From: Crambe crambe
Lineage: Eukaryota; Porifera; Demospongiae; Poecilosclerida; Crambeidae
Length of the DNA: 64,000 nucleotides
Assembly (NCBI GenBank): GCA_963924555.1
Contig: OZ004584.1
Location: 8,625,753-8,689,752 of the forward strand
Direction of reading: 5' to 3'
Shown: piece by piece, positions 1-64,000 of the stretch
How the letters are laid out: the number at the start of each line of letters is the position of its first letter
How positions within the stretch are numbered: position 1 is the stretch's first letter
The notes under the pieces: model-generated
The model's database searches: none
The model's input: the letters and a program-made list of their open reading frames with translations, nothing else
Told to the model about the DNA's origin: nothing
Program-made: the position numbers and the translations under genes

Positions 1-597
1 AATAGAATCCTAATTAATACACAAATTAAACCTCTCAAAATAGTTGATCCCCACCCCAAAAAGAGGCAATATCCAGGTCTCACCTCTGCAGTGCAGGTTC
101 ATTCTGATACTTCTTCTTGATGTCACTAATGTCAGTGGCAGTCAGTCCCAGAGGAACAGAGAGCTTCACCTCCCAGTCCAGTGAGTGGTCCGCTATCTCA
201 TTCAGGTCCCTGTCAACTCCTCCATGGTCCAAGTCCAACTGCCACTCCAAGAGGGGGCGTGCATTCATTGGGAGACGTGAGAGGTAGGATTGGTAATCTG
301 GTCCTGTGGCATGTAGTTACAGTGTAGAGTGGATCCATGGAGGACAATGGGACTCACACTAACCTGAGGGGAGAACTGGGTCAGGTCCATTCACACCACT
401 TCCATCTCCAGTCATGGGTTACAGTAGTACAATGTGAACTAAAGTCATGCACATTGCATATATTAAGGGACATTAATACACTACTCTATATAATACACAC
501 CATACCATACCATATGCACACTTCAGGGCAAGTTACTTGCTACAATTTACTTACCTTTCCAAACCAAACCAAATGCTGACTTTGCATTTTCACTGGT

Positions 598-2867
598 TTA
601 GTCCACAACGCACAAGTGGTCTCTTCCAGGGTGAGAGAGACATTCAAAGGAGAGTTGGTAGCTCACAGAAAAGGCGTAGTTCATGCGAGAGGTGACTGTC
701 TTCAGTGTACGCTCAATGATCTCTCGGATGGCACTACACACCTCGTGTGTTGGGGTCTTGGTGATCGGTAGTCTCTTGATGGATACCTCGTAGTACTTTG
801 GTTGGGAGATGAGGGTGATGGTGTCGTAATCAGTTCCAAATCGAAACTGCACTCGGTTCTTCTTGATGCCTTCTTCAATCAACTTGAGTTTGAGTGAGTT
901 CTGCCCGACTAAGTTGGCAATGGTGGCAGGAAAGACCCCAAGGGGTACAAAACCACATTCGTATCGAATCAAGAGAGAGGCAGGAAGGAGTAGGTCGGAA
1001 TCATTATTTCGAAAGTCACTCAGTTCTTCACTGCTCACATTCTCAAGGATGCAGGGCATCAGGTAGACCTTTGAACTCTGTGAAGGGTCGGACTGGACTA
1101 TGGGAGCTATGATGTTGAGGTGCTCCAGCAGCTTCACCAGTTGGAGTAAGGGAATGTGATCTTTCTTGATGGCCGCCAAAGAATCTTGCAACTCTTTCAC
1201 TTCAAAGTACTTGATGTCTTCAGCACGTTCTCTAGGACTTTTTCCTTTTGTCCAGATATGACGATACTTGAAAAGTGCTGCTGCTATGTCTTTGAAGGGG
1301 ATGAAGTCCAAACGTTCGTCTCTTGTTTCTTGCTCCTTTAAAGCTTCCTTCACATCTTCAAATGAAAACTGTCCAGTTTTCCGGAATTTTTCCCGAGCTG
1401 CCCTCTTCACTTTGCCGAATTTGAAAGTGTTGACAATCATGTTGGTCACACTGTCGAATACGATTTGTACGTCACAAATGACAGTGTCTTCCAGCTCAGG
1501 AACGTCAGGGAAGTACATCAAGACTCCAGCGTAGTGGTGCAGGAACCACAAGGCCACTTTAGTTTCCTTTGGGGACATGCCAAACTGCCAAGCTAGTTCC
1601 ATGCAGTACTCCAGGCTCAGCATTCTCACCACTTGTTTGCGAAGACAGAGACTGAACACGAGCCAAGCTGCTGGAATGGGGATCTTCTTGAAGTGGTGCC
1701 GAATGTGATCCTGAAGGAATTTGCGAATGGAATCCACCTCTTCCTTACCTCCTGTCTTGTTGTCGACTGCAAGGACTAACTGATCCTCCTCGGCAAACTC
1801 GACGAGACCTTCTTTATAGAAGCTAGTATTCGTGATGGTACTTTTCAGCTCATCATCAAATTTCTTGATCTCTTCTTTGTTCACCTTGTCTTTGTGAGTA
1901 GCAACTATGAATGCTACTGAATTGGATGATGGCTGAACCAACTTGGCTGCTGGATTGAGGTCAGAGATGTCTTCACCTAAAGTGTTATCAGGACTAGAGC
2001 GACAGCAAGCAACGGCAGACAGGGCTTGGAGTATCATCTCCTCCACGGTGTACGTCGATTCCACCGGTATGGTGGACTCACCTGTCGATGGATCCAGGTA
2101 CGATATGCTATAGCGACTCTTGAGATCGTCGATGAGTTTGCAGAAGATCAGGTACAGGGAAGGACCCATTACGAGAGCTGGTAGCATGTCCATGAACTCT
2201 GGCTGACCTCCAGTGTCTTCCATCTTGATGAGAGCAGTGTATTTGAGTGTATACTTGATCACCTCCCAATCCTTGGAAGCCATTGCCTTCGTCAACATGT
2301 CGTTCATGTCGAATGCAAAGTTGATATCGGCTGGACCGTTATAAGCTGATTCTTTCTGCTGGGGCTCCACCTCTACTGGTGGCTCTGACTCCTCTGCATC
2401 TTCCACAGGGGTGTTTGGTTGAGTAGAGCCGGCACTTGTGGTTGCAGAATCGGACCGAGACTGGGTCTCCATTGCCTGAGGTGGTGAGCCCTCTGGCGTG
2501 ATTAAGAGTGATCTATCCACTGATGGTTCAGATGCTACAACGGAATTTGTTTCATAGAAGAACTGGAGGAGCATGCGTGCTTCGTCTGAAAGACCTTGGA
2601 GAGATGACCAATTCTCTGCAGATATCACAGCAGTACTGCTAGAGAGACTTCTAATGATGACTTGTCTGGATTCGACCGTTCCCGTGCTAGGCTGCTCTGC
2701 CTCTCTAGCTGAGCTGATGTCTACGATCTCTCCCGTCAGGCGGCGACGCATCGAAGTCTTTCCCAAACGAGGAGCACCAACAAAGAGGAACTTGAGGAAA
2801 TACATGTCTAAAGACCCTCGTGTGGCAAGAATCTGTCGGTAGGCAGCAATGTAACCTCCAGTGGGAC
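598..2867 (-). pseudogene. Gene A ROC-COR exon, class I, 3' truncated
   Basis: Starts at acceptor TTTGTCAG. It shows the GTPase motifs GAPRLGKT (P-loop), MEDTGGQPE (G3) and ATHKDKV (G4), then a COR region with IPAAWLVFSLCLRK and YECGFVPLGVFP. It carries the class I block missing from B, C and E (RDERLDFIPFKDIAAAL through KYFEVKELQDSL). The end is damaged: the reading frame stops at 598 after CVVD, whereas genes C and D continue about 27 codons to the donor. The QHLVWFGK coding bases survive downstream in another frame. Confidence 0.7.
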
Positions 2868-3432
2868 CTGACAAATAGAAAATAGTCATCATTAATATTA
2901 ATATGTCCATCACATGCTCCTGACCCTTAGCAACCTTGATTGATTCAGAGGAAGTGGGCAAAACAAAGTGGTCTATTTAGGATATGAATTATCAGCTACT
3001 CACCAGAGAGGTAGTCCTAAATCTGCACACTCAGTTCTTTCAGCTCAAGTTTTTTCAATATACTGAACAATGACGTCCAGGTTGGAGGAAGACGACTCTT
3101 TCCTGGAGATTCCCATTGGCTGATCACAATTTCAACAGCTTGAGTAGGATCAGACACAAGATGATGCTCCAAAGTGATCCCAGCAGCTTGTATCAGTTCA
3201 GTGTGGACCTTTGCCAGTGATGTGACCACCTGGATTCCTACTCCCTCCAGTCTAGAGAGAGCACTCATGCTGAATTGACTCTCGGGGTTGAATGGGGTCA
3301 CTGGGAATGGGATAAATTACAAATCAGTTAAATTGGGACCTCCAGAGTATTTAAGAATTGACCATTTTTATCTTGTGATACTATTACATCATCATGATAT
3401 AATCAATTATTTGGGCAAAATTCAGTAGTCAC

Positions 3433-4336
3433 CTTTCAATGATGCCTTGAACACCCTGTTACTATATCCAGATGCACCCCATCCCCCTAACACCACCAAT
3501 TCTCCTGTGGGGAGGACAATAGTAGAAGTTCTACTTAACTTTTTAGACAAATTCCCCACATGTAACCAGGAGAGGGTGTGGGGGGAGTAGGCACAGATCT
3601 CAGAGAAATAGGCATGATTATTTTTAAGATATCCTCCAGTAGATATCAGCTGATTTGCAAATGATGAAGGAGAGGAAAGTTCTAGATGAGTCTGTAACTC
3701 ACTCCACAAATCACTGGAGTGCGACATTTCTTGAGTATAGTAATCATTAAGGAGTGACTCCAACTTGCAGTGAAATACTGAGGGACCCTGTTCCAAGCCA
3801 CCCATCAAATACAGTCTTCCTTTATGGAGAGTGGATTTCAAACGACTGCATGCTTTAGGTAGAGGTTGAACAGACGACCACTCATTGTCTTTGAGTATCT
3901 CCACTACATTCACTTCATCCCTTCCACTATCTGCACCACCTGATACCACCAAACATTCGGGACTTCCAGTGTTCAATGCTGATGAATAATAACGACTAGT
4001 TGGCATTGGTGGCAGTGATGGTTGCCAGTTCGTTTCTCCTTTAAGTGTCCATAGTTTATTTGTAGCCATATCAGTATCAGGTTCCCTTCCACCAACAAGC
4101 ACCACCTGAGAGTGGTAGGTGGTGAGGCCATAATAACGGGTGGGTGTGGTCACTTGTGACCATGAGTTCAAATCAGTGGAGGAGATAAACAGTGAGGCAT
4201 CACTTTCCCATGATGATGTGTACCCTCCTATATATATCTTGTCCTGTAGTAGCACACATTGGGCACCATGCATACCCACTGGTAGTGGAGTGCACTCTGC
4301 CCAGTCAAGTGAGGCTAGGGGGTGGAGGATGTCAAC
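3433..4336 (-). CDS. Gene A Kelch propeller exon (6 blades)
   Basis: Open reading exon of about 301 codons from acceptor CTCTACAG to donor GTGACT. Six Kelch blades are marked by the double-glycine strands KIYIGG, VVLVGG, LVVSGG, LYLMGG, LISTGG and VVLGG. Copy-specific tips are HG before blade 1, YTSSWESD after it, REPDTDMA after blade 2, ADSGRDE after blade 3 and an unusually long YLKNNHAYF after blade 5. It is still open although the gene downstream is broken. Confidence 0.8.
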
Positions 4337-4359
4337 CTGTAGAGGTATAGTAGAGAATA

Positions 4360-4770
4360 CCGTATGGGTAGATATTTTCGAGGAATTAAAATTTCGTGAA
4401 TATCAATACCGAGCTAGATTATAAAAATTTCGAGGATTTTAATTTCGCTTCGCATGCACTGCAATATATTGCTTGCGCGAAGTGTAAAGCATATGTGGTG
4501 CACCAGTGATCATGAGCAGCTGGAAGGATGACCAGTTTTAGTTACCCTTCAATGGTTAAGGAATTTCACATCTATAGGAAGCTTCATATGGCGAAGTTGT
4601 GCTGTTCTGGAAGCAAAGTTCTGAAGCGAAGATGTAGAGAGCCATCTGGAAAGATCGAGGTCAAGTACTCCGTAATGACTAATTAATAGGTTATTGAATG
4701 TTAGTGAAATGCAAAGTGACCGCGAAAACCACGAAATTAAAATCCCTTGAAAATATCTACCCATATACGG
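4360..4770. mobile_element. 411-bp TA-flanked inverted-repeat element in intron 1 of gene A
   Basis: The ends are imperfect inverted repeats: CCGTATGGGTAGATATTTTC at the left, and the complement of the right end reads CCGTATATGGGTAGATATTT. TA precedes (4358-4359) and follows (4771-4772), as expected for a Tc1/mariner-pogo type target duplication. Genes B-E have the uninterrupted site (GAGAATAGTTACC or near it), which proves insertion after the gene duplication. No long coding region is seen inside, so it is non-autonomous. It resembles the element at 7795-8329. Confidence 0.75.
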
Positions 4771-5007
4771 TAGTTACCTTGCACACATGCACAACAGGGG
4801 GCCGTCTTTGACATAATGGAGGGACAGAATAGAGGGCCTGTACATGGAGGTGTGTCACATAAAAGGGGTGTGGTTGTCTGCCATCTTAGAGAGCAGAGAA
4901 TGTATAGACTCATTGCAGTTTCAGTAACATTATTGGACTTGTCTGTATATTACCAGCACACAACCACCATGTTGGAGGTAGTCTCCTGCCCCTTCTCCAT
5001 GAGACTA

Positions 5008-5173
5008 CAGTGGAACCTCCCAATAATGGACACTCCAAATAAAGCACACCTCTCTGTAAAGGACACTTGTTGCTGTCCCACCATAGTACTTTGTGTATTA
5101 AATGACCTCTGAATAAAGGTCACCTCTCTATAAAGGACAATTTCAACTTGTCTGTTATTTGGAGACTCCACTG
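5008..5173. mobile_element. 166-bp pogo-like MITE, copy 1
   Basis: Begins CAGTGGAACCTCC and ends GGAGACTCCACTG, flanked by TA on both sides (5006-5007, 5174-5175). The terminal pattern CAGTGGAACCTC and TA duplication are typical of pogo/Tigger-type DNA transposons. It lies at the same place in intron 1 of genes A, D and E, so it was present before those copies arose. The short reading frames found over it are chance. Confidence 0.75.
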
Positions 5174-5396
5174 TATGTTGGAGGTACAAGGTAGAGGAGA
5201 AATTGTACTAGTTTACATGTTAGGAGGTGGTTAAGTGTTTGCTTTCATAATTATTGCAACTAGTTGATTGTAAGAACTTATAATGCTGTTAGTTATCCTG
5301 TTCTTTGCAAGGGAGAAAACAAGTCTATAGTAATAGAAGTGTGCTTTCATCATCTTAGCTCAAAATTGTGTGCTGCATTAGCTACAGTTACACTCA

Positions 5397-5830
5397 ATCT
5401 CCAAGAGACATCTTTGAAGTGATGTTGGGCATGGTCACAGGTGTGATTATTAAAGGGAATAACAGTTAGTATGGCAGGGGTGGCACAACAGGTGCTGCTG
5501 ATACGACTTTTGCTGTACCACTTTTATAAACTGGTCAGGAAGAACCATACCAGTTCTACAGTGCATGGACTACAGGCTTGCTATGTTAATTGGAAAATGC
5601 ACAAGACATTAATATCACTTACACACCCTCACTAAAGCTATGACAGTTCGTTTCATGTAAGAATAACAGACACAACATTTTTGGAAACTTATTTTTCTTT
5701 CCCTTTCACTAAAAAGTATTAAAATTAAGATGAAATAATCATACTGAGTTTTTAAGGCTAGAGGTGCACCACATTTCAAGTGGTTGTGCCACCCCTGTAT
5801 GCACTAATGTGTGACCAAAGTACAGTACGT
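5397..5830. repeat. Inverted single copy of the 114-bp satellite monomer, split by an insertion
   Basis: Read on the minus strand this matches the 39.4-41.7 kb satellite unit (CATACTAACTGT, CACCTGTGACC, TCACTTCAAAGATGTCT). The match stops at 5473 and resumes at 5798, interrupted by the 324-bp element at 5474-5797. The uninterrupted counterpart is at 38,701-38,815 in gene D. Confidence 0.65.
5474..5797. mobile_element. 324-bp inverted-repeat element flanked by TATG
   Basis: Left end CAGGGGTGGCACAAC and right end GTTGTGCCACCCCTG are perfect inverted repeats. TATG occurs on both sides (5470-5473 and 5798-5801), while the paralogous sequence near 38,775 has a single TATG and no insert. The CAGGGGTGG terminus resembles hAT-type ends, but an 8-bp duplication is not seen, so the superfamily is open. 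No coding region is visible. Confidence 0.7.
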
Positions 5831-6854
5831 TGGAATTTTGGGTAATGATCACCAAAATAATGCTCATCCAGCATGACCATCATGAGGTCAGACTCACTAG
5901 ACTCACTCACTCAAAGGTCAGAGTTCAAACATGCACACCATAAAGCTTAAGCATTGAAATTTTAGTTGGCTGATCTAGTGAGCTCTAACCAAGGATACAA
6001 TTTGGAGGGGGTGGGACCCTCCATACCACGGAGAAAATTCACTAGGGTAAAATGGGGTAATTCTGGTCACTCTTCATGACTGCTATTGTTTAGTCCATCG
6101 AAATCCAGAAGTTAAAGCTTTTTCTCAGACAGCACCACAGTAATACAATTTATTCTCCAAAAAGATAGAGTGCAGGTTGAAATAATGTAGAATTAAAAAC
6201 AATTTAAAGTGTGCAGCTAATAAATTGACAAGATCAAATTTATGGGGTAATTCCAGTCGGCTTACAGTTAAAACTGTATAAAAGATTTATGAGGTTGAAT
6301 TATTATTTGCACCTGTTCAGTTGTAACTAAGTTCTATCGACCATTTGCAATGATTTAGATGATGAATTCATGTCAATTCCTGGCCTCTTTGCCCAGAACC
6401 TTGAGAGTTACTTCTCTGACAGTTCCAGACAAAGGTTAAAACCTAATACTTGAAAAATGTTTATTCACACACAATCGGTAAGGGGTCTAGTTTGAGACTA
6501 GTCTACTTACTAGGTCCTAGTGGCAATATTTCCTGTGTCTGATCTTTAGCTACAAACTAAGTGTAGTTAATATAAAATTCTGAAGTCTTGACTAGTGAAT
6601 AGGACCCCTACCCTGAGTCCAACTATTCTATAGATCCCATAGATGTCAAATACACACTCTCTTTGGATGGCAGCAAGATAATGTTAAATACATATATGTA
6701 CATGAAAGTAGTTAGTCTCGCCTAGCCTTTCCTTTTTGTCTGGCTAGGCTAGCATCATGTGATGCTTTAGAGTGATTCTTGCACTTAGGCATTGGCACAA
6801 TCAACAGACTAGTTTATCAGCTAGTAAATTTAGCTAGCTAGCTTTTATCCATAC
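5831..6854. other. Upstream part of gene A intron 1, no gene seen
   Basis: AT-rich sequence partly shared with 30.95-31.3 kb (intron 1 of gene C), including TGAATAGGACCCC and the TAGCTAGCTTT stretch before the first exon. The segment of about 550 bp between 6045 and 6595 (starting ACTAGGGTAAAATGGGG) is absent from the gene C counterpart and may be an old insertion. Its start resembles the termini of the 16,280-16,691 element. No convincing reading frame. Confidence 0.4.
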
Positions 6855-6933
6855 CTTCCTCTGTCCCTCCATCAGATTCTTCCTCGATCTTTCATTATAA
6901 CTCCAGATTGCTTCTTTCCCATCAACCAAATAT

Positions 6934-6967
6934 CACGTGATCATAAGGACTACTTTGAGCATGCGCA
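6934..6967. promoter_or_regulatory. Candidate promoter elements of gene A (E-box plus NRF1-like site)
   Basis: CACGTG at 6934-6939 and GCATGCGCA at 6959-6967 lie about 60-95 bases upstream of the candidate first-exon ATG of gene A. The same pair with the same spacing (CACGTGAT, then ACTTTGAGCATGCGCATTG) occurs at 31,381-31,404 upstream of gene C. Conservation between duplicated copies and the known binding preferences of bHLH and NRF1-type factors support a promoter; no direct proof. Confidence 0.4.
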
Positions 6968-7044
6968 TTGAAAAAAGATAGATTGTACTTTGACCTTTCT
7001 ACTGTGTGGGGGTAGTGCAATTACAGAGGCAACAGAATAAGAAA

Positions 7045-7373
7045 CTATAGTTCACTTTTACGATTGCAGTCTTTCTCGCTCCACTTCATGTCTTTGATGA
7101 GTTCATGATAATCGGCTTTCTCCAAGCAGCTAATGAATGTTTGCAGCAACACTGGCTGCAATCCTTTGCCTTTTATCCATTGGATGAACACTTCATTCAA
7201 TACGTTGACTACCGTTGATCTGTCCTTCTTTATGATTTTCATCTTGTCACCTGTATCATCTTCCAAGAGACATATAACAAATTTCTCGTAGTCTGCCATT
7301 GCTGAAGCAAAGTCTATGGCTTTTCCAGTACATGTGGGGAAGTGTCTGAGATCAAATAATTTTGGCTTGCCAT
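7045..7373 (-). CDS. Alternative or terminal death-domain exon downstream of gene B
   Basis: Exon from acceptor GACTGCAG to a TAA stop, 109 codons. The fold segment EKFVICLLEDDTGDKMKII...VLNEVFIQWIKGKGLQPV...LISCLEKADYHELIKDM has the helix spacing of a death domain, including the tryptophan of helix 4 and the leucine-rich helix 6. It enters in phase 1 and joins the linker exon 8637-8690 without breaking the frame. It lies 2.2 kb beyond the normal stop of gene B, so it is either an alternative C-terminus of gene B or the tail of a separate gene. A shrunken relic of the same exon lies at about 31.44-31.55 kb. Confidence 0.5.
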
Positions 7374-7468
7374 CTGCAGTCATTTGAATAAGAGCTATGA
7401 ATTACATGTGACTTATGTAGTTCTTGCTCTCTATCATCACATAATTATTACTAGTTAGGCCATACCAA

Positions 7469-7791
7469 TTTGATTATATGTTTCGCGGGCCCTACCTACC
7501 CGATTTTTTCACAAGTTTGAAATGAAAATGATAGTTTAGGGTCAAAGGTTAAGCCCTTGCCGACTCTCACCTGTCACCCAAAACGGCAAATGTTGCTTGG
7601 CTCGTGACAGCTAAGTGAGCCAAACAACCTTCCACTAGGCAGGTGAACAAAAAACCCAAACTCACTCACCAAAGAGTAAATTTTTAATTAATAATAATTA
7701 ATTCATGTTACCATGATAACGAGAATCATCATTTTCATTTCTACCTACCGACCCAATATCAAGAGCCAGTTCACCTGCGAAACAAAATCAA
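7469..7791. mobile_element. Possible inverted-repeat MITE of about 320 bp
   Basis: The left end TTTGATTATATGTTTCGCGG and the complement of the right end (TTTGATTTTGTTTCGCAGG) match imperfectly, and the ATGAAAATGAT segment also recurs in inverted orientation. It abuts the TA-flanked element starting at 7795. A related pair of ends (GTTTCTCGG) bounds 32,530-32,857. No coding capacity seen. Confidence 0.4.
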
Positions 7792-7794
7792 ATA

Positions 7795-8329
7795 CTGTAT
7801 AGCTGAAAATTTTCGAGGCTTATAATTTTCGTGATTTTCGTGAATGAATTGGGAATCACGGAAATTTTATTCACGAAAAAAAAAAAAGAAGATGCACGTG
7901 CACGCGTATTAAATTTGCTTTCCATATCGATAGACGCGACGCGACCACTATTGCTCATACATTATATTTTATATTCAAGTATTTTGAAGCCCTTCCATCT
8001 CCAAAAGGACCGCTGGCCTTGAAAATACCTTCGTCATCAATACAGGCAGCGAACATAAAAGTAGAAGAAGCTTTATTATCCTTGGAGTCGTCGACAGCAG
8101 CTGGCAATAAAAAAACGTGGTTCATATCTCCCACGGAGAAAGTGAAGATCGGGAATTACGCTCTTCAGCATGGATATACAGTTGCACTAAGACACTATAG
8201 AAAAGATTTTCCTGCTCTGAACTGGACCATTTGTCGAGTTCACGAAAAAAATTTTCACAGAAATTTTTCTGGAGATAGAATTGACCGAATCACGAAACTT
8301 TTAAGCCTCGAAATTATCCAACTATACGG
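7795..8329 (+). mobile_element. 535-bp TA-flanked element with a transposase-like remnant
   Basis: Inverted ends CTGTATAGCTGAAAATTTTC and (complement of the right end) CGTATAGTTGGATAATTTCG, flanked by TA at 7793-7794 and 8330-8331. Inside, an open frame from 8019 encodes a segment reading SPTEKVKIGNYALQHGYT followed by ALRHYRKDFPALNWTI. This pattern resembles the N-terminal helix-turn-helix DNA-binding segment of pogo-like transposases. No catalytic DDE region is present, so this is an internally deleted, non-autonomous copy. It is the same family as 4360-4770 by its ends. Confidence 0.6.
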
Positions 8330-8636
8330 TAGGTATGGCCCTAGAACAGTGAGGAGTGAAATGATCTGATAAAAATTAATGTCAGACCATGGGAAGAGTT
8401 GATCAGCCATATATTATGATATGGCCTTTAATATGATGTCAGACCAAAGCAAATCAGACATTTGACCTTTTGACCCGGTAAATGGCCTATGGCAGACTGT
8501 TATAATCCTCACCGCTAGAATGGGTTGCATGGATACAAAATGTTGTGCATTATTTAGAATTTCAGTCATTGAATAAGGTCCATATGAGTTGGTTAATTGG
8601 GTTACTGTATCCCTAAGGAAATCATGCTAAACTCAC

Positions 8637-8690
8637 TCAGTTTGTTAGGTGATGCTGGGAACACTGCATTGCCATTGGGTCCATGGATCC
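8637..8690 (-). CDS. Linker exon preceding the downstream death domain (gene B region)
   Basis: Acceptor TTTTCACAG, donor GTGAGT, 54 bases, phase 1 at both ends. Encodes a Gly/Pro/Asn-rich spacer (IHGPNGNAVFPASPNK). It reads in frame into the death-domain exon 7045-7373 and can be entered from any of the phase-1 donors of gene B, such as the linker 10157-10211 or the linker 9382-9495. Confidence 0.4.
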   Translation of the reverse strand, partial: GSMDPMAMQCSQHHLTN

Positions 8691-8750
8691 CTGTGAAAAC
8701 CATAACAACAACATAACGATACATCATGTAGTTGTTAAGTTAGGAAGAAC

Positions 8751-9088
8751 TTACAGAAGAAACCAAACATCATAGTGGAGAAAATCAGTAGAGTCATCAG
8801 CATTAAGCATACACATTTTCTTGACCAATACCAGGACTTGTCTGTGGGTGAACAAAATCATAGTATCATCTGGTTTCATAACAAGAGTTCTTATTGAGAG
8901 CAAAGGGGCAAGACTGTGATCACCATGGAGGGGGTTTCCCAATGATAAATATTGGGAATGTTCTGGGATTGTTGCTGGTGCGGTCTGAGTTTTAATGACT
9001 ATAGGAACCCAACACAAGCACAAACATAAATATTGACTGTAGCTATAATTGCACTCACCCCCACTAGGGAGTGGACCAAGTGGTTTCT
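8751..9088 (-). other. Conserved block downstream of gene B, coding status unclear
   Basis: A 90-codon frame (8751-9023) and a short exon-like piece at 9056-9088 between an AG and GTGAGT. Similar sequence recurs at 21,670-21,930 and 31,590-31,880. The frame has no recognisable domain and is not cleanly kept in the other copies. It may be 3' untranslated or intronic sequence carried along by duplication. Confidence 0.3.
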
Positions 9089-9381
9089 ACCACACAACTA
9101 AGTAAACTGAGTACAAAAATATTCCTTCTAAATATCTAAATAAAAAGGTTATGAAGGGACGGCCTTAAATCTAGCTGGGTTGTGCTAAATACTGCAACTT
9201 CATGTGAAAACAAATCCCACAATTACCATAAACTTATTAATCTAATCAAAATAATTATGATGGGGAAGTCCCTAATTGATTGGCTGCTGGGAGTGGAGTA
9301 ACATGAGAGTGGAGGTCATAATATTAAGAGCAGAAAGAAGTACCACTATGTTGTTAGTGGACATTCACAATGTGTGGTTAC

Positions 9382-9495
9382 CTGATTGAGGTCCTCTCAT
9401 ATGTCCTCCACCATCAGTGCTAGGGGAACAGTGTGTGTGACTGGAGGTAGAAGCCTCACTTGTACTCAAAGATGTCTTGGACGTGCTGGCAACAT
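9382..9495 (-). CDS. Ser/Thr-rich linker exon, alternative 3' cassette of gene B
   Basis: Acceptor CTACAG, donor GTAACC, 114 bases, phase 1-1. Encodes a low-complexity spacer beginning DVASTSKTSLS and ending GGGHMRGPQS. It lies just after the TGA of the normal last exon (9537-9681). Because its entry phase equals that of the exon 9877-10096, the upstream linker exon could splice here and skip the usual death domain. Copies occur at 22,324-22,458 (intact) and about 45,226-45,329 and 32,170-32,265 (truncated). Confidence 0.45.
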
Positions 9496-9536
9496 CTGTA
9501 GGAGATGATCACCACTGGATACATGCAATATCAAGG

Positions 9537-12500
9537 TCATCTTAATTCCTCACATTTCCTCAACACTTCACAGATAACCTCAGCAGACTGAGTGTGTCCA
9601 GCCTTCACACACACTTCTAGCAAGTTCCCATAGGTGGCTGCAAGGCCACGCCTCTCCTTCCACCTCTTCAGTGCCTCTCGTCTATTGGTCAAACAGATCA
9701 GTGATTCACATTGGACTCTCAGTTAGAGGGGGAGATTTGTCCTCATGCAAGGGGAGGGGGAGGGGAGAGACGTTAAATGGTATCCTTATTTCTCAGGTGA
9801 AAATTTAATGTTTGTTGGCATCTATCTGAGATATCTCTTCCCCCACCATAATAACCACTTCCATGAGAACACTCACCTCTGCAGTTGAGGTTCATTCTGA
9901 TGCATGGTCTTGATGTCACTAATGTCAGTGGCAGTCAGTCCCAGAGGAACAGAGAGCTTCTCCTCCCAGTCCAGTGAGTGGTCCGCTATCTCATTCAGGT
10001 CCCTGTCCACTCCCCCATGGCCCCAGTCTAACTGCCGCTCCAAGTGGGGGCGTGCATCCACTGGGAGACGTGAGAGGTAGGATTGGTAATCTGGTCCTGT
10101 GGCATGTAGTTACAGTGTAGAGTGGATCCATGGAGGACAATGGGACTCACACTAACCTGAGGGGAGTACTGGGTCAGGTCCATTCACACCACTTCCATCT
10201 CCAGTCATGGGCTACAGTAGTACAATGAGATGAATAAGTGATACAATATGATCAACCCCTTACCTCTCCAAACCACACTAAGTGCTTCTCCTTCATTTCC
10301 ACAGGCTGAGGATCTTTCATGTCCAATAGACAGTGCATTAGGTGAGGAAAAGTCTCCCCACTCTTCACAATGCACAGATGGTCCATCTCAGGGTGAGTGG
10401 GACACTTGAAGGACACGTTGTGTTCCATGCAAGAAGCATAGTTTGTTCTTGAGATGACCGTTTGAAGAGAAGACTCTACGATCTTTCGTACTTTGACACA
10501 AACCTCATGCAGTGGGGTCTTAGCACTCGAAAGTCGAGTGATTCGTACCTCGTAGTATTTAGGTCGGGAAATGAGGGTGACCACATCAGCATCACATTCA
10601 TAACGAAACTGGACTCGATTCTTCTTGATTCCTCGTTGGATCAAGGTAAGTGAGCTGTGACCGACGAGGTTGGCTGTTGCAGCTGGGAAGATGCCAAGTG
10701 GTACAAAACCACACTTGTATCGGATCAGGACAGAAGCTGACAAGAGAGGGTTTGAGTCATGTCCTAGGAATGTGTCCAGTTCTTTACTTGTTGCATTCTG
10801 AAGGACACAAGGCATTAGATAAGTGACCTCTGAACTCTTGTTAGACGAGGTCTGAGAAGAATTGCTGGGATGGGACTGAGTAATGGAAGCTATGATGTTG
10901 AGGTGTTCCAGCAGCTTCACCAGTTGCTCCAGGGGTATGTAGTCTCCTGAAACACCATCGAGACTTCTTCTGATGTTCTCCAGGGAGAACTGTCCCGTTT
11001 CCTTGAATCTCTCAGAGGCAGCTATGCCCATTCGACCGAACTTAAATGCATTGATGATCAGATTGGTCACGCTATCGAAAACAATTTGAATGTTACAAAT
11101 GACTGTTTCCTTTAACTCAGGTAGGTTGGGGAAGTACATCAGGACTCCGGCATGGTGGTGGAGGAACCACAGAGCTGTCTTTGTATCAGCAGCTGTCATG
11201 CCAAGCCTCTCAGCAAGTTGCAGGCAACTCTGCAGACTGGCTATTCTCTTGTCCCTCTTTCGCAGGCAGAGACTCAGCATCAGCCATGCAGCTGGGATGC
11301 GAAGCTTCTTGAAGTGCTTCTGCAAACCTTTCTCCAGAAAGGTACGAATATCTCTGACTTCATCTGCTCCCCCTGTCATGTTGTCTATGGGGAGTACCAT
11401 CCTGCCTTCTGAGGAGAACTGGACCAGATCGTCCCTGAAGAAATCGGTAGATCGAATCGTATGTTGTAATTTTTGATCTAATTTGTCGATCTCCTCTTCA
11501 GACACTTTATCTTTATGTGTCCCGATTATGTATGCAACAGATTTGGAAGAAGAAGCTAAAAGCTCGTCCAATTTGGAATCAGAGGCTCCTTCGTTACTCT
11601 CTTGTGAGCTGTACGACTTGAAGCAAGCAATACTGGCTAGAACTGAGAGAAGGACTTCTTCCACAGTATAGGTGGACTTGACCGGCAAGGTGGACTCACC
11701 CGATGGACTGACGAAGGAGATAGTGTAACTTTTCTTGAGGTCATCAATCAACTTACAAAATAAAAGGTAAAGGCCAGGACCGATGGTGAGTGCTGGGAGC
11801 ATGTCCATCAGCTCGGGATGACCCCCTGTGTCTTCCATGTTAAGTAGTGCTGCGTCTTTGAAGAGCTGCTTCATATGACTCCATTTTTTGGCACTCATGG
11901 CATTACGGAACAAGTCAGCCATTTCATCCACGTCAGAGAGTAGAGTACCGCTACCTCTAGGTCTTACCATTGGTGGAGCAGGGTCGGATAAAAGTTCAAA
12001 CTTTATCTCAGAAGTAGGTACCTCTGGTGACTTAAGATTGGTGTTAGAAAGCTTGGTCCTATGTACTTCTTGAGTAGAAGGTGTTCCATCATGAATGGTG
12101 GACCCATCACTCACACTTTCTTCATTGGAGTTGATGCTGGACGTTTTCTGTTCAAAAATCTGCTGATAGAAGTACTGCAGGAACATGTGTGCCTCATCTG
12201 TGAGGTTTTCAGCTGCTAACCAATCTGTTCGTGTCACCATGGCTGCAGTGCAGGAGAGGTTCCTGATGATCACTCGTCCTGACTCAACTGCACCCGTACT
12301 AGGCTGCTCTGGCTCTCCAGCTGAAGCGATGTCTGTGATCTCTCCAGTCAGGCGGCGTCGGGTCGTTGTCTTTCCCAAACGAGGACCTCCAACGAAAGCC
12401 ATTTTGACGAAGAGCATTTCTATGGATTCTTGTGTGGCAAGAATTCGGCGGTATGCATTCAGATATTCAGATTTGCCTGAGAGGATAAGAGAGTTCAGTT

Positions 12501-15500
12501 TCTAACAAAGACTCAAACATAGTAGCTATTCCAAAAAGACTAAATTTTTTTGAGGATGGTGTATAAGCTACCACATAAAGATAGGATATTGTCTCCCCCA
12601 CGACTTTTCTAGATGAAGGTCTGGGAGTTGGATGATACCTACACAATACACCTTTGTGTGAAATCTCTACTCACCAGTGAGGTAGTCCTCAATCTGCACA
12701 CTCAGTTCTTTCAGTTCAAGTTTCTTCAATACATCGAACAGTGACGTCCAGGTTGGAGGAAGACGACTCTTTCCTGGAGATTCCCACTGGTTGATAACAA
12801 CTTCAACAGCTTTAGCACGATCAGACGGAAGTTGATGCCGGACAGTCTCATTCAAAGTAATTCCAACTGCTCTTATCAATTCAGTGTGGACCTTTGCCAG
12901 TGACGTGACCACCTGGATTCCTACTCCCTCCAGTCTAGAGAGAGCACTCATGCTGAATTGACTCTCGGGGTTGAATGGGGTCACTGGGAATGGGATAAAT
13001 CACAAAGCAGTTAAATTGGGACCTCCAGAGTATTTAAGAATTGTTGGGATGGACCATTTTGATCTTGTGATACTATTACATCATCATGACATAATCAATT
13101 ATTTGGGCAGAATTCAGTAGTCACCTTTCAATGATGCCTTGAACACCCTGTTACTGTTACTCCATTCAGATGCACTCGCTCCCCCTAACACCACCAATTC
13201 TCCTGTGGGGAGGACAATAGTAGTAGTGTCATACAACTTTATAGGCAAATCCCCCACGTGTAACCAGGAGAGGGTGTGGGGGGAGTAGGCACAGATCTCA
13301 GAGGAATAGTCACCACTAAGCCCTCCTCCAGTAGATATCAGCTGATTTGCAAATGATGAAGGAGAGGAAAATTTGAGACGAATTTGTAACTCACTCCACA
13401 AACCAATGGAGTATGACATTTCTCGAGTATAGTCTTTATTAAGGAGTGACTCCAACTTGCAGTGAAATACTGAGGGACCCTGTCCCAAGCCACCCATCAA
13501 ATACAGTCTTCCTTTATGGAGAGTGGATTTCAAACCACAGCATGCTTTAGGTAGAGGTTGAGCAGATGACCACTCATTGTCTTTGAGTATCTCCACTACA
13601 TTCACTTCCTTTCCACTTACTCTACCACCTGATACCACCAAACATTCGGGACTTCCAGTGTTCAATGCTGATGAATAATAACGACTAGTTGGCATTGGTG
13701 GCAGTGATGGTTGCCAGTTCGTTCCTCCTTTAAGTGTCCATAGTTCATTTGTAGTCATATCAGTATCATGTTCCATTCCACCAACAAGTACCACCTGAGA
13801 GTGGTAGGTGGTGAGGCCATAAAGACGGGTGGGTGTGGTCACTTGTGACCATGAGTTCAAATCAGTGGAGGAGATAAATAGTGAGGCATTACTTTTCAAT
13901 GATGATGTGTTCCCTCCTCCTAAATATATCTTGTCCTGCAGTAGCACACATTGGGCATCACACATACCCACTGGTAGTGGAGTGCACTCTGCCCAGTCAA
14001 GTGAGGCTAGGGGGTGGAGGATGTCAACCTGTAGAGGTATGGTAGAGAATAGTTACCTTGTACACATGCACAACAGGAGGTCGTCTTTGACATAATGGAA
14101 GGACAGAATAGAGGGCCTGTACATGGAGGTGTGTCACATAAAAATGGTGTGGTTGTCTGCCATCTTGATCTTTGTGTATTAAATGACCTCTGAATAAAGG
14201 TCACCTCTCTATAAAGGACAATTTCAACTTGTCTGTTATTTGGAGACTCCACTGTATGTTGGAGGTACAAGGTAGAGGAGAAATTGTACTAGTTTACATG
14301 TTAGGAGGTGGTTAAGTGTTTGTTTTCATAATTATTGCAACTAGTTGATTGTAAGAACTTATAATGCTGTTAGTTATCCTGTTCTTTGCAAGGGAGAAAA
14401 CAAGTTTATAGCAATAGCAGTGTACTTTCATCATCTTAGATCCACCCCTCTAGTCATAGGTGTAGTGCTGGGTCAGGCAGGTCAGATCGATATAAGCCAA
14501 CACATCTTTCACATCCTGATGGTCTTGTATGGTCCATTAATGTGGTTTACATTACTTCCAGATTCTCCATACCACTCAGGTTACAGGTATTATGGGGGAG
14601 AGCCTGACTAGCGAGACTATTTGCCTGACCAATGCACAAAATACTGCTATACCTCTGATAGTGTGTGACAGTTTTATGAATGGCACATTAATGTGGTATG
14701 AGAGGAATAAAGGAGGATAGCACAACTGATGGAGAGATAAGTTCATGGTGGACAACCATGCCCCCTTACAAGCAATCATTCAAGCATAGCCTGGCAAGTT
14801 GTCAGAAGAAAGAGCAGAGGCTACGGTTTTGATAATGGCATTACTAGTAATTCCTCTTTGGTGGATCTTTCACAAGAATTGTCGCCATCTATGTGACACG
14901 CCCCCTGCTCCTCGTGCAGGTTCTCCATTCTTCATGTACTGTGTGTGACACACACCTAAACACTGAGATGGCAAATTTTTAACCCTTGAGACAGACACTA
15001 GCACAAGTAGGTGACAGGCTTAGGTAAACTGAGCTTACTGAGAGCTTAGTCTTGGGTACGAGGCTAACTGAGAGCTCTGCTAATAAATGAAGTAATGCCT
15101 CTTGCTGTTTATATCTGTTGTCAGCTTTAGCAAGGGTCAAGGGTCACATTCCTTGGATTGTAGTGCCACCAGATCAAACCAGGACTTACTTTATTCTATC
15201 TGAAGCCCACCCTTTATCAGCTGTGGATGGACCTTCAGTTGAAGTCTACCCTTGAAAAAGTGTTAGTGAGAATAGGGAAGTGTTCAGTGGTGTTGAGGAG
15301 AGACTTGTGATTGATGTGCATTTGACCAGCATGTGAAGTTTGTAGTGGTACAAGATGAAGCTGCTACAAATGTTACAGGAACTGCTACAAACATTCAAGA
15401 TGGTTTCTCAGAGGATTGAATTTACCAGAAAGCTTGAAATTGACAGCCACTTATTATCTCATTGTTGTAGGAGAGTCTATTGTGGACTAGTGAGATATAT

Positions 15501-16834
15501 AATTCATTCTAGTGCAGTCTTGGATCTTGTCAACTAGTCTGGTCCAGCTTTTCTTTTTTGGGGGGAGGGGGAAGAAAAGTGGTCTGAGAGCTCTAGCATC
15601 AACTACTTGTGATGCCCGAGTTTTCTCTCAAATAAACGTGTGTTGAATAATTTTCCGAAGCCAGTCGGTAGAATTGTGAACACATTGCCCTTATAAATCG
15701 CTGATACAACTTCCAGCTGTTCAGGCTTCAGGCCAGGTATTCCTAGCTCTTCAAGCACAGCTCTCAGTGACTTTTCCATAGTTCTGGAATGAATTGTGAG
15801 TGTGTCTCACCAACATTATACTACTTCACGTGACTGAATAGAGCAATCTGATTGGCATGCAGCTATAGCTGCGTGCGAGCGTTACAAGTAGTTGATGCTA
15901 GAGCCACCAGACCATTTTCCTTCCTCCTCCTCCCCAAAAAGAAGAAAAGCTGGGCTGGTGACACCAGACTACTTGTCCACCTCCCATCTGCCACTGTTTA
16001 CCCATCTATATTCATGCAGGGTGGAATGTAATTTACTGCCCACACACACATCCAGGACGTTAAGTTTGGATGGCCTTATCTAGTACAAGTCATACCTTCT
16101 CCTGTCCCTCCATCAGAGTGCACTCTGCCCAGTCAAGTGAGGCAAGGAGGTGGAGCCTGTAGAAGTACAGTGAAAATAGTTATCTGGCTTGCACACATTC
16201 ACAGCAGGGGGTCTTAGAAACTGCTTAAAATATCAGGAGATCACAAACGTAAATCCTTCTGTAAAGACCTCGCAAGGTAAGGTAGATTGGGGTAACTAGG
16301 GACACTCTTACTACAAATGATATCTCTGTAACCACTTTAGCTATAAACAAGCTTTAAGTTGCAAGAGATAGAGCAACTTTTCTAGTCCCAGGCTGAACAA
16401 AAGATGATGGGTGTGGCTTATTAATTAATTGGCTACAACTAGCCAATGTGTAGTATGTTTTGCTGACTGATCAATTCTTTAAAACACAGAGATCATTATA
16501 CAGTATTATCTCAGTGAATAGAAAGGTAAAATCAGGGCTGCTTATTACCAACAGATTAACCAAAGCACTCTAGATTGGCTTTTAAAAAGAGACAAAGCAT
16601 AGATGCTTATGTGTGCAAAATATTAAAGAGCTTGAAACTCTTAGTAATCTCGAAATCTAACTTCAGTGTCCCAAGTCACCCCGCTTTACCTTATCTTAGC
16701 TACATTGATCCGCGCTCTCCCTCTACCTGTCTCTAGCTAGCCTCATCAATATCACATACCTCCTCCCGATCTCTCATCAGGCCAGGTCCTCTAGCTCTTC
16801 TAACCAGGTACAAGGTATGGGCCACTTCCGCCAT
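9537..16834 (-). CDS. Gene B: Kelch-death-ROC-COR-death receptor-like protein (class II)
   Basis: Predicted exons: 16760-16834, 13125-14028, 12675-12983, 10264-12476, 10157-10211, 9877-10096, 9537-9681. All junctions are GT-AG and the lengths sum to 3921 bases, 1306 residues plus TGA. Order: N-terminal peptide, six-blade Kelch propeller (about 26-326), death domain (to 429), ROC GTPase and COR dimerisation region (to 1167), Gly/Ser linker, death domain with EIADHSLDWEEKLSVPLG and REALKRWKERHGLAATYG split by an intron. From the family rules, ROC-COR is a GTP-dependent dimerising switch, and death domains recruit other death-fold proteins; a cytosolic sensor or scaffold role is inferred. No signal peptide or membrane segment is seen. 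The first exon (ACCATGG start) lies 118 bases head-to-head from GLUT copy 1; an alternative first exon is 16096-16113. Very close to gene E. Confidence 0.75.
10264..12476 (-). CDS. Gene B ROC-COR exon, class II
   Basis: A 738-codon single exon. P-loop GGPRLGKT lies about 30 residues in, G3 is MEDTGGHPE and G4 is GTHKDKV; all three are intact, so GTP binding is expected. A Ser/Thr-rich stretch (EESVSDGSTIHDGTPS) interrupts the ROC domain between P-loop and G3. The COR part includes IPAAWLMLSLCLRKR, TALWFLHHHAGVLMYF and YKCGFVPLGIFPA. It ends HLVWFGE at the donor GTAAGG. Confidence 0.85.
13125..14028 (-). CDS. Gene B Kelch propeller exon
   Basis: About 301 codons, six blades. Copy-specific tips: CD before and GNTSSLKS after blade 1, MEHDTDMT after blade 2, RVSGKE after blade 3, CG before blade 4, GLSGDYS after blade 5, YDTTT before and ASASEWSNSN after blade 6. 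It is longer by two residues than C-E because of small tip insertions. The apparent GTG start within the exon is only an artefact; the exon opens at the acceptor with VDILHPLASLDW. Confidence 0.85.
15535..15971. mobile_element. Inverted-repeat unit enclosing a helicase fragment
   Basis: The arm at about 15,535-15,612 (AGTCTGGT, CAGCTTTTCTT, GGGG, then GCTCTAGCATCAACTACTTGT) recurs in reverse complement at about 15,885-15,971, giving arms of roughly 80 bases. Between them lies the RecQ-like fragment 15603-15779. A second copy at 51,710-52,065 keeps the right arm but has lost most of the left. No clear target duplication. Confidence 0.5.
15603..15779 (-). pseudogene. RecQ-like DNA helicase N-terminal fragment
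   Basis: A 58-codon frame starting MEKSLRAVLEELGI, followed by LKPEQLEVVSAIYKGNVF and ILPTGFGK. This matches the start of a RecQ-type helicase core: the Q-motif region then Walker A, normally LPTGxGKS. The Ser/Thr after GK is replaced (GKLF) and the frame stops 19 codons later, so no ATPase can be made. The counterpart at about 51,760-51,890 is further shortened by a deletion. Either a relic of a helicase gene or cargo of the surrounding inverted repeat. Confidence 0.5.
16096..16113 (-). CDS. Candidate short first coding exon (M-E-G-Q-E-K), gene B
   Basis: TCTGATGGAGGGACAG followed by GAGAAG and donor GTATG. An ATG a few codons before a GTATG donor, phase 0, recurs upstream of every Kelch gene (6855-6872, 16760-16777, 30732-30740, 31302-31319, 42646-42654, 52187-52195, 52440-52457). 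Phase 0 matches the start of the Kelch exon. Confidence 0.35.
16114..16156 (-). pseudogene. Fragment of a Kelch exon 5' end
   Basis: The segment between an AG acceptor and the ATG of the candidate exon 16096-16113 matches the first codons of the Kelch exon (LASLDWAECT) and then breaks off. A second copy is at about 52,205-52,252. It marks an aborted duplication breakpoint. Confidence 0.5.
16280..16691. mobile_element. 412-bp TA-flanked inverted-repeat insertion
   Basis: Left end AGGTAGATTGGGGTAACTAG, complement of the right end AGGTAAAGCGGGGTGACTTG, with GGGACACT following in both. TA flanks both sides (16278-16279, 16692-16693). The paralogous site at about 52,374 reads CGCAAGGTATCTTAGC without the insert, proving insertion and the TA duplication. 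Non-autonomous; no coding region seen. Confidence 0.75.
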
Positions 16835-16952
16835 GGTCTGATCCACTTCCGCCGGCGCCATGGTCTGGTCGGGTAAAGGGTCATCAACAACAAAGACAAC
16901 CACGTGACTTGACGCCCACGCACTAGACAAGCTCTGCCTTGCTAGGAAGATT
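16835..16952. promoter_or_regulatory. Putative bidirectional promoter, gene B / GLUT copy 1
   Basis: 118 bases separate the gene B start (minus) from the ATG of GLUT copy 1 (plus). CACGTG followed by AC lies at 16901-16906; the same ACCACGTGACTT element is kept at 52572-52577 between gene E and the intact GLUT, but is deleted in the gene D / GLUT copy 2 version. bHLH factors of the USF/MiT type bind CACGTGAC, so shared control is plausible. Confidence 0.4.
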
Positions 16953-17738
16953 ATGGCTACTGAACAGCAGTCAGAGAAATCTCCACTGATTGGCTCGCCC
17001 GTTTCCAGTCCGGAACTGGACCAGGTGAGCATGGATGAACCCGCCAGGAATAAACTTGATTCGGATCCAAATATCCTCACAAGTTTTGATGATAAAAAGG
17101 TTAGCAGTTAGTTCATTAGTTACTCAGAACACTAGTAGAGTCATAGAAACCTTATCTATGGTTATAGCTGAACCATTATGGCACCCTAGCCACACCCCTC
17201 CTTGTAGGGTGTAGTATATAATATCACATGACATTGCCATGGTTCTCTATTAGTGGGTGTGGTATATAATATCACATGACATTGATTTTCCTTTAGGATG
17301 GTTCTCCTCCTCTGGAAAAGGTGCACCAGCACAGACAGCAGACTAAATGGACGGGGCTAACAGTGACCCTGCTGTTGTCTGTGTTGGCAGGAGTGTTGGG
17401 CTCCAGTACACAGTTTGGTTACAACACAGGTGTCATCAACAACCCAAAACAGGTCAGGCAAAATAAACTCAGGGGTGGGCCATTTCAGGACCTTAGACTG
17501 TCCTCGGTCTCTTCACATGTTAGTCAAGTCAAGGCTGACTCACTCACCATCACATTACAGCAGCACATCATCACATTATGACACCCTCTCTTTTGTTACC
17601 TAGGTGATACGAGACTCCTTTGCTGATAACTCCTTTAGTATGCCAGCAATGACCGTTGCCGTGTCGATATATGCCATTGGTGGAATGATAGGAGCTCTTG
17701 CAGCTGGCATAGTAGCAGACTGGATTGGCAGGTCAGGA

Positions 17739-17779
<41 letters not shown>

Positions 17780-19690
17780 GTCATGTGACTGACAACCTGA
17801 CCATCTATTCAATTATCTTGTTCTTATTCTCCACCACTATATATTCTTACCATGGTCTCTATATAGACAGGTTCCATCATGACATACTTTTCTCTCTTTT
17901 TTCCTCCTAGAAAGTACACAATGCTGTTGAATAACACTGATCATTGCTGGTGTCATATTTGAGTCCTTTGCTTTCCATCCAGCCATGTTCATCATTGGAC
18001 GCATCCTGGTCGGCATCAACTCAGGTAATGGTTGCTAAGGGTAACAAAAGGGTAGCATTACATTATATGAAGATAGTGTTCCTGAGATATTGTATCCCCT
18101 CCAAATCCCTCCTCAGGGATCAACACAGTCATCGTTCCTATGTACATCTCAGAGATATCTCCAGTGAATCTGAGAGGATCCATGGGAGTCTGTCATCAAA
18201 TGGCCGTTGTCTCCACCATCCTCTTCTCCCAGATCCTAGGAATAAAAGCAGTCAGTATTTAATGCTACCTCTAGGTCATGTGATGGTCATAGCCTCGCTG
18301 CTACTTCTGTCATGTGATATATATAACCTTGTGCTCAGTCTTACGATACCTTCCCTATGCTAACTCTGTCATGTGGTAGACATGCATATAACTGTCATGC
18401 ATGTCATGTGATGCACCTTTCATTGTCATGTGGGATCTTTATCATGTGATACACCATGTGACTATTATGTGATTTTGAACCTGTGCAGATTCTTGGCAGA
18501 CCGGATTCAGAGTTTTATGGTTGGAGGATTTTATTTGCCCTAACTCTCATATTCTCTGCCTTCCAGTTGTCACTGTTACCATGGTTACCACAAAGCCCTA
18601 AATATCTGTTCGTCAAATGCAAAAAAGTAGAAGCAGCTATCCATGGTGAGTGAATCCAAATACTAAAAACGAAATTGTGATTGGCATAATTCTAGCTCTG
18701 AAGCGCTTGAGAGGAAATGCTGATATCAACCAGGAGCTACAGCTAATGAGAGTGAGTCTAGTGATCATGTGACCTGCTATTAATGTCACATGACTGTAAT
18801 GATATAGGATGAATTGAAGGATCTTGAGCGTCCAAGAGGTCACACTGATTCAGTTTTTCAAGATTCCTCACTTGTTTCGAGCTTTGTGCATAAGTAACAT
18901 GCTGCACTTGTCACAACAGCTGAGTGGCATCAATGGAGGATAGTTTCTTGTGGTGGATACCCTTTACCAGATGTTTCTGCATGCCCACAGCTCCTGTATT
19001 ATAGTAATAACATCTTCCAAGCAGCGTCTCCTCATGATGTTGATATAGCAACAGTTATGTCGATCTGTAGGTGTGGTCCTTGTCATAGTAACATTCATAA
19101 CAGTAAGTTAGTTTCATGTTGTTTGACCAATCTGACCTTAGACCCCTGCAGGTCTTCCTAGTCCATGGAGTTGCTAGGGCGACGCACACTCATGTTGTAT
19201 GGGTTAGGAGGCATGACCATCTCTTTTACCGTCCTCACCAGTATGTTCTGCTTCCAGGTAAGGTAACCATGGATACAACTAAGTTGAACTAACAGCCCAA
19301 CACAAGACATCTTACCAATCCCCCCAATAAAGGCATGATAGTTTTAAAGTATAAAACTTTGAGTTGACACATGGTGTGTATTATCTCTTGTTTTCATTTC
19401 GTTTTGAAAAGTGATGAGGAGGGAGTGCGTCCTGTGACAGTGCCTGCTGTTCTACTGGTCATGAGCAGTTTAGGAACAGTTGCTTTCTTTGGACTTGGCC
19501 CAGGTAATATGGAATCATCCTTCAGTTTAAACACAGATTTCCTCTTCATTTGTGATTGATTACAGGGGGCATCCCTTGGTCGATGGTGTCAGAGCTCTTC
19601 ATGCAAGAGGCATGCAGTAACCGTAGCAACCATAGTGAATTGGATGGCTAATTTTGCTGTGGGATTCTTCTTTCCTTTCATACTGGTAAA
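16953..19690 (+). pseudogene. SLC2A (GLUT-like) sugar transporter, decayed copy 1
   Basis: Recognisable exons 1-12 match the intact gene at 52,634-55,676, beginning at the same ATG. Lesions seen: loss of two bases in exon 4 near 17,937 (AACACTGATC for AACACTGTGATC); the donor after the QLSGING motif changed so that GGA runs into GGATAG near 18,940; deletion and rearrangement in the YYSNNIF exon (about 19,000-19,080); a 4-base insertion CCAT in exon 10 near 19,165; loss of the start of exon 11; an 8-base deletion in exon 12 near 19,610; no exon 13. Intron 3 carries a GA microsatellite. Cannot make a 12-helix transporter. Confidence 0.8.
17735..17775. repeat. GA dinucleotide microsatellite in GLUT copy 1 intron 3
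   Basis: A run of GA repeats directly after the exon 3 donor. The same microsatellite, at different lengths, is at the same place in copy 2 (about 43,850-43,896) and copy 3 (about 53,430-53,452), so it predates the duplications. Confidence 0.85.
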
Positions 19691-19750
19691 TTTCAAAACG
19701 TTTTGAGCTACTGATCAAATGTCAAGAATTACTTGGACCTGATCAATAGT

Positions 19751-19845
19751 TACCTTTTAATGATGCCTTGAATGTCCTTTCACTCCATATAGAGATACAT
19801 TCAACCCCCGAGACCACCAATTCTCCTGTGGGAGACAATACTACC
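19751..19845 (-). pseudogene. Kelch exon 3' fragment
   Basis: The sequence TACCTTTTAATGATGCCTTG and following bases match the last Kelch blade and donor region of genes A-E, with mutations and a deletion. It lies between the broken end of GLUT copy 1 and the dynamitin fragment, so at least one more Kelch gene once stood here. Confidence 0.6.
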
Positions 19846-20083
19846 AGTCCCTCAAATAGCTGCAGTTCTGCATTAATAGGATGTTACAAAGTGTTCACAC
19901 GAAGTCTACACACCTCTCAAAAGTAAGCAATTACCTATGGATCATGGGGGTGTGGTTTCCTTTCATGTGATCTAGCTGATAGTTCAGCTCTTAGGAAGCC
20001 TTCCCTACTGTATGTACTACAGATTGTAGTGGGTGTGGTTTCCTGTCATGTGATCCTTCTGGATGAAAGTATATTTTATTCAG

Positions 20084-21065
20084 TTGAGTGAAGTGGAGAA
20101 GAGATTGGTCCAGTTAGAGTCACTAGTGGGAGATGAGGAACAGACAGTGGTAAGTTATTACAACTGACAGAAGCAGCTTCTACACATTACACTTCTCCTC
20201 CCCACATACAGTCTTCAGTCACTGGAGGCCTCGACAGTAAAGAGAAGAGTCTTTCTGTGAGTCACATGACTTTAATTCAACATCACATGGTCTCAATTCT
20301 TTTCACCTTCAGTCGGCATTGTTGAACTTCCAGGGTCGAGTGGCTCTTCTGGGTCCTGACCACATAACATCCATCAGTGCCCAACCACAGGTCAGTCAGT
20401 TACAACTTTTCTTATAAATGTGTCCATCCCTGCTACGTAAGTCCAAGGCAGACACACTGGAATCTCCATGTGTTGTATCCTTCTTTTCTTCTTTCAGGGA
20501 CTACTGTCTCTCTTGGAGCAGAAGAAAGCACAAAAACTAAAGACCCAGAGAAGTCTGCACGAGTAAGCACAAATATTAAATGTCTCCATGATTCAGAGAA
20601 TGACAAGTCCTTTACTTCACTGTCTGTTTTTAGGTTTCTGAAGCACTGGAGACAGTCGGTCGCTTGGCCAGTGTAGCCCCTCTGATTCCAGATCTCGTGG
20701 AACGTCTCCATGCCCTGAAGGACCTGCCCAGTTTGCTGGGTCAGTGGCATAAATCTCTGACAGTCAAGACCAGCTCTCCAAGCAAACCACGGACTACTCA
20801 GTCAGGTCTGTTACAGATCTAGCACTTAGAATGGGTATGGTCCTCTTCAAAGCAAGATATGAGGACTGCATGTCTGACCAAATGGAAGCTTTTGTTTTTG
20901 TTTGTTTAACTGTGCAGATAATAATGTGTTCTCATTTCCTGCCCATCCCATCAGGTACAACTGTCACTTCAAAAGAACATGTCCACACTTCATTCCAAGT
21001 TTCAAGATCTTGGATCCAGAATGGAATCATTACAGACCTTAATTTATCTTGTGCAGTATACATAG
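20084..21065 (+). pseudogene. DCTN2: Dynactin subunit 2 (dynamitin) 3' fragment, copy 1
   Basis: Six exon-like pieces with GT-AG borders: 20084-20149 (LSEVEKRLVQLESLVG), 20212-20256, 20313-20390 (NFQGRVALLGP), 20498-20562, 20634-about 20,805 (ALETVGRLASVAPLIPDL) and 20955-21065 (NMSTLHSKFQDLGSRMESL). This follows the C-terminal coiled-coil half of dynamitin, the p50 subunit of dynactin. The 65-base exon 20498-20562 is out of frame with its neighbours, and the next exon lacks 13 bases present in copy 2 (HKRA), so it is not functional. The N-terminal half is absent. Confidence 0.6.
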
Positions 21066-21269
21066 GAACTCATTGGGAAATGATGTAATTGTGCATTAAA
21101 AATAATAAGAAAATTAGTTCTTTTGTAAATCCATCCATTAAGAGTTCTGAAGTCCTACAGGACACGCAATATCAAAACAGAATGAAGAGTATCCACTTTC
21201 ACTATGTGCATAAAGACTTACCTATTGTAGCAAAATTAATGGTTGCACTTTCTAGTTCCAAGGATTTGA

Positions 21270-21625
21270 TCACTTAGTCATGGTTGCTACAGGAGACAGA
21301 GATCAGTAAACTACCCAGTAAACTAGCTAGTATAACACCTTACCTCTTGGGTGTGCTGTGGCTATCCTTTTGAACATTCCTCCATCAAGCTTCCTAACAC
21401 CAGCTGCTAGTTGCCGCCAACTCGGTTTGCCATATTTGGCAGTGTTGTAATTCTACTTCAACCACTCGGTAATGACGTCGAACAGGCACCTGCTACAATT
21501 TCCAGAGTTATTCCTGCGGATGACCTCAATGGCACTGGTCTTCAGTCTGAGGTAAGTAGCAAGGGTGTCCCAACTGGCCACCAAGTCCTCCACTTCATCC
21601 ATCACATCTGCTATGTCTTCAGGAT
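21270..21625 (-). pseudogene. Death-domain exon with nonsense codon plus short terminal exon
   Basis: Exon 21344-21625 matches the last death domain of gene D (VASWDTLATYLRLKTSAIEV, CLFDVITEWLK), but the codon after WLK is TAG where gene D has CAG. A short terminal exon (A-T-M-T-K then TGA, about 21,270-21,286) follows, as in gene D. It lies downstream of gene C and is a decayed version of gene D's C-terminal cassette. Confidence 0.65.
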
Positions 21626-21951
21626 CTATTATCAATGCAACATTGACTCATTGTAAGTTTGAGTTTGAGGTTCAACATTAAGCATACACATTTTCTTGAC
21701 TAATACCAGGACTTGTCTGTGGGTGAACAAAATCATAGTATCATCTGGTTTCATAACAAGAGTTCTTATTGAGAGCAAAGGGGCAAGACTGTGATCACCA
21801 TGGAGGGGGGTTTCCCCAATGAATGTTCTGGGATTGTTCCTGGTGCAGTCTGAGTTTTAATGACTATAGGAACCCAACACAAGCACAAACATAAATATTG
21901 ACTGTAGCTATAATTGCACTCACCCCCACTAGGGAGTGGACCAAGTGGTTT

Positions 21952-22241
21952 CTAACGTTGGAGAGTGAGGACCAACTGTTCATGTCCAAGGTCTTCCAGG
22001 ACCTCTCTGATAGTGGCCCAGGTGGGAGGAGGTTGCTCTCTGGACAGCCACACTTTAAACATGGCCTTCATGCATTGGAAAGAGGAGGGGCCATGACAGG
22101 ACTCCACCTCTTCAAGTTCCTCCTCCTGCAGGTCCAGGAACAACCCCACGTCCCTCCACTCGTCACTGATCCCTCGCAATTTCTTGCACAGGTCTCTCAG
22201 ACTGGGTCGTTCCTCCGGGTAATTAGTGGGTGTGGTCAAGC
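21952..22241 (-). CDS. Alternative death-domain exon downstream of gene C
   Basis: 97 codons from acceptor CCATCCAG to TAG. The segment RPSLRDLCKKLRGISDEWRD then LFLDLQEEELEEVE, MKAMFKVWLSRE, PPTWATIREVLEDLGHEQL is a clear six-helix death domain. Entry is phase 1, matching the linker exon 22324-22458. No stop or frameshift is seen, so this is a usable alternative C-terminus for gene C. In gene B the corresponding place lacks this exon. Confidence 0.55.
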
Positions 22242-22323
22242 CTGGATGGTGTGAGTTGATGTAGTTGAGATTAAAGTGGACATTCATGACATGTGTAGAT
22301 GACATGACCACTTGGAGACTCAC

Positions 22324-22458
22324 TGGATTGAGGTGCTGATTGAGGTCCTCTCATATGTCCTCCACCATCAGTGTTAGGGGAACAGTGTGTTTGACTAGAG
22401 GTAGAAGCCTCACTCGTACTCAAAGATGTCTTGGGTGTCTTGGATGTGCTGGCAACAT
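22324..22458 (-). CDS. Ser/Thr-rich linker exon, alternative 3' cassette of gene C
   Basis: 135 bases, phase 1-1, acceptor CTACAG, donor GTGAGT. Encodes DVASTSKTPKTSLSTSEAS and a Pro/Ser-rich end, then reads in frame into the death-domain exon 21952-22241. Longer than the gene B counterpart by an extra CACCTCAAT-type repeat at its 3' end. Confidence 0.45.
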
Positions 22459-22499
22459 CTGTAGGAGATGATCACCACTAGATACATGCAATATCAAGG

Positions 22500-25400
22500 T
22501 CATCTTAATTCCTCACATTTCTTCCTCAACACTTCACAGATGGCCTCAGCAGACTGAGTGTGTCCAGCCTTCACACACACCTCCAGCAAGTTTCCATAGG
22601 TGGCTGCAAGACCATGCCTCTCCTTCCACCTCTTCAGTGCCTCTCGTCTATAGGTCAAAGAGATCAGTTATTCACACTGGACTCTCAGTTAGAGGGGGGA
22701 TGACACATGAAACCATGATAGCCATAAAAGCCAAAAAAAAAAAAAGGTATCATTTCAAGTGTTTGACTTGAGGTCACACTAAGTACATGTGAAGTACAAA
22801 AACAAGACCACATTTTTTGGTTGGTGGGAGGGAATAAATAGAATCCTAATAAATTAACAAATTAAACCTCCTCTCAAAATAGTGAGATCAGTGATTCACA
22901 CTGGACTCTCAGTTAGAGGGGGAGATTGGTCCTTATGCAAGGGGGGAGGGAGAGGGGAGAGACACTAAACATATCTCTTCCCTCACCATAATAACCACTT
23001 CCATGGGAAGCCAGAGAACACCAAGTGATCTAACACTCACCTCTGCAGTTGAGGTTTATTCTGATGCATGGTCTTGATGTCACTAATGTCAGTGGTAGTC
23101 AGTCCCAGAGGAACAGAGAGCTTCTCCTCCCAGTCCAGTGAGTGGTCCGCTATCTCATTCAGGTCCCTGTCCACTCCCCCATGGCCCCAGTCCAACTGCC
23201 GCTCCAAGTGGGGGCGTGCATCCACTGGGAGACGTGAGAGGTAGGATTGGTAATCTGGTCCTGTGGCATGTAGTTACAGTGTAGAGTGGATCCATGGAGG
23301 ACAATGGGACTCACACTAACCTGAGGGGAGAACTGGGTCAGGTCCATTCACACCACTTCCATCTCCAGTCATGGGCTACAGTAGTACAATGTGAACTAAA
23401 GTCATGCACATTGCATATATTAAGGGACATTAATACACTACTCTATATAATGCACACCATACCATATGCACACTTTAGGGCAAGTTACTTGCTACAATTT
23501 ACTTACCTTTCCAAACCAAACCAAATGCTGACTTTGCATATAAACTGGATCAGGATTTTCGTGATTTTTAAGGCAAATCATGATGTGAGGAGTAGTCTCT
23601 TCACAGTCCACAACACACAAGTGGTCTCTTCCAGGGTGAGAGGGACACTCGAAGGAGAGTTGGTAGCTCACAGAAAAGGCATAGTTCATGCGAGAGGTGA
23701 CTGTCTTCAGTGTACACTCAATGATCTCTCGAATGGCATGACATACCTCGTGTGTTGGGGTCTTGGTGATCGGTAGTCTCTTGATGGATACCTCGTAATA
23801 CTTTGGTCGGGAGATGAGGGTGATGGTGTCGTAATCAGTTCCAAATCGAAACTGCACTCGGTTCTTCTTGATGCCTTCTTCGATCAACTTGAGTTTGTGT
23901 AAGTTCTGCCCGACTAAGTTGGCAATGGTGGCAGGAAAGACCCCAAGGGGTACAAAACCACATTCGTATCGAATCAAGAGAGAGGCAGGAAGGAGTTGGT
24001 TGGAACCATTCTTTCGAAAGTCACACAGTTCTTCATTGCTCACATTCTCAAGGACACAGGGCATTAGGTAGATCTTTGAACTCTGTGAAGGACTGGGATC
24101 AGACTGGACTATGGGAGCTATGATGTTGAGGTATTCCAACAGCTTCACCAGTTGCTCCAGGGGTATGTAATCTCCTGAAATACCGACAATACTTCTTCTG
24201 ATGTCCTCCAGGGAGAACTGTCCCGTTTTCCTAAACTTCTCAGAGGCAGCAACACCCATTCGACCGAACTTAAATGCATTGATGATCAGATTGGTCACAC
24301 TATCGAAAACAATTTGAATGTTACAAATAACTGTTTCCTTTAACTCAGGTAGGTTGGGGAAGTACATCAGGACTCCGGCATGGTGGTGGAGGAACCACAG
24401 AGCTGTCTTTGTATCAGCAGCTGTCATGCCAAGCCTCTCAGCAAGTTGCAGACAACTCTGCAGACTGGCTATTCTCTTGTCTCTCTTTCGCAGGCAGAGA
24501 CTCAGCATCAGCCATGCAGCTGGGATGCGAAGCTTCTTGAAGTGCTTCTGCAAACCTTTCTCCAGAAAGGTACGAATCTCTCTGACTTCATCTGCTCCCC
24601 CCGTCCAGTTGTTTATGGGGAGTACCATCCTACCTTCAGAGGAAAACTGGACCAGATCGTCCCTGAAGAAATCGGTAGATCGAATTATACGTTGCAGTTT
24701 TTGATCGAATTTGTCGATCTCCTCTTCAGACACTTTATCTTTATGTGTCCCGATTATGTATGCAACAGATTTGGAAGAAGAAGCTAAAAGCTGGTCCAAT
24801 TTGGAATCAGAGGCTTCTTCACTACTCTCTTGTGAGCTGTACGACTTGAAGCAAGCAATACTGGATAGAGCTGAGAGAAGGACTTCTTCCACAGTATAGG
24901 TGGACTCGACCGGCAAGGTGGACTCACCCGATGGACTGAGGAAGGAGATAGTGTAACTTTTCTGGAGGTCATCGATCAACTTACAAAATAAAAGGTAAAG
25001 GGCAGGACCGATGGTGAGTGCTGGGAGCATGTCCATCAGCTCGGGATGGCCCCCTGTGTCTTCCATGTTCAGTAGTGCTGCGTCTTTGAAGAGCTGCTTC
25101 ATATGACTCCAATTCTTGGCACTCAAGGCATTACGAAACAAGTCAGCCATTTCCTTTACATCAGAGTGTAGAGTACTGCCATCTCGTTCAATCAGTGCAG
25201 GAGGGTCAGATAAAAAATCAGATTTTTTCTTAGAAGAAGGTACCTCTGGTGACTTAAGATTGGTATAGGAAAGCTTGGTCCTATGTACTTCTTGAGTAGA
25301 AGGTATTTCATCATGAATGGTGGACCCATCACTCACACTTTCTTCATTGGAGTTGATACTGGATGTTTTCTGTTGAAAAATCTTCTCATAGAAGTACTGC

Positions 25401-28400
25401 AGGAACATGTGTGCCTCGTCCGTGAGGTTTTCGGCTACTAACCAATCTGTTTGTGTCACCATGGCTGTAGTGCAGGAGAGGTTCCTGATGATCACTCGTC
25501 CTGACTCAACTGCACCCGTACTAGGCTGCTCTGCCTCTCCAGCTGAAGTGATGTCTGTAATCTCTCCAGTCAGGCGGCGACGGGTCATTGTCTTTCCCAA
25601 ACGAGGACCTCCAACGAAAGCCATTTTGACAAAGAGCATTTCTATGGATTCTTGTGTGGCAAGGATTCGGCGGTACACATTCAAATACTCAGATTTGCCT
25701 GAAGGGATAAGAGAGAGCTCAGTTTCTAATACGGATGTCTTATATGAGAAGAGTACAGTTCTTTTAAATAATGCACACCTGGCTGATCACGCACTGTTAC
25801 AGTTACGACTTTAGAGGGTCTGAAAGTGCCTAATTTATTCCACTATCTGAACCTTAACTTTAGGAGGTTTAGTCAACTTATCTCAAATAGCATTTTTAAA
25901 AGGGGGTGGGGGTGGGGATTTGCCTCCCCTGGAACCTGCTATGTGATTTATATGGTCTAACACAGTAAAGAGTGTATTCCAAAGAGTGCATAAGTTAGCA
26001 CATTAAGATAGGATATTGTCTCCCCCACAACTTTTCTAGATGAAGGTCTGGGAATTGGATGATACCTACACAATACACCTTTGTATGAAATCTCCACTCA
26101 CCAGAGAGGTAGTCCTCAATCTGCACACTCAGTTCATTCAGTTCAAGTTTCTTCAATACATCAAACAGAGACATCCAGGTTGGAGAAAGACGACTCTTTC
26201 CTGGAGATTCCCATTGGCTGATCACAATTTCAACAGCTTGAGCAGGATCAGACACAAGTCGATGCTCCAAAGTGATCCCAGCAGCTTGTATCAGTTCAGT
26301 GTGGACCTTTGCCAGTGACGTGACCACCTGGATTCCTACTCCCTCCAGTCTAGAGAGAGCACTCATGCTGAATTGACTCTCGGGGTTGAATGGGGTCACT
26401 GGGAATGGGATAAATCACAAAGCAGTTAAATTGGGACCTCCAGAGTATTTAAGAATTGTTGGGATGGACCATTTTGATCTTGTGATACTATTACATCATC
26501 ATGACATAATTCTTTGGGCAGAATTCAGTAGTCACCTTTCAATGATGCCTTGAACACCCTGTTACTCCTACCAGATGCACTCACACCCCCTAACACCACC
26601 AATTCTCCTGTGGGGAGGACAATAGTAGTAGTGCTACTTAACTCTATAGGCAAATCCCCCACATGTAACCAGGAGAGGGTGTGGGGGGAGTAGGCACAGA
26701 TCTCAGAGGAACGGGCGCCACTAAGCAATCCTCCAGTAGATATCAGCTGATTTGCAAATGATGAAGGAAAAGACCATTCGAGATGAATCTGTAACTCACT
26801 CCACAAACCACTGGAGTGTGACATTTCTTGAGTATAGTCTTCATTAAGGAGTGACTCCAACTTGCAGTGAAATACTGAGGGACCCTGTCCCAAGCCACCC
26901 ATCAAATACAGTCTTCCTTTATGGAGAGTGGATTTCAAACCATAGCATGCTTTAGGTAGAGGTTGAGCAGATGACCACTCATTGTCTTTGAGTATCTCCA
27001 CTACATTCACTCTTTTCCCTCCACTATCTGTACCACCTGATACCACCAAACATTCGGGACTTCCAGTGTTCAATGCTGATGATAAATAACGACTAGTTGG
27101 CATTGGTGGCAGTGATGGTTGCCAGTTTGTTCCTCCTTTAAGTGTCCATAGTTTATTTGTAGCCATACGAGTATCAGGTTCCTGTCCACCAACAAGCACC
27201 ACCTGAGAGTGGTAGGTGGTGAGGCCATAATAACGGGTGGGTGTGGTCACTTGTGACCATGAGTTCAAATCAGTGGAGGAGATAAACAGTGAGGCATTAC
27301 TTTCCAATGATGGTGTGTTCCCTCCTATATATATCTTGTTCTGCAGTAGCACACATTTGGCATCACACATACCCACTGGTAGTCGAGTGCACTCTGCCCA
27401 GTCAAGTGAGGCTAGGGGGTGGAGGATGTCAACCTGTAGAGGTATAGTAGAGAATAGTTACCTTGCACGCATGCACAACCTCATTTATTTTTTTTGAATA
27501 TCATTAAATTAGAGCATTCCAAAGTGTGTCAGAGCTTGCTAAGTAGTGAATCTGCCACTATGTATCTTCAGCACAGTTCCTCAAGTGTGCACTAAACATT
27601 TAGTGCACATAAAAAGTGTGCTTTAAAGCACTCTATTCAGAGGATCTGATTGGTCAAAAGTCATGTGACCAGCACTAATACTCTCTTTCTGCCATCCAAA
27701 GCGTGTATTTAAAATGGTACATGGTCAAAAATTTTCTGGTGCACTACAGTGAGCTACAGGGAACAAATGGGGATAGCCTCGTACCCAGGCCCACTTTTTT
27801 CGCGGGGCAGTGGAAAAGCAAAGGGCCTGGTATAAGTTGCATGCACATGCGCTCCATCCCCCGGATTCGCTATACTTTCAGGCACGTCCGTTATACAAAT
27901 CGTAATAAACATTACATCATCGTAATCTGAGTCAGCATGCAGTGCAGCTCTATAGCTAGCTAGATAGAGACTGTTCTGTCGTTTTGCTCTTTCTCCACTA
28001 GATTCAACTCACTCCAGCGTTCTGTGCAAGCTGTTTATGAAAGAAGTTATTCGCTACCAACTGGTTAGTCTTAATAAGTCTTGGCTTGAGAGGGACAGTG
28101 CTGTTCTTGTGTGTTAGTTTATTTCACTGATGTGGATAAGGTCTGGAGCCAGATCTTGCTAGCTAGCTTTAAGCTGATTGAATGCGTGCGTGCTACATAC
28201 GTTTTTATGATTACATTATGAAATTTTACGTATTATTTCATGCGCATGCGCATGCAACTTATACCAGGCCCTTCGCTTTTCCATTGCCCTGCGAAAAAAA
28301 TGGGCCTGGGTACGAGGTGGAGGTACTCTCTTGCCCCTTCTCCAGTGATGGACACTCCAAATAAAGCACACCTCTCTGTAAGGACACTTGTTGCTGTCCC

Positions 28401-31319
28401 ACTATAGTACTTTGTGTATTAAATGACCTCTGAATAAAGGTCACCTCTCTATAAAGGACACTTGTTGCTGTCCCATCATAGTACTTTGTGTATTGAATGA
28501 CCTCTGAATAAAGCACACCTCTCTGTAAAGGACACTTGTTGCTGTACCACCATAGTACTTTGTGTATTAAATGACCTCTGAATAAAGGTCACCTCTCTAT
28601 AAAGGACAATTTCAACTTGTCTGTTATTTGGAGACTCCACTGTATGTTGGAGGTACAAGGTAGAGGAGAAATTGTACTAGTTGACATGTTAGGAGGTGGT
28701 TAAGTGTTTGTTTTCATAATTATTGCAACTAGTTGATTGTAAGAACTTATAATGTTGATGGACCCCTCCATCTGTCTACAAGTCATGTGTACTTGTGTGG
28801 AAAAAAATAGTTTTATGAAGGAGTATGAGAGGGATAAAGGTAAGTGTGGAGGATTCTTATACAAACATAACTGATGGAGAGAGCTTATGGTGGACAACCA
28901 CACCCCTCTTGTATGACACACCCCATAATGATCACTTCAATAGTACTCCTGACTAGTTTTAAATTTTAATAGCATCAGTTGATCTTGATCTGGTCCAACT
29001 TAACATCCTAGATAAGTTACTTACTCTATACATGATTAACTGTGATGTCTAATGATGTCATGTTCCTCTCAATAAGTATTATACCACACCCCCAAACACC
29101 CGACTCCATTCATGCAGGTGATCACACAATGCCCTACCAGTCCTACCACTAGACATGGGACTAATATGCTGGCATGAGATTCACTGGCATAGCAACATAA
29201 GAGGCTAAATAAACAGAATAAACAGAATAATAGAATGCAGTCATTGTTATGGCTACTACAATCTTGCTCCCTTGCCTACACATGCCATGGGTGTTCTGGA
29301 GTGCTAGCATTCCATTCCGAGTGAGTTTTTTAAAGCATCCTTTTGGGATCAGCAAGAAAATGTTTGCAAAATTACATCTTAAATGCTACGCACAGTTCTA
29401 ATGTACTCTTTCAGGACATTTTGATATATTGTTAATGTTGAGAATAATGGACTAGCATGAATGGGTCTGAAAAAAAAAAAGAGAGCATTTTAGCTCCATG
29501 AGGTATATAAGTAGCTAGTCTCATCTTAGCCTCGTACCTAGGCTCACTTTTTTTCGCGGGATGGAGGAAAAGCGAAGGGCCGGCCTGCCAGTGATGTCAT
29601 TATTAATCATCACTTTATATACGTATACGTATTAAAGGGTATTAAGTGATGATTAATAATGACATCATTTCAGTACTCCCTAAATGCATAATGTATGTCA
29701 GCCTGCCCAGTATCAATTGCATGCGCATGTGCTCCATCCCTTCGATTCACTATACTTTCGGGCACATCCGTTACACAAATTATAATAAACATTACATCAT
29801 CGTAATTTTGAGAGCTGAGTCAGCAGCTCTAGCTAGAGACTGTTCTGCTCTTTCTGCACTAGATTCAACTTGCCTCACTCTCAGAAGCATTCTGTGCAAG
29901 CTGTTTATGAAAGAAGTTATTTGTTTGTGTCGCTACCAACTGGTTAGACGAGAAGAGTTACTGCTATCAAAAGTATCATGTCTTACCTTTTGTTTTTGAC
30001 CATAAGCTTGGCTTGAGAGGGATAGTGCTGTTCTTGTTGTGTCTCACTTTATTTCACTGATGTGGAGTAAGATCTAGCTAGCTAAGCTGATAGCTAAGCT
30101 ACATTCATTACATCATTCACCATGCATGAAATTATTATTACGTGTTTTATTAAGCACATGTGCAATTGATACCAGGCAGGCCCTTCGCTTTCTACTGCCA
30201 AACAAAAAAGCAGGCCTGGGTACGAGGCTAATGAATTTCATCTCAGATAAGGAGAATGTATGTTAATGAGCCTGATAAAATACATCATTTGCCATATTAT
30301 CAATAATCATTGTCATAATGACTTTCTTATTTGCTATGGTAACTTCCAAACAAATAAATCTGATGCTATAGCAACACAAATACTCTTCAGACAAACAAAT
30401 AACTTGAGCATATATAGGAACTGGTTCTGGGGGTATGATTAGAAAACTTGTGGATCCAATGGGTCATAGAACTGTATATAGAGTTCACCACTCATGGCTA
30501 CCACTTACTACAGACCTGCCAATCAAGCTAACATGGGTCCTCCAAAAATCCCACACCCACACCATATACATGCACACACACAATCTTCCCCATCAAGTGC
30601 ATGTGCTGTGTGTGCCCCTAGTCCTGGAACCACACCTATCTAAACATCCTGGATCCAACCCTGATTCTTGCTGCTTCATCAGATACAAGGATATCATTCC
30701 CCTGTAAATTAGCTACACGAAAACTACATACCTCCTCCATCACACTTCCAGTTCCTCTTAGAATGAGTCGACTCTGAGACTAACACCAGTGTGCATCTGC
30801 TGAACTATGTATGGGTGGACCACTTCCACAAGGTGATGCAGTGCTGAGGAATCTGGAATGCAATACAGAGGTTTTCAGGTTGGTTGACACTGCAGAATTA
30901 AATTCGTGCTCACTAAATTAAGACCATTGCATTTGTATGACAGATTATTTTGACTGATCTAGTGACATGTTATTTCCAATTCCACACTCTCTCCTACCCA
31001 AGGATACCCTCCATACCATGGAGAAAATTCACTATCATAATGTATCTCTTACCATGACCTTACAGGTGAATAGGACCCCCACCCTAAGTCCAACTATTCT
31101 ACAGATCCCACAATCACATAGATGTCCAAATACACACACTCTCTGGATGGCAGCAAGATAATATTAAACCACTGTCAACTACACACATGGAAGTAGCAGC
31201 ATCATGTGATGCTTTAGAGTGATTCTTCACTTTAGGCATTGGCACAGTCAACAGACCAGTTTAACTGCTAGTAAATTTAGCCAGCTAGCTTTCATCCATA
31301 CCTTCTCCTGTCCCTCCAT
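22500..31319 (-). CDS. Gene C: Kelch-death-ROC-COR-death receptor-like protein (II/I chimera)
   Basis: Predicted exons: first exon 30732-30740 (M-E-E) or 31302-31319 (M-E-G-Q-E-K), then 26536-27433, 26102-26398, 23507-25698, 23321-23375, 23041-23260, 22500-22647. With the nearer first exon the sum is 3819 bases, 1272 residues plus stop. Domain order as in gene B; the C-terminal death domain is nearly identical to B and E. The ROC part is class II while the distal COR part is class I. Intron 1 (over 3 kb) has gained two large foldback transposons, and the MITE region upstream of the Kelch exon is rearranged. Frame intact throughout; expression depends on splicing across this intron. Usual function inference: GTPase-gated sensor with death-fold output. 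Confidence 0.7.
23507..25698 (-). CDS. Gene C ROC-COR exon, mosaic of classes
   Basis: About 731 codons. P-loop GGPRLGKT, G3 MEDTGGHPE and G4 GTHKDKV are intact. From the start to about 24,140 it tracks genes B/E (no class I block, LEDIRRSIVGISGDYIPLEQ). From about 24,115 to the donor it tracks A/D (IVQSDPS, CVLENVSNEEL, YECGFVPLGVFPATIANL, SYQLSFECPSHPGRDHLCVV). Switch point lies within a short identical stretch around LNIIAP. This is a recombination or gene-conversion product. Confidence 0.85.
26536..27433 (-). CDS. Gene C Kelch propeller exon
   Basis: About 299 codons, six blades. Copy-specific tips: CD before and NTPSLES after blade 1, QEPDTRMA after blade 2, TDSGGKR after blade 3, YG before blade 4, LLSGARS after blade 5, SSTTT before and VSASGRSN after blade 6; SRYLSS replaces SRYYSS in blade 3. 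Framework residues match B and E almost exactly. Confidence 0.85.
27777..28317. mobile_element. 541-bp foldback element, copy 1
   Basis: Starts CCTCGTACCCAGGCCCAC and ends with its complement TGGGCCTGGGTACGAGG. Inverted similarity extends about 75 bases inwards (AAGGGCCTGGTATAAGTTGCATGC against GCATGCGCATGCAACTTATACC). It sits in intron 1 of gene C, replacing the left part of the pogo-like MITE region. No coding region. Confidence 0.75.
28330..28640. mobile_element. Rearranged tandem copies of the pogo-like MITE
   Basis: The MITE interior (GGACACTCCAAATAAAGCACACC, TTGTTGCTGTCCCA, AAATGACCTCTGAATAAAGG) is repeated about three times head-to-tail, ending in the normal right terminus GGAGACTCCACTG plus TA. 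The left terminus CAGTGGAACC is missing, cut by the neighbouring foldback insertion. Confidence 0.65.
29530..30227. mobile_element. 698-bp foldback element, copy 2, with nested hairpin
   Basis: Ends CCTCGTACCTAGGCTCAC and GCCTGGGTACGAGG, flanked by TTAG at the left and CTAA at the right, so the true terminus may begin TTAGCC. The interior matches copy 1 (CTGTTCTG, GATTCAACT, GTGCAAGCTGTTTATGAAAG). It is longer because of a nested palindromic insertion near 29,591-29,667. Confidence 0.7.
29591..29667. mobile_element. Nested hairpin MITE (24-bp perfect arms)
   Basis: TGATGTCATTATTAATCATC plus ACTT at about 29,593-29,616 is repeated exactly as reverse complement at 29,644-29,667, around a short TATACGTATACG core. 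Absent from foldback copy 1, so it inserted later. Confidence 0.65.
30732..30740 (-). CDS. Candidate short first coding exon (M-E-E), gene C
   Basis: GTGATGGAGGAG then donor GTATG. Upstream bases (GTCTCAGAGTCGACTCATTC, then AGAGGAACTGGAAG) are shared with the gene D candidate at 42646-42654, which argues that both are kept 5' exons. Phase 0, compatible with the Kelch exon. Confidence 0.35.
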
Positions 31320-33147
31320 CAGATTCTTCCTCGATCTTTCAAAGAAGGCGACCCGCCCTTCTTTTCCACCCACTATTTATCACGTGATACTTTGAGCATG
31401 CGCATTGAAAATACATTGTACTTTGACCTTTTTAGAGAGGTAGTGAAATTGCTACCAACAAAATAGGAACTATAGTTCACTTTTATGATTGAAGTCTTTC
31501 TCTGCATTGCTGTTGGGTCCATGCATCCTGTGAAAATAACATAATAATACATCATGTAGTTGCTAAGTTAGGAAGAACTTACAGAAGAAAATCAGTAGAG
31601 TCATCAACATTAAGTATACATTTCTTGACCAATACCAGGACTTGTCTGTGGGTGAACAAAATCATAGTATCTGTGGTTTCATAACAAGACTTCTTATTGA
31701 GAGCAAAGGAGCAAGACTGTGATCACCATGGAGAGGGGTTTCCCAATGAATGTTCTGGGATTGTTTCTGGTGCAGTCTGAGTTTTAATGACTATAGGAAC
31801 CCAACACAAGCACAAACATAAATATTGACTGTAGCTATAATTGCACTCACCCCCACTAGGGAGTGGACCAAGTGGTTTCTACCACACAACTAAGTAAACT
31901 GAGTACAAAAATATTCCTTTTAAATATCTAAATAAAAAGGTTATGAAGGGACGGCCTTAAATCTAGCTGGGTTGTGTTAAATACTGCAACTTCATATGAA
32001 AACAAGTCCCACAATTACCATAAACTTATTAATCTAATCAAAATAATTATGATGGGGAAGTCCCTAATTGATTGGCTGCTGGGAGTGGAGTGACATGAGA
32101 GTGGAGGTCATAATATTAAGAGCAGAAAGAAGTACCACTATGTTGTTAGTGGACATTCACAATGTGTGGTTACCTGATTGAGGTCCTCTCACATGTCCTC
32201 CACCATCAGTGCTAGGAGTACAGTGGGTGTGGCTAGAGGTAGAAGCCTCACTCGTACTCAAAGTGTCCTATAGGACCAGTTATTAAAAGTGATGTCATAA
32301 TATTGTGATTGATCATTGCTAGTCATGTGACATTACAATGATAGTGTTCAAACTGACAATCCACAGTACTTGCATTTTATTAGTGATAATGGTCCTTTTT
32401 CAGTACAGAATGCAAATGCTCTCAGTCTGACACTTCATGGTCTTGAAAAATGAGCTATTATGCTCCACACTTCAATTTCTACTTCATAAATATTTTACAC
32501 TACACAGTAAGGACATCCCAAATCTATTGGTTGTTTCTCGGACGGCACAACTAGAATAATAAGGTAGGTAGGCATGAAAAGGAAAAGAATCTATGAATAT
32601 TATTATTTTATACCAACAACTATCATTAAAATTCTATTAAAGTTTAGCACTGAAGTACTTTTCATCCAAGTGACATTAAAATAGTTCTGTCCACAATTCT
32701 ACTGCCTTTGAGCACTGTACCATTAGGCCAAGCAAAGAAAGCTGGCTGGCTTTAAATACAATGTGCCATGTGGTGTTTTTTCCTTATGTTTTTGATCAAG
32801 TGAAAATAATATTTCAAATTGAATCATGAAATTTTGGGGTAGGGCCCGAGAAACGACTAATCTACTCTACTTACCCGAGTAGCCCAAAAACAGCTGAACA
32901 GCTCCTGATTGGTGAAGTGGACCCATTTCCTCTGGGTCTCCCCTATCCCTCCTCCTCCGTGCAACTCCAGTAACACTCTTGAAGATGAAATGAGATTTAA
33001 TCCTAGACAATACACATGATAATACTCCATCAAAACTGTCATCTTCTATGTACAACAGAATGAACAGTATCCACTTTCACTATGTGCATAAAGACTTACC
33101 TATTGTAGTAAAATTAATGGTTGCACTTTCTAGTTCCAAGGATTTGA
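31320..33147. other. Intergenic region between gene D and gene C with cassette relics
   Basis: Contains the candidate promoter elements of gene C (CACGTG 31381-31386, GCATGCGCA 31396-31404), a shrunken death-domain relic (about 31.44-31.55 kb), the conserved non-assigned block (31,590-31,880), a truncated Ser/Thr linker exon (about 32,170-32,265) and a possible inverted-repeat element at 32,530-32,857 (GTTTCTCGG against CCGAGAAAC). No intact gene seen. Confidence 0.45.
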
Positions 33148-36100
33148 TCACTTATTCATGGTTGCTACAGGAGACAGACATCAGTAAACTACCCAGTAAA
33201 TTAGCTAGTATAACACCTTACCTCTTGGGTGTGCTGTGGCTATCTTTTTGAACATTCCTCCATCAAGCTTCCTAACACCAGCTGCTAGTTGCCTCCAACT
33301 CGGTTTGCCATATTTGGCAGTGTTGTAATTCTGCTTCAACCACTCGGTAATGACGTCAAACAGGCACCTGCTACAATTTCCAGAGTTATTCCTGCGGATT
33401 ACCTCAATGGCACTGGTCTTCAGTCTGAGGTAAGTAGCAATGGTGTCCCAACTGGCCGCCAAGTCCTCCACTTCATCCATCACATCTGCTGTGTCTTCAG
33501 GATCTATATCAATTCAACATTGACTCATTGTAAGTTTGAGGGAGATCTGATGACTCACCTAGTTCAAAATCATCTATCATTTCAAGAACTTGTTTCCACT
33601 CAGTTCCACTGACCTGATAGAAATATAATCCCTTCACCAGTAAAAATCAAAGGGCAACTGAGAGATTAACTCACATGCTGTCCAGCACTTGATGGGGAAG
33701 TCCCTAATTGATTGGTTGCTGGGAGTGGAGTAACATGACAGTGGAGACCTAGAAATAATCAAGAATAAAATTATGTTGCAAGGAGAAAAGACACTACCAG
33801 TACTGACCAGACTGAGGTGAGATAGGTCCACTTGTACCCTCTCCACTACTATCAGTCAGAGGCTACAATGAAGGGAATAAATGATATGCAATCTTGTTTA
33901 CCAGTTATAACACGAGACTCATTATGAATACTGTAACTTCTTCTAAAGGATTATCTTGGTCACTTTAGACTATATATCATGCTGATTAAATACTGTAAGG
34001 TTCTCTACTCTATATAAAGCACACCATACTATATTCACACCATGACTTCAGGGCAAGTACTTACTACAATTTACTTACCTTTCCAAACCATACCAAATGC
34101 TGACTTTGCAAATAAACAGGTTCAGGATTTTCGGGATTTTTAAGGCAAACCATGATGTGAGGAGAAGTCTCTCCACTGTCCACAATGCACAAGTGGTCTC
34201 TTCCAGGGTGAGAGGGACACTCGAAGGAGAGTTGGTAGCTCACAGAAAAGGCGTAGTTCATGCGAGAGGTGACTGTCTTCAGTGTACACTCAATGATCTC
34301 TCGAATGGCACGACACACCTCGTGTGTTGGGGTCTTGGTGATCGGTAGTCTCTTGATGGATACCTTGTAGTACTTTGGTTGGGAGATGAGGGTGATGGTG
34401 TCGTAATCAGTTCCAAATCGAAACTGCACTCGGTTCTTCTTGATGCCTTCTTCAATCAACTTGAGTTTGTGTGAGTTCTGCCCGACTAAGTTGGCAATGG
34501 TGGCAGGAAAGACCCCAAGGGGTACAAAACCACATTCGTATCGAATCAAGAGAGAGGCAGGAAGGAGTTGGTTGGAATCAATCTTTTGGGAGTCACTCAG
34601 TTCTTCACTACTCACATTCTCAAGGATGCAGGGCATCAGGTAGACTTTCGAACTCTGTGAAGGGTCGGACTGGACTATGGGAGCTATGATGTTGAGGTGC
34701 TCCAGCAGCTTCACCAGTTGGAGTAAGGGAATGTGATCTTTCTTGATGGCCGCCAAAGAATCTTGCAACTCTTTCACTTCAAAGTACTTGATGTCTTCAG
34801 CACGTTCTCTAGGACTTTTTCCTTTTGTCCAGATATGACGATGTTCATAAAGTGCTGCTGCTATGTCTTTGAAGGGGATGAAGTCCAAACGTTCGTCTCT
34901 TGTTTCTTGCTCCTTTAAAGCTTCCTTCACATCTTCCAACAAAAACTGTCCAGTTTTCCGGAATTTTTCCCGAGCTGCCCTCTTCACTTTGCCATATCTG
35001 AATGTGTTGGCAATCATGTTGGTCACACTGTCGAATACGATTTGTACGTCACAAATGACAGTGTCTTCCAGCTCAGGTACGTCAGGGAAGTACATCAAGA
35101 CTCCAGCGTAGTGGTGCAGGAACCACAAGGCCACTTTAGTTTCCTTTGGGGACATGCCAAACTGCCAAGCTAGTTCCATGCAGTACTCCAGGCTCAGCAT
35201 TCTCAGCACTTGTTTGCGAAGACAGAGACTGAACATGAGCCAAGCTGCTGGAATGGGGATCTTCTTGAAGTGGTGCCGAATGTGATCCTGAAGGAATTTG
35301 CGAATGGAATCCACCTCTTCCTTACCTCCTGTCTTGTTGTCGACTGCAAGGACCAACTGATCCTCCTCGGCAAACTCGACGAGACCTTCTTTATAGAAGC
35401 TAGTATTCGTGATGGTACTTTTCAGCTCATCGTCGAATTTCTTGATCTCTTCTTTGCTCACCTTGTCTTTGTGAGTAGCGACTATGAAAGCTACTGAATT
35501 GGATGATGGCTGAACCAACTTGGCTGCTGGATTGAGGTCAGAGATGTCTCCACCTAAAGTGTTATCAGGACAAGTGCGACAGCAAGCAACGGCAGACAGG
35601 GCTTGGAGTATCATCTCCTCCACGGTGTATGTCGATTCCACCGGTATGGTGGACTCACCTGTCGATGGATCCAGGTATGATATGCTATAGCGACTCTTGA
35701 GATCGTCGATGAGTTTGCAGAAGATCAGGTACAGGGAAGGACCCATTACGAGAGCTGGTAGCATGTCCATGAACTCTGGCTGACCTCCAGTGTCTTCCAT
35801 CTTGATGAGAGCAGTGTATTTGAGTGTATACTTGATCACCTCCCAATCCTTGGAAGCCATTGCCTTCGTCAACATGTCGTTCATGTCGAATGCAAAGTTG
35901 ATATCGGCTGGACCGTTATAAACTGATTCTTCCTGCTGGGGCTCAACCTCTACTGGTGGCTCTGACTCCTCTGCATCTTCCATGGGGACGATTGATTGAG
36001 TAGAGCCGATACTCGTGCTTGCAGAATTGAACCTAGACCGGGTCTCCATTGCCTGAGGTGGTGGGCCCTCTGGCGTGATTAAGAGTGATCTATCCACTGA

Positions 36101-39100
36101 TGGTTCAGATGCTACAACGGAGTTTGTTTCAAAGAAGAACTGGAGGAGCATGCGTGCTTCGTCTGAAAGACCTTGGAGAGATGACCAATTCTCTGCAGAT
36201 ATCACAGCAGTACTGCTAGAGAGACTTCTAATGATGACTTGTCTGGATTCGACCGTTCCCGTGCTAGGCTGCTCTGTCTCTCCAGCTGAGCTGATGTCTG
36301 CTATCTCTCCCGTCAGGCGGCGACGCATCGAAGTCTTTCCCAAACGAGGAGCACCAACAAAGAGGAACTTGAGGAAATACATGTCTAAAGACCCTCGTGT
36401 GGCAAGAATCTGTCGGTAGGCAGCAATGTAACCTCCAGTGGGACCTGACCAATAGAAAATAGTCATCATTAATATTAATATGTCCATCACATGGTAGGAC
36501 CTCCCGACCCTTAGCAACCTTGATTGATTCAGAGGAAGTGGGCAGACCACAGTGGTCTATTTTGGACATAAATTATCAGCCATGCTCCACTCACCAGAGA
36601 GATAGTCCTCAATCTGCACACTCAGTTCTTTCAGCTCAAGTATTTTCAATATACCAAACAATGATGTCCAGGTTGGAGGAAGACGACTCTTTCCTGGAGA
36701 TTTCCATTGGCTGATCACAATTTCAACAGCTTGAGCAGGATCAGACACAAGACGATGCTCCAAAGTGATCCCAGCAGCTTGTATCAGTTTAGTGTAGACC
36801 TTTGCCAGTGACGTGACCACCTGGATTCCTACTCCCTCCAGTCTAGAGAGAGCACTCATGCTGAATTGACTCTCGGGGTTGAATGGGGTCACTGGGAATG
36901 GGATAAATCACAAAGCAGTTAAATTGGGACCTCCAGAGTATTTAAGAATTGTTGGGATGGACCATTTTGATCTTATGATACTATTACATCATCATGACAT
37001 AATCAATTATTTGGACAGAATTCAGTAGTCACCTTTCAATGATGCCTTGAACACCCTGTTACTCCTTCCAGATGCACCCCATCCCCCTAACACCACCAAT
37101 TCTCCTGTGGGGAGGACAATAGTAGCAGTTGCAAATAACTCTATAGGCACATTCCCCACATGTAACCAGGAGAGGGTGTGGGGGGAGTAGGCACAGATCT
37201 CAGAGGAAAGGGCACTAATAAGACCTCCAGTAGATATCAGCTGATTTGCAAATGATGAAGGAAAGGAAAGTTCGGGACGAATCTGTAACTCACTCCACAA
37301 TCCACTGGAGTGCGACATTTCTTGAGTATGGTCTTCATTAAGGAGTGACTCCAACTTGCAGTGAAATACTGAGTGACCCTGTCTCCAGCCACCCATCAAA
37401 TACAGTCTTCCTTTATGGAGAGTGGATTTCAAATTACTGCATGCTTTAGGTAGAGGTTGAACAGACCACCACTCATTGTCTTTGAGTACCTCCACTACAT
37501 TCACTTCTTCCTCATTCTTCCTTACTCTACCACCTGATACCACCAAACATTCGGGACTTCCAGTGTTCAATGCTGATGAATAATAACGACAAATTGGCAT
37601 TGGTGGCAGTGATGGTTGCCAGTTCGTTCCTCCTTTAAGTGTCCATAGTTTATTTGTAGCCACATCAGTACCAGGTTCCATTCCACCAACAAGCACCACC
37701 TGAGAGTGGTAGGTGGTGAGGCCATAATAACGGGTGGGTGTGGTCACTTGTGACCATGAGTTCAAATCAGTGGAGGAGATAAACAGTGAGGCATTACTTT
37801 CCAGTGATGATGTGTCCCCTCCTATATATATATTGTCCTGCAGTAGCACACATTGGGCATCATCCATACCCACTGGTAGTGGAGCGCACTCTATCCAGTC
37901 AAGTGAGGCTAGGGGGTGGAGGATGTCAACCTGTAGAGGTATAGTAGAGAATAGTTACCTTGCACAACAGGGGGGTCATCTTTGACATAATGAAGGGACA
38001 GAATAGAGGGCCTGCACATGGAGGTGTGTCACATAAAAGGGGTGTGGTTGTCTGCCATCTTAGAGAGCAGAGAATGTATAGACTCATTGCAGTTTCAGTA
38101 ACATTATCAGACTTGTCTGTATATTACCAGCACACAACCACCATGTTGGAGGTAGTCTCCTGCCCCTTCTCCATGAGACTACAGTGGAACCTCCCAATAA
38201 TGGACACTCCAAATAAAGCACACCTCTCTGTAAAGGACACTTGTTGCTGTCTCACCATAGTACTTTGTGTATTAAATGACCTCTGAATAAAGGTCACCTC
38301 TCTATAAAGGACAATTTCAACTTGTCTGTTATTTGGAGACTCCACTGTATGTTGGAGGTACAAGGTAGAGGAGAAATTGTACTAGTTTACATGTTAGGAG
38401 GTGGTTAAGTGTTTGTTTTCATAATTATTGCAACTAGTTGATTGTAAGAACTTATAATGCTGTTAGTTATCCTGTTCTTTGCAAGGGAGAAAACAAGTCT
38501 ATAGCAATAGCAGTGTACTTTCATCATCTTAGACCCACCCCTCCATCTGTTTACAAGCCATGTGTACTTGTGTGGAAATTTATGAAGCTGGAGTATGAGA
38601 GGGATAAAGGTAAGTGTAGAGGATCCTGAGGCCCTCTCCCCCTTTTCTTCCTAAGGTAGGATTTGATAACTTGTGCTTTCGTATGCCTTCAAAATTGTAC
38701 AATCTCTAAGAGACATCTTTGAAGTGTCATGTGCATGGTCACAGATGTGATTGTTAAAGGAAATAACAGTTAGTATGCACTGAGTTATCTAATGTGTGAC
38801 ACTTGAAAGTTCACGGTGCAATGCACAGTGCAATACAGATGTGTCATGTATACTAGATAGGCTTTGGCACATTATGCTGGCATGATTTTGGGGTAGGTTC
38901 TAGCCTCATAATTATGATTAATAGGTAATGATATCTTCAATAGTACTCATGACTAGTTTTAAACATCAGTTATGTTCCAGTCCATCTAGGTTCTAGCATC
39001 ATGATCACTTCAATAGTACTCGTGACTGATCTTGATCTGGTCCAACTTAACATCCTAGATAAGTTACTTACCCTATACATGATTAACTGTGATGTCTAAT

Positions 39101-42100
39101 GATGTCATGTTCCAATTATACCACACCTATTCTGTAGGCATGCTCCCCCAGAAAATTTTTGGATTTGGATTCAATTTGGCACACTCTAGGAAAGACTTGA
39201 TATGATTTTGAATAAATTATTTTGTGACATAACTGAAATATAAATTAACTATCAGCTACACAACATGTTTCAATTACGCCCGTGCTTCTATTTCTAGAGT
39301 TTGAAAAGGTTGTCCTGCACTTGTACTGCAACTAGTCAGATAATTTTGTTACTAGATCTACAGCCATCATCATCTAAGGCCATGGTCAAGAAAGAAACGG
39401 TCTACGTATACATGACACATCCATTTTGGCTTGCACTTTCAAGGTCACACATTAGTGCATACTAACTGAGACTTCCTTAACAATCACACCTGTGACCTTG
39501 CATGTGTCACTTTAAAGATATCTTTTGGAGCACTGGCTTTCATTTTCAAGGTCACACATTAGATAACTCAGTGCATACTAACTGTGATTTCCTTCATGAA
39601 CACCTGTGACCTTGCATGTGTCATTTTAAAGATATCTTTTGGAGCACTGGCTTTCATTTTCAAGGTCACACATTAGATAACTCAGTGCATACTAACTGTG
39701 ATTTCCTTCATGAACACCTGTGACCTTGCATGTGTCACTTTAAAGATATCTTTTGGAGCACTGGCTTTCATTTTCAAGGTCACAACATTAGATAACTCAG
39801 TGCATACTAACTGTGATTTCCTTCATGAACACCTGTGACCTTGCATGCGTCACTTTAAAGATATCTTTTGGAGCACTGGCTTTCATTTTCAAGGTCACAC
39901 ATTAGATAACTCAGTGCATACTAACTGTGATTTCCTTCATGAACACCTGTGACCTTGCATGTGTCACTTTAAAGATATCTTTTGGAGCACTGGCTTTCAT
40001 TTTCAAGGTCACACATTAGATAACTCAGTGCATACTAACTGTGATTTCCTTCGTGAACACCTGTGACCTTGCATGTGTCACTTTAAAGATATCTTTTGGA
40101 GCACTGGCTTTCATTTTCAAGGTCACACATTAGATAACTCAGTGCATACTAACTGTGATTTCCTTCGTGAACACCTGTGACCTTGCATGTGTCACTTTAA
40201 AGATATCTTTTGGAGCACTGGCTTTCATTTTCAAGGTCACACATTAGATAACTCAGTGCATACTAACTGTGATTTCCTTCATGAACACCTGTGACCTTGC
40301 ATGTGTCACTTTAAAGATATCTTTTGGAGCACTGGCTTTCATTTTCAAGGTCACACATTAGATAACTCAGTGCATACTAACTGTGATTCCCTTCATGAAC
40401 ACCTGTGACCTTGCATGTGTCACTTTAAAGATATCTTTTGGAGCACTGGCTTTCATTTTCAAGGTCACACATTAGATAACTCAGTGCATACTAACTGTGA
40501 TTCCCTTCATGAACACCTGTGACCTTGCATGTGTCACTTTAAAGATATCTTTTGGAGCACTGGCTTTCATTTTCAAGGTCACACATTAGATAACTCAGTG
40601 CATACTAACTGTGATTCCCTTCATGAACACCTGTGACCTTGCATGTGTCACTTTAAAGATATCTTTTGGAGCACTGGCTTTCATTTTCAAGGTCACACAT
40701 TAGATAACTCAGTGCATACTAACTGTGATTTCCTTCATGAACACCTGTGACCTTGCATGTGTCACTTTAAAGATATCTTTTGGAGCACTGGCTTTCATTT
40801 TCAAGGTCACACATTAGATAACTCAGTGCATACTAACTGTGATTTCCTTCATGAACACCTGTGACCTTGCATGTGTCACTTTAAAGATATCTTTTGGAGC
40901 ACTTTGGCTTTCATTTTCAAGGTCACACATTAGATAACTCAGTGCATACTAACTGTGATTTCCTTCATGAACACCTGTGACCTTGCATGTGTCACTTTAA
41001 AGATATCTTTTGGAGCACTGGCTTTCATTTTCAAGGTCACACATTAGATAACTCAGTGCATACTAACTGTGATTCCCTTCATGAACACCTGTGACCTTGC
41101 ATGTGTCACTTTAAAGATATCTTTTGGAGCACTTTGGCTTTCATTTTCAAGGTCACACATTAGATAACTCAGTGCATACTAACTGTGATTTCCTTCATGA
41201 ACACCTGTGACCTTGCATGTGTCACTTTAAAGATATCTTTTGGAGCACTTTGGCTTTCATTTTCAAGGTCACACATTAGATAACTCAGTGCATACTAACT
41301 GTGATTTCCTTCATGAACACCTGTGACCTTGCATGTGTCACTTTAAAGATATCTTTTGGAGCACTTTGGCTTTCATTTTCAAGGTCACACATTAGATAAC
41401 TCAGTGCATACTAACTGTGATTTCCTTCATGAACACCTGTGACCTTGCATGTGTCACTTTAAAGATATCTTTTGGAGCACTTTGGCTTTCATTTTCAAGG
41501 TCACACATTAGATAACTCAGTGCATACTAACTGTGATTTCCTTCATGAACACCTGTGACCTTGCATGTGTCACTTTAAAGATATCTTTTGGAGCACTTTG
41601 GCTTTCATTTTCAAGGTCACACATTAGATAACTCAGTGCATACTAACTGTGATTTCCTTCATGAACACCTGTGACCATGCATGTGTCACTTCAGAGTTTG
41701 AGTGTAATAGCTAGCTTGGATGGTTCACACCTTTGCCTATACTCATGCTGTCATATAATGCACACAAAATTGAAGCAAAAATGCTAAATGCTTGAAAAGT
41801 GGCAGCCTGCAATCACCTGCAAGTGAAGCCAACATGGAGCCTCCTTGCACCCATCCCCATGGCCCAAGTCCTAGTCCTGCAACCCAACCTATCTAATCCG
41901 TCATAATGAACTGTAATGCTCAAAAAGTGGTAGAGTCATCGCCTTACCAGCTAACTGGAAGCTATTTTTGACTGAGGGGGCACTTGCATCATTGTACAGT
42001 GCACATTTCATGTAATCTATGATGTAATGTACAAACAACATGTGGAAAGTTAGTTATTATTGATCACACCAAAAAATCATTTTCTTCTATCATTTAGCTA

Positions 42101-42654
42101 CAAATTTTTCTTTATGGACATGCAAGAAATCTGAATTTAAAAAGTGCAGGGAAGCAATGATGCTACAAGATGGAGTAAAAATGAATTTTAAAAAGGTTAT
42201 TTTTTATTTTGTAGAAATCTTGGCTACATTATCAATTCTTAGAGACAGAAATCAAGCTAGTGACTCATAATTCATACCTATGACTCATAATACCTTCCTG
42301 AGTATATCATGTAAGATCATGACTCCTATCTACAAGATGCAATATTTTTATTACTTTCTCCACACATTAGTTCTACATAACCTATTCCATCTCTGGAGCA
42401 ATTTTCAGCATTCTAAGATAGTCCATTCCAAGAAAAGAGTGACAATACCTAGCTGACTCATAATACCCACACCTACCCTATAGCTAGCCTATTATACCAC
42501 ACCCTCAAACACCCGACCCTTTGTCTGCCAATCAAGCTAACATGGTCCTCCAAAAAATCCCTATACACACACACACTAAACATCAAGTACATGTCAGATA
42601 CAACGTTGATTCCCCTGTAAATTAGCTACATGAGAAAACTCATACCTCTTCCAT
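33148..42654 (-). CDS. Gene D: Kelch-death-ROC-COR-death receptor-like protein (class I)
   Basis: Predicted exons: 42646-42654, 37033-37930, 36595-36891, 34079-36444, 33808-33862, 33675-33703, 33559-33613, 33222-33503, 33148-33164; sum 4008 bases, 1335 residues plus TGA, all GT-AG with matching phases. Kelch about 4-302, death domain to 401, ROC-COR to 1190, three linker exons (PLTDSSGEGTSGPIS; GTSPSSAGQH; VSGTEWKQVLEMIDDFEL), then a different death domain (AASWDTIATYLRLKTSAIEV, CLFDVITEWLKQ, PSWRQLAAGVRKLDG) and a short tail ATMNK. So D shares its first four modules with the other genes but has another effector domain. Intron 1 (4.7 kb) spans the satellite array. Head-to-head with GLUT copy 2. 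Confidence 0.75.
33222..33503 (-). CDS. Gene D C-terminal death-domain exon (distinct subtype)
   Basis: 94 codons, acceptor ATATAG, donor GTAAGG, phase 1-1. Six-helix death-domain pattern with W in helix 1 (ASWDTIATYL), W in helix 3-4 (ITEWLKQNY) and the PSWRQLAAGV helix 5 typical of the fold. It shares little sequence with the EIADHSLDWEEKL type used by B, C and E. A decayed copy lies at 21344-21625. Confidence 0.75.
34079..36444 (-). CDS. Gene D ROC-COR exon, class I
   Basis: 789 codons, the longest of the five. P-loop GAPRLGKT about 31 residues in, G3 MEDTGGQPE, G4 ATHKDKV, all intact. An acidic, Pro-rich insert (DAEESEPPVEVEPQQEES) lies between P-loop and G3. The class I block of about 48-50 residues (ERLDFIPFKDIAAALYEH, WTKGKSPRERAEDIKYFEV) lies before the shared IPLLQLVKLLEHLNIIAP. 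Ends HLVWFGK at donor GTAAGT. Confidence 0.85.
37033..37930 (-). CDS. Gene D Kelch propeller exon
   Basis: About 299 codons, six blades. Copy-specific tips: DD before and DTSSLES after blade 1, MEPGTDVA after blade 2, RVRKNEEE after blade 3, SN before and WRQGHS after blade 4, LISALS after blade 5, FATAT before and WGASGRSN after blade 6; ICRYYSS replaces TSRYYSS. Confidence 0.85.
38188..38347. mobile_element. Pogo-like MITE in intron 1 of gene D
   Basis: CAGTGGAACCTCC to GGAGACTCCACTG with TA on each side, the counterpart of 5008-5173 and of the copy in gene E. Approximate borders. Confidence 0.7.
38701..38815. repeat. Inverted, uninterrupted satellite monomer
   Basis: The reverse complement reads TTTCAAGTGTCACACATTAG, then AACTCAGTGCATACTAACTG, CACATCTGTGACCATGCA and TCAAAGATGTCTCTTAGAG, a full unit of the array that starts about 620 bases further on. 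It holds the empty site of the 324-bp element found at 5474-5797. Confidence 0.7.
39437..41692. repeat. 114-bp satellite array, about 19 full units
   Basis: Unit: CAAGGTCACACATTAGATAA, CTCAGTGCATACTAACTGTG, ATTTCCTTCATGAACACC, TGTGACCTTGCATGTGTC, ACTTTAAAGATATCTTTTGG, AGCACTGGCTTTCATTTT. Unit starts fall at 39547, 39661, 39775, 39890, 40004 and every 114 bases to 40802, then 40918, 41032, 41148, 41264, 41380, 41496, 41612. Units towards the right are 116 bases because of a TT insertion (GCACTTTGGC). The first unit (from about 39,440) is shorter and divergent, the last is cut at 41,692. Units are nearly identical, implying recent amplification. Inside intron 1 of gene D. Confidence 0.95.
41693..42645. 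other. Intron 1 of gene D between satellite and first exon
   Basis: AT-rich sequence without a supported gene. Part of it (42,480-42,640) resembles 30,500-30,730 of gene C's intron, again just upstream of the candidate first exon. Confidence 0.4.
42646..42654 (-). CDS. Candidate short first coding exon (M-E-E), gene D
   Basis: TCTGATGGAAGAG then donor GTATGAG. Adding these 9 bases to the downstream exons gives a continuous frame of 4008 bases. It faces GLUT copy 2 across about 150-200 bases. Confidence 0.35.
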
Positions 42655-42789
42655 CAGACTTCCAGTTCGTCTTAGAATGAGCCGGCTCCGAGACTAAACA
42701 CCGGTGTCCATCTGCCATAATTTATATGCGTTGGTCTGGTCGGGTAAAGGATCGTCATCAATAAATGACTTGACGCCCACGTACCAGAC

Positions 42790-43844
42790 AAGCTCCGGAA
42801 GATATGGAATTCTCCGCTGATTGGCTCGCCCGTTTCCAGTCCAGAACTGAACCAGGTGAACATGGATGAACCTGCCAGGAATGAACTTGATTCGGATCCA
42901 AATATCCTCATGATGTTAGTTCATTAGTTACTCTAGTAGAGTCATAGCATAGATGACATTGCTCTACATAATTATATCCCTTATATCCCTTCAGGCCTAT
43001 AAAAAGGAAACCAATGTCATGTGATATTATATACCGCACCCACTAATAGAGAAGCATTGCCTGATCAGGATGGAAAAAGTAGGCAGGGCTGACAATGACC
43101 CTGCTGTTGTCAGCCTTGGTTACAACACAGGTGTCATCAACAAAAACAGGTCAGGCAAACTAAACTCTCGGCCGAGTTGGTCCATTTCAAACGGACTGTC
43201 CTCAGTCTCTTCAGTGGCATCAATAACTGACAGGGTTTCATTTAGGATTATACCCAAGGGGGGGCAAAATGAAGGTTGAGCAAAATAAGGGAGGGCAAGC
43301 ATATCCGCGCGGAAAATTTTGTGACCTAACCATGCCCACTTTTGCCTGACCACACCCTTTTGGATAAACTGCACCCACTTGATGATATTAACAATGACTT
43401 ATGTATTGTCAATGGACATTACCTACACATCATATCACCTATCAATATGCGTGCAGAGGAAGCTATACCAGCTTCAGAGCTGGTAACCTATTCCCAGAAA
43501 TTCTTTGATCTATTCTTTGTAATGGATCTAAGCCTTTGGGGGACTCAGCCATGCTTATCTAACTAAGAATAGTAGACTTGTTACTGCCCCTTCACCCCCC
43601 TAAATGAACCCCTGACTGGACATAAGTTACTACAGCAACTTATGAAGTACATTATGACTCCATTTAGGCCTCTCGTACCAAAATTCTAACCACACCCCCT
43701 CTTTTGTTACCTAGGTGATACAAGACTCCTTGCCAATAACTCCTTTAGTGAGCCAGCAATGACCATTGCCATGTTGATATATGCCATTGGTGGAATGATA
43801 GGAGCTCTTGCAGCTGGCATAGTAGCAGACTGGATTGGTAGGTC

Positions 43845-43904
<60 letters not shown>

Positions 43905-44475
43905 GTCATGCAGGGTTCTGCCCAGAATTCGAGAGGTGGCCGAAATTTATTTTGCCCATGCCCACTTTATAAGACTTAGGGGTGTCCCTTTGAATGATCA
44001 AAACCATCACTGATAAGCCCTAGCCCTAGCCCTAGTCTACCTACACTACACAAAATATGCATTATTACTTTTCCCCCCTAGAAAGTATTCTTACCATGGT
44101 CTCTATAGACAGGTTCCATCATGACTTACTTCTCTCTCAACTTTTTCTCCTCCTACAATGCTGTTGAACAACACTATGATCATTGCTGGTGTCATATTTG
44201 AGTTCTTTGCTTTCCATCCAGTCATGTTCATCATTGGACGCATCCTGGTCGGCATCAACTCAGGTAACACTGCTAATTAAGGATAACACTGCATAACATA
44301 AGGTAGCATTGCATCACATTGAGGATAGATATTCTATCCCCTCCTACAGGGATTAACACAGTCGTCATTCCTATGTACCTCTCAGAGATATCTCCAGTGA
44401 ATCTGAGAGGATCCATGGGAGTCTGTCATCAAATGGCCGTTATCTCCACCATCCTCTTCTCTCAACAGTCAGTAA
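42790..44475 (+). pseudogene. SLC2A (GLUT-like) sugar transporter, decayed copy 2
   Basis: Remnants of exons 1-5 only. Exon 1 has lost its ATG and about 9 codons (GATATGGAATTCTCCGCTG); exon 2 is cut internally (GGATGGAAAAAGTAGGC) and loses the LAGVLGSSTQFG part; intron 2 carries a 384-bp insert; exons 3 (YAIGGMIGALAAGIVADWIG), 4 and 5 (PMYLSEISPVNLRGSMGV) remain readable. Everything after the ILFSQ segment is missing and a dynamitin fragment follows. More decayed than copy 1. Confidence 0.8.
43231..43614. mobile_element. 384-bp inverted-repeat insertion in GLUT copy 2
   Basis: Left CAGGGTTTCATTTAGG, complement of the right end CAGGGGTTCATTTAGG, followed by G-rich runs on both sides. Absent from intron 2 of copies 1 and 3. 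CAGGG termini resemble hAT-type ends; no clean target duplication was found. Confidence 0.55.
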
Positions 44476-44641
44476 TTAATGCTACCTCTAGGTCATGTGA
44501 TGGTCATGTGATGCTACCTCTGTCACACTGGCATAGGAACGGGGGGGTTATAGCTACCATAGCAGAAAATGTTTGTATTAGTGAACCAACTTAGGTGGCC
44601 TCCCTATTCAAAATCATCTTCCTACGCCACTGTACGTTTGG

Positions 44642-45085
44642 AGCAGGTGGAAGCAAAAGAACTGAAGACCCAGAGAAGTCTGCACGAGTAAGCACAAATG
44701 TCTCCATGATTCAGAGAATGATAAGTCCTTTACTTCACTGTCTGTTTTTAGGTTTCTGAAGCACTGGAGACAGTCAGTCGCTTGGCCAGTGTAGCTCCTC
44801 TGATTCCAGATCTTGTGGAACGTCTCCACACCCTGAAGGACCTGCACAAGAGGGCTGCCCAGTTTGCTGGGTCAGTGGCATACATATCTGACAGTCAAGA
44901 CCAACTCTCCAAGTAAACCACCGAGTTACAATCTCTACTCAGTCAGGTCTGTTAGGGTGTGTTAACTAAGCAAATAATATTTCCTGCCCATCCCATCAGG
45001 TACACTGTCACTTCAAAAGAACATGTCCACACTTCATTCCGAGTTTGCAAATCTTGGATCCAGAATGGAATCATTACAGACCAAA
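44642..45085 (+). pseudogene. DCTN2: Dynactin subunit 2 (dynamitin) 3' fragment, copy 2
   Basis: Three exon pieces: 44,642-44,691; about 44,751-44,952 (ALETVSRLASVAPLIPDL, LKDLHKRAAQFAGSVAYI, SDSQDQLSK); about 45,001-45,085 (SLQKNMSTLHSEFANLGS). After QDQLSK a TAA replaces the expected glutamine codon, while the following TTELQSLLSQ remains readable. It keeps the HKRA codons lost from copy 1 but lacks the earlier exons. The pattern matches the dynamitin C-terminus. Confidence 0.6.
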
Positions 45086-45225
45086 TCTTAATTTAATTAT
45101 AATGTACTATACAAACTCATTGGGAATGAAATAATGTGATTGATTTGTCCATCCAATGAGCATTACTATGTGCATAAAGACTGCTCATTCTGTTGTGACT
45201 GCTAAAGTAGACTACATGAACAGTT

Positions 45226-45329
45226 TTGCCCTCCACCATCAGTGCTAGGGGAACAGTGTGTTTGACTAGAGGTAGAAGCCTCACTTGTAATCAAAGATGT
45301 CTTGGGTGTCTTGGACGTGCTGGCAACAT
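45226..45329 (-). pseudogene. Truncated Ser/Thr linker exon downstream of gene E
   Basis: Same acceptor and start (DVASTSKTPKTSLI) as the linker exons after genes B and C, but the 3' part and donor are lost near 45,226 and no death-domain exon follows. Gene E therefore has only one usable C-terminus. Confidence 0.5.
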
Positions 45330-45370
45330 CTGTAGGAGATGATCACCACTAGATACATGCAATATCAAGG

Positions 45371-48300
45371 TCATCTTAATTCCTCACATTTCTTCTTCAA
45401 CACTTCACAGATGGCATCAGCAGACTGAGTGTGTCCAGCCTTCACACACACCTCCAGCAAGTTCCCATAGGTGGCTGCAAGACCATGCCTCTCCTTCCAC
45501 CTCTTCAGTGCCTCTCGTCTATAGGTCAAAGAGATCAGTCATTCACACTGGACTCTCAGTTAGAGGGGGGATGACACATGAAACCATGAAAGCCATAAAA
45601 GCCAAAAAAAAAAAAGAAGTATCATTTCAAGTGTTTGACTTGAGGTCACACTAAGTACATGTGAAGTACAAAAACAAGACCACATTTTTTGGTTGGTGGG
45701 AGGGAATAAATAGAATCCTAATAAATTAACAAATTAAACCTCCTCTCAAAATAGTTGATCCCACCCCAAAAAGAGGCAATACCCAGGCCTCACCTCTGCA
45801 GTGCAGGTTCATTCTGATACTTCTTCTTGATGTCGCTAATGTCAGTGGCAGTCAGTCCCAGAGGAACAGAGAGCTTCTCCTCCCAGTCCAGTGAGTGGTC
45901 TGCTATCTCATTCAGGTCCCTGTCCACACCCTCATGGCCCCAGTCCAACTGCCACTCCAAGTGGGGGCGTGCAACCACTGGGAGACGCAAGAGGTAGGAT
46001 TGGTAATCTGGTCCTGTGGCATGTAGTTACAGTGTAGAGTGGATCCATGGAGGACAATGGGACTCACACTAACCTGAGGGGAGAACTGGGTCAGGTCCAT
46101 TCACACCACTTCCATCTCCAGTCATGGGCTACAGTAGTACAATGAGATGAATAAGTGATACAATATGATCAACCCCTTACCTCTCCAAACCACACTAAGT
46201 GCTTCTCCTTCATTTCCACAGGCTGAGGATCTTTCATGTCCAACAGACAGTGCATTAGGTGAGGAGAGGTCTCCCTGCTCTTCACGATGCACAGATGGTC
46301 CATCTCAGGGTGAGTGGGACACTTGAAGGACACGTTGTGCTCCATGCAGGAAGCATAGTTTGTTCTTGAGGTGACCGTTTGAAGAGAAGACTCTATGATC
46401 TTTCGTACTTCAACACAAACCTCGTGCAGTGGGGTTTTAGCACTCGAAAGTCGAGTGACTCGTACTTCGTAGTGTTTTGGTCGGGAGATGAGGGTGACCA
46501 CATCAGCATCACATCCATAACGAAACTGAACTCGATTCTTCTTGATTCCTCGTTGGATCAAGGTAAGTGAGCTGTGGCCGACAAGGTTGGCTGTTGCAGC
46601 TGGGAAGATGCCAAGTGGTACGAAACCACACTTGTATCGGATCAGGACAGAAACTGACAAGAGAGGGTTTGAGTCATGTCCTTGGAATGTATCCAGTTCT
46701 TCACTTGTTGCATTCTGAAGGACACAAGGCATCAGATAGGTCACCTCTGAACTCTTGGTAGACGAGGTCTGAAAAGAACTGCAGGGATGGGACTGAGTGA
46801 TGGGAGCTATGATGTTGAGGTGTTCCAGCAGCTTCACCAGTTGCTCCAGGGGTATGTAGTCTCCTGAAACACCAACGAGACTAATTCTGATGTCCTCCAG
46901 GGAGAACTGTCCCATTTCCTTGAATCTCTCAGAGGCAGCCACGCCCATTCGACCAAACTTAAATGCATTGATGATCAGATTGGTCACGCTATCGAAAACA
47001 ATTTGAATGTTACAAATGACTGTTTCCTTTAACTCAGGTAGGTTGTGGAAGTACATCAGGACTCCGGCATGGTGGTGGAGGAACCACAGAGCTGTCTTTG
47101 TATCAGCAGCTGTCATGCCAAGCCTCTCAGCAAGTTCCAGGCAACTCTGCAGACTGGCTATTCTCTTGTCCCTCTTTCGCAGGCAGAGACTCAGCATCAG
47201 CCATGCAGCTGGGATGCGAAGCTTCTTGAAGTGCTTCTGCAAACCTTTCTCCAGAAAGGTACGAATATCTCTGACTTCGTCTGCTCCCCCTGTCATGTTG
47301 TCTATGGGGAGTACCATCCTGCCTTCTGAGGAGAACTGGACCAGATCGTCCCTGAAGAAATCGGTAGATCGAATCGTATGTTGTAATTTTTGATCTAATT
47401 TGTCAATCTCCTCTTCAGACACTTTATCTTTATGTGTCCCGATTATGTATGCAACAGATTTGGAAGAAGAAGCTAAAAGCTCGTCCAATTTGGAATCAGA
47501 GGCTCCTTCGTTACTCTCTTGTGAGCTGTACGACTTGAAGCAAGCGATACTGGCTAGAACTGAGAGAAGGACTTCTTCCACAGTATAGGTGGACTTGACC
47601 GGCAAGGTGGACTCGCCTGATGGACTGAGGAAGGAGATAGTGTAACTTTTCTTGAGGTCATCAATCAACTTACAAAATAAAAGGTAAAGGCCAGGACCGA
47701 TGGTGAGTGCTGGGAGCATGTCCATCAGCTCGGGATGACCCCCTGTGTCTTCCATGTTAAGTAGTGCTGCGTCTTTGAAGAGCTGCTTCATATGACTCCA
47801 TTTTTTGGCACTCATGGCATTACGGAACAAGTCAGCCATTTCATCCACGTCAGAGAGTAGAGTACCACTACCTCTAGGTCTTACCATTGGTGGAGCAGGG
47901 TCGGATAAAAGTTCAAACTTTATCTCAGAAGTAGGTACCTCTGGTGACTTAAGATTGGTGTTGGAAAGCTTGGTCCTATGTACTTCTTGAGTAGAAGGTG
48001 TTCCATCATGAATGGTGGACCCATCACTCACACTTTCTTCATTGGAGTTGATGCTGGACGTTTTCTGTTCAAAAATCTGCTGATAGAAGTACTGCAGGAA
48101 CATGTGTGCCTCATCTGTGAGGTTTTCGGCTGCTAACCAATCTGTTCGTGTCACCATGGCTGCAGTGCAGGAGAGGTTCCTGATGATCACTCGTCCTGAC
48201 TCAACTGCACCCGTACTAGGCTGCTCTGACTCTCCAGCTGAAGCAATGTCTGTGATCTCTCCAGTCAGGCGGCGACGGGTCGTTGTCTTTCCCAAACGAG

Positions 48301-51300
48301 GACCTCCAACGAAAGCCATTTTGACAAAGAGCATTTCTATGGATTCTTGTGTGGCAAGAATTCGGCGGTACGCATTCAAATATTCAGATTTGCCTGAGAG
48401 GATAAGAGAGTTCAGTTTCTAACAAAGACTCAAACATAGTAGCTATTCCAAAAAGACTAAATTTTTTTGAGGATGGTGTATAAGCTACCACATAAAGATA
48501 GGATATTGTCTCCCCCACGACTTTTCTAGATGAAAGTCTGGGAATTGGATGATACCTACACAATACACCTTTGTGTGAAATCTCTACTCACCAGTGAGGT
48601 AGTCCTCAATCTGCACACTCAGTTCTTTCAGTTCAAGTTTCTTCAATACATCGAACAGTGACGTCCAGGTTGGAGGAAGACGACTTTTTCCTGGAGATTC
48701 CCACTGGTTGATAACAACTTCAACAGCTTTAGCACGATCAGACGGAAGTTGATGCCGGACAGTCTCATTCAAAGTAATTCCAACTGCTCTTATCAATTCA
48801 GTGTGGACCTTTGCCAGTGACGTGACCACCTGGATTCCTACTCCCTCCAGTCTAGAGAGAGCACTCATGCTGAATTGACTCTCGGGGTTGAATGGGGTCA
48901 CTGGGAATGGGATAAATCACAAAGCAGTTAAAATGGGACCTCCAGAGTATTTAAGAATTGTTGGGATGGACCATTTTCATCTTGTGATACTATTACATCA
49001 TCATGACATAATCAATTATTTGGGCAGAATTCAGTAGTCACCTTTCAATGATGCCTTGAACACCCTGCTACTCCTTCTAGATACTCTCCATCCCCCTAAC
49101 ACCATCAATTCTCCTGTGGGGAGGACAATAGTAGCAGTGCTACTTAACTCTATAGGCAAATTCCCCACGTGTAACCAGGAGAGGGTGTGGGGGGAGTAGG
49201 CACAGATCTCAGAGGAATAGTCACCACTAAGCCATCCTCCAGTAGATATCAGCTGATTTGCAAATGATGAAGGAGAGGAAAATTCGAGATGAATCTGTAA
49301 CTCACTCCACAAACCAATGGAGTGTGACATTTCTTGAGTATAGTCTTCATTAAGGAGTGACTCCAACTTGCAGTGAAATACTGAGGGACCCTGTCCCAAG
49401 CCACCCATCAAATACAGTCTTCCTTTATGGAGAGTAGATTTCAAACTACTGCATGCTTCAGGTAGAGGTTGAACAGACGACCACTCATTGTCTTTGAGTA
49501 TCTCCACTACATTCACAAGAGTCTCTCCACTATCTAAACCACCTGATACCACCAAACATTCGGGACTTCCAGTGTTCAATGTTGATGAATAATAACGACT
49601 AGTTGGCATTGGTGGCAGTGATGGTTGCCAGTTCGTTCCTCCTTTAAGTGTCCATAGTTTATTTGTAATCATATCAGTATCACGTTCCCTTCCACCAACA
49701 AGCACCACCTGAGAGTGGTAGGTGGTGAGGCCATAATAACTGGTGGGTGTGGTCACTTGTGACCATGAGTTCAAATCAGTGGAGGAGATAAACAGTGAGG
49801 CATTACTTTTCAGTGATGGTGTGTACCCTCCTACACACATCTTGTCCTGCAGTAGCACACATTGGGCTTCCCACATACCCACTGGTAGTGGAGTGCACTC
49901 TGCCCAGTCAAGTGAGGCTAGGGGGTGGAGGATGTCAACCTGTAGAGGTATAGTAGAGAATAGTTACATTGCACAACAGGGGGTCGTCTTTGACATAATG
50001 GAGGGACAGAATAGAGGGCCTGCACATGGAGGTGTGTCACATAAAAGGGGCATGTTGTCTGCCATCTTAGAGAGCAGAGAATGTATAGACTCATTGCAGT
50101 TTCAGTAACATTATTGGACTTGTCTGTATATTACCAGCACACCACCACCATGTTGGAGGTAGTCTCCTGCCCCTTCTCCATGAGACTACAGTGGAACCTC
50201 CCAATAATGGACACTCCAAATAAAGCACACCTCTCTGTAAAGGACACTTGTTGCTGTCCCACCATAGTACTTTGTGTATTAAATGACCTCTGAATAAAGG
50301 TCACCTCTCTATAAAGGACAATTTCAACTTGTCTGTTATTTGGAGACTCCACTGTATGTTGGAGGTACAAGGTAGAGGAGAAATTGTACTAGTTTACATG
50401 TTAGGAGGTGGTTAAGTGTTTGTTTTCATAATTATTGCAACTAGTTGATTGTAAGAACTTATAATGCTGTTAGTTATCCTGTTCTTTGCAAGGGAGAAAA
50501 CAAGCCTATAGCAATAGCAGTGTACTAGCTTTCATCATCTTAGACCCTAGCGTTGTCCCCAGGTTCTCGCACGCGCACGGAAGGGGGGAGGGGAAGAAAG
50601 AGAGCCTGGTACACACTGACTGCGCATGCTCAGGTTTTTCACAGAAATCTGTGAATTTTGTATTCTTCCGTAATTCTTCGGTTCATTCATGTACAAATGT
50701 GTAATATAAATGATGTCATTGATTCATAATGTCTACAATGGAGTGTCTAGTGTAGGGATTGTTGGCTGGATATACAGAACAAAGATTCCATCCTTCTTGT
50801 TTCCTTACTTTTTTGTGCAGTGGTCATCCCTACATCTTTTTTCATTTCACGAAATGCTTTTTCCCTTACTTGTTCCTGGTCTTTTTTCCCTCTCTTTTAT
50901 GGTTTTAACTATGTATAGAGTTCATTCTTCTATGTGTATGCAGGGACAGATGAAAGAAGAATAGTTCTCCAATAGCATACCAGCCCAATCACTATCAACG
51001 AGTCAAGGTGGAGGTAGAAGATGCTGAAATAGAGTCTACCTTGTTGAATCTAAATCCCCGAGTCGATACAGTAGTCTATCATCATCATCATCATTCTAGC
51101 TACATATACCTATACCTAGCTAGCTAGCTAGGCAGCTGAATAATATTATAATTTCGAATAATTGGATATCAAATACATGCGCATGCGTATTATAGAAAAG
51201 ATGGCTTCCTAATTGAATTAGTCGAGTGCTGTGCTCCTTAGTGTCTCCTTTTTCATCGACTCTTTCGAGGATCAACGAGTAGAAAAGATCGTAGTTCGTA

Positions 51301-52457
51301 GAATTTGGAGTGGATTTGTCCAGAAATCATAGCTGTAGCTTGAGTGGTTCGAGAGATATGGTTGTCTAAGAAGAATAATAATAAGAAGAATAATAGAGAA
51401 GAAGAAGAATATAGCGATTACCTGCTTGCCGTATTTCTGAAACGGTAAGCTCCCTGGTCCTGAAACTTGGTCTGCACATTGTAGTAGGCTCTAGTAGGCT
51501 GGATAATCATTCACAGTAGCTATTATTAGGTCTAAGTGGGGGAACTGGAATTTCACTTTTGTATTAGTCTATAGGCGGCGCGCGCGGCCGTCCGAGTCAT
51601 CCCTACATAGAGAGTGCTACTGCACTCTCTGATTGTTGTAGGAGAGTCTATTGTGGACTAGTGAAATATACAATGGGTCTATGTATTCATTCTAGTGCAG
51701 TCTTGGATCTTGTCAACTAGTCTGGCATCGGGATGCCCGAGTTTTCTCTCAAAAAAAATTGCAATAACATGTCTGTTGGATAATTTTCCAAAGCCAGTTG
51801 GTAGAATTGCAAACACATCGCCCTTGTAAATCACTGATACAACTTCCAGCTGTTCAGGCTTCAGGTCAGCTCTTTCTCCATAGAATTGTGAGTGTGTCTC
51901 GCCAACATTATACTACTTCATGTGACTGAATAGAGCAATCTGATTGGCATGCAACTATAGCTGCACGCGTGGGTGTTACAAGTAGTTGATGCTAGAGCCA
52001 CCAGACCATTTTCCTTCCCCCTCCCCCCAAAAAAGAAGAAAGCTGGGCTGGTGACACCAGACTACTTGTCCACCTCCCATCTGCCACTGTTTACCCATCT
52101 ATGTTCATGCAAAGTGGAATGTAATTTACTGCCCACACAAATCCAGGAAGTTAAGTTTGGATGGCCTCATCTAGTACAAGTCATACCTTCTCCATCAGAC
52201 TCTCAGTAGTGGAGTGCACTCTGCCCAGTCAAGTAAGGCAAGGGGGTGGAGCCTGTAGAAGTACAGCGAGAATAGTTATCTGGCTTGCACACATTCACAA
52301 CAGGGGGTCTTAGAAACTGCTTTATCAGGAGATCACAAACGCAAATTCCTCTGTAAAAAGACCTCGCAAGGTATCTTAGCTACATTGATCCATACTCTCC
52401 CTCTACCTGTCTCTAGCTAGTCTCATCAATATCACATACCTCCTCCCGATCTCTCAT
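45371..52457 (-). CDS. Gene E: Kelch-death-ROC-COR-death receptor-like protein (class II)
   Basis: Predicted exons: 52440-52457 (M-R-D-R-E-E), 49042-49939, 48592-48900, 46181-48393, 46074-46128, 45794-46013, 45371-45518; sum 3861 bases, 1286 residues plus TGA. Kelch about 7-305, first death domain to 408 (SALSRLEGVGIQVVTSLAKV, LFDVLKKLELKELSVQIEDY), ROC-COR to 1146, linker, C-terminal death domain to 1286. Nearly identical to gene B in death-domain and ROC-COR exons, but the Kelch tips differ. An alternative first exon is 52187-52195 (M-E-K). The first exon faces the intact GLUT gene across about 180 bases. In this copy the longer N-terminal extension seen in B is closed by a stop, which favours the MRDREE start. 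Confidence 0.75.
46181..48393 (-). CDS. Gene E ROC-COR exon, class II
   Basis: 738 codons with intact P-loop GGPRLGKT, G3 MEDTGGHPE, G4 GTHKDKV. Differs from gene B by only scattered substitutions (for example FHNLPEL for FPNLPEL, KHYEVRVTRL for KYYEVRITRL), which dates the B/E split as the most recent in the family. Confidence 0.85.
49042..49939 (-). CDS. Gene E Kelch propeller exon
   Basis: About 299 codons, six blades. Copy-specific tips: WE before and YTPSLKS after blade 1, RERDTDMI after blade 2, LDSGETL after blade 3, SS before blade 4, WLSGDYS after blade 5, SSTAT before and WRVSRRSS after blade 6. KMCVGG replaces KIYIGG in blade 1. Confidence 0.85.
50190..50355. mobile_element. Pogo-like MITE in intron 1 of gene E
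   Basis: Full copy from CAGTGGAACCTCC to GGAGACTCCACTG between TA dinucleotides, in the position of the copies of genes A and D. Confidence 0.7.
50550..51640. other. Unique segment in intron 1 of gene E, no gene seen
   Basis: Sequence not shared with the other introns, beginning near CCCTAGCGTTGTCCCCAGG and ending near a GC-rich GGCGGCGCGCGCGGCCG. It contains ATC and AAG/AAT microsatellite-like runs (51,080-51,410). Possibly an insertion; matching ends were not identified. Homology to the gene B intron resumes at about 51,640. Confidence 0.35.
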
Positions 52458-52571
52458 CAGGCCGGCCAGATCGATCACTCTTCCGATCTCTTCTTAGTCT
52501 CGTGACCAAATCTACCCCCGGCCCCGCCCCCTAGTTTGGTCGGGTAAAGGGTCGTCACCAACAAAGATAAC

Positions 52572-52577
52572 CACGTG
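52572..52577. promoter_or_regulatory. CACGTG E-box between gene E and the intact GLUT
   Basis: Part of ACCACGTGACTT, conserved with 16901-16906. Located 57 bases before the GLUT ATG and about 115 bases from the gene E first exon. Confidence 0.4.
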
Positions 52578-52633
52578 ACTTTACGCCCACGCACTAGACT
52601 AGCTCTGCCTAGGATCATAGGATCTAGGAAGAT

Positions 52634-55600
52634 ATGGCTACTGAACAGCAATCAGAGAAATCTCCGCTGATTGGCTCTCCCGTTTCCAGTCCGGAACTGG
52701 ACCAGGTGAGCATGGATGAACCCGCCAGGAATAAACTTGATTCGGATCCAAATATCCTCACAAGTTTTGATGATAAAGAGGTTTGTTCATTAGTTGCTCA
52801 GAGCACTAATAGAGAGAAACCTATCTATGGTTATAGCTTACCCATAATAATTATGGCAAATAACGGAAGCTCCACCCTAACCACATCCCTCCTTCTTTCT
52901 AGGAGGTGTGGTATATAATATCACATGATAATCTCCCTTCAGGCAATGGTTCTCTATTATATAATATCACATGACATTGGTTTTCCTTTAGGATGGTTCT
53001 CCTCTGGAAAAGGTGCACCAACACCGACAGCAGACTAAATGGGCGGGGCTGACAGTGACCCTGGTGTTGTCAGTGTTGGCAGGAGTGTTGGGCTCCAGTA
53101 CACAGTTTGGTTACAACACAGGTGTCATCAACAACCCAAAACAGGTCAGGCAACTAAACTCTCAGGGGTGGGCCATTTCAGGACCTTAGACTGTCCTCGG
53201 TCTCTTCACATGTTAGTCAAGTCAAGGCTGACTCACTCACCATCACATTACAGCAGCACACCATCACATTATGACACCCTCTCTTTTGTTACCTAGGAGA
53301 TACGAGACTCCTTTGCCAATAACTCCTTTAGTGAGCCAGCAATGACTGTTGCCGTGTCAATATATGCCATTGGTGGAATGATAGGAGCTCTTGCAGCTGG
53401 CATAGTAGCAGACTGGATTGGCAGGTCAGGAGAGAGAGAGAGAGAGAGAGAGATGACTAACCACCTGACCACTTCTCAGAATCATTAGTCAATGTGGGCA
53501 TTATTACCTTCTAGGTTCCATCATGACAGTATTACTCTTAACTTTGTTTTTTCTCCTCCTAGAAAGTATGCAATGCTGTTGAACAACACTGTGATCATTG
53601 CTGGTGTCATATTTGAGTCCTTTGCTTTCCATCCAGCCATGTTCATCATTGGACGCATCCTGGTTGGCATCAACTCAGGTAATGGCTACTAAGAATAATG
53701 CATTACAGACAGTGTTCCTGAGATATTGTATCCCCTCCTCAGGGATCAACACAGTCATCGTTCCTATGTACATCTCAGAGATATCTCCAGTGAATCTGAG
53801 AGGATCCATGGGAGTCTGTCATCAAATGGCTGTTGTCTCCACCATCCTCTTCTCCCAGATCCTAGGAATACGAACAGTCAGTAATTAATGCTACCTCTGG
53901 GTCATATGATGGTCATGTGATACATGCCCTTGATGCTACCTCTATCATAACCTTGTGCTCATTCTTATGATACCTTCCCTATGCTACCTATGTAACTGTC
54001 ATGCATGCATGTTATATACATGTCATGTGATCCTTTCATTCATGTGGGATTCTTATTATCATGTGATACACCATGTGATTTCAACTTTTGCAGATTCTTG
54101 GCAGACCGGATTCTGAGTTTTTTGGTTGGAGAATTTTGTTTGCCCTAACTCTCATATTCTCTGCCTTCCAGTTGGCACTGTTACCATGGTTACCACAAAG
54201 CCCTAAATATCTGTTTGTCAAATGCAAAAAAGTAGAAGCAGCTATCCATGGTGAGTGAATGCAAATGCTAAAAATGAAATTGTGATCGCATAAAATTCTA
54301 GCTCTGAAGCGCTTGAGAGGAAATGCTGATATCAACCAGGAGCTACAGCTAATGAGAGTGAGTCTAGTGATCATGTGACCTGCTATTAATATCACATGAC
54401 TATAATGATATAGGATGAATTGAAGGAACTTGAGCGTCCAAGAACGAAGGTCACACTGATTCAGTTTTTCAAGATTCCTCACTTGTTTCGAGCTTTGTGC
54501 ATAAGTATTATGTTACACTTGTCACAACAGCTGAGTGGCATCAATGGAGTAAGTTAAGGTTTATTGTGGTGGATACCCTTTACCAGATCTTTCTGCATAC
54601 CCACAGCTCTTGTATTATAGTAATAACATTTTCCAAGCAGCTGGTCTGTCTGCTCATGATGCTGGTATAGCAACAGTCGTGTGTGTAGGTGTGGTCCTTG
54701 TCATAGTAACATTCATAACGGTAAGTTTGTTTTTTGTTGTTTGACCATTCTGACCTTAGACCCCTGCAGGTCTTCCTAGTGGAGTTTCTAGGGCGACGCA
54801 CGCTCATGTTGTATGGGTTAGGAGGCATGACCATCTCCTTTACCATCCTCACCAGTATGTTCTGCTTCCAGGTAAGGTAATCTATGGATACAACTAAGTT
54901 GAACTAACAGCCCAACACAAGACATCTTACCAGTGTATTATCTCTTGTTTTTATTTGTTTGTTTCTCAGGATGGTCTCTATGGCAACTTGAATAGTGATG
55001 AGGAGGCAGTGCATCCTGCAACAGTGCCTGCTGTTCTGCTGGTCATGAGCAGTTTAGGAACAGTCGCTTTCTTTGCACTTGGCCCAGGTAATACTTCAGT
55101 TTAAACACAGATTTCCTCTTTATTTGTGATTGATTACAGGGGGCATCCCTTGGTTGATGGTGTCAGAGCTCTTCATGCAAGAGGCACGCCCTATAGCAGT
55201 AACCATAGCAACCATAGTGAATTGGATGGCCAACTTTGCTGTGGGATTCTTCTTTCCTTTTATATTGGTAACAAATTCAATATTATGGTGCATAGGCTAA
55301 ATGGTTTTGTGTGAACCATTATAGATTAAAGGAACAATTAAATCTTAAATCTATATGATTAAAAACTTCAATCACAAAATCCATGATAATGTACTGAACT
55401 TCTTACTGTACATTATTGGAAATGGTTTTATTTCTTCATGTTGTGCAGGAATACATGTATCCTTATGGTACCATCATCTTTACGGTGATATGTGGAGCCC
55501 TGTGGACTTATCTCTACTTCTTCCTGCCCGAGACCAAAGGTAGGAGTGTGGAGGACATCACAGCCGAACTCAAGGCCAAGACTGGAGAGAGAAAGGCAGT

Positions 55601-55676
55601 CAGACAAGGTGTTAATGAACCAGAGGAAGCAAATGGGACAAACTCGTATGAATCGCCTCCTCCGGGGAAAGGATGA
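52634..55676 (+). CDS. SLC2A-type (GLUT-like) sugar transporter, intact copy 3
   Basis: Thirteen exons: 52634-52780, 52992-53144, 53297-53424, 53563-53678, 53743-53876, 54094-54250, 54302-54357, 54414-54548, 54607-54720, 54770-54871, 54970-55087, 55140-55267, 55449-55676; 1716 bases, 571 residues plus TGA, all phases consistent. Major-facilitator signatures: FGYNTGVINNP in helix 1, DWIGRK after helix 2, SEISPVNLRGSMG, LPQSPKYLF after helix 6, QQLSGINGL in helix 7, EFLGRRTLM after helix 8, GPGGIPWLMVSELF in helix 10, LPETKGRS after helix 12. The QLS motif is typical of glucose-type class I GLUTs. Long cytosolic N-terminus (about 70 residues) with a dileucine-like SPLIG. Facilitated hexose uptake at the plasma membrane is inferred. 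It shares a probable promoter with gene E and converges with the golgin. Confidence 0.9.
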
Positions 55677-55950
55677 CCTAACCCCCTCCCCTCTCTTTAG
55701 CCTGCACTGTGTCAATCCCCAATCCTCTGAATTATGTACCGACAACCATAAATTACTTCCATGTTGGTGTGAATTATAAAGCTTTTTTTTTAATGCAAAA
55801 TTATATTTATATTCATGTGAAATCCTGAAATTGAAACTTGTTACAAAATTAAATCATGTGCGAATAATCCTGTGGTACAGACTGAAGTGCTGGAACTCTC
55901 AGGTAGGACTGCACAATTGAAGTATCATGGATTGGTTGAGTGGGCATTAT
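55677..55950. other. Convergent intergenic gap of 274 bases
   Basis: Lies between the stop of GLUT copy 3 (plus) and the stop of the golgin (minus). ATTAAA at about 55,849 could serve as the transporter's poly(A) signal. No further coding sequence. Confidence 0.4.
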
Positions 55951-58900
55951 TTAGAATTCAAGGGCCATGTAAGCATCAAGCTGTTTCTTCTGAGTCTCAG
56001 AGAACCTTGCAAGAGCTGCTATGACTTTGAACAAGTGCTGGGTCTGTCTTCCCATCATGTACTCAAACAACACATTCTTGAAGTATTCAAACTCAGCCCC
56101 GTGGGGTTCAGAGTCCAGTACTATGTCTTTTGAGGGTGTGTCAGGGGTGGAGCTTCTGGTGGGTGGAGATCTCATGGGTGTGGTCATGCCCTGTTGTACC
56201 GGTTTTACCTGTGATGATGACCTTAGGGAAGTATTGTCTCGTTCAAGTGCTTCACGTTCTCCTTCACTTGCCTTTAGTGCTTGCTTATACTCTTTCACCA
56301 GGCCTTCCAACCTGCAGGTCACATGACAATCATATATGGATCACATGATCTAATTTGTATAGGTATGATGCCTCACCTGGTGATGCCTATGGCTTGTTTT
56401 CTTCCTTGTTCTTCCAGTCCCCTCACCTTCTCTTCCAACCTTCCCACTTCAGTCGCATGTGCCTCCATCACTGTTGCTAACTGGACCTCACCCTGTCTGT
56501 CCTTCTCAGCAGTAGTGGCAGCAGCAGTGGTGACGACATTCAACTTCTCCTGGTACTGACTCTCTTGTGCTTCCAGCTCCCTCTGGTGGCCAGCTTGCAA
56601 CTCCAACAGCTGTGCCTCTAGTTTTCCACACCTCTCCTTCTCTGCTAGCAAGTTGTCCTTCACTTCTTCAGTCTCCACACGCAGAGATGAAAGAGCCTTT
56701 TTAGCATCTGACAACTCTTGGGAGTAATTTTCTTCTGCTGTCTTTATCTCTAGTCGGTGAGTGGAAATGTCAGATTCAAGCTCTGATTTGATTGTAGACT
56801 TCTCTTGAGAAATTTTCAGCTCTAATTCTCTCCTAACTTGCAAGATTTTTGCTTCTCCTTCACTCTCTAAAATTGATGCTTTTTCCTCGAATTCCTTTTT
56901 CATGGCAGCCATTTGCGTTTTTGCTTTCTTTTTAATGTCTCCAATTTTCTTATCAGCTTCTTCTTGAACGAGAGCGATTTGTGATTCCAACTCCTTCACT
57001 TGCTCCGCCCATTTCCTGGCTTCTTCCGACTCCTGGACTTTTTCCTTCTCCAGCCGGGCACAGTAACTCCGCTGCTCACTCAACTGCTGTTCCAAGCTGG
57101 TAAGGTGTGTGGCGTCCTTGCTGGTGAGTGATTGGTGCTCCTGAAGAAGTTTCTCTCTTTCCATGTTCACAGTCACTAACATTTCATCCATTTTGCCTCT
57201 CCATTCTGTCTCTGTTGCCTCCAACTCTCTTTCAGCTCCTTTGAGCTTCTTCTTCAAGGATACTATTTCTTCTTTGTGCTTCTTCTCGGCTACTTCTAAC
57301 TCATTAGTCTTCTCTTCTGATAGTTTTAGCACTTTTTCTTCCAACTGCATCTTTTCCAAAGTGAGACCTTCGATTTCTGCTGTCTTTTCTTCCATGACCT
57401 TTGCACTTTTATCCTTCTCCTCTTTCAGCTGATTTTGCAAGCTCATCACATTTTCTCCGGCTTGTCCCACCCCTCTCTTGAGCGCATCCACCTCGCTCTT
57501 TAGTGAGCTAGCTTCTTCTTCCCTTGAAGCAATGGTGCTCTGTAGAAGCTGAATCTCTTCACCATGCAAGCTCTTCAAAGAAGCCAGTTCTTTGTGATGA
57601 GAGGTGGTCAAAGCTGTGGACTCGCCCTCCTGCTTGGTGAACTGCTTCTTCAGTGAAGTCATTTGCTTCTCTAATTGCTGCTTCTTTCTATTCAAAGCTG
57701 CACTCTCTTCCTTCAATCGAGCATTTTCCTCTGACAGACCTTCTAGCTGCTTCGTGTGGGAAACTCGTTCTTCTTCTAACTTAGCTTTCAATTCAGATAA
57801 CTCCGCCTCTCTCTTCTCCATCTGGGCCGAATATTGCTTCTTCATACCTGCCAACTTCGCTTCAGCCTTTTTCTTGATCTCGAGCTTCTTGGCTTCTAAA
57901 GACCCCTCAGATTCTGACATTTTGACACTCAATTCTTGGATCTCGGCTTCCTTGCTCCTAAGGACTTCTTCGACATTGCAAGACGAGCTCTGAATTTCTT
58001 CAATGGAAGTATTGAGGTTCTGGATTTCTTGTGTGCTGCGTGACAACTTATTTTCACAATCAGCCTTCACAGATTCAAGTGAGTTTTCAGTCTCCTTCAG
58101 AGATTGCTGCAATAAGTCGCACACCTCCTTCAACCTTGCTTCTTCCTGGTCCTTCTCTGACATCTCCTTCTCATGCTTGGCCTTCAACTTGCCCAACCTC
58201 TCCTTCCACTCCTCACTTACTTGAGCAACAATCTCTCCTTCTCTACGCTCGCTTGCTCCCTGGAGTTCTTGTCGATATTTCTCTTCAATTTTAGTAACAT
58301 CCGCTGTAGACTTGATTCTGAACTCCTCCATTTCTTGTTGAGCACTTTCTAATTTTTGCTGCAATTCCATCATCTTTCTCTCCACTTTTTCCTTCTCTGC
58401 TGTCAAAGTTGACACCTTCTCTGCAATTTCCACTTCACACTGTTTCTTTTGTTCATCTAATTTCCTCTGGAACTCAGCCTCCAGGCGAGCGAGAGTTTCT
58501 TTTTCCTTTGAGTCCATCTGAGCTGCTAGATCTGCTCGATGTTTCTCTTCAAGTTTCTTTAGTTTGCTTGCCTGTACCTCCTTCAACTGCTGAAGTTTCT
58601 CCTTGTAAGCTTTCTTCAAGGACTCAACAGAGTTAGTCTTCTCTTCAAGATTCTTCTGGAGTGTGGCGCCCTGTTTTTTCTCCACTTCGAGAGCTTCACT
58701 TGCCAACTTCATCTTCTCTTCTAGAGATGACTGAAGTAATGAGTGTTCGGATTTGACCTCATCTAGAGCTTTTTCCAGCAGAGCACGTTCTTGATGTTGA
58801 TTCTCTTCTATTTCAACTAGAGAGTTTTTCAATTTTTCCTCACACTTGAGCTTAATTGTCTCGGTATCTGCTCTAAACTTGTTTTCTAATTTCTCCATTT

Positions 58901-61900
58901 CTTGTTGAGCGCTTTCCAATCTTTGCTGCAATTCCATCATCACTTTTTCCTTCTCTGCTGTCAAAATCGATACCTTCTCTGTGATTTCCATTTCATACTG
59001 CTCCTTTTGCTCATCTAACTGCCGCTGAAATTCAGCCTCCAAGCGAGCAAGAGTTTCCTTCTCCTTTGAGTCCATCTGAGCTGCTAGGTCTGCTCGATGT
59101 TTCTCTTCAAGCTTCTTCAGTTTGTTAGCCTGGACCTCCTTCAACTGCTGAAGCTTCTCTTTATACGTTTTCTTCAAAGACTCAATGGTGTTTGTCTTCT
59201 CGTCAAGATTCTTCTTGAGTGTGGTTCCCTGCATTTTCTCCACCTCAAGAGCTTCACTTGCTAATCTCATTTTCTCTTCTAGAGAAGATTGAAGCGACGA
59301 ATATTCAGATTTGAGTGATGAGTGTTGAGATTGAAGCTCTTGCATAGTCTTCTCAAGTGAGACGTACCGTTCCTTTTCCAACTCTTGACTCTCACTTGCT
59401 GATCTCAGTTTCTCTTCCAGAGAAGATTGGATTGTCGAGTGTTCTGATCTGAGCTCTTCCGAGGATGTCTTGAGCAAAGCACACTGTTTCTTCTCCAACT
59501 CTAAAGCTTCATTTACAGAGTTCAACTTATCGTGGAGTGATGCCTGAAGAGTTTGTAGTGCAGAAGAGCGTTCGGATTTGAGTCGACTCAGAGTATCTTC
59601 TAGAGCGGTCTCATGTTCCTTCTTCATCCTTTGGTTCTCATCAATTAATTTCTCTTTTTCTTCAAGTGCAGTCTGAAGGGTTTGGAGAGCTGATGAGTGC
59701 TCTGCTTTCAATTTCGTGAGAGCTTCCTCCAGAACAGCTCGTTCTTTCTTCTCGGACTCGCAAGCTTCATTTCCCTCTCTGACTTTCTCCAACAGTGAGG
59801 CCTCCAGGGCTTGCAATGCTGAGAAATGCTCTGATCTAAGCACGTTCATTTCTTCCTTGTGAGCAGTCAAAGCCACCTGGAGAGTTCCAGAATGCTCCAT
59901 CCTCACCTGCTCCATTCTCTCCTTCTCTGCCTCTTCCAGCTCCCAAAGAGCTTTGCCATGCTCCTCCACTAACTTCTTCACAGATAACTCATGTTCTGAC
60001 CTCACTTCATTCAACTCAGCACCTTTATTCCTTTCGATTTCCTCCAATCGAGCTATCTCCTGATCTTTTTCGTGCAGCATCTTCGAGAACAAGTCTTTTT
60101 GTTCTTCTAGCCGAGATGAGAGATTGCTGATTTCTTGTTTAGATTCTTCCAGTCGAGACGAGAGAGTGCTGATTTCCTGGGTGGACTGTGTTTGAAGCTC
60201 TTCCTTTGTGATCTTGACTTCTTGCTGGTGCTGAGCCAGATCCTTACGTGCCTGCTCCGAGACATCCTGCAATTCAACGTTCTTGGCTGCTAGCTCTCGC
60301 TCCAATGAGGTGATCCGATTCTGACTTTCCTCAGAGTCTTTCCTCTGATCTTCTCTCACTCTCAACAGCTCCTTCTTCAATTCCTCAACTTGAGAACGAA
60401 GCTGTTCTTCAGCCGCCTTCATTTTTTCCTTGGCCTTTTTCTTCATGCTGGCCAATTCCATTTGGTGAGCTTGCTTCATGTCTTCAATCTCAGATCGCAA
60501 GGAGGTCATTTTCGCAGCCATCTTAGATGACTCGTCATCCATCACTCGCTGCTTCAATGAGGCAGCTTTCTCCAAAGTGTCCACTTTTCGACTGAACTCC
60601 TCCACGGAGGCTTCATACTCATCCTTCAAGTGAGTGTGGTCCTTCTTCAAAGCCTCGATGATCTGTTCCAGGTCCCGTTTGGAGGAGAGATGTCCCCTGC
60701 ACTCTTCCTCCAGGCTAGAACGCTCACTTTGAAACGACTGAACTAACTCATTTTTCTCTGCTTGCACTGAAGCTAAGGTTTGCTCAAGTTCATGCTTGGA
60801 AGATGATAACGAGTCATACTCTGACCTTAAGTGGGCATGGTCACTCTGCAGGGAGCTTAGTGTCTGTTGCAACTGGTGCGTGGTGTCTTGTGACTTTTCG
60901 AGCTGTTCCCTTAACTCTCCTGAGATACGGGAGAGTTCAACCTCCTTCCCAGAGGACAATGCTGCCAGCTCGGTCCTCATGGATGCCACACCCACTTCAT
61001 ATTCCTTCTTCAGCTGACTGATGTGGGCATTGAGGGATGTAATCTCGCTCTGAGCAGCACTCAACTTTGCCCTAGACTCAGATATCTCAGTCACGTGACC
61101 TTCCTCTCTCTCACACGCTTGCATCAACTTCAACTTCTCTTGCTCCAGAGAGGCACTGAGGTGACCCTTTACCGACTCGAGTTCTGCTAAAGCAGCATTG
61201 TGATCAGCATTGAGTTTGTGGAGAACTGTTTCATGAGAAGCAGACATTTTGTCATTATTCTCCTTAGCAGACTTCAGTTCTTCATTGTACGAGTGTTCCA
61301 ACTGGTTAAGTTTTTCTTGCAAACATTGAAGCTCTTCTTCAGCTTGGCTCTTTCTTTCCTCAGAATCTTTCTTGTCACTTTCAGCAACCTTCAGCAGATC
61401 TGTAAGTTCTGATACTCTAGCCTGCAGCTCATCACGAACATCCGTAATTTCACCTTCATATTTGGCTTTCAACTGCTCTTCGAGTTTTGCTAACTTCATT
61501 TGCAACTCGTCACGAACACTAGCAACCTCTCTTTCATGCTCACTTCTCAGCTGCTCGAAAGTGGCTTCTTGTCTACTGGCACTATTTTTCTTCAAGTTTT
61601 CTCTTTCGACTTGATGAGTATCAATTACTTCCTTTAGCTTCCTCTGCTGCTCTTGCTGGAGGGCCACCAAGGTCTTCTGATGCTCCTCTTCGAGATTCTT
61701 AACTTTCAACTCGCTTCCAGTTCTCATGTTGGTAATGGCTACCTGGTGCTGAGCCTCTTTCTCTCTCAAGGAATTTTCAGACTCGAGACGAATCTTCTGT
61801 AAGTTTTGATTGTGTTCTGTTTTCACTTCTTCGATTTTTTGTTCTAGTTCTTTCAAATTAGCCTCCCGTTCCACCACTTCTCGTTTCAGTTGCTTCATCT

Positions 61901-62450
61901 TTGCAGAAGCCTTGCTCAACTCCGCCATCTTCTCTTTCAATTTCACGTCCTTTTCCGCTGCGGACTGTTTCAGCTCTTCCATGACTCTTTCAAGTTCTTT
62001 CATCTTCTCATTAGCTGCTTTCAAGCTGGTCTCCTTCTCTTTCAGAACTTGATTCAACCGGTTTGTTTCTTCAGAAGCTTCTTTAAACGTTTCCACTTTA
62101 TCAAGAGCCTCTTTCAAACTTGCATCTTTCTCCTTCAGAGTTTCTCTAAGATCCTGTGCCACCTTGGAGACTGTTTCAAACTCCTGCTTTGTGGAGGAGA
62201 GGTTTGTTTGCAGCGTTTTGATCTGTGCCTTGAATTGGCTGACGACTTCCCCGTGCTTGACCGAGAAGGACTTCAGTTTCGCCTTCCATTTCTCTTCCGT
62301 CATGGCACCAGAGCCAGAGGGGGTGGGGCTAGGGAGGGGATCAGAGGAAAGGGATGGGGAAGGTGGAGGAATAATGGGTGTGGTAGCACCCCCTCCATCG
62401 GTGTCATCTTTCTTTGGTGTCTGTTCCAATGCTGATTCAGCACTTTGAGC
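55951..62450 (-). CDS. GOLGA4-like: GRIP-domain golgin (golgin-245/97 type), 5' end beyond window
   Basis: Two exons: 56377-62450 (2024 codons, acceptor TTTATAG, donor GTGAGG) and 55951-56311. The joined frame runs in from an upstream exon (AQSAESALEQTPKK is the first readable part), passes a Pro/Ser-rich stretch (IIPPPSPSLSSDPLPSPTPS), then about 1900 residues of continuous heptad coiled coil, and ends in a GRIP domain: EFEYFKNVLFEYMMGRQ, then HLFKVIAALARFSETQKKQL. The tyrosine of EYFKN is the residue known to contact Arl1-GTP, so anchoring to the trans-Golgi network and vesicle tethering is expected. The length of over 2140 residues is closest to golgin-245 rather than golgin-97 or GCC88. 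The 6-kb exon without introns is unusual, and a 558-base in-frame duplication is visible within it. Confidence 0.85.
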
Positions 62451-62580
62451 CTATAAAAGAAATTTTTTTATACTCAATTTTTTATCATCAACCACTGAAT
62501 GTGGGGGAAGTCCCTATATTATTCATACTTGTGTTCCAACTGTTGGGTACTGCCCTCAGGCTTTTTAAACCTATAGCCAT

Positions 62581-62751
62581 GTAGGCATACAACATGCACA
62601 GTACAGCTCTGTGTGTGGATGTAGGCATACAACATGCACAGTACAGCTCTGTGTGTGGATGTGGGCATACAACATGCACAGTACAGCTCTGTGTGTGGAT
62701 GTGGGCATACAACATGCACAGTACAGCTCTGTGTGTGGATGTGGGCATACT
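62581..62751. repeat. 40-bp minisatellite, 4.3 units
   Basis: Unit starts at 62581, 62621, 62661 and 62701, with a partial fifth at 62741: GGCATACAACATGCACAGTA then CAGCTCTGTGTGTGGATGT. Almost no divergence. It lies in the intron upstream of the golgin's large exon. Cys/His-rich reading frames over it are an artefact of the repeat. Confidence 0.9.
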
Positions 62752-64000
62752 TCACATTGAGAATAGCACCAAAGTGTCCCGGAATTGATTGTAGCAAGCA
62801 TTATGGAGGGATACCTCATCACACACACACACACCAAAATCAAACACATTAACTATTGGACATCAAAAGAATCAGTTAGAATTAGATTTTTCTTTGGCTG
62901 AGAGAGTCACTAGTGGCATGGCATGCTTATAAACACATGTCTTATGGCTTCAGGACACCACTCCAGGACACTTCAAAATAATTCCTTTATGACACTTGGT
63001 ACAGGTATGAAATGTATAAGGTGAGGATGTAGAGATACATGTCAGCAAAGTGCTAATGGTGCCCCACTGACCCAATATTTAATTCACACCTATAACACAA
63101 GGTGTACTCCAGCCAGCTCCAATGTTCCCCACACAAATAATGATACTCCTATGATATTATCTTGCCTGGTTGGTACAGGGTTGACAAGGTAAAGGTCACT
63201 ATGACACATGGCATGGCAATGCATGTGCATGCATGTGATGTGGCTGCAATACACATGTGCATGTGACCAAAGGTACTGTATACATGCTTAATTAAGTTAT
63301 AGTGGTTGCTGGGTGCTATAGTGACGTCACATTGCTTCAACTATCCAACTACAAGCATAATGTAGTGGTTGCCAAGTACCCACCACTGTGATGTCATACT
63401 AAGTCATCACACTTAATAAGTGTGGTGGTTGCTAGGTGCTCTAATGATGTCACAAATCTCATTAAAAAAATGCTTCAGCTGATTGTTTTTCAGTTTCACA
63501 GTTTTGGCTTCCAGATAAGGCACCAATTAGTGGGAAAAGGTTAGCAATTAGTGAAGAGGGTTAGCAATTAGTGAAGTGGGTTTCAAAATGGCACGCTGGG
63601 TGGTTAACAAGAGGAAACTAGACATGATTGGCAAGAATTAACAGCATTGTTATCTTGGGATAAGCTTAAATATCACCTGGAGAATTGAATAAGAAAATGT
63701 TTTTGGTTTTACTAGTCTTAAACTCAATTGTCATGGGGTGTGACTCAATGTCAGCATAAATGAGTTTTCCACAACTCAAAACAAGATTGTTGGAATAGGT
63801 CGGACATAGAATTGGACATACTCTCCTGATCAGAGCAAGTATTTCACAGAAAAACATACACTGAGATGCAATGATGTTAGTAAACACTCCTAGTCCAGTC
63901 TTAAATATATATATTTTAATTTTTAATAAGTGCATTCTTCTCTTCTTGCTGACATGGAAATACTAGACTAACACAAGTTGTTCAACATCACTATCCGGGT
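62752..64000. other. Right edge: intron or upstream region of the golgin, no gene seen
   Basis: No reading frame with recognisable features. Three degenerate repeats of about 60 bases (63,300-63,460) each contain GTGGTTGC and a CRE-like TGACGTCA or TGATGTCA. A short triplication of TTAGCAATTAGTG-type sequence lies at 63,525-63,585. Confidence 0.35.

What the first reader, a model, noticed from the sequence alone, without database searches (positions are those of the whole stretch)
80..52460. Tandem family of Kelch-death-ROC-COR-death proteins: a candidate GTPase-based recognition receptor system
Seen: five head-to-tail copies with the same exon plan, four with fully open spliced frames of 1272-1335 codons. 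Known: ROC-COR proteins (LRRK, MFHAS1, Dictyostelium Roco families) are GTP-switched dimers usually carrying LRR, ankyrin or WD sensors; death domains drive assemblies in apoptosis and innate immunity. Inference: here a six-blade Kelch propeller replaces the LRR as sensor and two death domains flank the switch, a functional parallel to NLR receptors. I do not know of a described family with this exact order.
Basis: partly seen in the sequence, partly recalled or inferred. Interest (0 to 1): 0.92.

Follow-up and report, generated by a model that had tools for sequence, protein, structure and literature searches.

The report
Kelch-GTPase-death receptor gene array
A genome, probably of an animal, carries a long row of related genes that each join a binding propeller to a GTP switch and a cell-death signalling tail, and mainly the binding face of the propeller differs from gene to gene, as expected of recognition receptors.

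Summary
The five head-to-tail copies are real; four have open GT-AG models of 1275-1350 codons, copy 1 is broken. They end a larger array: 26 ROC-COR exons in 284 kb, 24 with their own Kelch and D1 exons. COR homology and three G motifs are present (COR-A in 17 of 17 exons, window copies below Pfam's cut-off); the C-terminal death domain is clear (PF00531, 2e-10). The first 'death domain' (D1) is not recognised by Pfam; only its second half resembles one. Copy 4 ends in a different death domain; the array mixes three such modules and two ROC-COR classes with one Kelch type. Main new result: in 29 distinct Kelch exons the scaffold is nearly fixed, while DA and BC loops, the ligand face of Keap1/KLHL propellers, are hypervariable (dN/dS 1.6 and 2.3, against 0.7 in strands and 0.31 in ROC-COR), with signs of exchange between copies. 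This supports a recognition-receptor family with a GTPase switch and death-domain output; ligand, switching and signalling are inferred. ROCO candidate immune receptors are known in brown algae (LRR); my searches listed no Kelch-faced version.

The parts
601..2865 (-). copy 1 ROC-COR exon (class B), frame ends early: broken copy
   Evidence: alignment; (TAA inside at C6:8626350); COR-A 2.6e-5
3008..3301 (-). copy 1 D1 exon, one TAG inside
   Evidence: C6:8628760-8629053
3434..4336 (-). copy 1 Kelch exon
6855..6872 (-). copy 1 start exon MEGQRK
86..418 (-). copy 1 linker exon (364-418) and death exon D2a (86-301)
16096..16113 (-). copy 2 start exon MEGQEK, donor GTATG, phase 0
13125..14028 (-). 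copy 2 Kelch exon
   Evidence: Kelch PF24681 1.2e-20
12675..12983 (-). copy 2 D1 exon (death-like second half only)
10264..12476 (-). copy 2 ROC-COR exon (class A)
   Evidence: COR-A 1.2e-6
10157..10211 (-). copy 2 linker exon, 55 nt
9877..10096 (-). copy 2 death exon D2a
   Evidence: spliced D2 PF00531 1.9e-10
9537..9681 (-). copy 2 death exon D2b with stop
31302..31319 (-). copy 3 start exon MEGQEK
26536..27433 (-). copy 3 Kelch exon
26102..26398 (-). copy 3 D1 exon
23507..25698 (-). copy 3 ROC-COR exon (class A; its 3' end matches class B copies, a mosaic)
23041..23375 (-). copy 3 linker exon (23321-23375) and D2a (23041-23260)
22500..22647 (-). copy 3 D2b with stop
21952..22350 (-). extra death domain DD3 downstream of copy 3 (possible alternative C-terminus)
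   Evidence: PF00531 1e-6
21345..21623 (-). DD4-type death exon downstream of copy 3, one TAG inside
   Evidence: C6:8647097-8647375
42646..42654 (-). copy 4 start exon MEE
37033..37930 (-). copy 4 Kelch exon
36595..36891 (-). copy 4 D1 exon
34079..36444 (-). copy 4 ROC-COR exon (class B)
33075..33862 (-). copy 4 3' exons (33808-33862, 33675-33748, 33559-33613, 33222-33503, last from 33164): DD4-type death domain
   Evidence: PF00531 0.0031, below cut-off
52187..52195 (-). copy 5 start exon MEK
49042..49939 (-). copy 5 Kelch exon
   Evidence: model
48592..48900 (-). copy 5 D1 exon
46181..48393 (-). copy 5 ROC-COR exon (class A)
45794..46128 (-). copy 5 linker exon (46074-46128) and D2a (45794-46013)
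   Evidence: spliced D2 PF00531 2.6e-11
45371..45518 (-). copy 5 D2b with stop

Best explanation
A tandem family of recognition receptors, probably intracellular, built as Kelch propeller - D1 - ROC-COR GTPase - death domain. Shown here: the exon order recurs across the genome, the GTPase part is under purifying selection, each copy has its own DA/BC face on a near-constant propeller, and GTPase and death modules are combined differently in different copies. Inferred: the variable face binds diverse ligands (microbial, allogeneic or altered-self proteins); binding changes the GTP state or dimer of ROC-COR; this exposes or clusters the C-terminal death domains, which recruit death-fold adaptors, much as in NLR or DAPK-type signalling. 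Different C-terminal modules would couple one sensor type to different outputs.
For: Array of 26 ROC-COR exons, 24 with own Kelch and D1; 24 of 26 ROC-COR and 24 of 24 Kelch matches of the array without a stop. Of 60 scored ROC-COR places genome-wide 44 have a Kelch exon and 41 Kelch and D1 upstream within 20 kb, also where only about half of the residues are identical. Kelch dN/dS: strands 0.73, AB loops 0.31, CD 0.94, DA 1.59 (bootstrap 1.28-2.02), BC 2.31 (1.94-3.15); 24 of the 30 most variable sites in DA/BC, which hold 36% of residues. Without columns near gaps 1.81 against 0.66; nonsynonymous/synonymous contrast Fisher 3.5e-8. DA and BC loops form the substrate face in Keap1 and KLHL20 (PMC4668279 and PMC6720452, passages). 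Kelch model matches KLHL12/Keap1/KLHL20 folds, E about 1e-11. ROC-COR 0.31 in 14 of 19 class-A copies. Exchange: ROC-COR classes A and B are not reflected in the Kelch tree; four-gamete bound 37. All 34 copies examined have at least one death exon within 6 kb downstream, in five combinations.
Against: No transcript, ligand, GTP or signalling data. ROC is below Pfam's cut-off and the P-loop to DTGG spacing is long; the ROC-COR structure prediction failed (pLDDT 29.7); the match to another ROC-COR of this genome has an hhalign probability of only 16. D1 is not a recognised death domain. The Kelch model is moderate (pLDDT 65.3), so loop borders in blades 4-6 are approximate; 2 of 298 rotations of the loop mask did as well or better. 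The four-gamete count assumes one change per site; recurrent change at hypervariable sites would inflate it. dN/dS pairs are not independent. One assembly says nothing on variation between individuals. Downstream death exons are placed by nearness, not by transcripts.
Confidence: 0.62

Rival explanations
1. Diversified Kelch adaptors for endogenous partners: the variable face follows a set of diverging host proteins (for example the many death-domain proteins of this genome), and the family tunes cell death or signalling without sensing non-self.
For: KLHL20 Kelch binds the DAPK1 death domain; the peptide touches all six DA and five of six BC loops (PMC6720452, passages). This genome is rich in death domains: 150 matches among the 150 scored of 965 candidates.
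Against: dN/dS above 1 at the same loop positions of every blade looks more like an arms race than tracking of fixed host partners; the D1 exon of the same genes is at 0.55.
Confidence: 0.2
2. Self/non-self (allorecognition) receptors: the array encodes polymorphic compatibility sensors rather than pathogen sensors.
For: Same pattern as fungal nwd incompatibility genes: positive selection at propeller-face positions plus exchange between family members (PMC4986451, passages).
Against: No population data. The start exon is 3-6 residues long, so no signal peptide is read in the models; transmembrane segments were not sought.
Confidence: 0.12
3. Mostly inert tandem duplicates: copies made by transposons and unequal crossing-over, with no function.
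For: Copy 1 is broken; some places carry stops; repeats abound.
Against: ROC-COR dN/dS 0.31, no 40-residue window above 0.72; Kelch scaffold conserved while faces vary; 24 of 26 ROC-COR matches of the array without a stop.
Confidence: 0.04
4. Kelch, ROC-COR and death exons belong to neighbouring separate genes.
For: Each is its own exon; no transcripts were available; at 16 of 60 places no related Kelch exon lies within 20 kb upstream.
Against: Matching splice phases and GT-AG junctions in four copies; same order and strand at 41 of 60 places, including diverged ones; the start exon found lies before Kelch.
Confidence: 0.04

Closest known systems
Brown-algal LRR-ROCO candidate immune receptors (Teng 2024, PMC11378527; Zambounis 2012 as cited there)
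   Same: ROC-COR GTPase behind a repeat sensor; expanded family; diversifying selection on the presumed ligand face; exon-level exchange (abstract and passages seen)
   Different: There LRR, here a six-blade Kelch; there single repeats are shuffled as exons, here the whole propeller is one exon; here death domains follow COR
DAPK1 (death-associated protein kinase 1)
   Same: ROC-COR followed by a C-terminal death domain (PMC6320773, passages)
   Different: DAPK1 has kinase and ankyrin repeats in front (same passages) and no Kelch
Fungal NACHT-WD40 receptors (nwd family, HET-D/HET-R)
   Same: Propeller sensor with positive selection at face positions and exchange between family members, linked to an NTPase (PMC4986451, passages)
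   Different: NACHT, not ROC-COR; WD40 blades nearly alike; fungal
AP-GTPase conflict systems and sponge death/TRADD-N expansions (PMC8195603)
   Same: AP-GTPase plus COR fused to a repeat sensor and a variable effector end; large death-domain families in Amphimedon (section 10 and passages seen)
   Different: The passages seen name no Kelch-AP-GTPase-death family ('kelch' occurs 0 times in the main text); TRADD-N only at E 0.055-0.059 here
Keap1/KLHL Kelch domains
   Same: Fold and DA/BC ligand face
   Different: No BTB/BACK among the window exons scanned; here the face is hypervariable among paralogues

Membership tests
ROCO (ROC-COR) proteins | ROC GTPase motifs (P-loop, DxGGQ-like, THKD) | tested here: met
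   GxPRLGKT, DTGGxPE, THKDKV in all five copies (the motif meaning is recalled); patterns found in 34, 37 and 37 of 37 exons (L034, L037, L068 lack the P-loop pattern)
ROCO (ROC-COR) proteins | ROC domain by profile | tested here: inconclusive
   Pfam Roc E 0.04 and 0.079 in copies 1 and 4 only; 2 of 17 exons, best 0.035; below cut-off
ROCO (ROC-COR) proteins | COR domain behind ROC | tested here: met
   COR-A in 17 of 17 exons, best 8.5e-8, but window copies at 24.6-28.9 bits under the 35.3 cut-off; collinear 257-column match to an LRR-ROC-type protein of this genome, score 36 against at most 25.3 in 8 shuffles, probability 16
Death-domain proteins | PF00531 death domain | tested here: met
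   C-terminal D2 of copies 2 and 5, 1.9e-10 and 2.6e-11, over cut-off; DD3 1e-6 over cut-off; copy 4 DD4 0.0031 under it
Death-domain proteins | second, N-terminal death domain (D1) | tested here: inconclusive
   0 Pfam families in 3 of 3 copies; half-domain match to DD3 only
Kelch propeller proteins | six Kelch blades | tested here: met
   Pfam Kelch families; AF2 model (pLDDT 65.3) with six four-strand groups and Foldseek hits to KLHL12, Keap1, KLHL20
NLR receptors | NACHT or NB-ARC STAND ATPase | tested here: not met
   no NACHT/NB-ARC hit in the exons scanned; it may work like an NLR but is not one
Immune recognition receptors (function) | ligand binding, induced expression, death or inflammatory output | not testable with these tools
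   no RNA, protein or challenge data
KLHL (BTB-Kelch) E3 adaptors | BTB and BACK domains | tested here: not met
   none among the window exons scanned

The most novel reading that the evidence does not exclude
A class of animal recognition receptor not described before: a gene array that keeps one Kelch scaffold nearly constant and diversifies its whole DA/BC face by selection and exchange between copies, wired through two interchangeable ROC-COR classes to three interchangeable death-domain tails, so that sensor, switch and output are assorted independently along a chromosome.
Probability: 0.5. Interest if true: 0.92.

Novelty: new variant of a known kind. Interest (0 to 1): 0.82.

Why it matters
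If true, ROC-COR GTPases, the core of the Parkinson kinase LRRK2 and of DAPK1, serve in an animal as the switch of a diversified receptor repertoire, as proposed for brown algae. It would give a Kelch counterpart to LRR receptors, with a natural set of at least 29 propeller faces whose ligands can be sought, and a testable model of how ROC-COR passes ligand binding on to death domains.

Tried and rejected
ROC-COR structure from the five window copies failed (pLDDT 29.7) and was not searched. Sequence search of ROC-COR profiles against solved structures gave nothing at E<=0.01 and two chance-level rows at E<=10. TRADD-N in ROC-COR (E 0.055-0.059) was treated as chance. A start codon inside the Kelch exon was rejected because the first Met is not conserved; a conserved ATG just upstream (MADN...) runs into a stop. 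The minus-strand ORF at 16.7-17.1 kb lies opposite the presumed start of a sugar transporter and is not taken as a receptor exon. D1 as a full death domain was not supported. My first loop classes were chosen after seeing the variability; the reported test uses loops taken from the structure model. I did not print which 2 of 298 rotations matched; they may be one-residue shifts. Left out before counts: one Kelch place with a stop (C6:3203438) and four distant Kelch exons (L064-L067) from the variability set; 5 of 19 class-A ROC-COR exons (L017, L024, L025, L026, L027); I entered 51 of 127 Kelch matches, all 50 D1 and 40 of 135 D2a matches, 33 of 135 D2a, 21 of 150 DD4 and 5 of 147 DD3 matches (the weaker rows were left out).
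Full report
Observation. The window is C6:8625753-8689752 of a 143 Mb assembly in 119 contigs. Five copies lie head to tail on the minus strand. Kelch exons score well against Pfam Kelch families (for example PF24681, 1.2e-20, copy 2); the five ROC-COR exons match COR-A at 1.2e-6 to 2.6e-5, below the curated cut-off. All five carry P-loop, DTGG and THKD motifs. Four copies give exon models with GT-AG junctions and matching phases, 1269-1347 aa, plus a start exon of 3 or 6 codons. The start-exon pattern with its donor, up to 3 mismatches, is found 21 times in the genome, all on C6 minus strand, 20 of them inside the array, and 0 times read backwards. Copy 1 has a TAG in D1 and a shortened ROC-COR frame.

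Extent. The ROC-COR exon of copy 2 finds 60 scored places (of 480 candidates, so a lower bound). Twenty-six lie in one array, C6:8.390-8.674 Mb; 24 of these have their own Kelch and D1 exons, two do not. Over the 60 places, 44 have a Kelch exon within 20 kb upstream on the same strand, 43 a D1, 41 both, 30 a D2a exon within 3 kb downstream, 28 all three (only the 51 best of 127 Kelch and 40 of 135 D2a matches were entered, and the 20 kb rule can borrow a neighbour's exon, as it did for the two). Places on C1, C2, C3, C5 and C12 keep the order at about 40-80% identity, so the gene unit is old. In the array 24 of 26 ROC-COR and 24 of 24 Kelch matches contain no stop.

Kelch face. I aligned 30 Kelch exons (5 of the window, 25 fetched; 29 distinct). 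The scaffold is almost fixed; single positions in every blade carry up to 11 amino acids. Loops were taken from an AlphaFold2 model (pLDDT 65.3, pTM 0.70) that matches KLHL12, Keap1, KLHL20 and LZTR1 (E about 1e-11). Pairwise dN/dS: strands 0.73, AB 0.31, CD 0.94, DA 1.59, BC 2.31; bootstrap over copies 0.61-0.86, 1.28-2.02 and 1.94-3.15 for strands, DA and BC; 24 of the 30 most variable sites are in DA/BC, the other six are residues 23, 24, 36, 39, 84 and 91; 2 of 298 rotations of the loop mask reach the observed contrast. With all columns near gaps removed the contrast stays (1.81 against 0.66). In loops codon positions 1 and 2 vary more than position 3 (loop classes there were chosen by eye). 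DA and BC loops form the substrate face in Keap1 and KLHL20; the DAPK1 peptide touches all six DA and five of six BC loops (PMC4668279, PMC6720452, passages). Other parts differ: ROC-COR of 14 of 19 class-A copies has dN/dS 0.31 with no 40-residue window above 0.72; D1 of the 15 copies found by pattern 0.55.

Combination of modules. ROC-COR exons fall in two classes about 54% identical; class B groups with a locus on C3 (support 100), yet Kelch exons of both classes are mixed, with the copy-2 Kelch beside a class-B Kelch (support 98) and the C3 Kelch far outside (23 places, quick trees). The four-gamete bound is 37 among 88 biallelic Kelch sites; recurrent change would inflate it. Copy 3 is itself a mosaic: its ROC-COR 3' end is closer to copies 1 and 4, the rest to copies 2 and 5. 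At the 3' end three death modules occur (D2, DD3, DD4). All 34 copies examined (26 of the array, 8 others; the remaining 26 of the 60 places were not examined) have at least one within 6 kb downstream: D2+D4 12, D2 10, D4 only 7, D2+D3 3, all three 2. Both ROC-COR classes occur with several sets. Whether the more distant exons belong to the same transcript is unknown.

Domains. D2 is a clear death domain, DD3 too (1e-6), DD4 is weak (0.0031, under cut-off). D1 has no Pfam match; a profile of 25 D1 sequences matches the second half of DD3 (probability 87.6), not D2 (0.9), DD4 (2.2) or a genome death profile (3.9). I therefore write Kelch - D1 - ROC-COR - death.

Mechanism. Best reading: a recognition receptor whose Kelch face is diversified, with ROC-COR as GTP-dependent dimer switch (knowledge of ROCO proteins, recalled) and death domains as output. 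Shown: exon order, selection, face variability, recombination of modules. Inferred: ligands, switching, signalling. Rivals are endogenous-partner adaptors and allorecognition; inert copies and separate genes fit poorly.

Known work. ROCO candidate immune receptors with diversifying selection on the LRR face are described in brown algae (PMC11378527; abstract and passages), WD40-faced NLRs in fungi (PMC4986451; passages), AP-GTPase conflict systems and sponge death-domain expansions (PMC8195603; section 10 and passages). A review names Kelch motifs among the flanks of ROCO proteins (PMC6320773; passages). In two sponges exposed to microbial patterns, Kelch-motif genes went down and death-domain genes changed (PMC6208332; passages); whether these are relatives is unknown. 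My searches listed no Kelch-ROC-COR-death family and no hypervariable Kelch receptor; they cover only the open-licence library, and most listed papers were seen as listings. Hence: new variant of a known kind. The species and phylum were not identified.

Noticed in passing
window 16908-19703, 42769-44591, 52628-55297 (+): Sugar transporter (PF00083, SLC2A/GLUT-like) genes on the plus strand lie between receptor copies, head to head with the start exons of copies 2, 4 and 5; the middle one looks degenerate.
   Followed up: partly
window 20634-20819 and 44752-44913 (+): Duplicated dynamitin (PF04912) fragments; 0.0098 in the first, 9.2e-11 in the second.
   Followed up: no
window 39454-41691: 114-bp tandem repeat, about 19.5 copies, 98% matches, inside intron 1 of copy 4.
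   Followed up: no
window 55951-62450 (-): GRIP domain ORF (4.5e-10) next to a 2025-codon ORF: perhaps a golgin-like coiled-coil gene.
   Followed up: no
window 7048-7401 (-): 118-codon ORF upstream of copy 1 that looks death-domain-like by eye but has no significant Pfam match.
   Followed up: partly
window about 52220-52260 and 16120-16160 (-): A copy of the beginning of the Kelch exon sits just before the start exon of copies 5 and 2.
   Followed up: no
G000 C12:0.71-0.81 Mb and C13:2.19-2.45 Mb: Other clusters of Kelch domains in long open frames (about 30% identical); a death-domain match lies inside the C12 cluster: perhaps further Kelch receptor arrays.
   Followed up: no
G000 C18, C9, C8, C1, C6 (16 of 60 places): ROC-COR exons of this family with no related Kelch exon within 20 kb upstream: the switch may be used with other sensors.
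   Followed up: no
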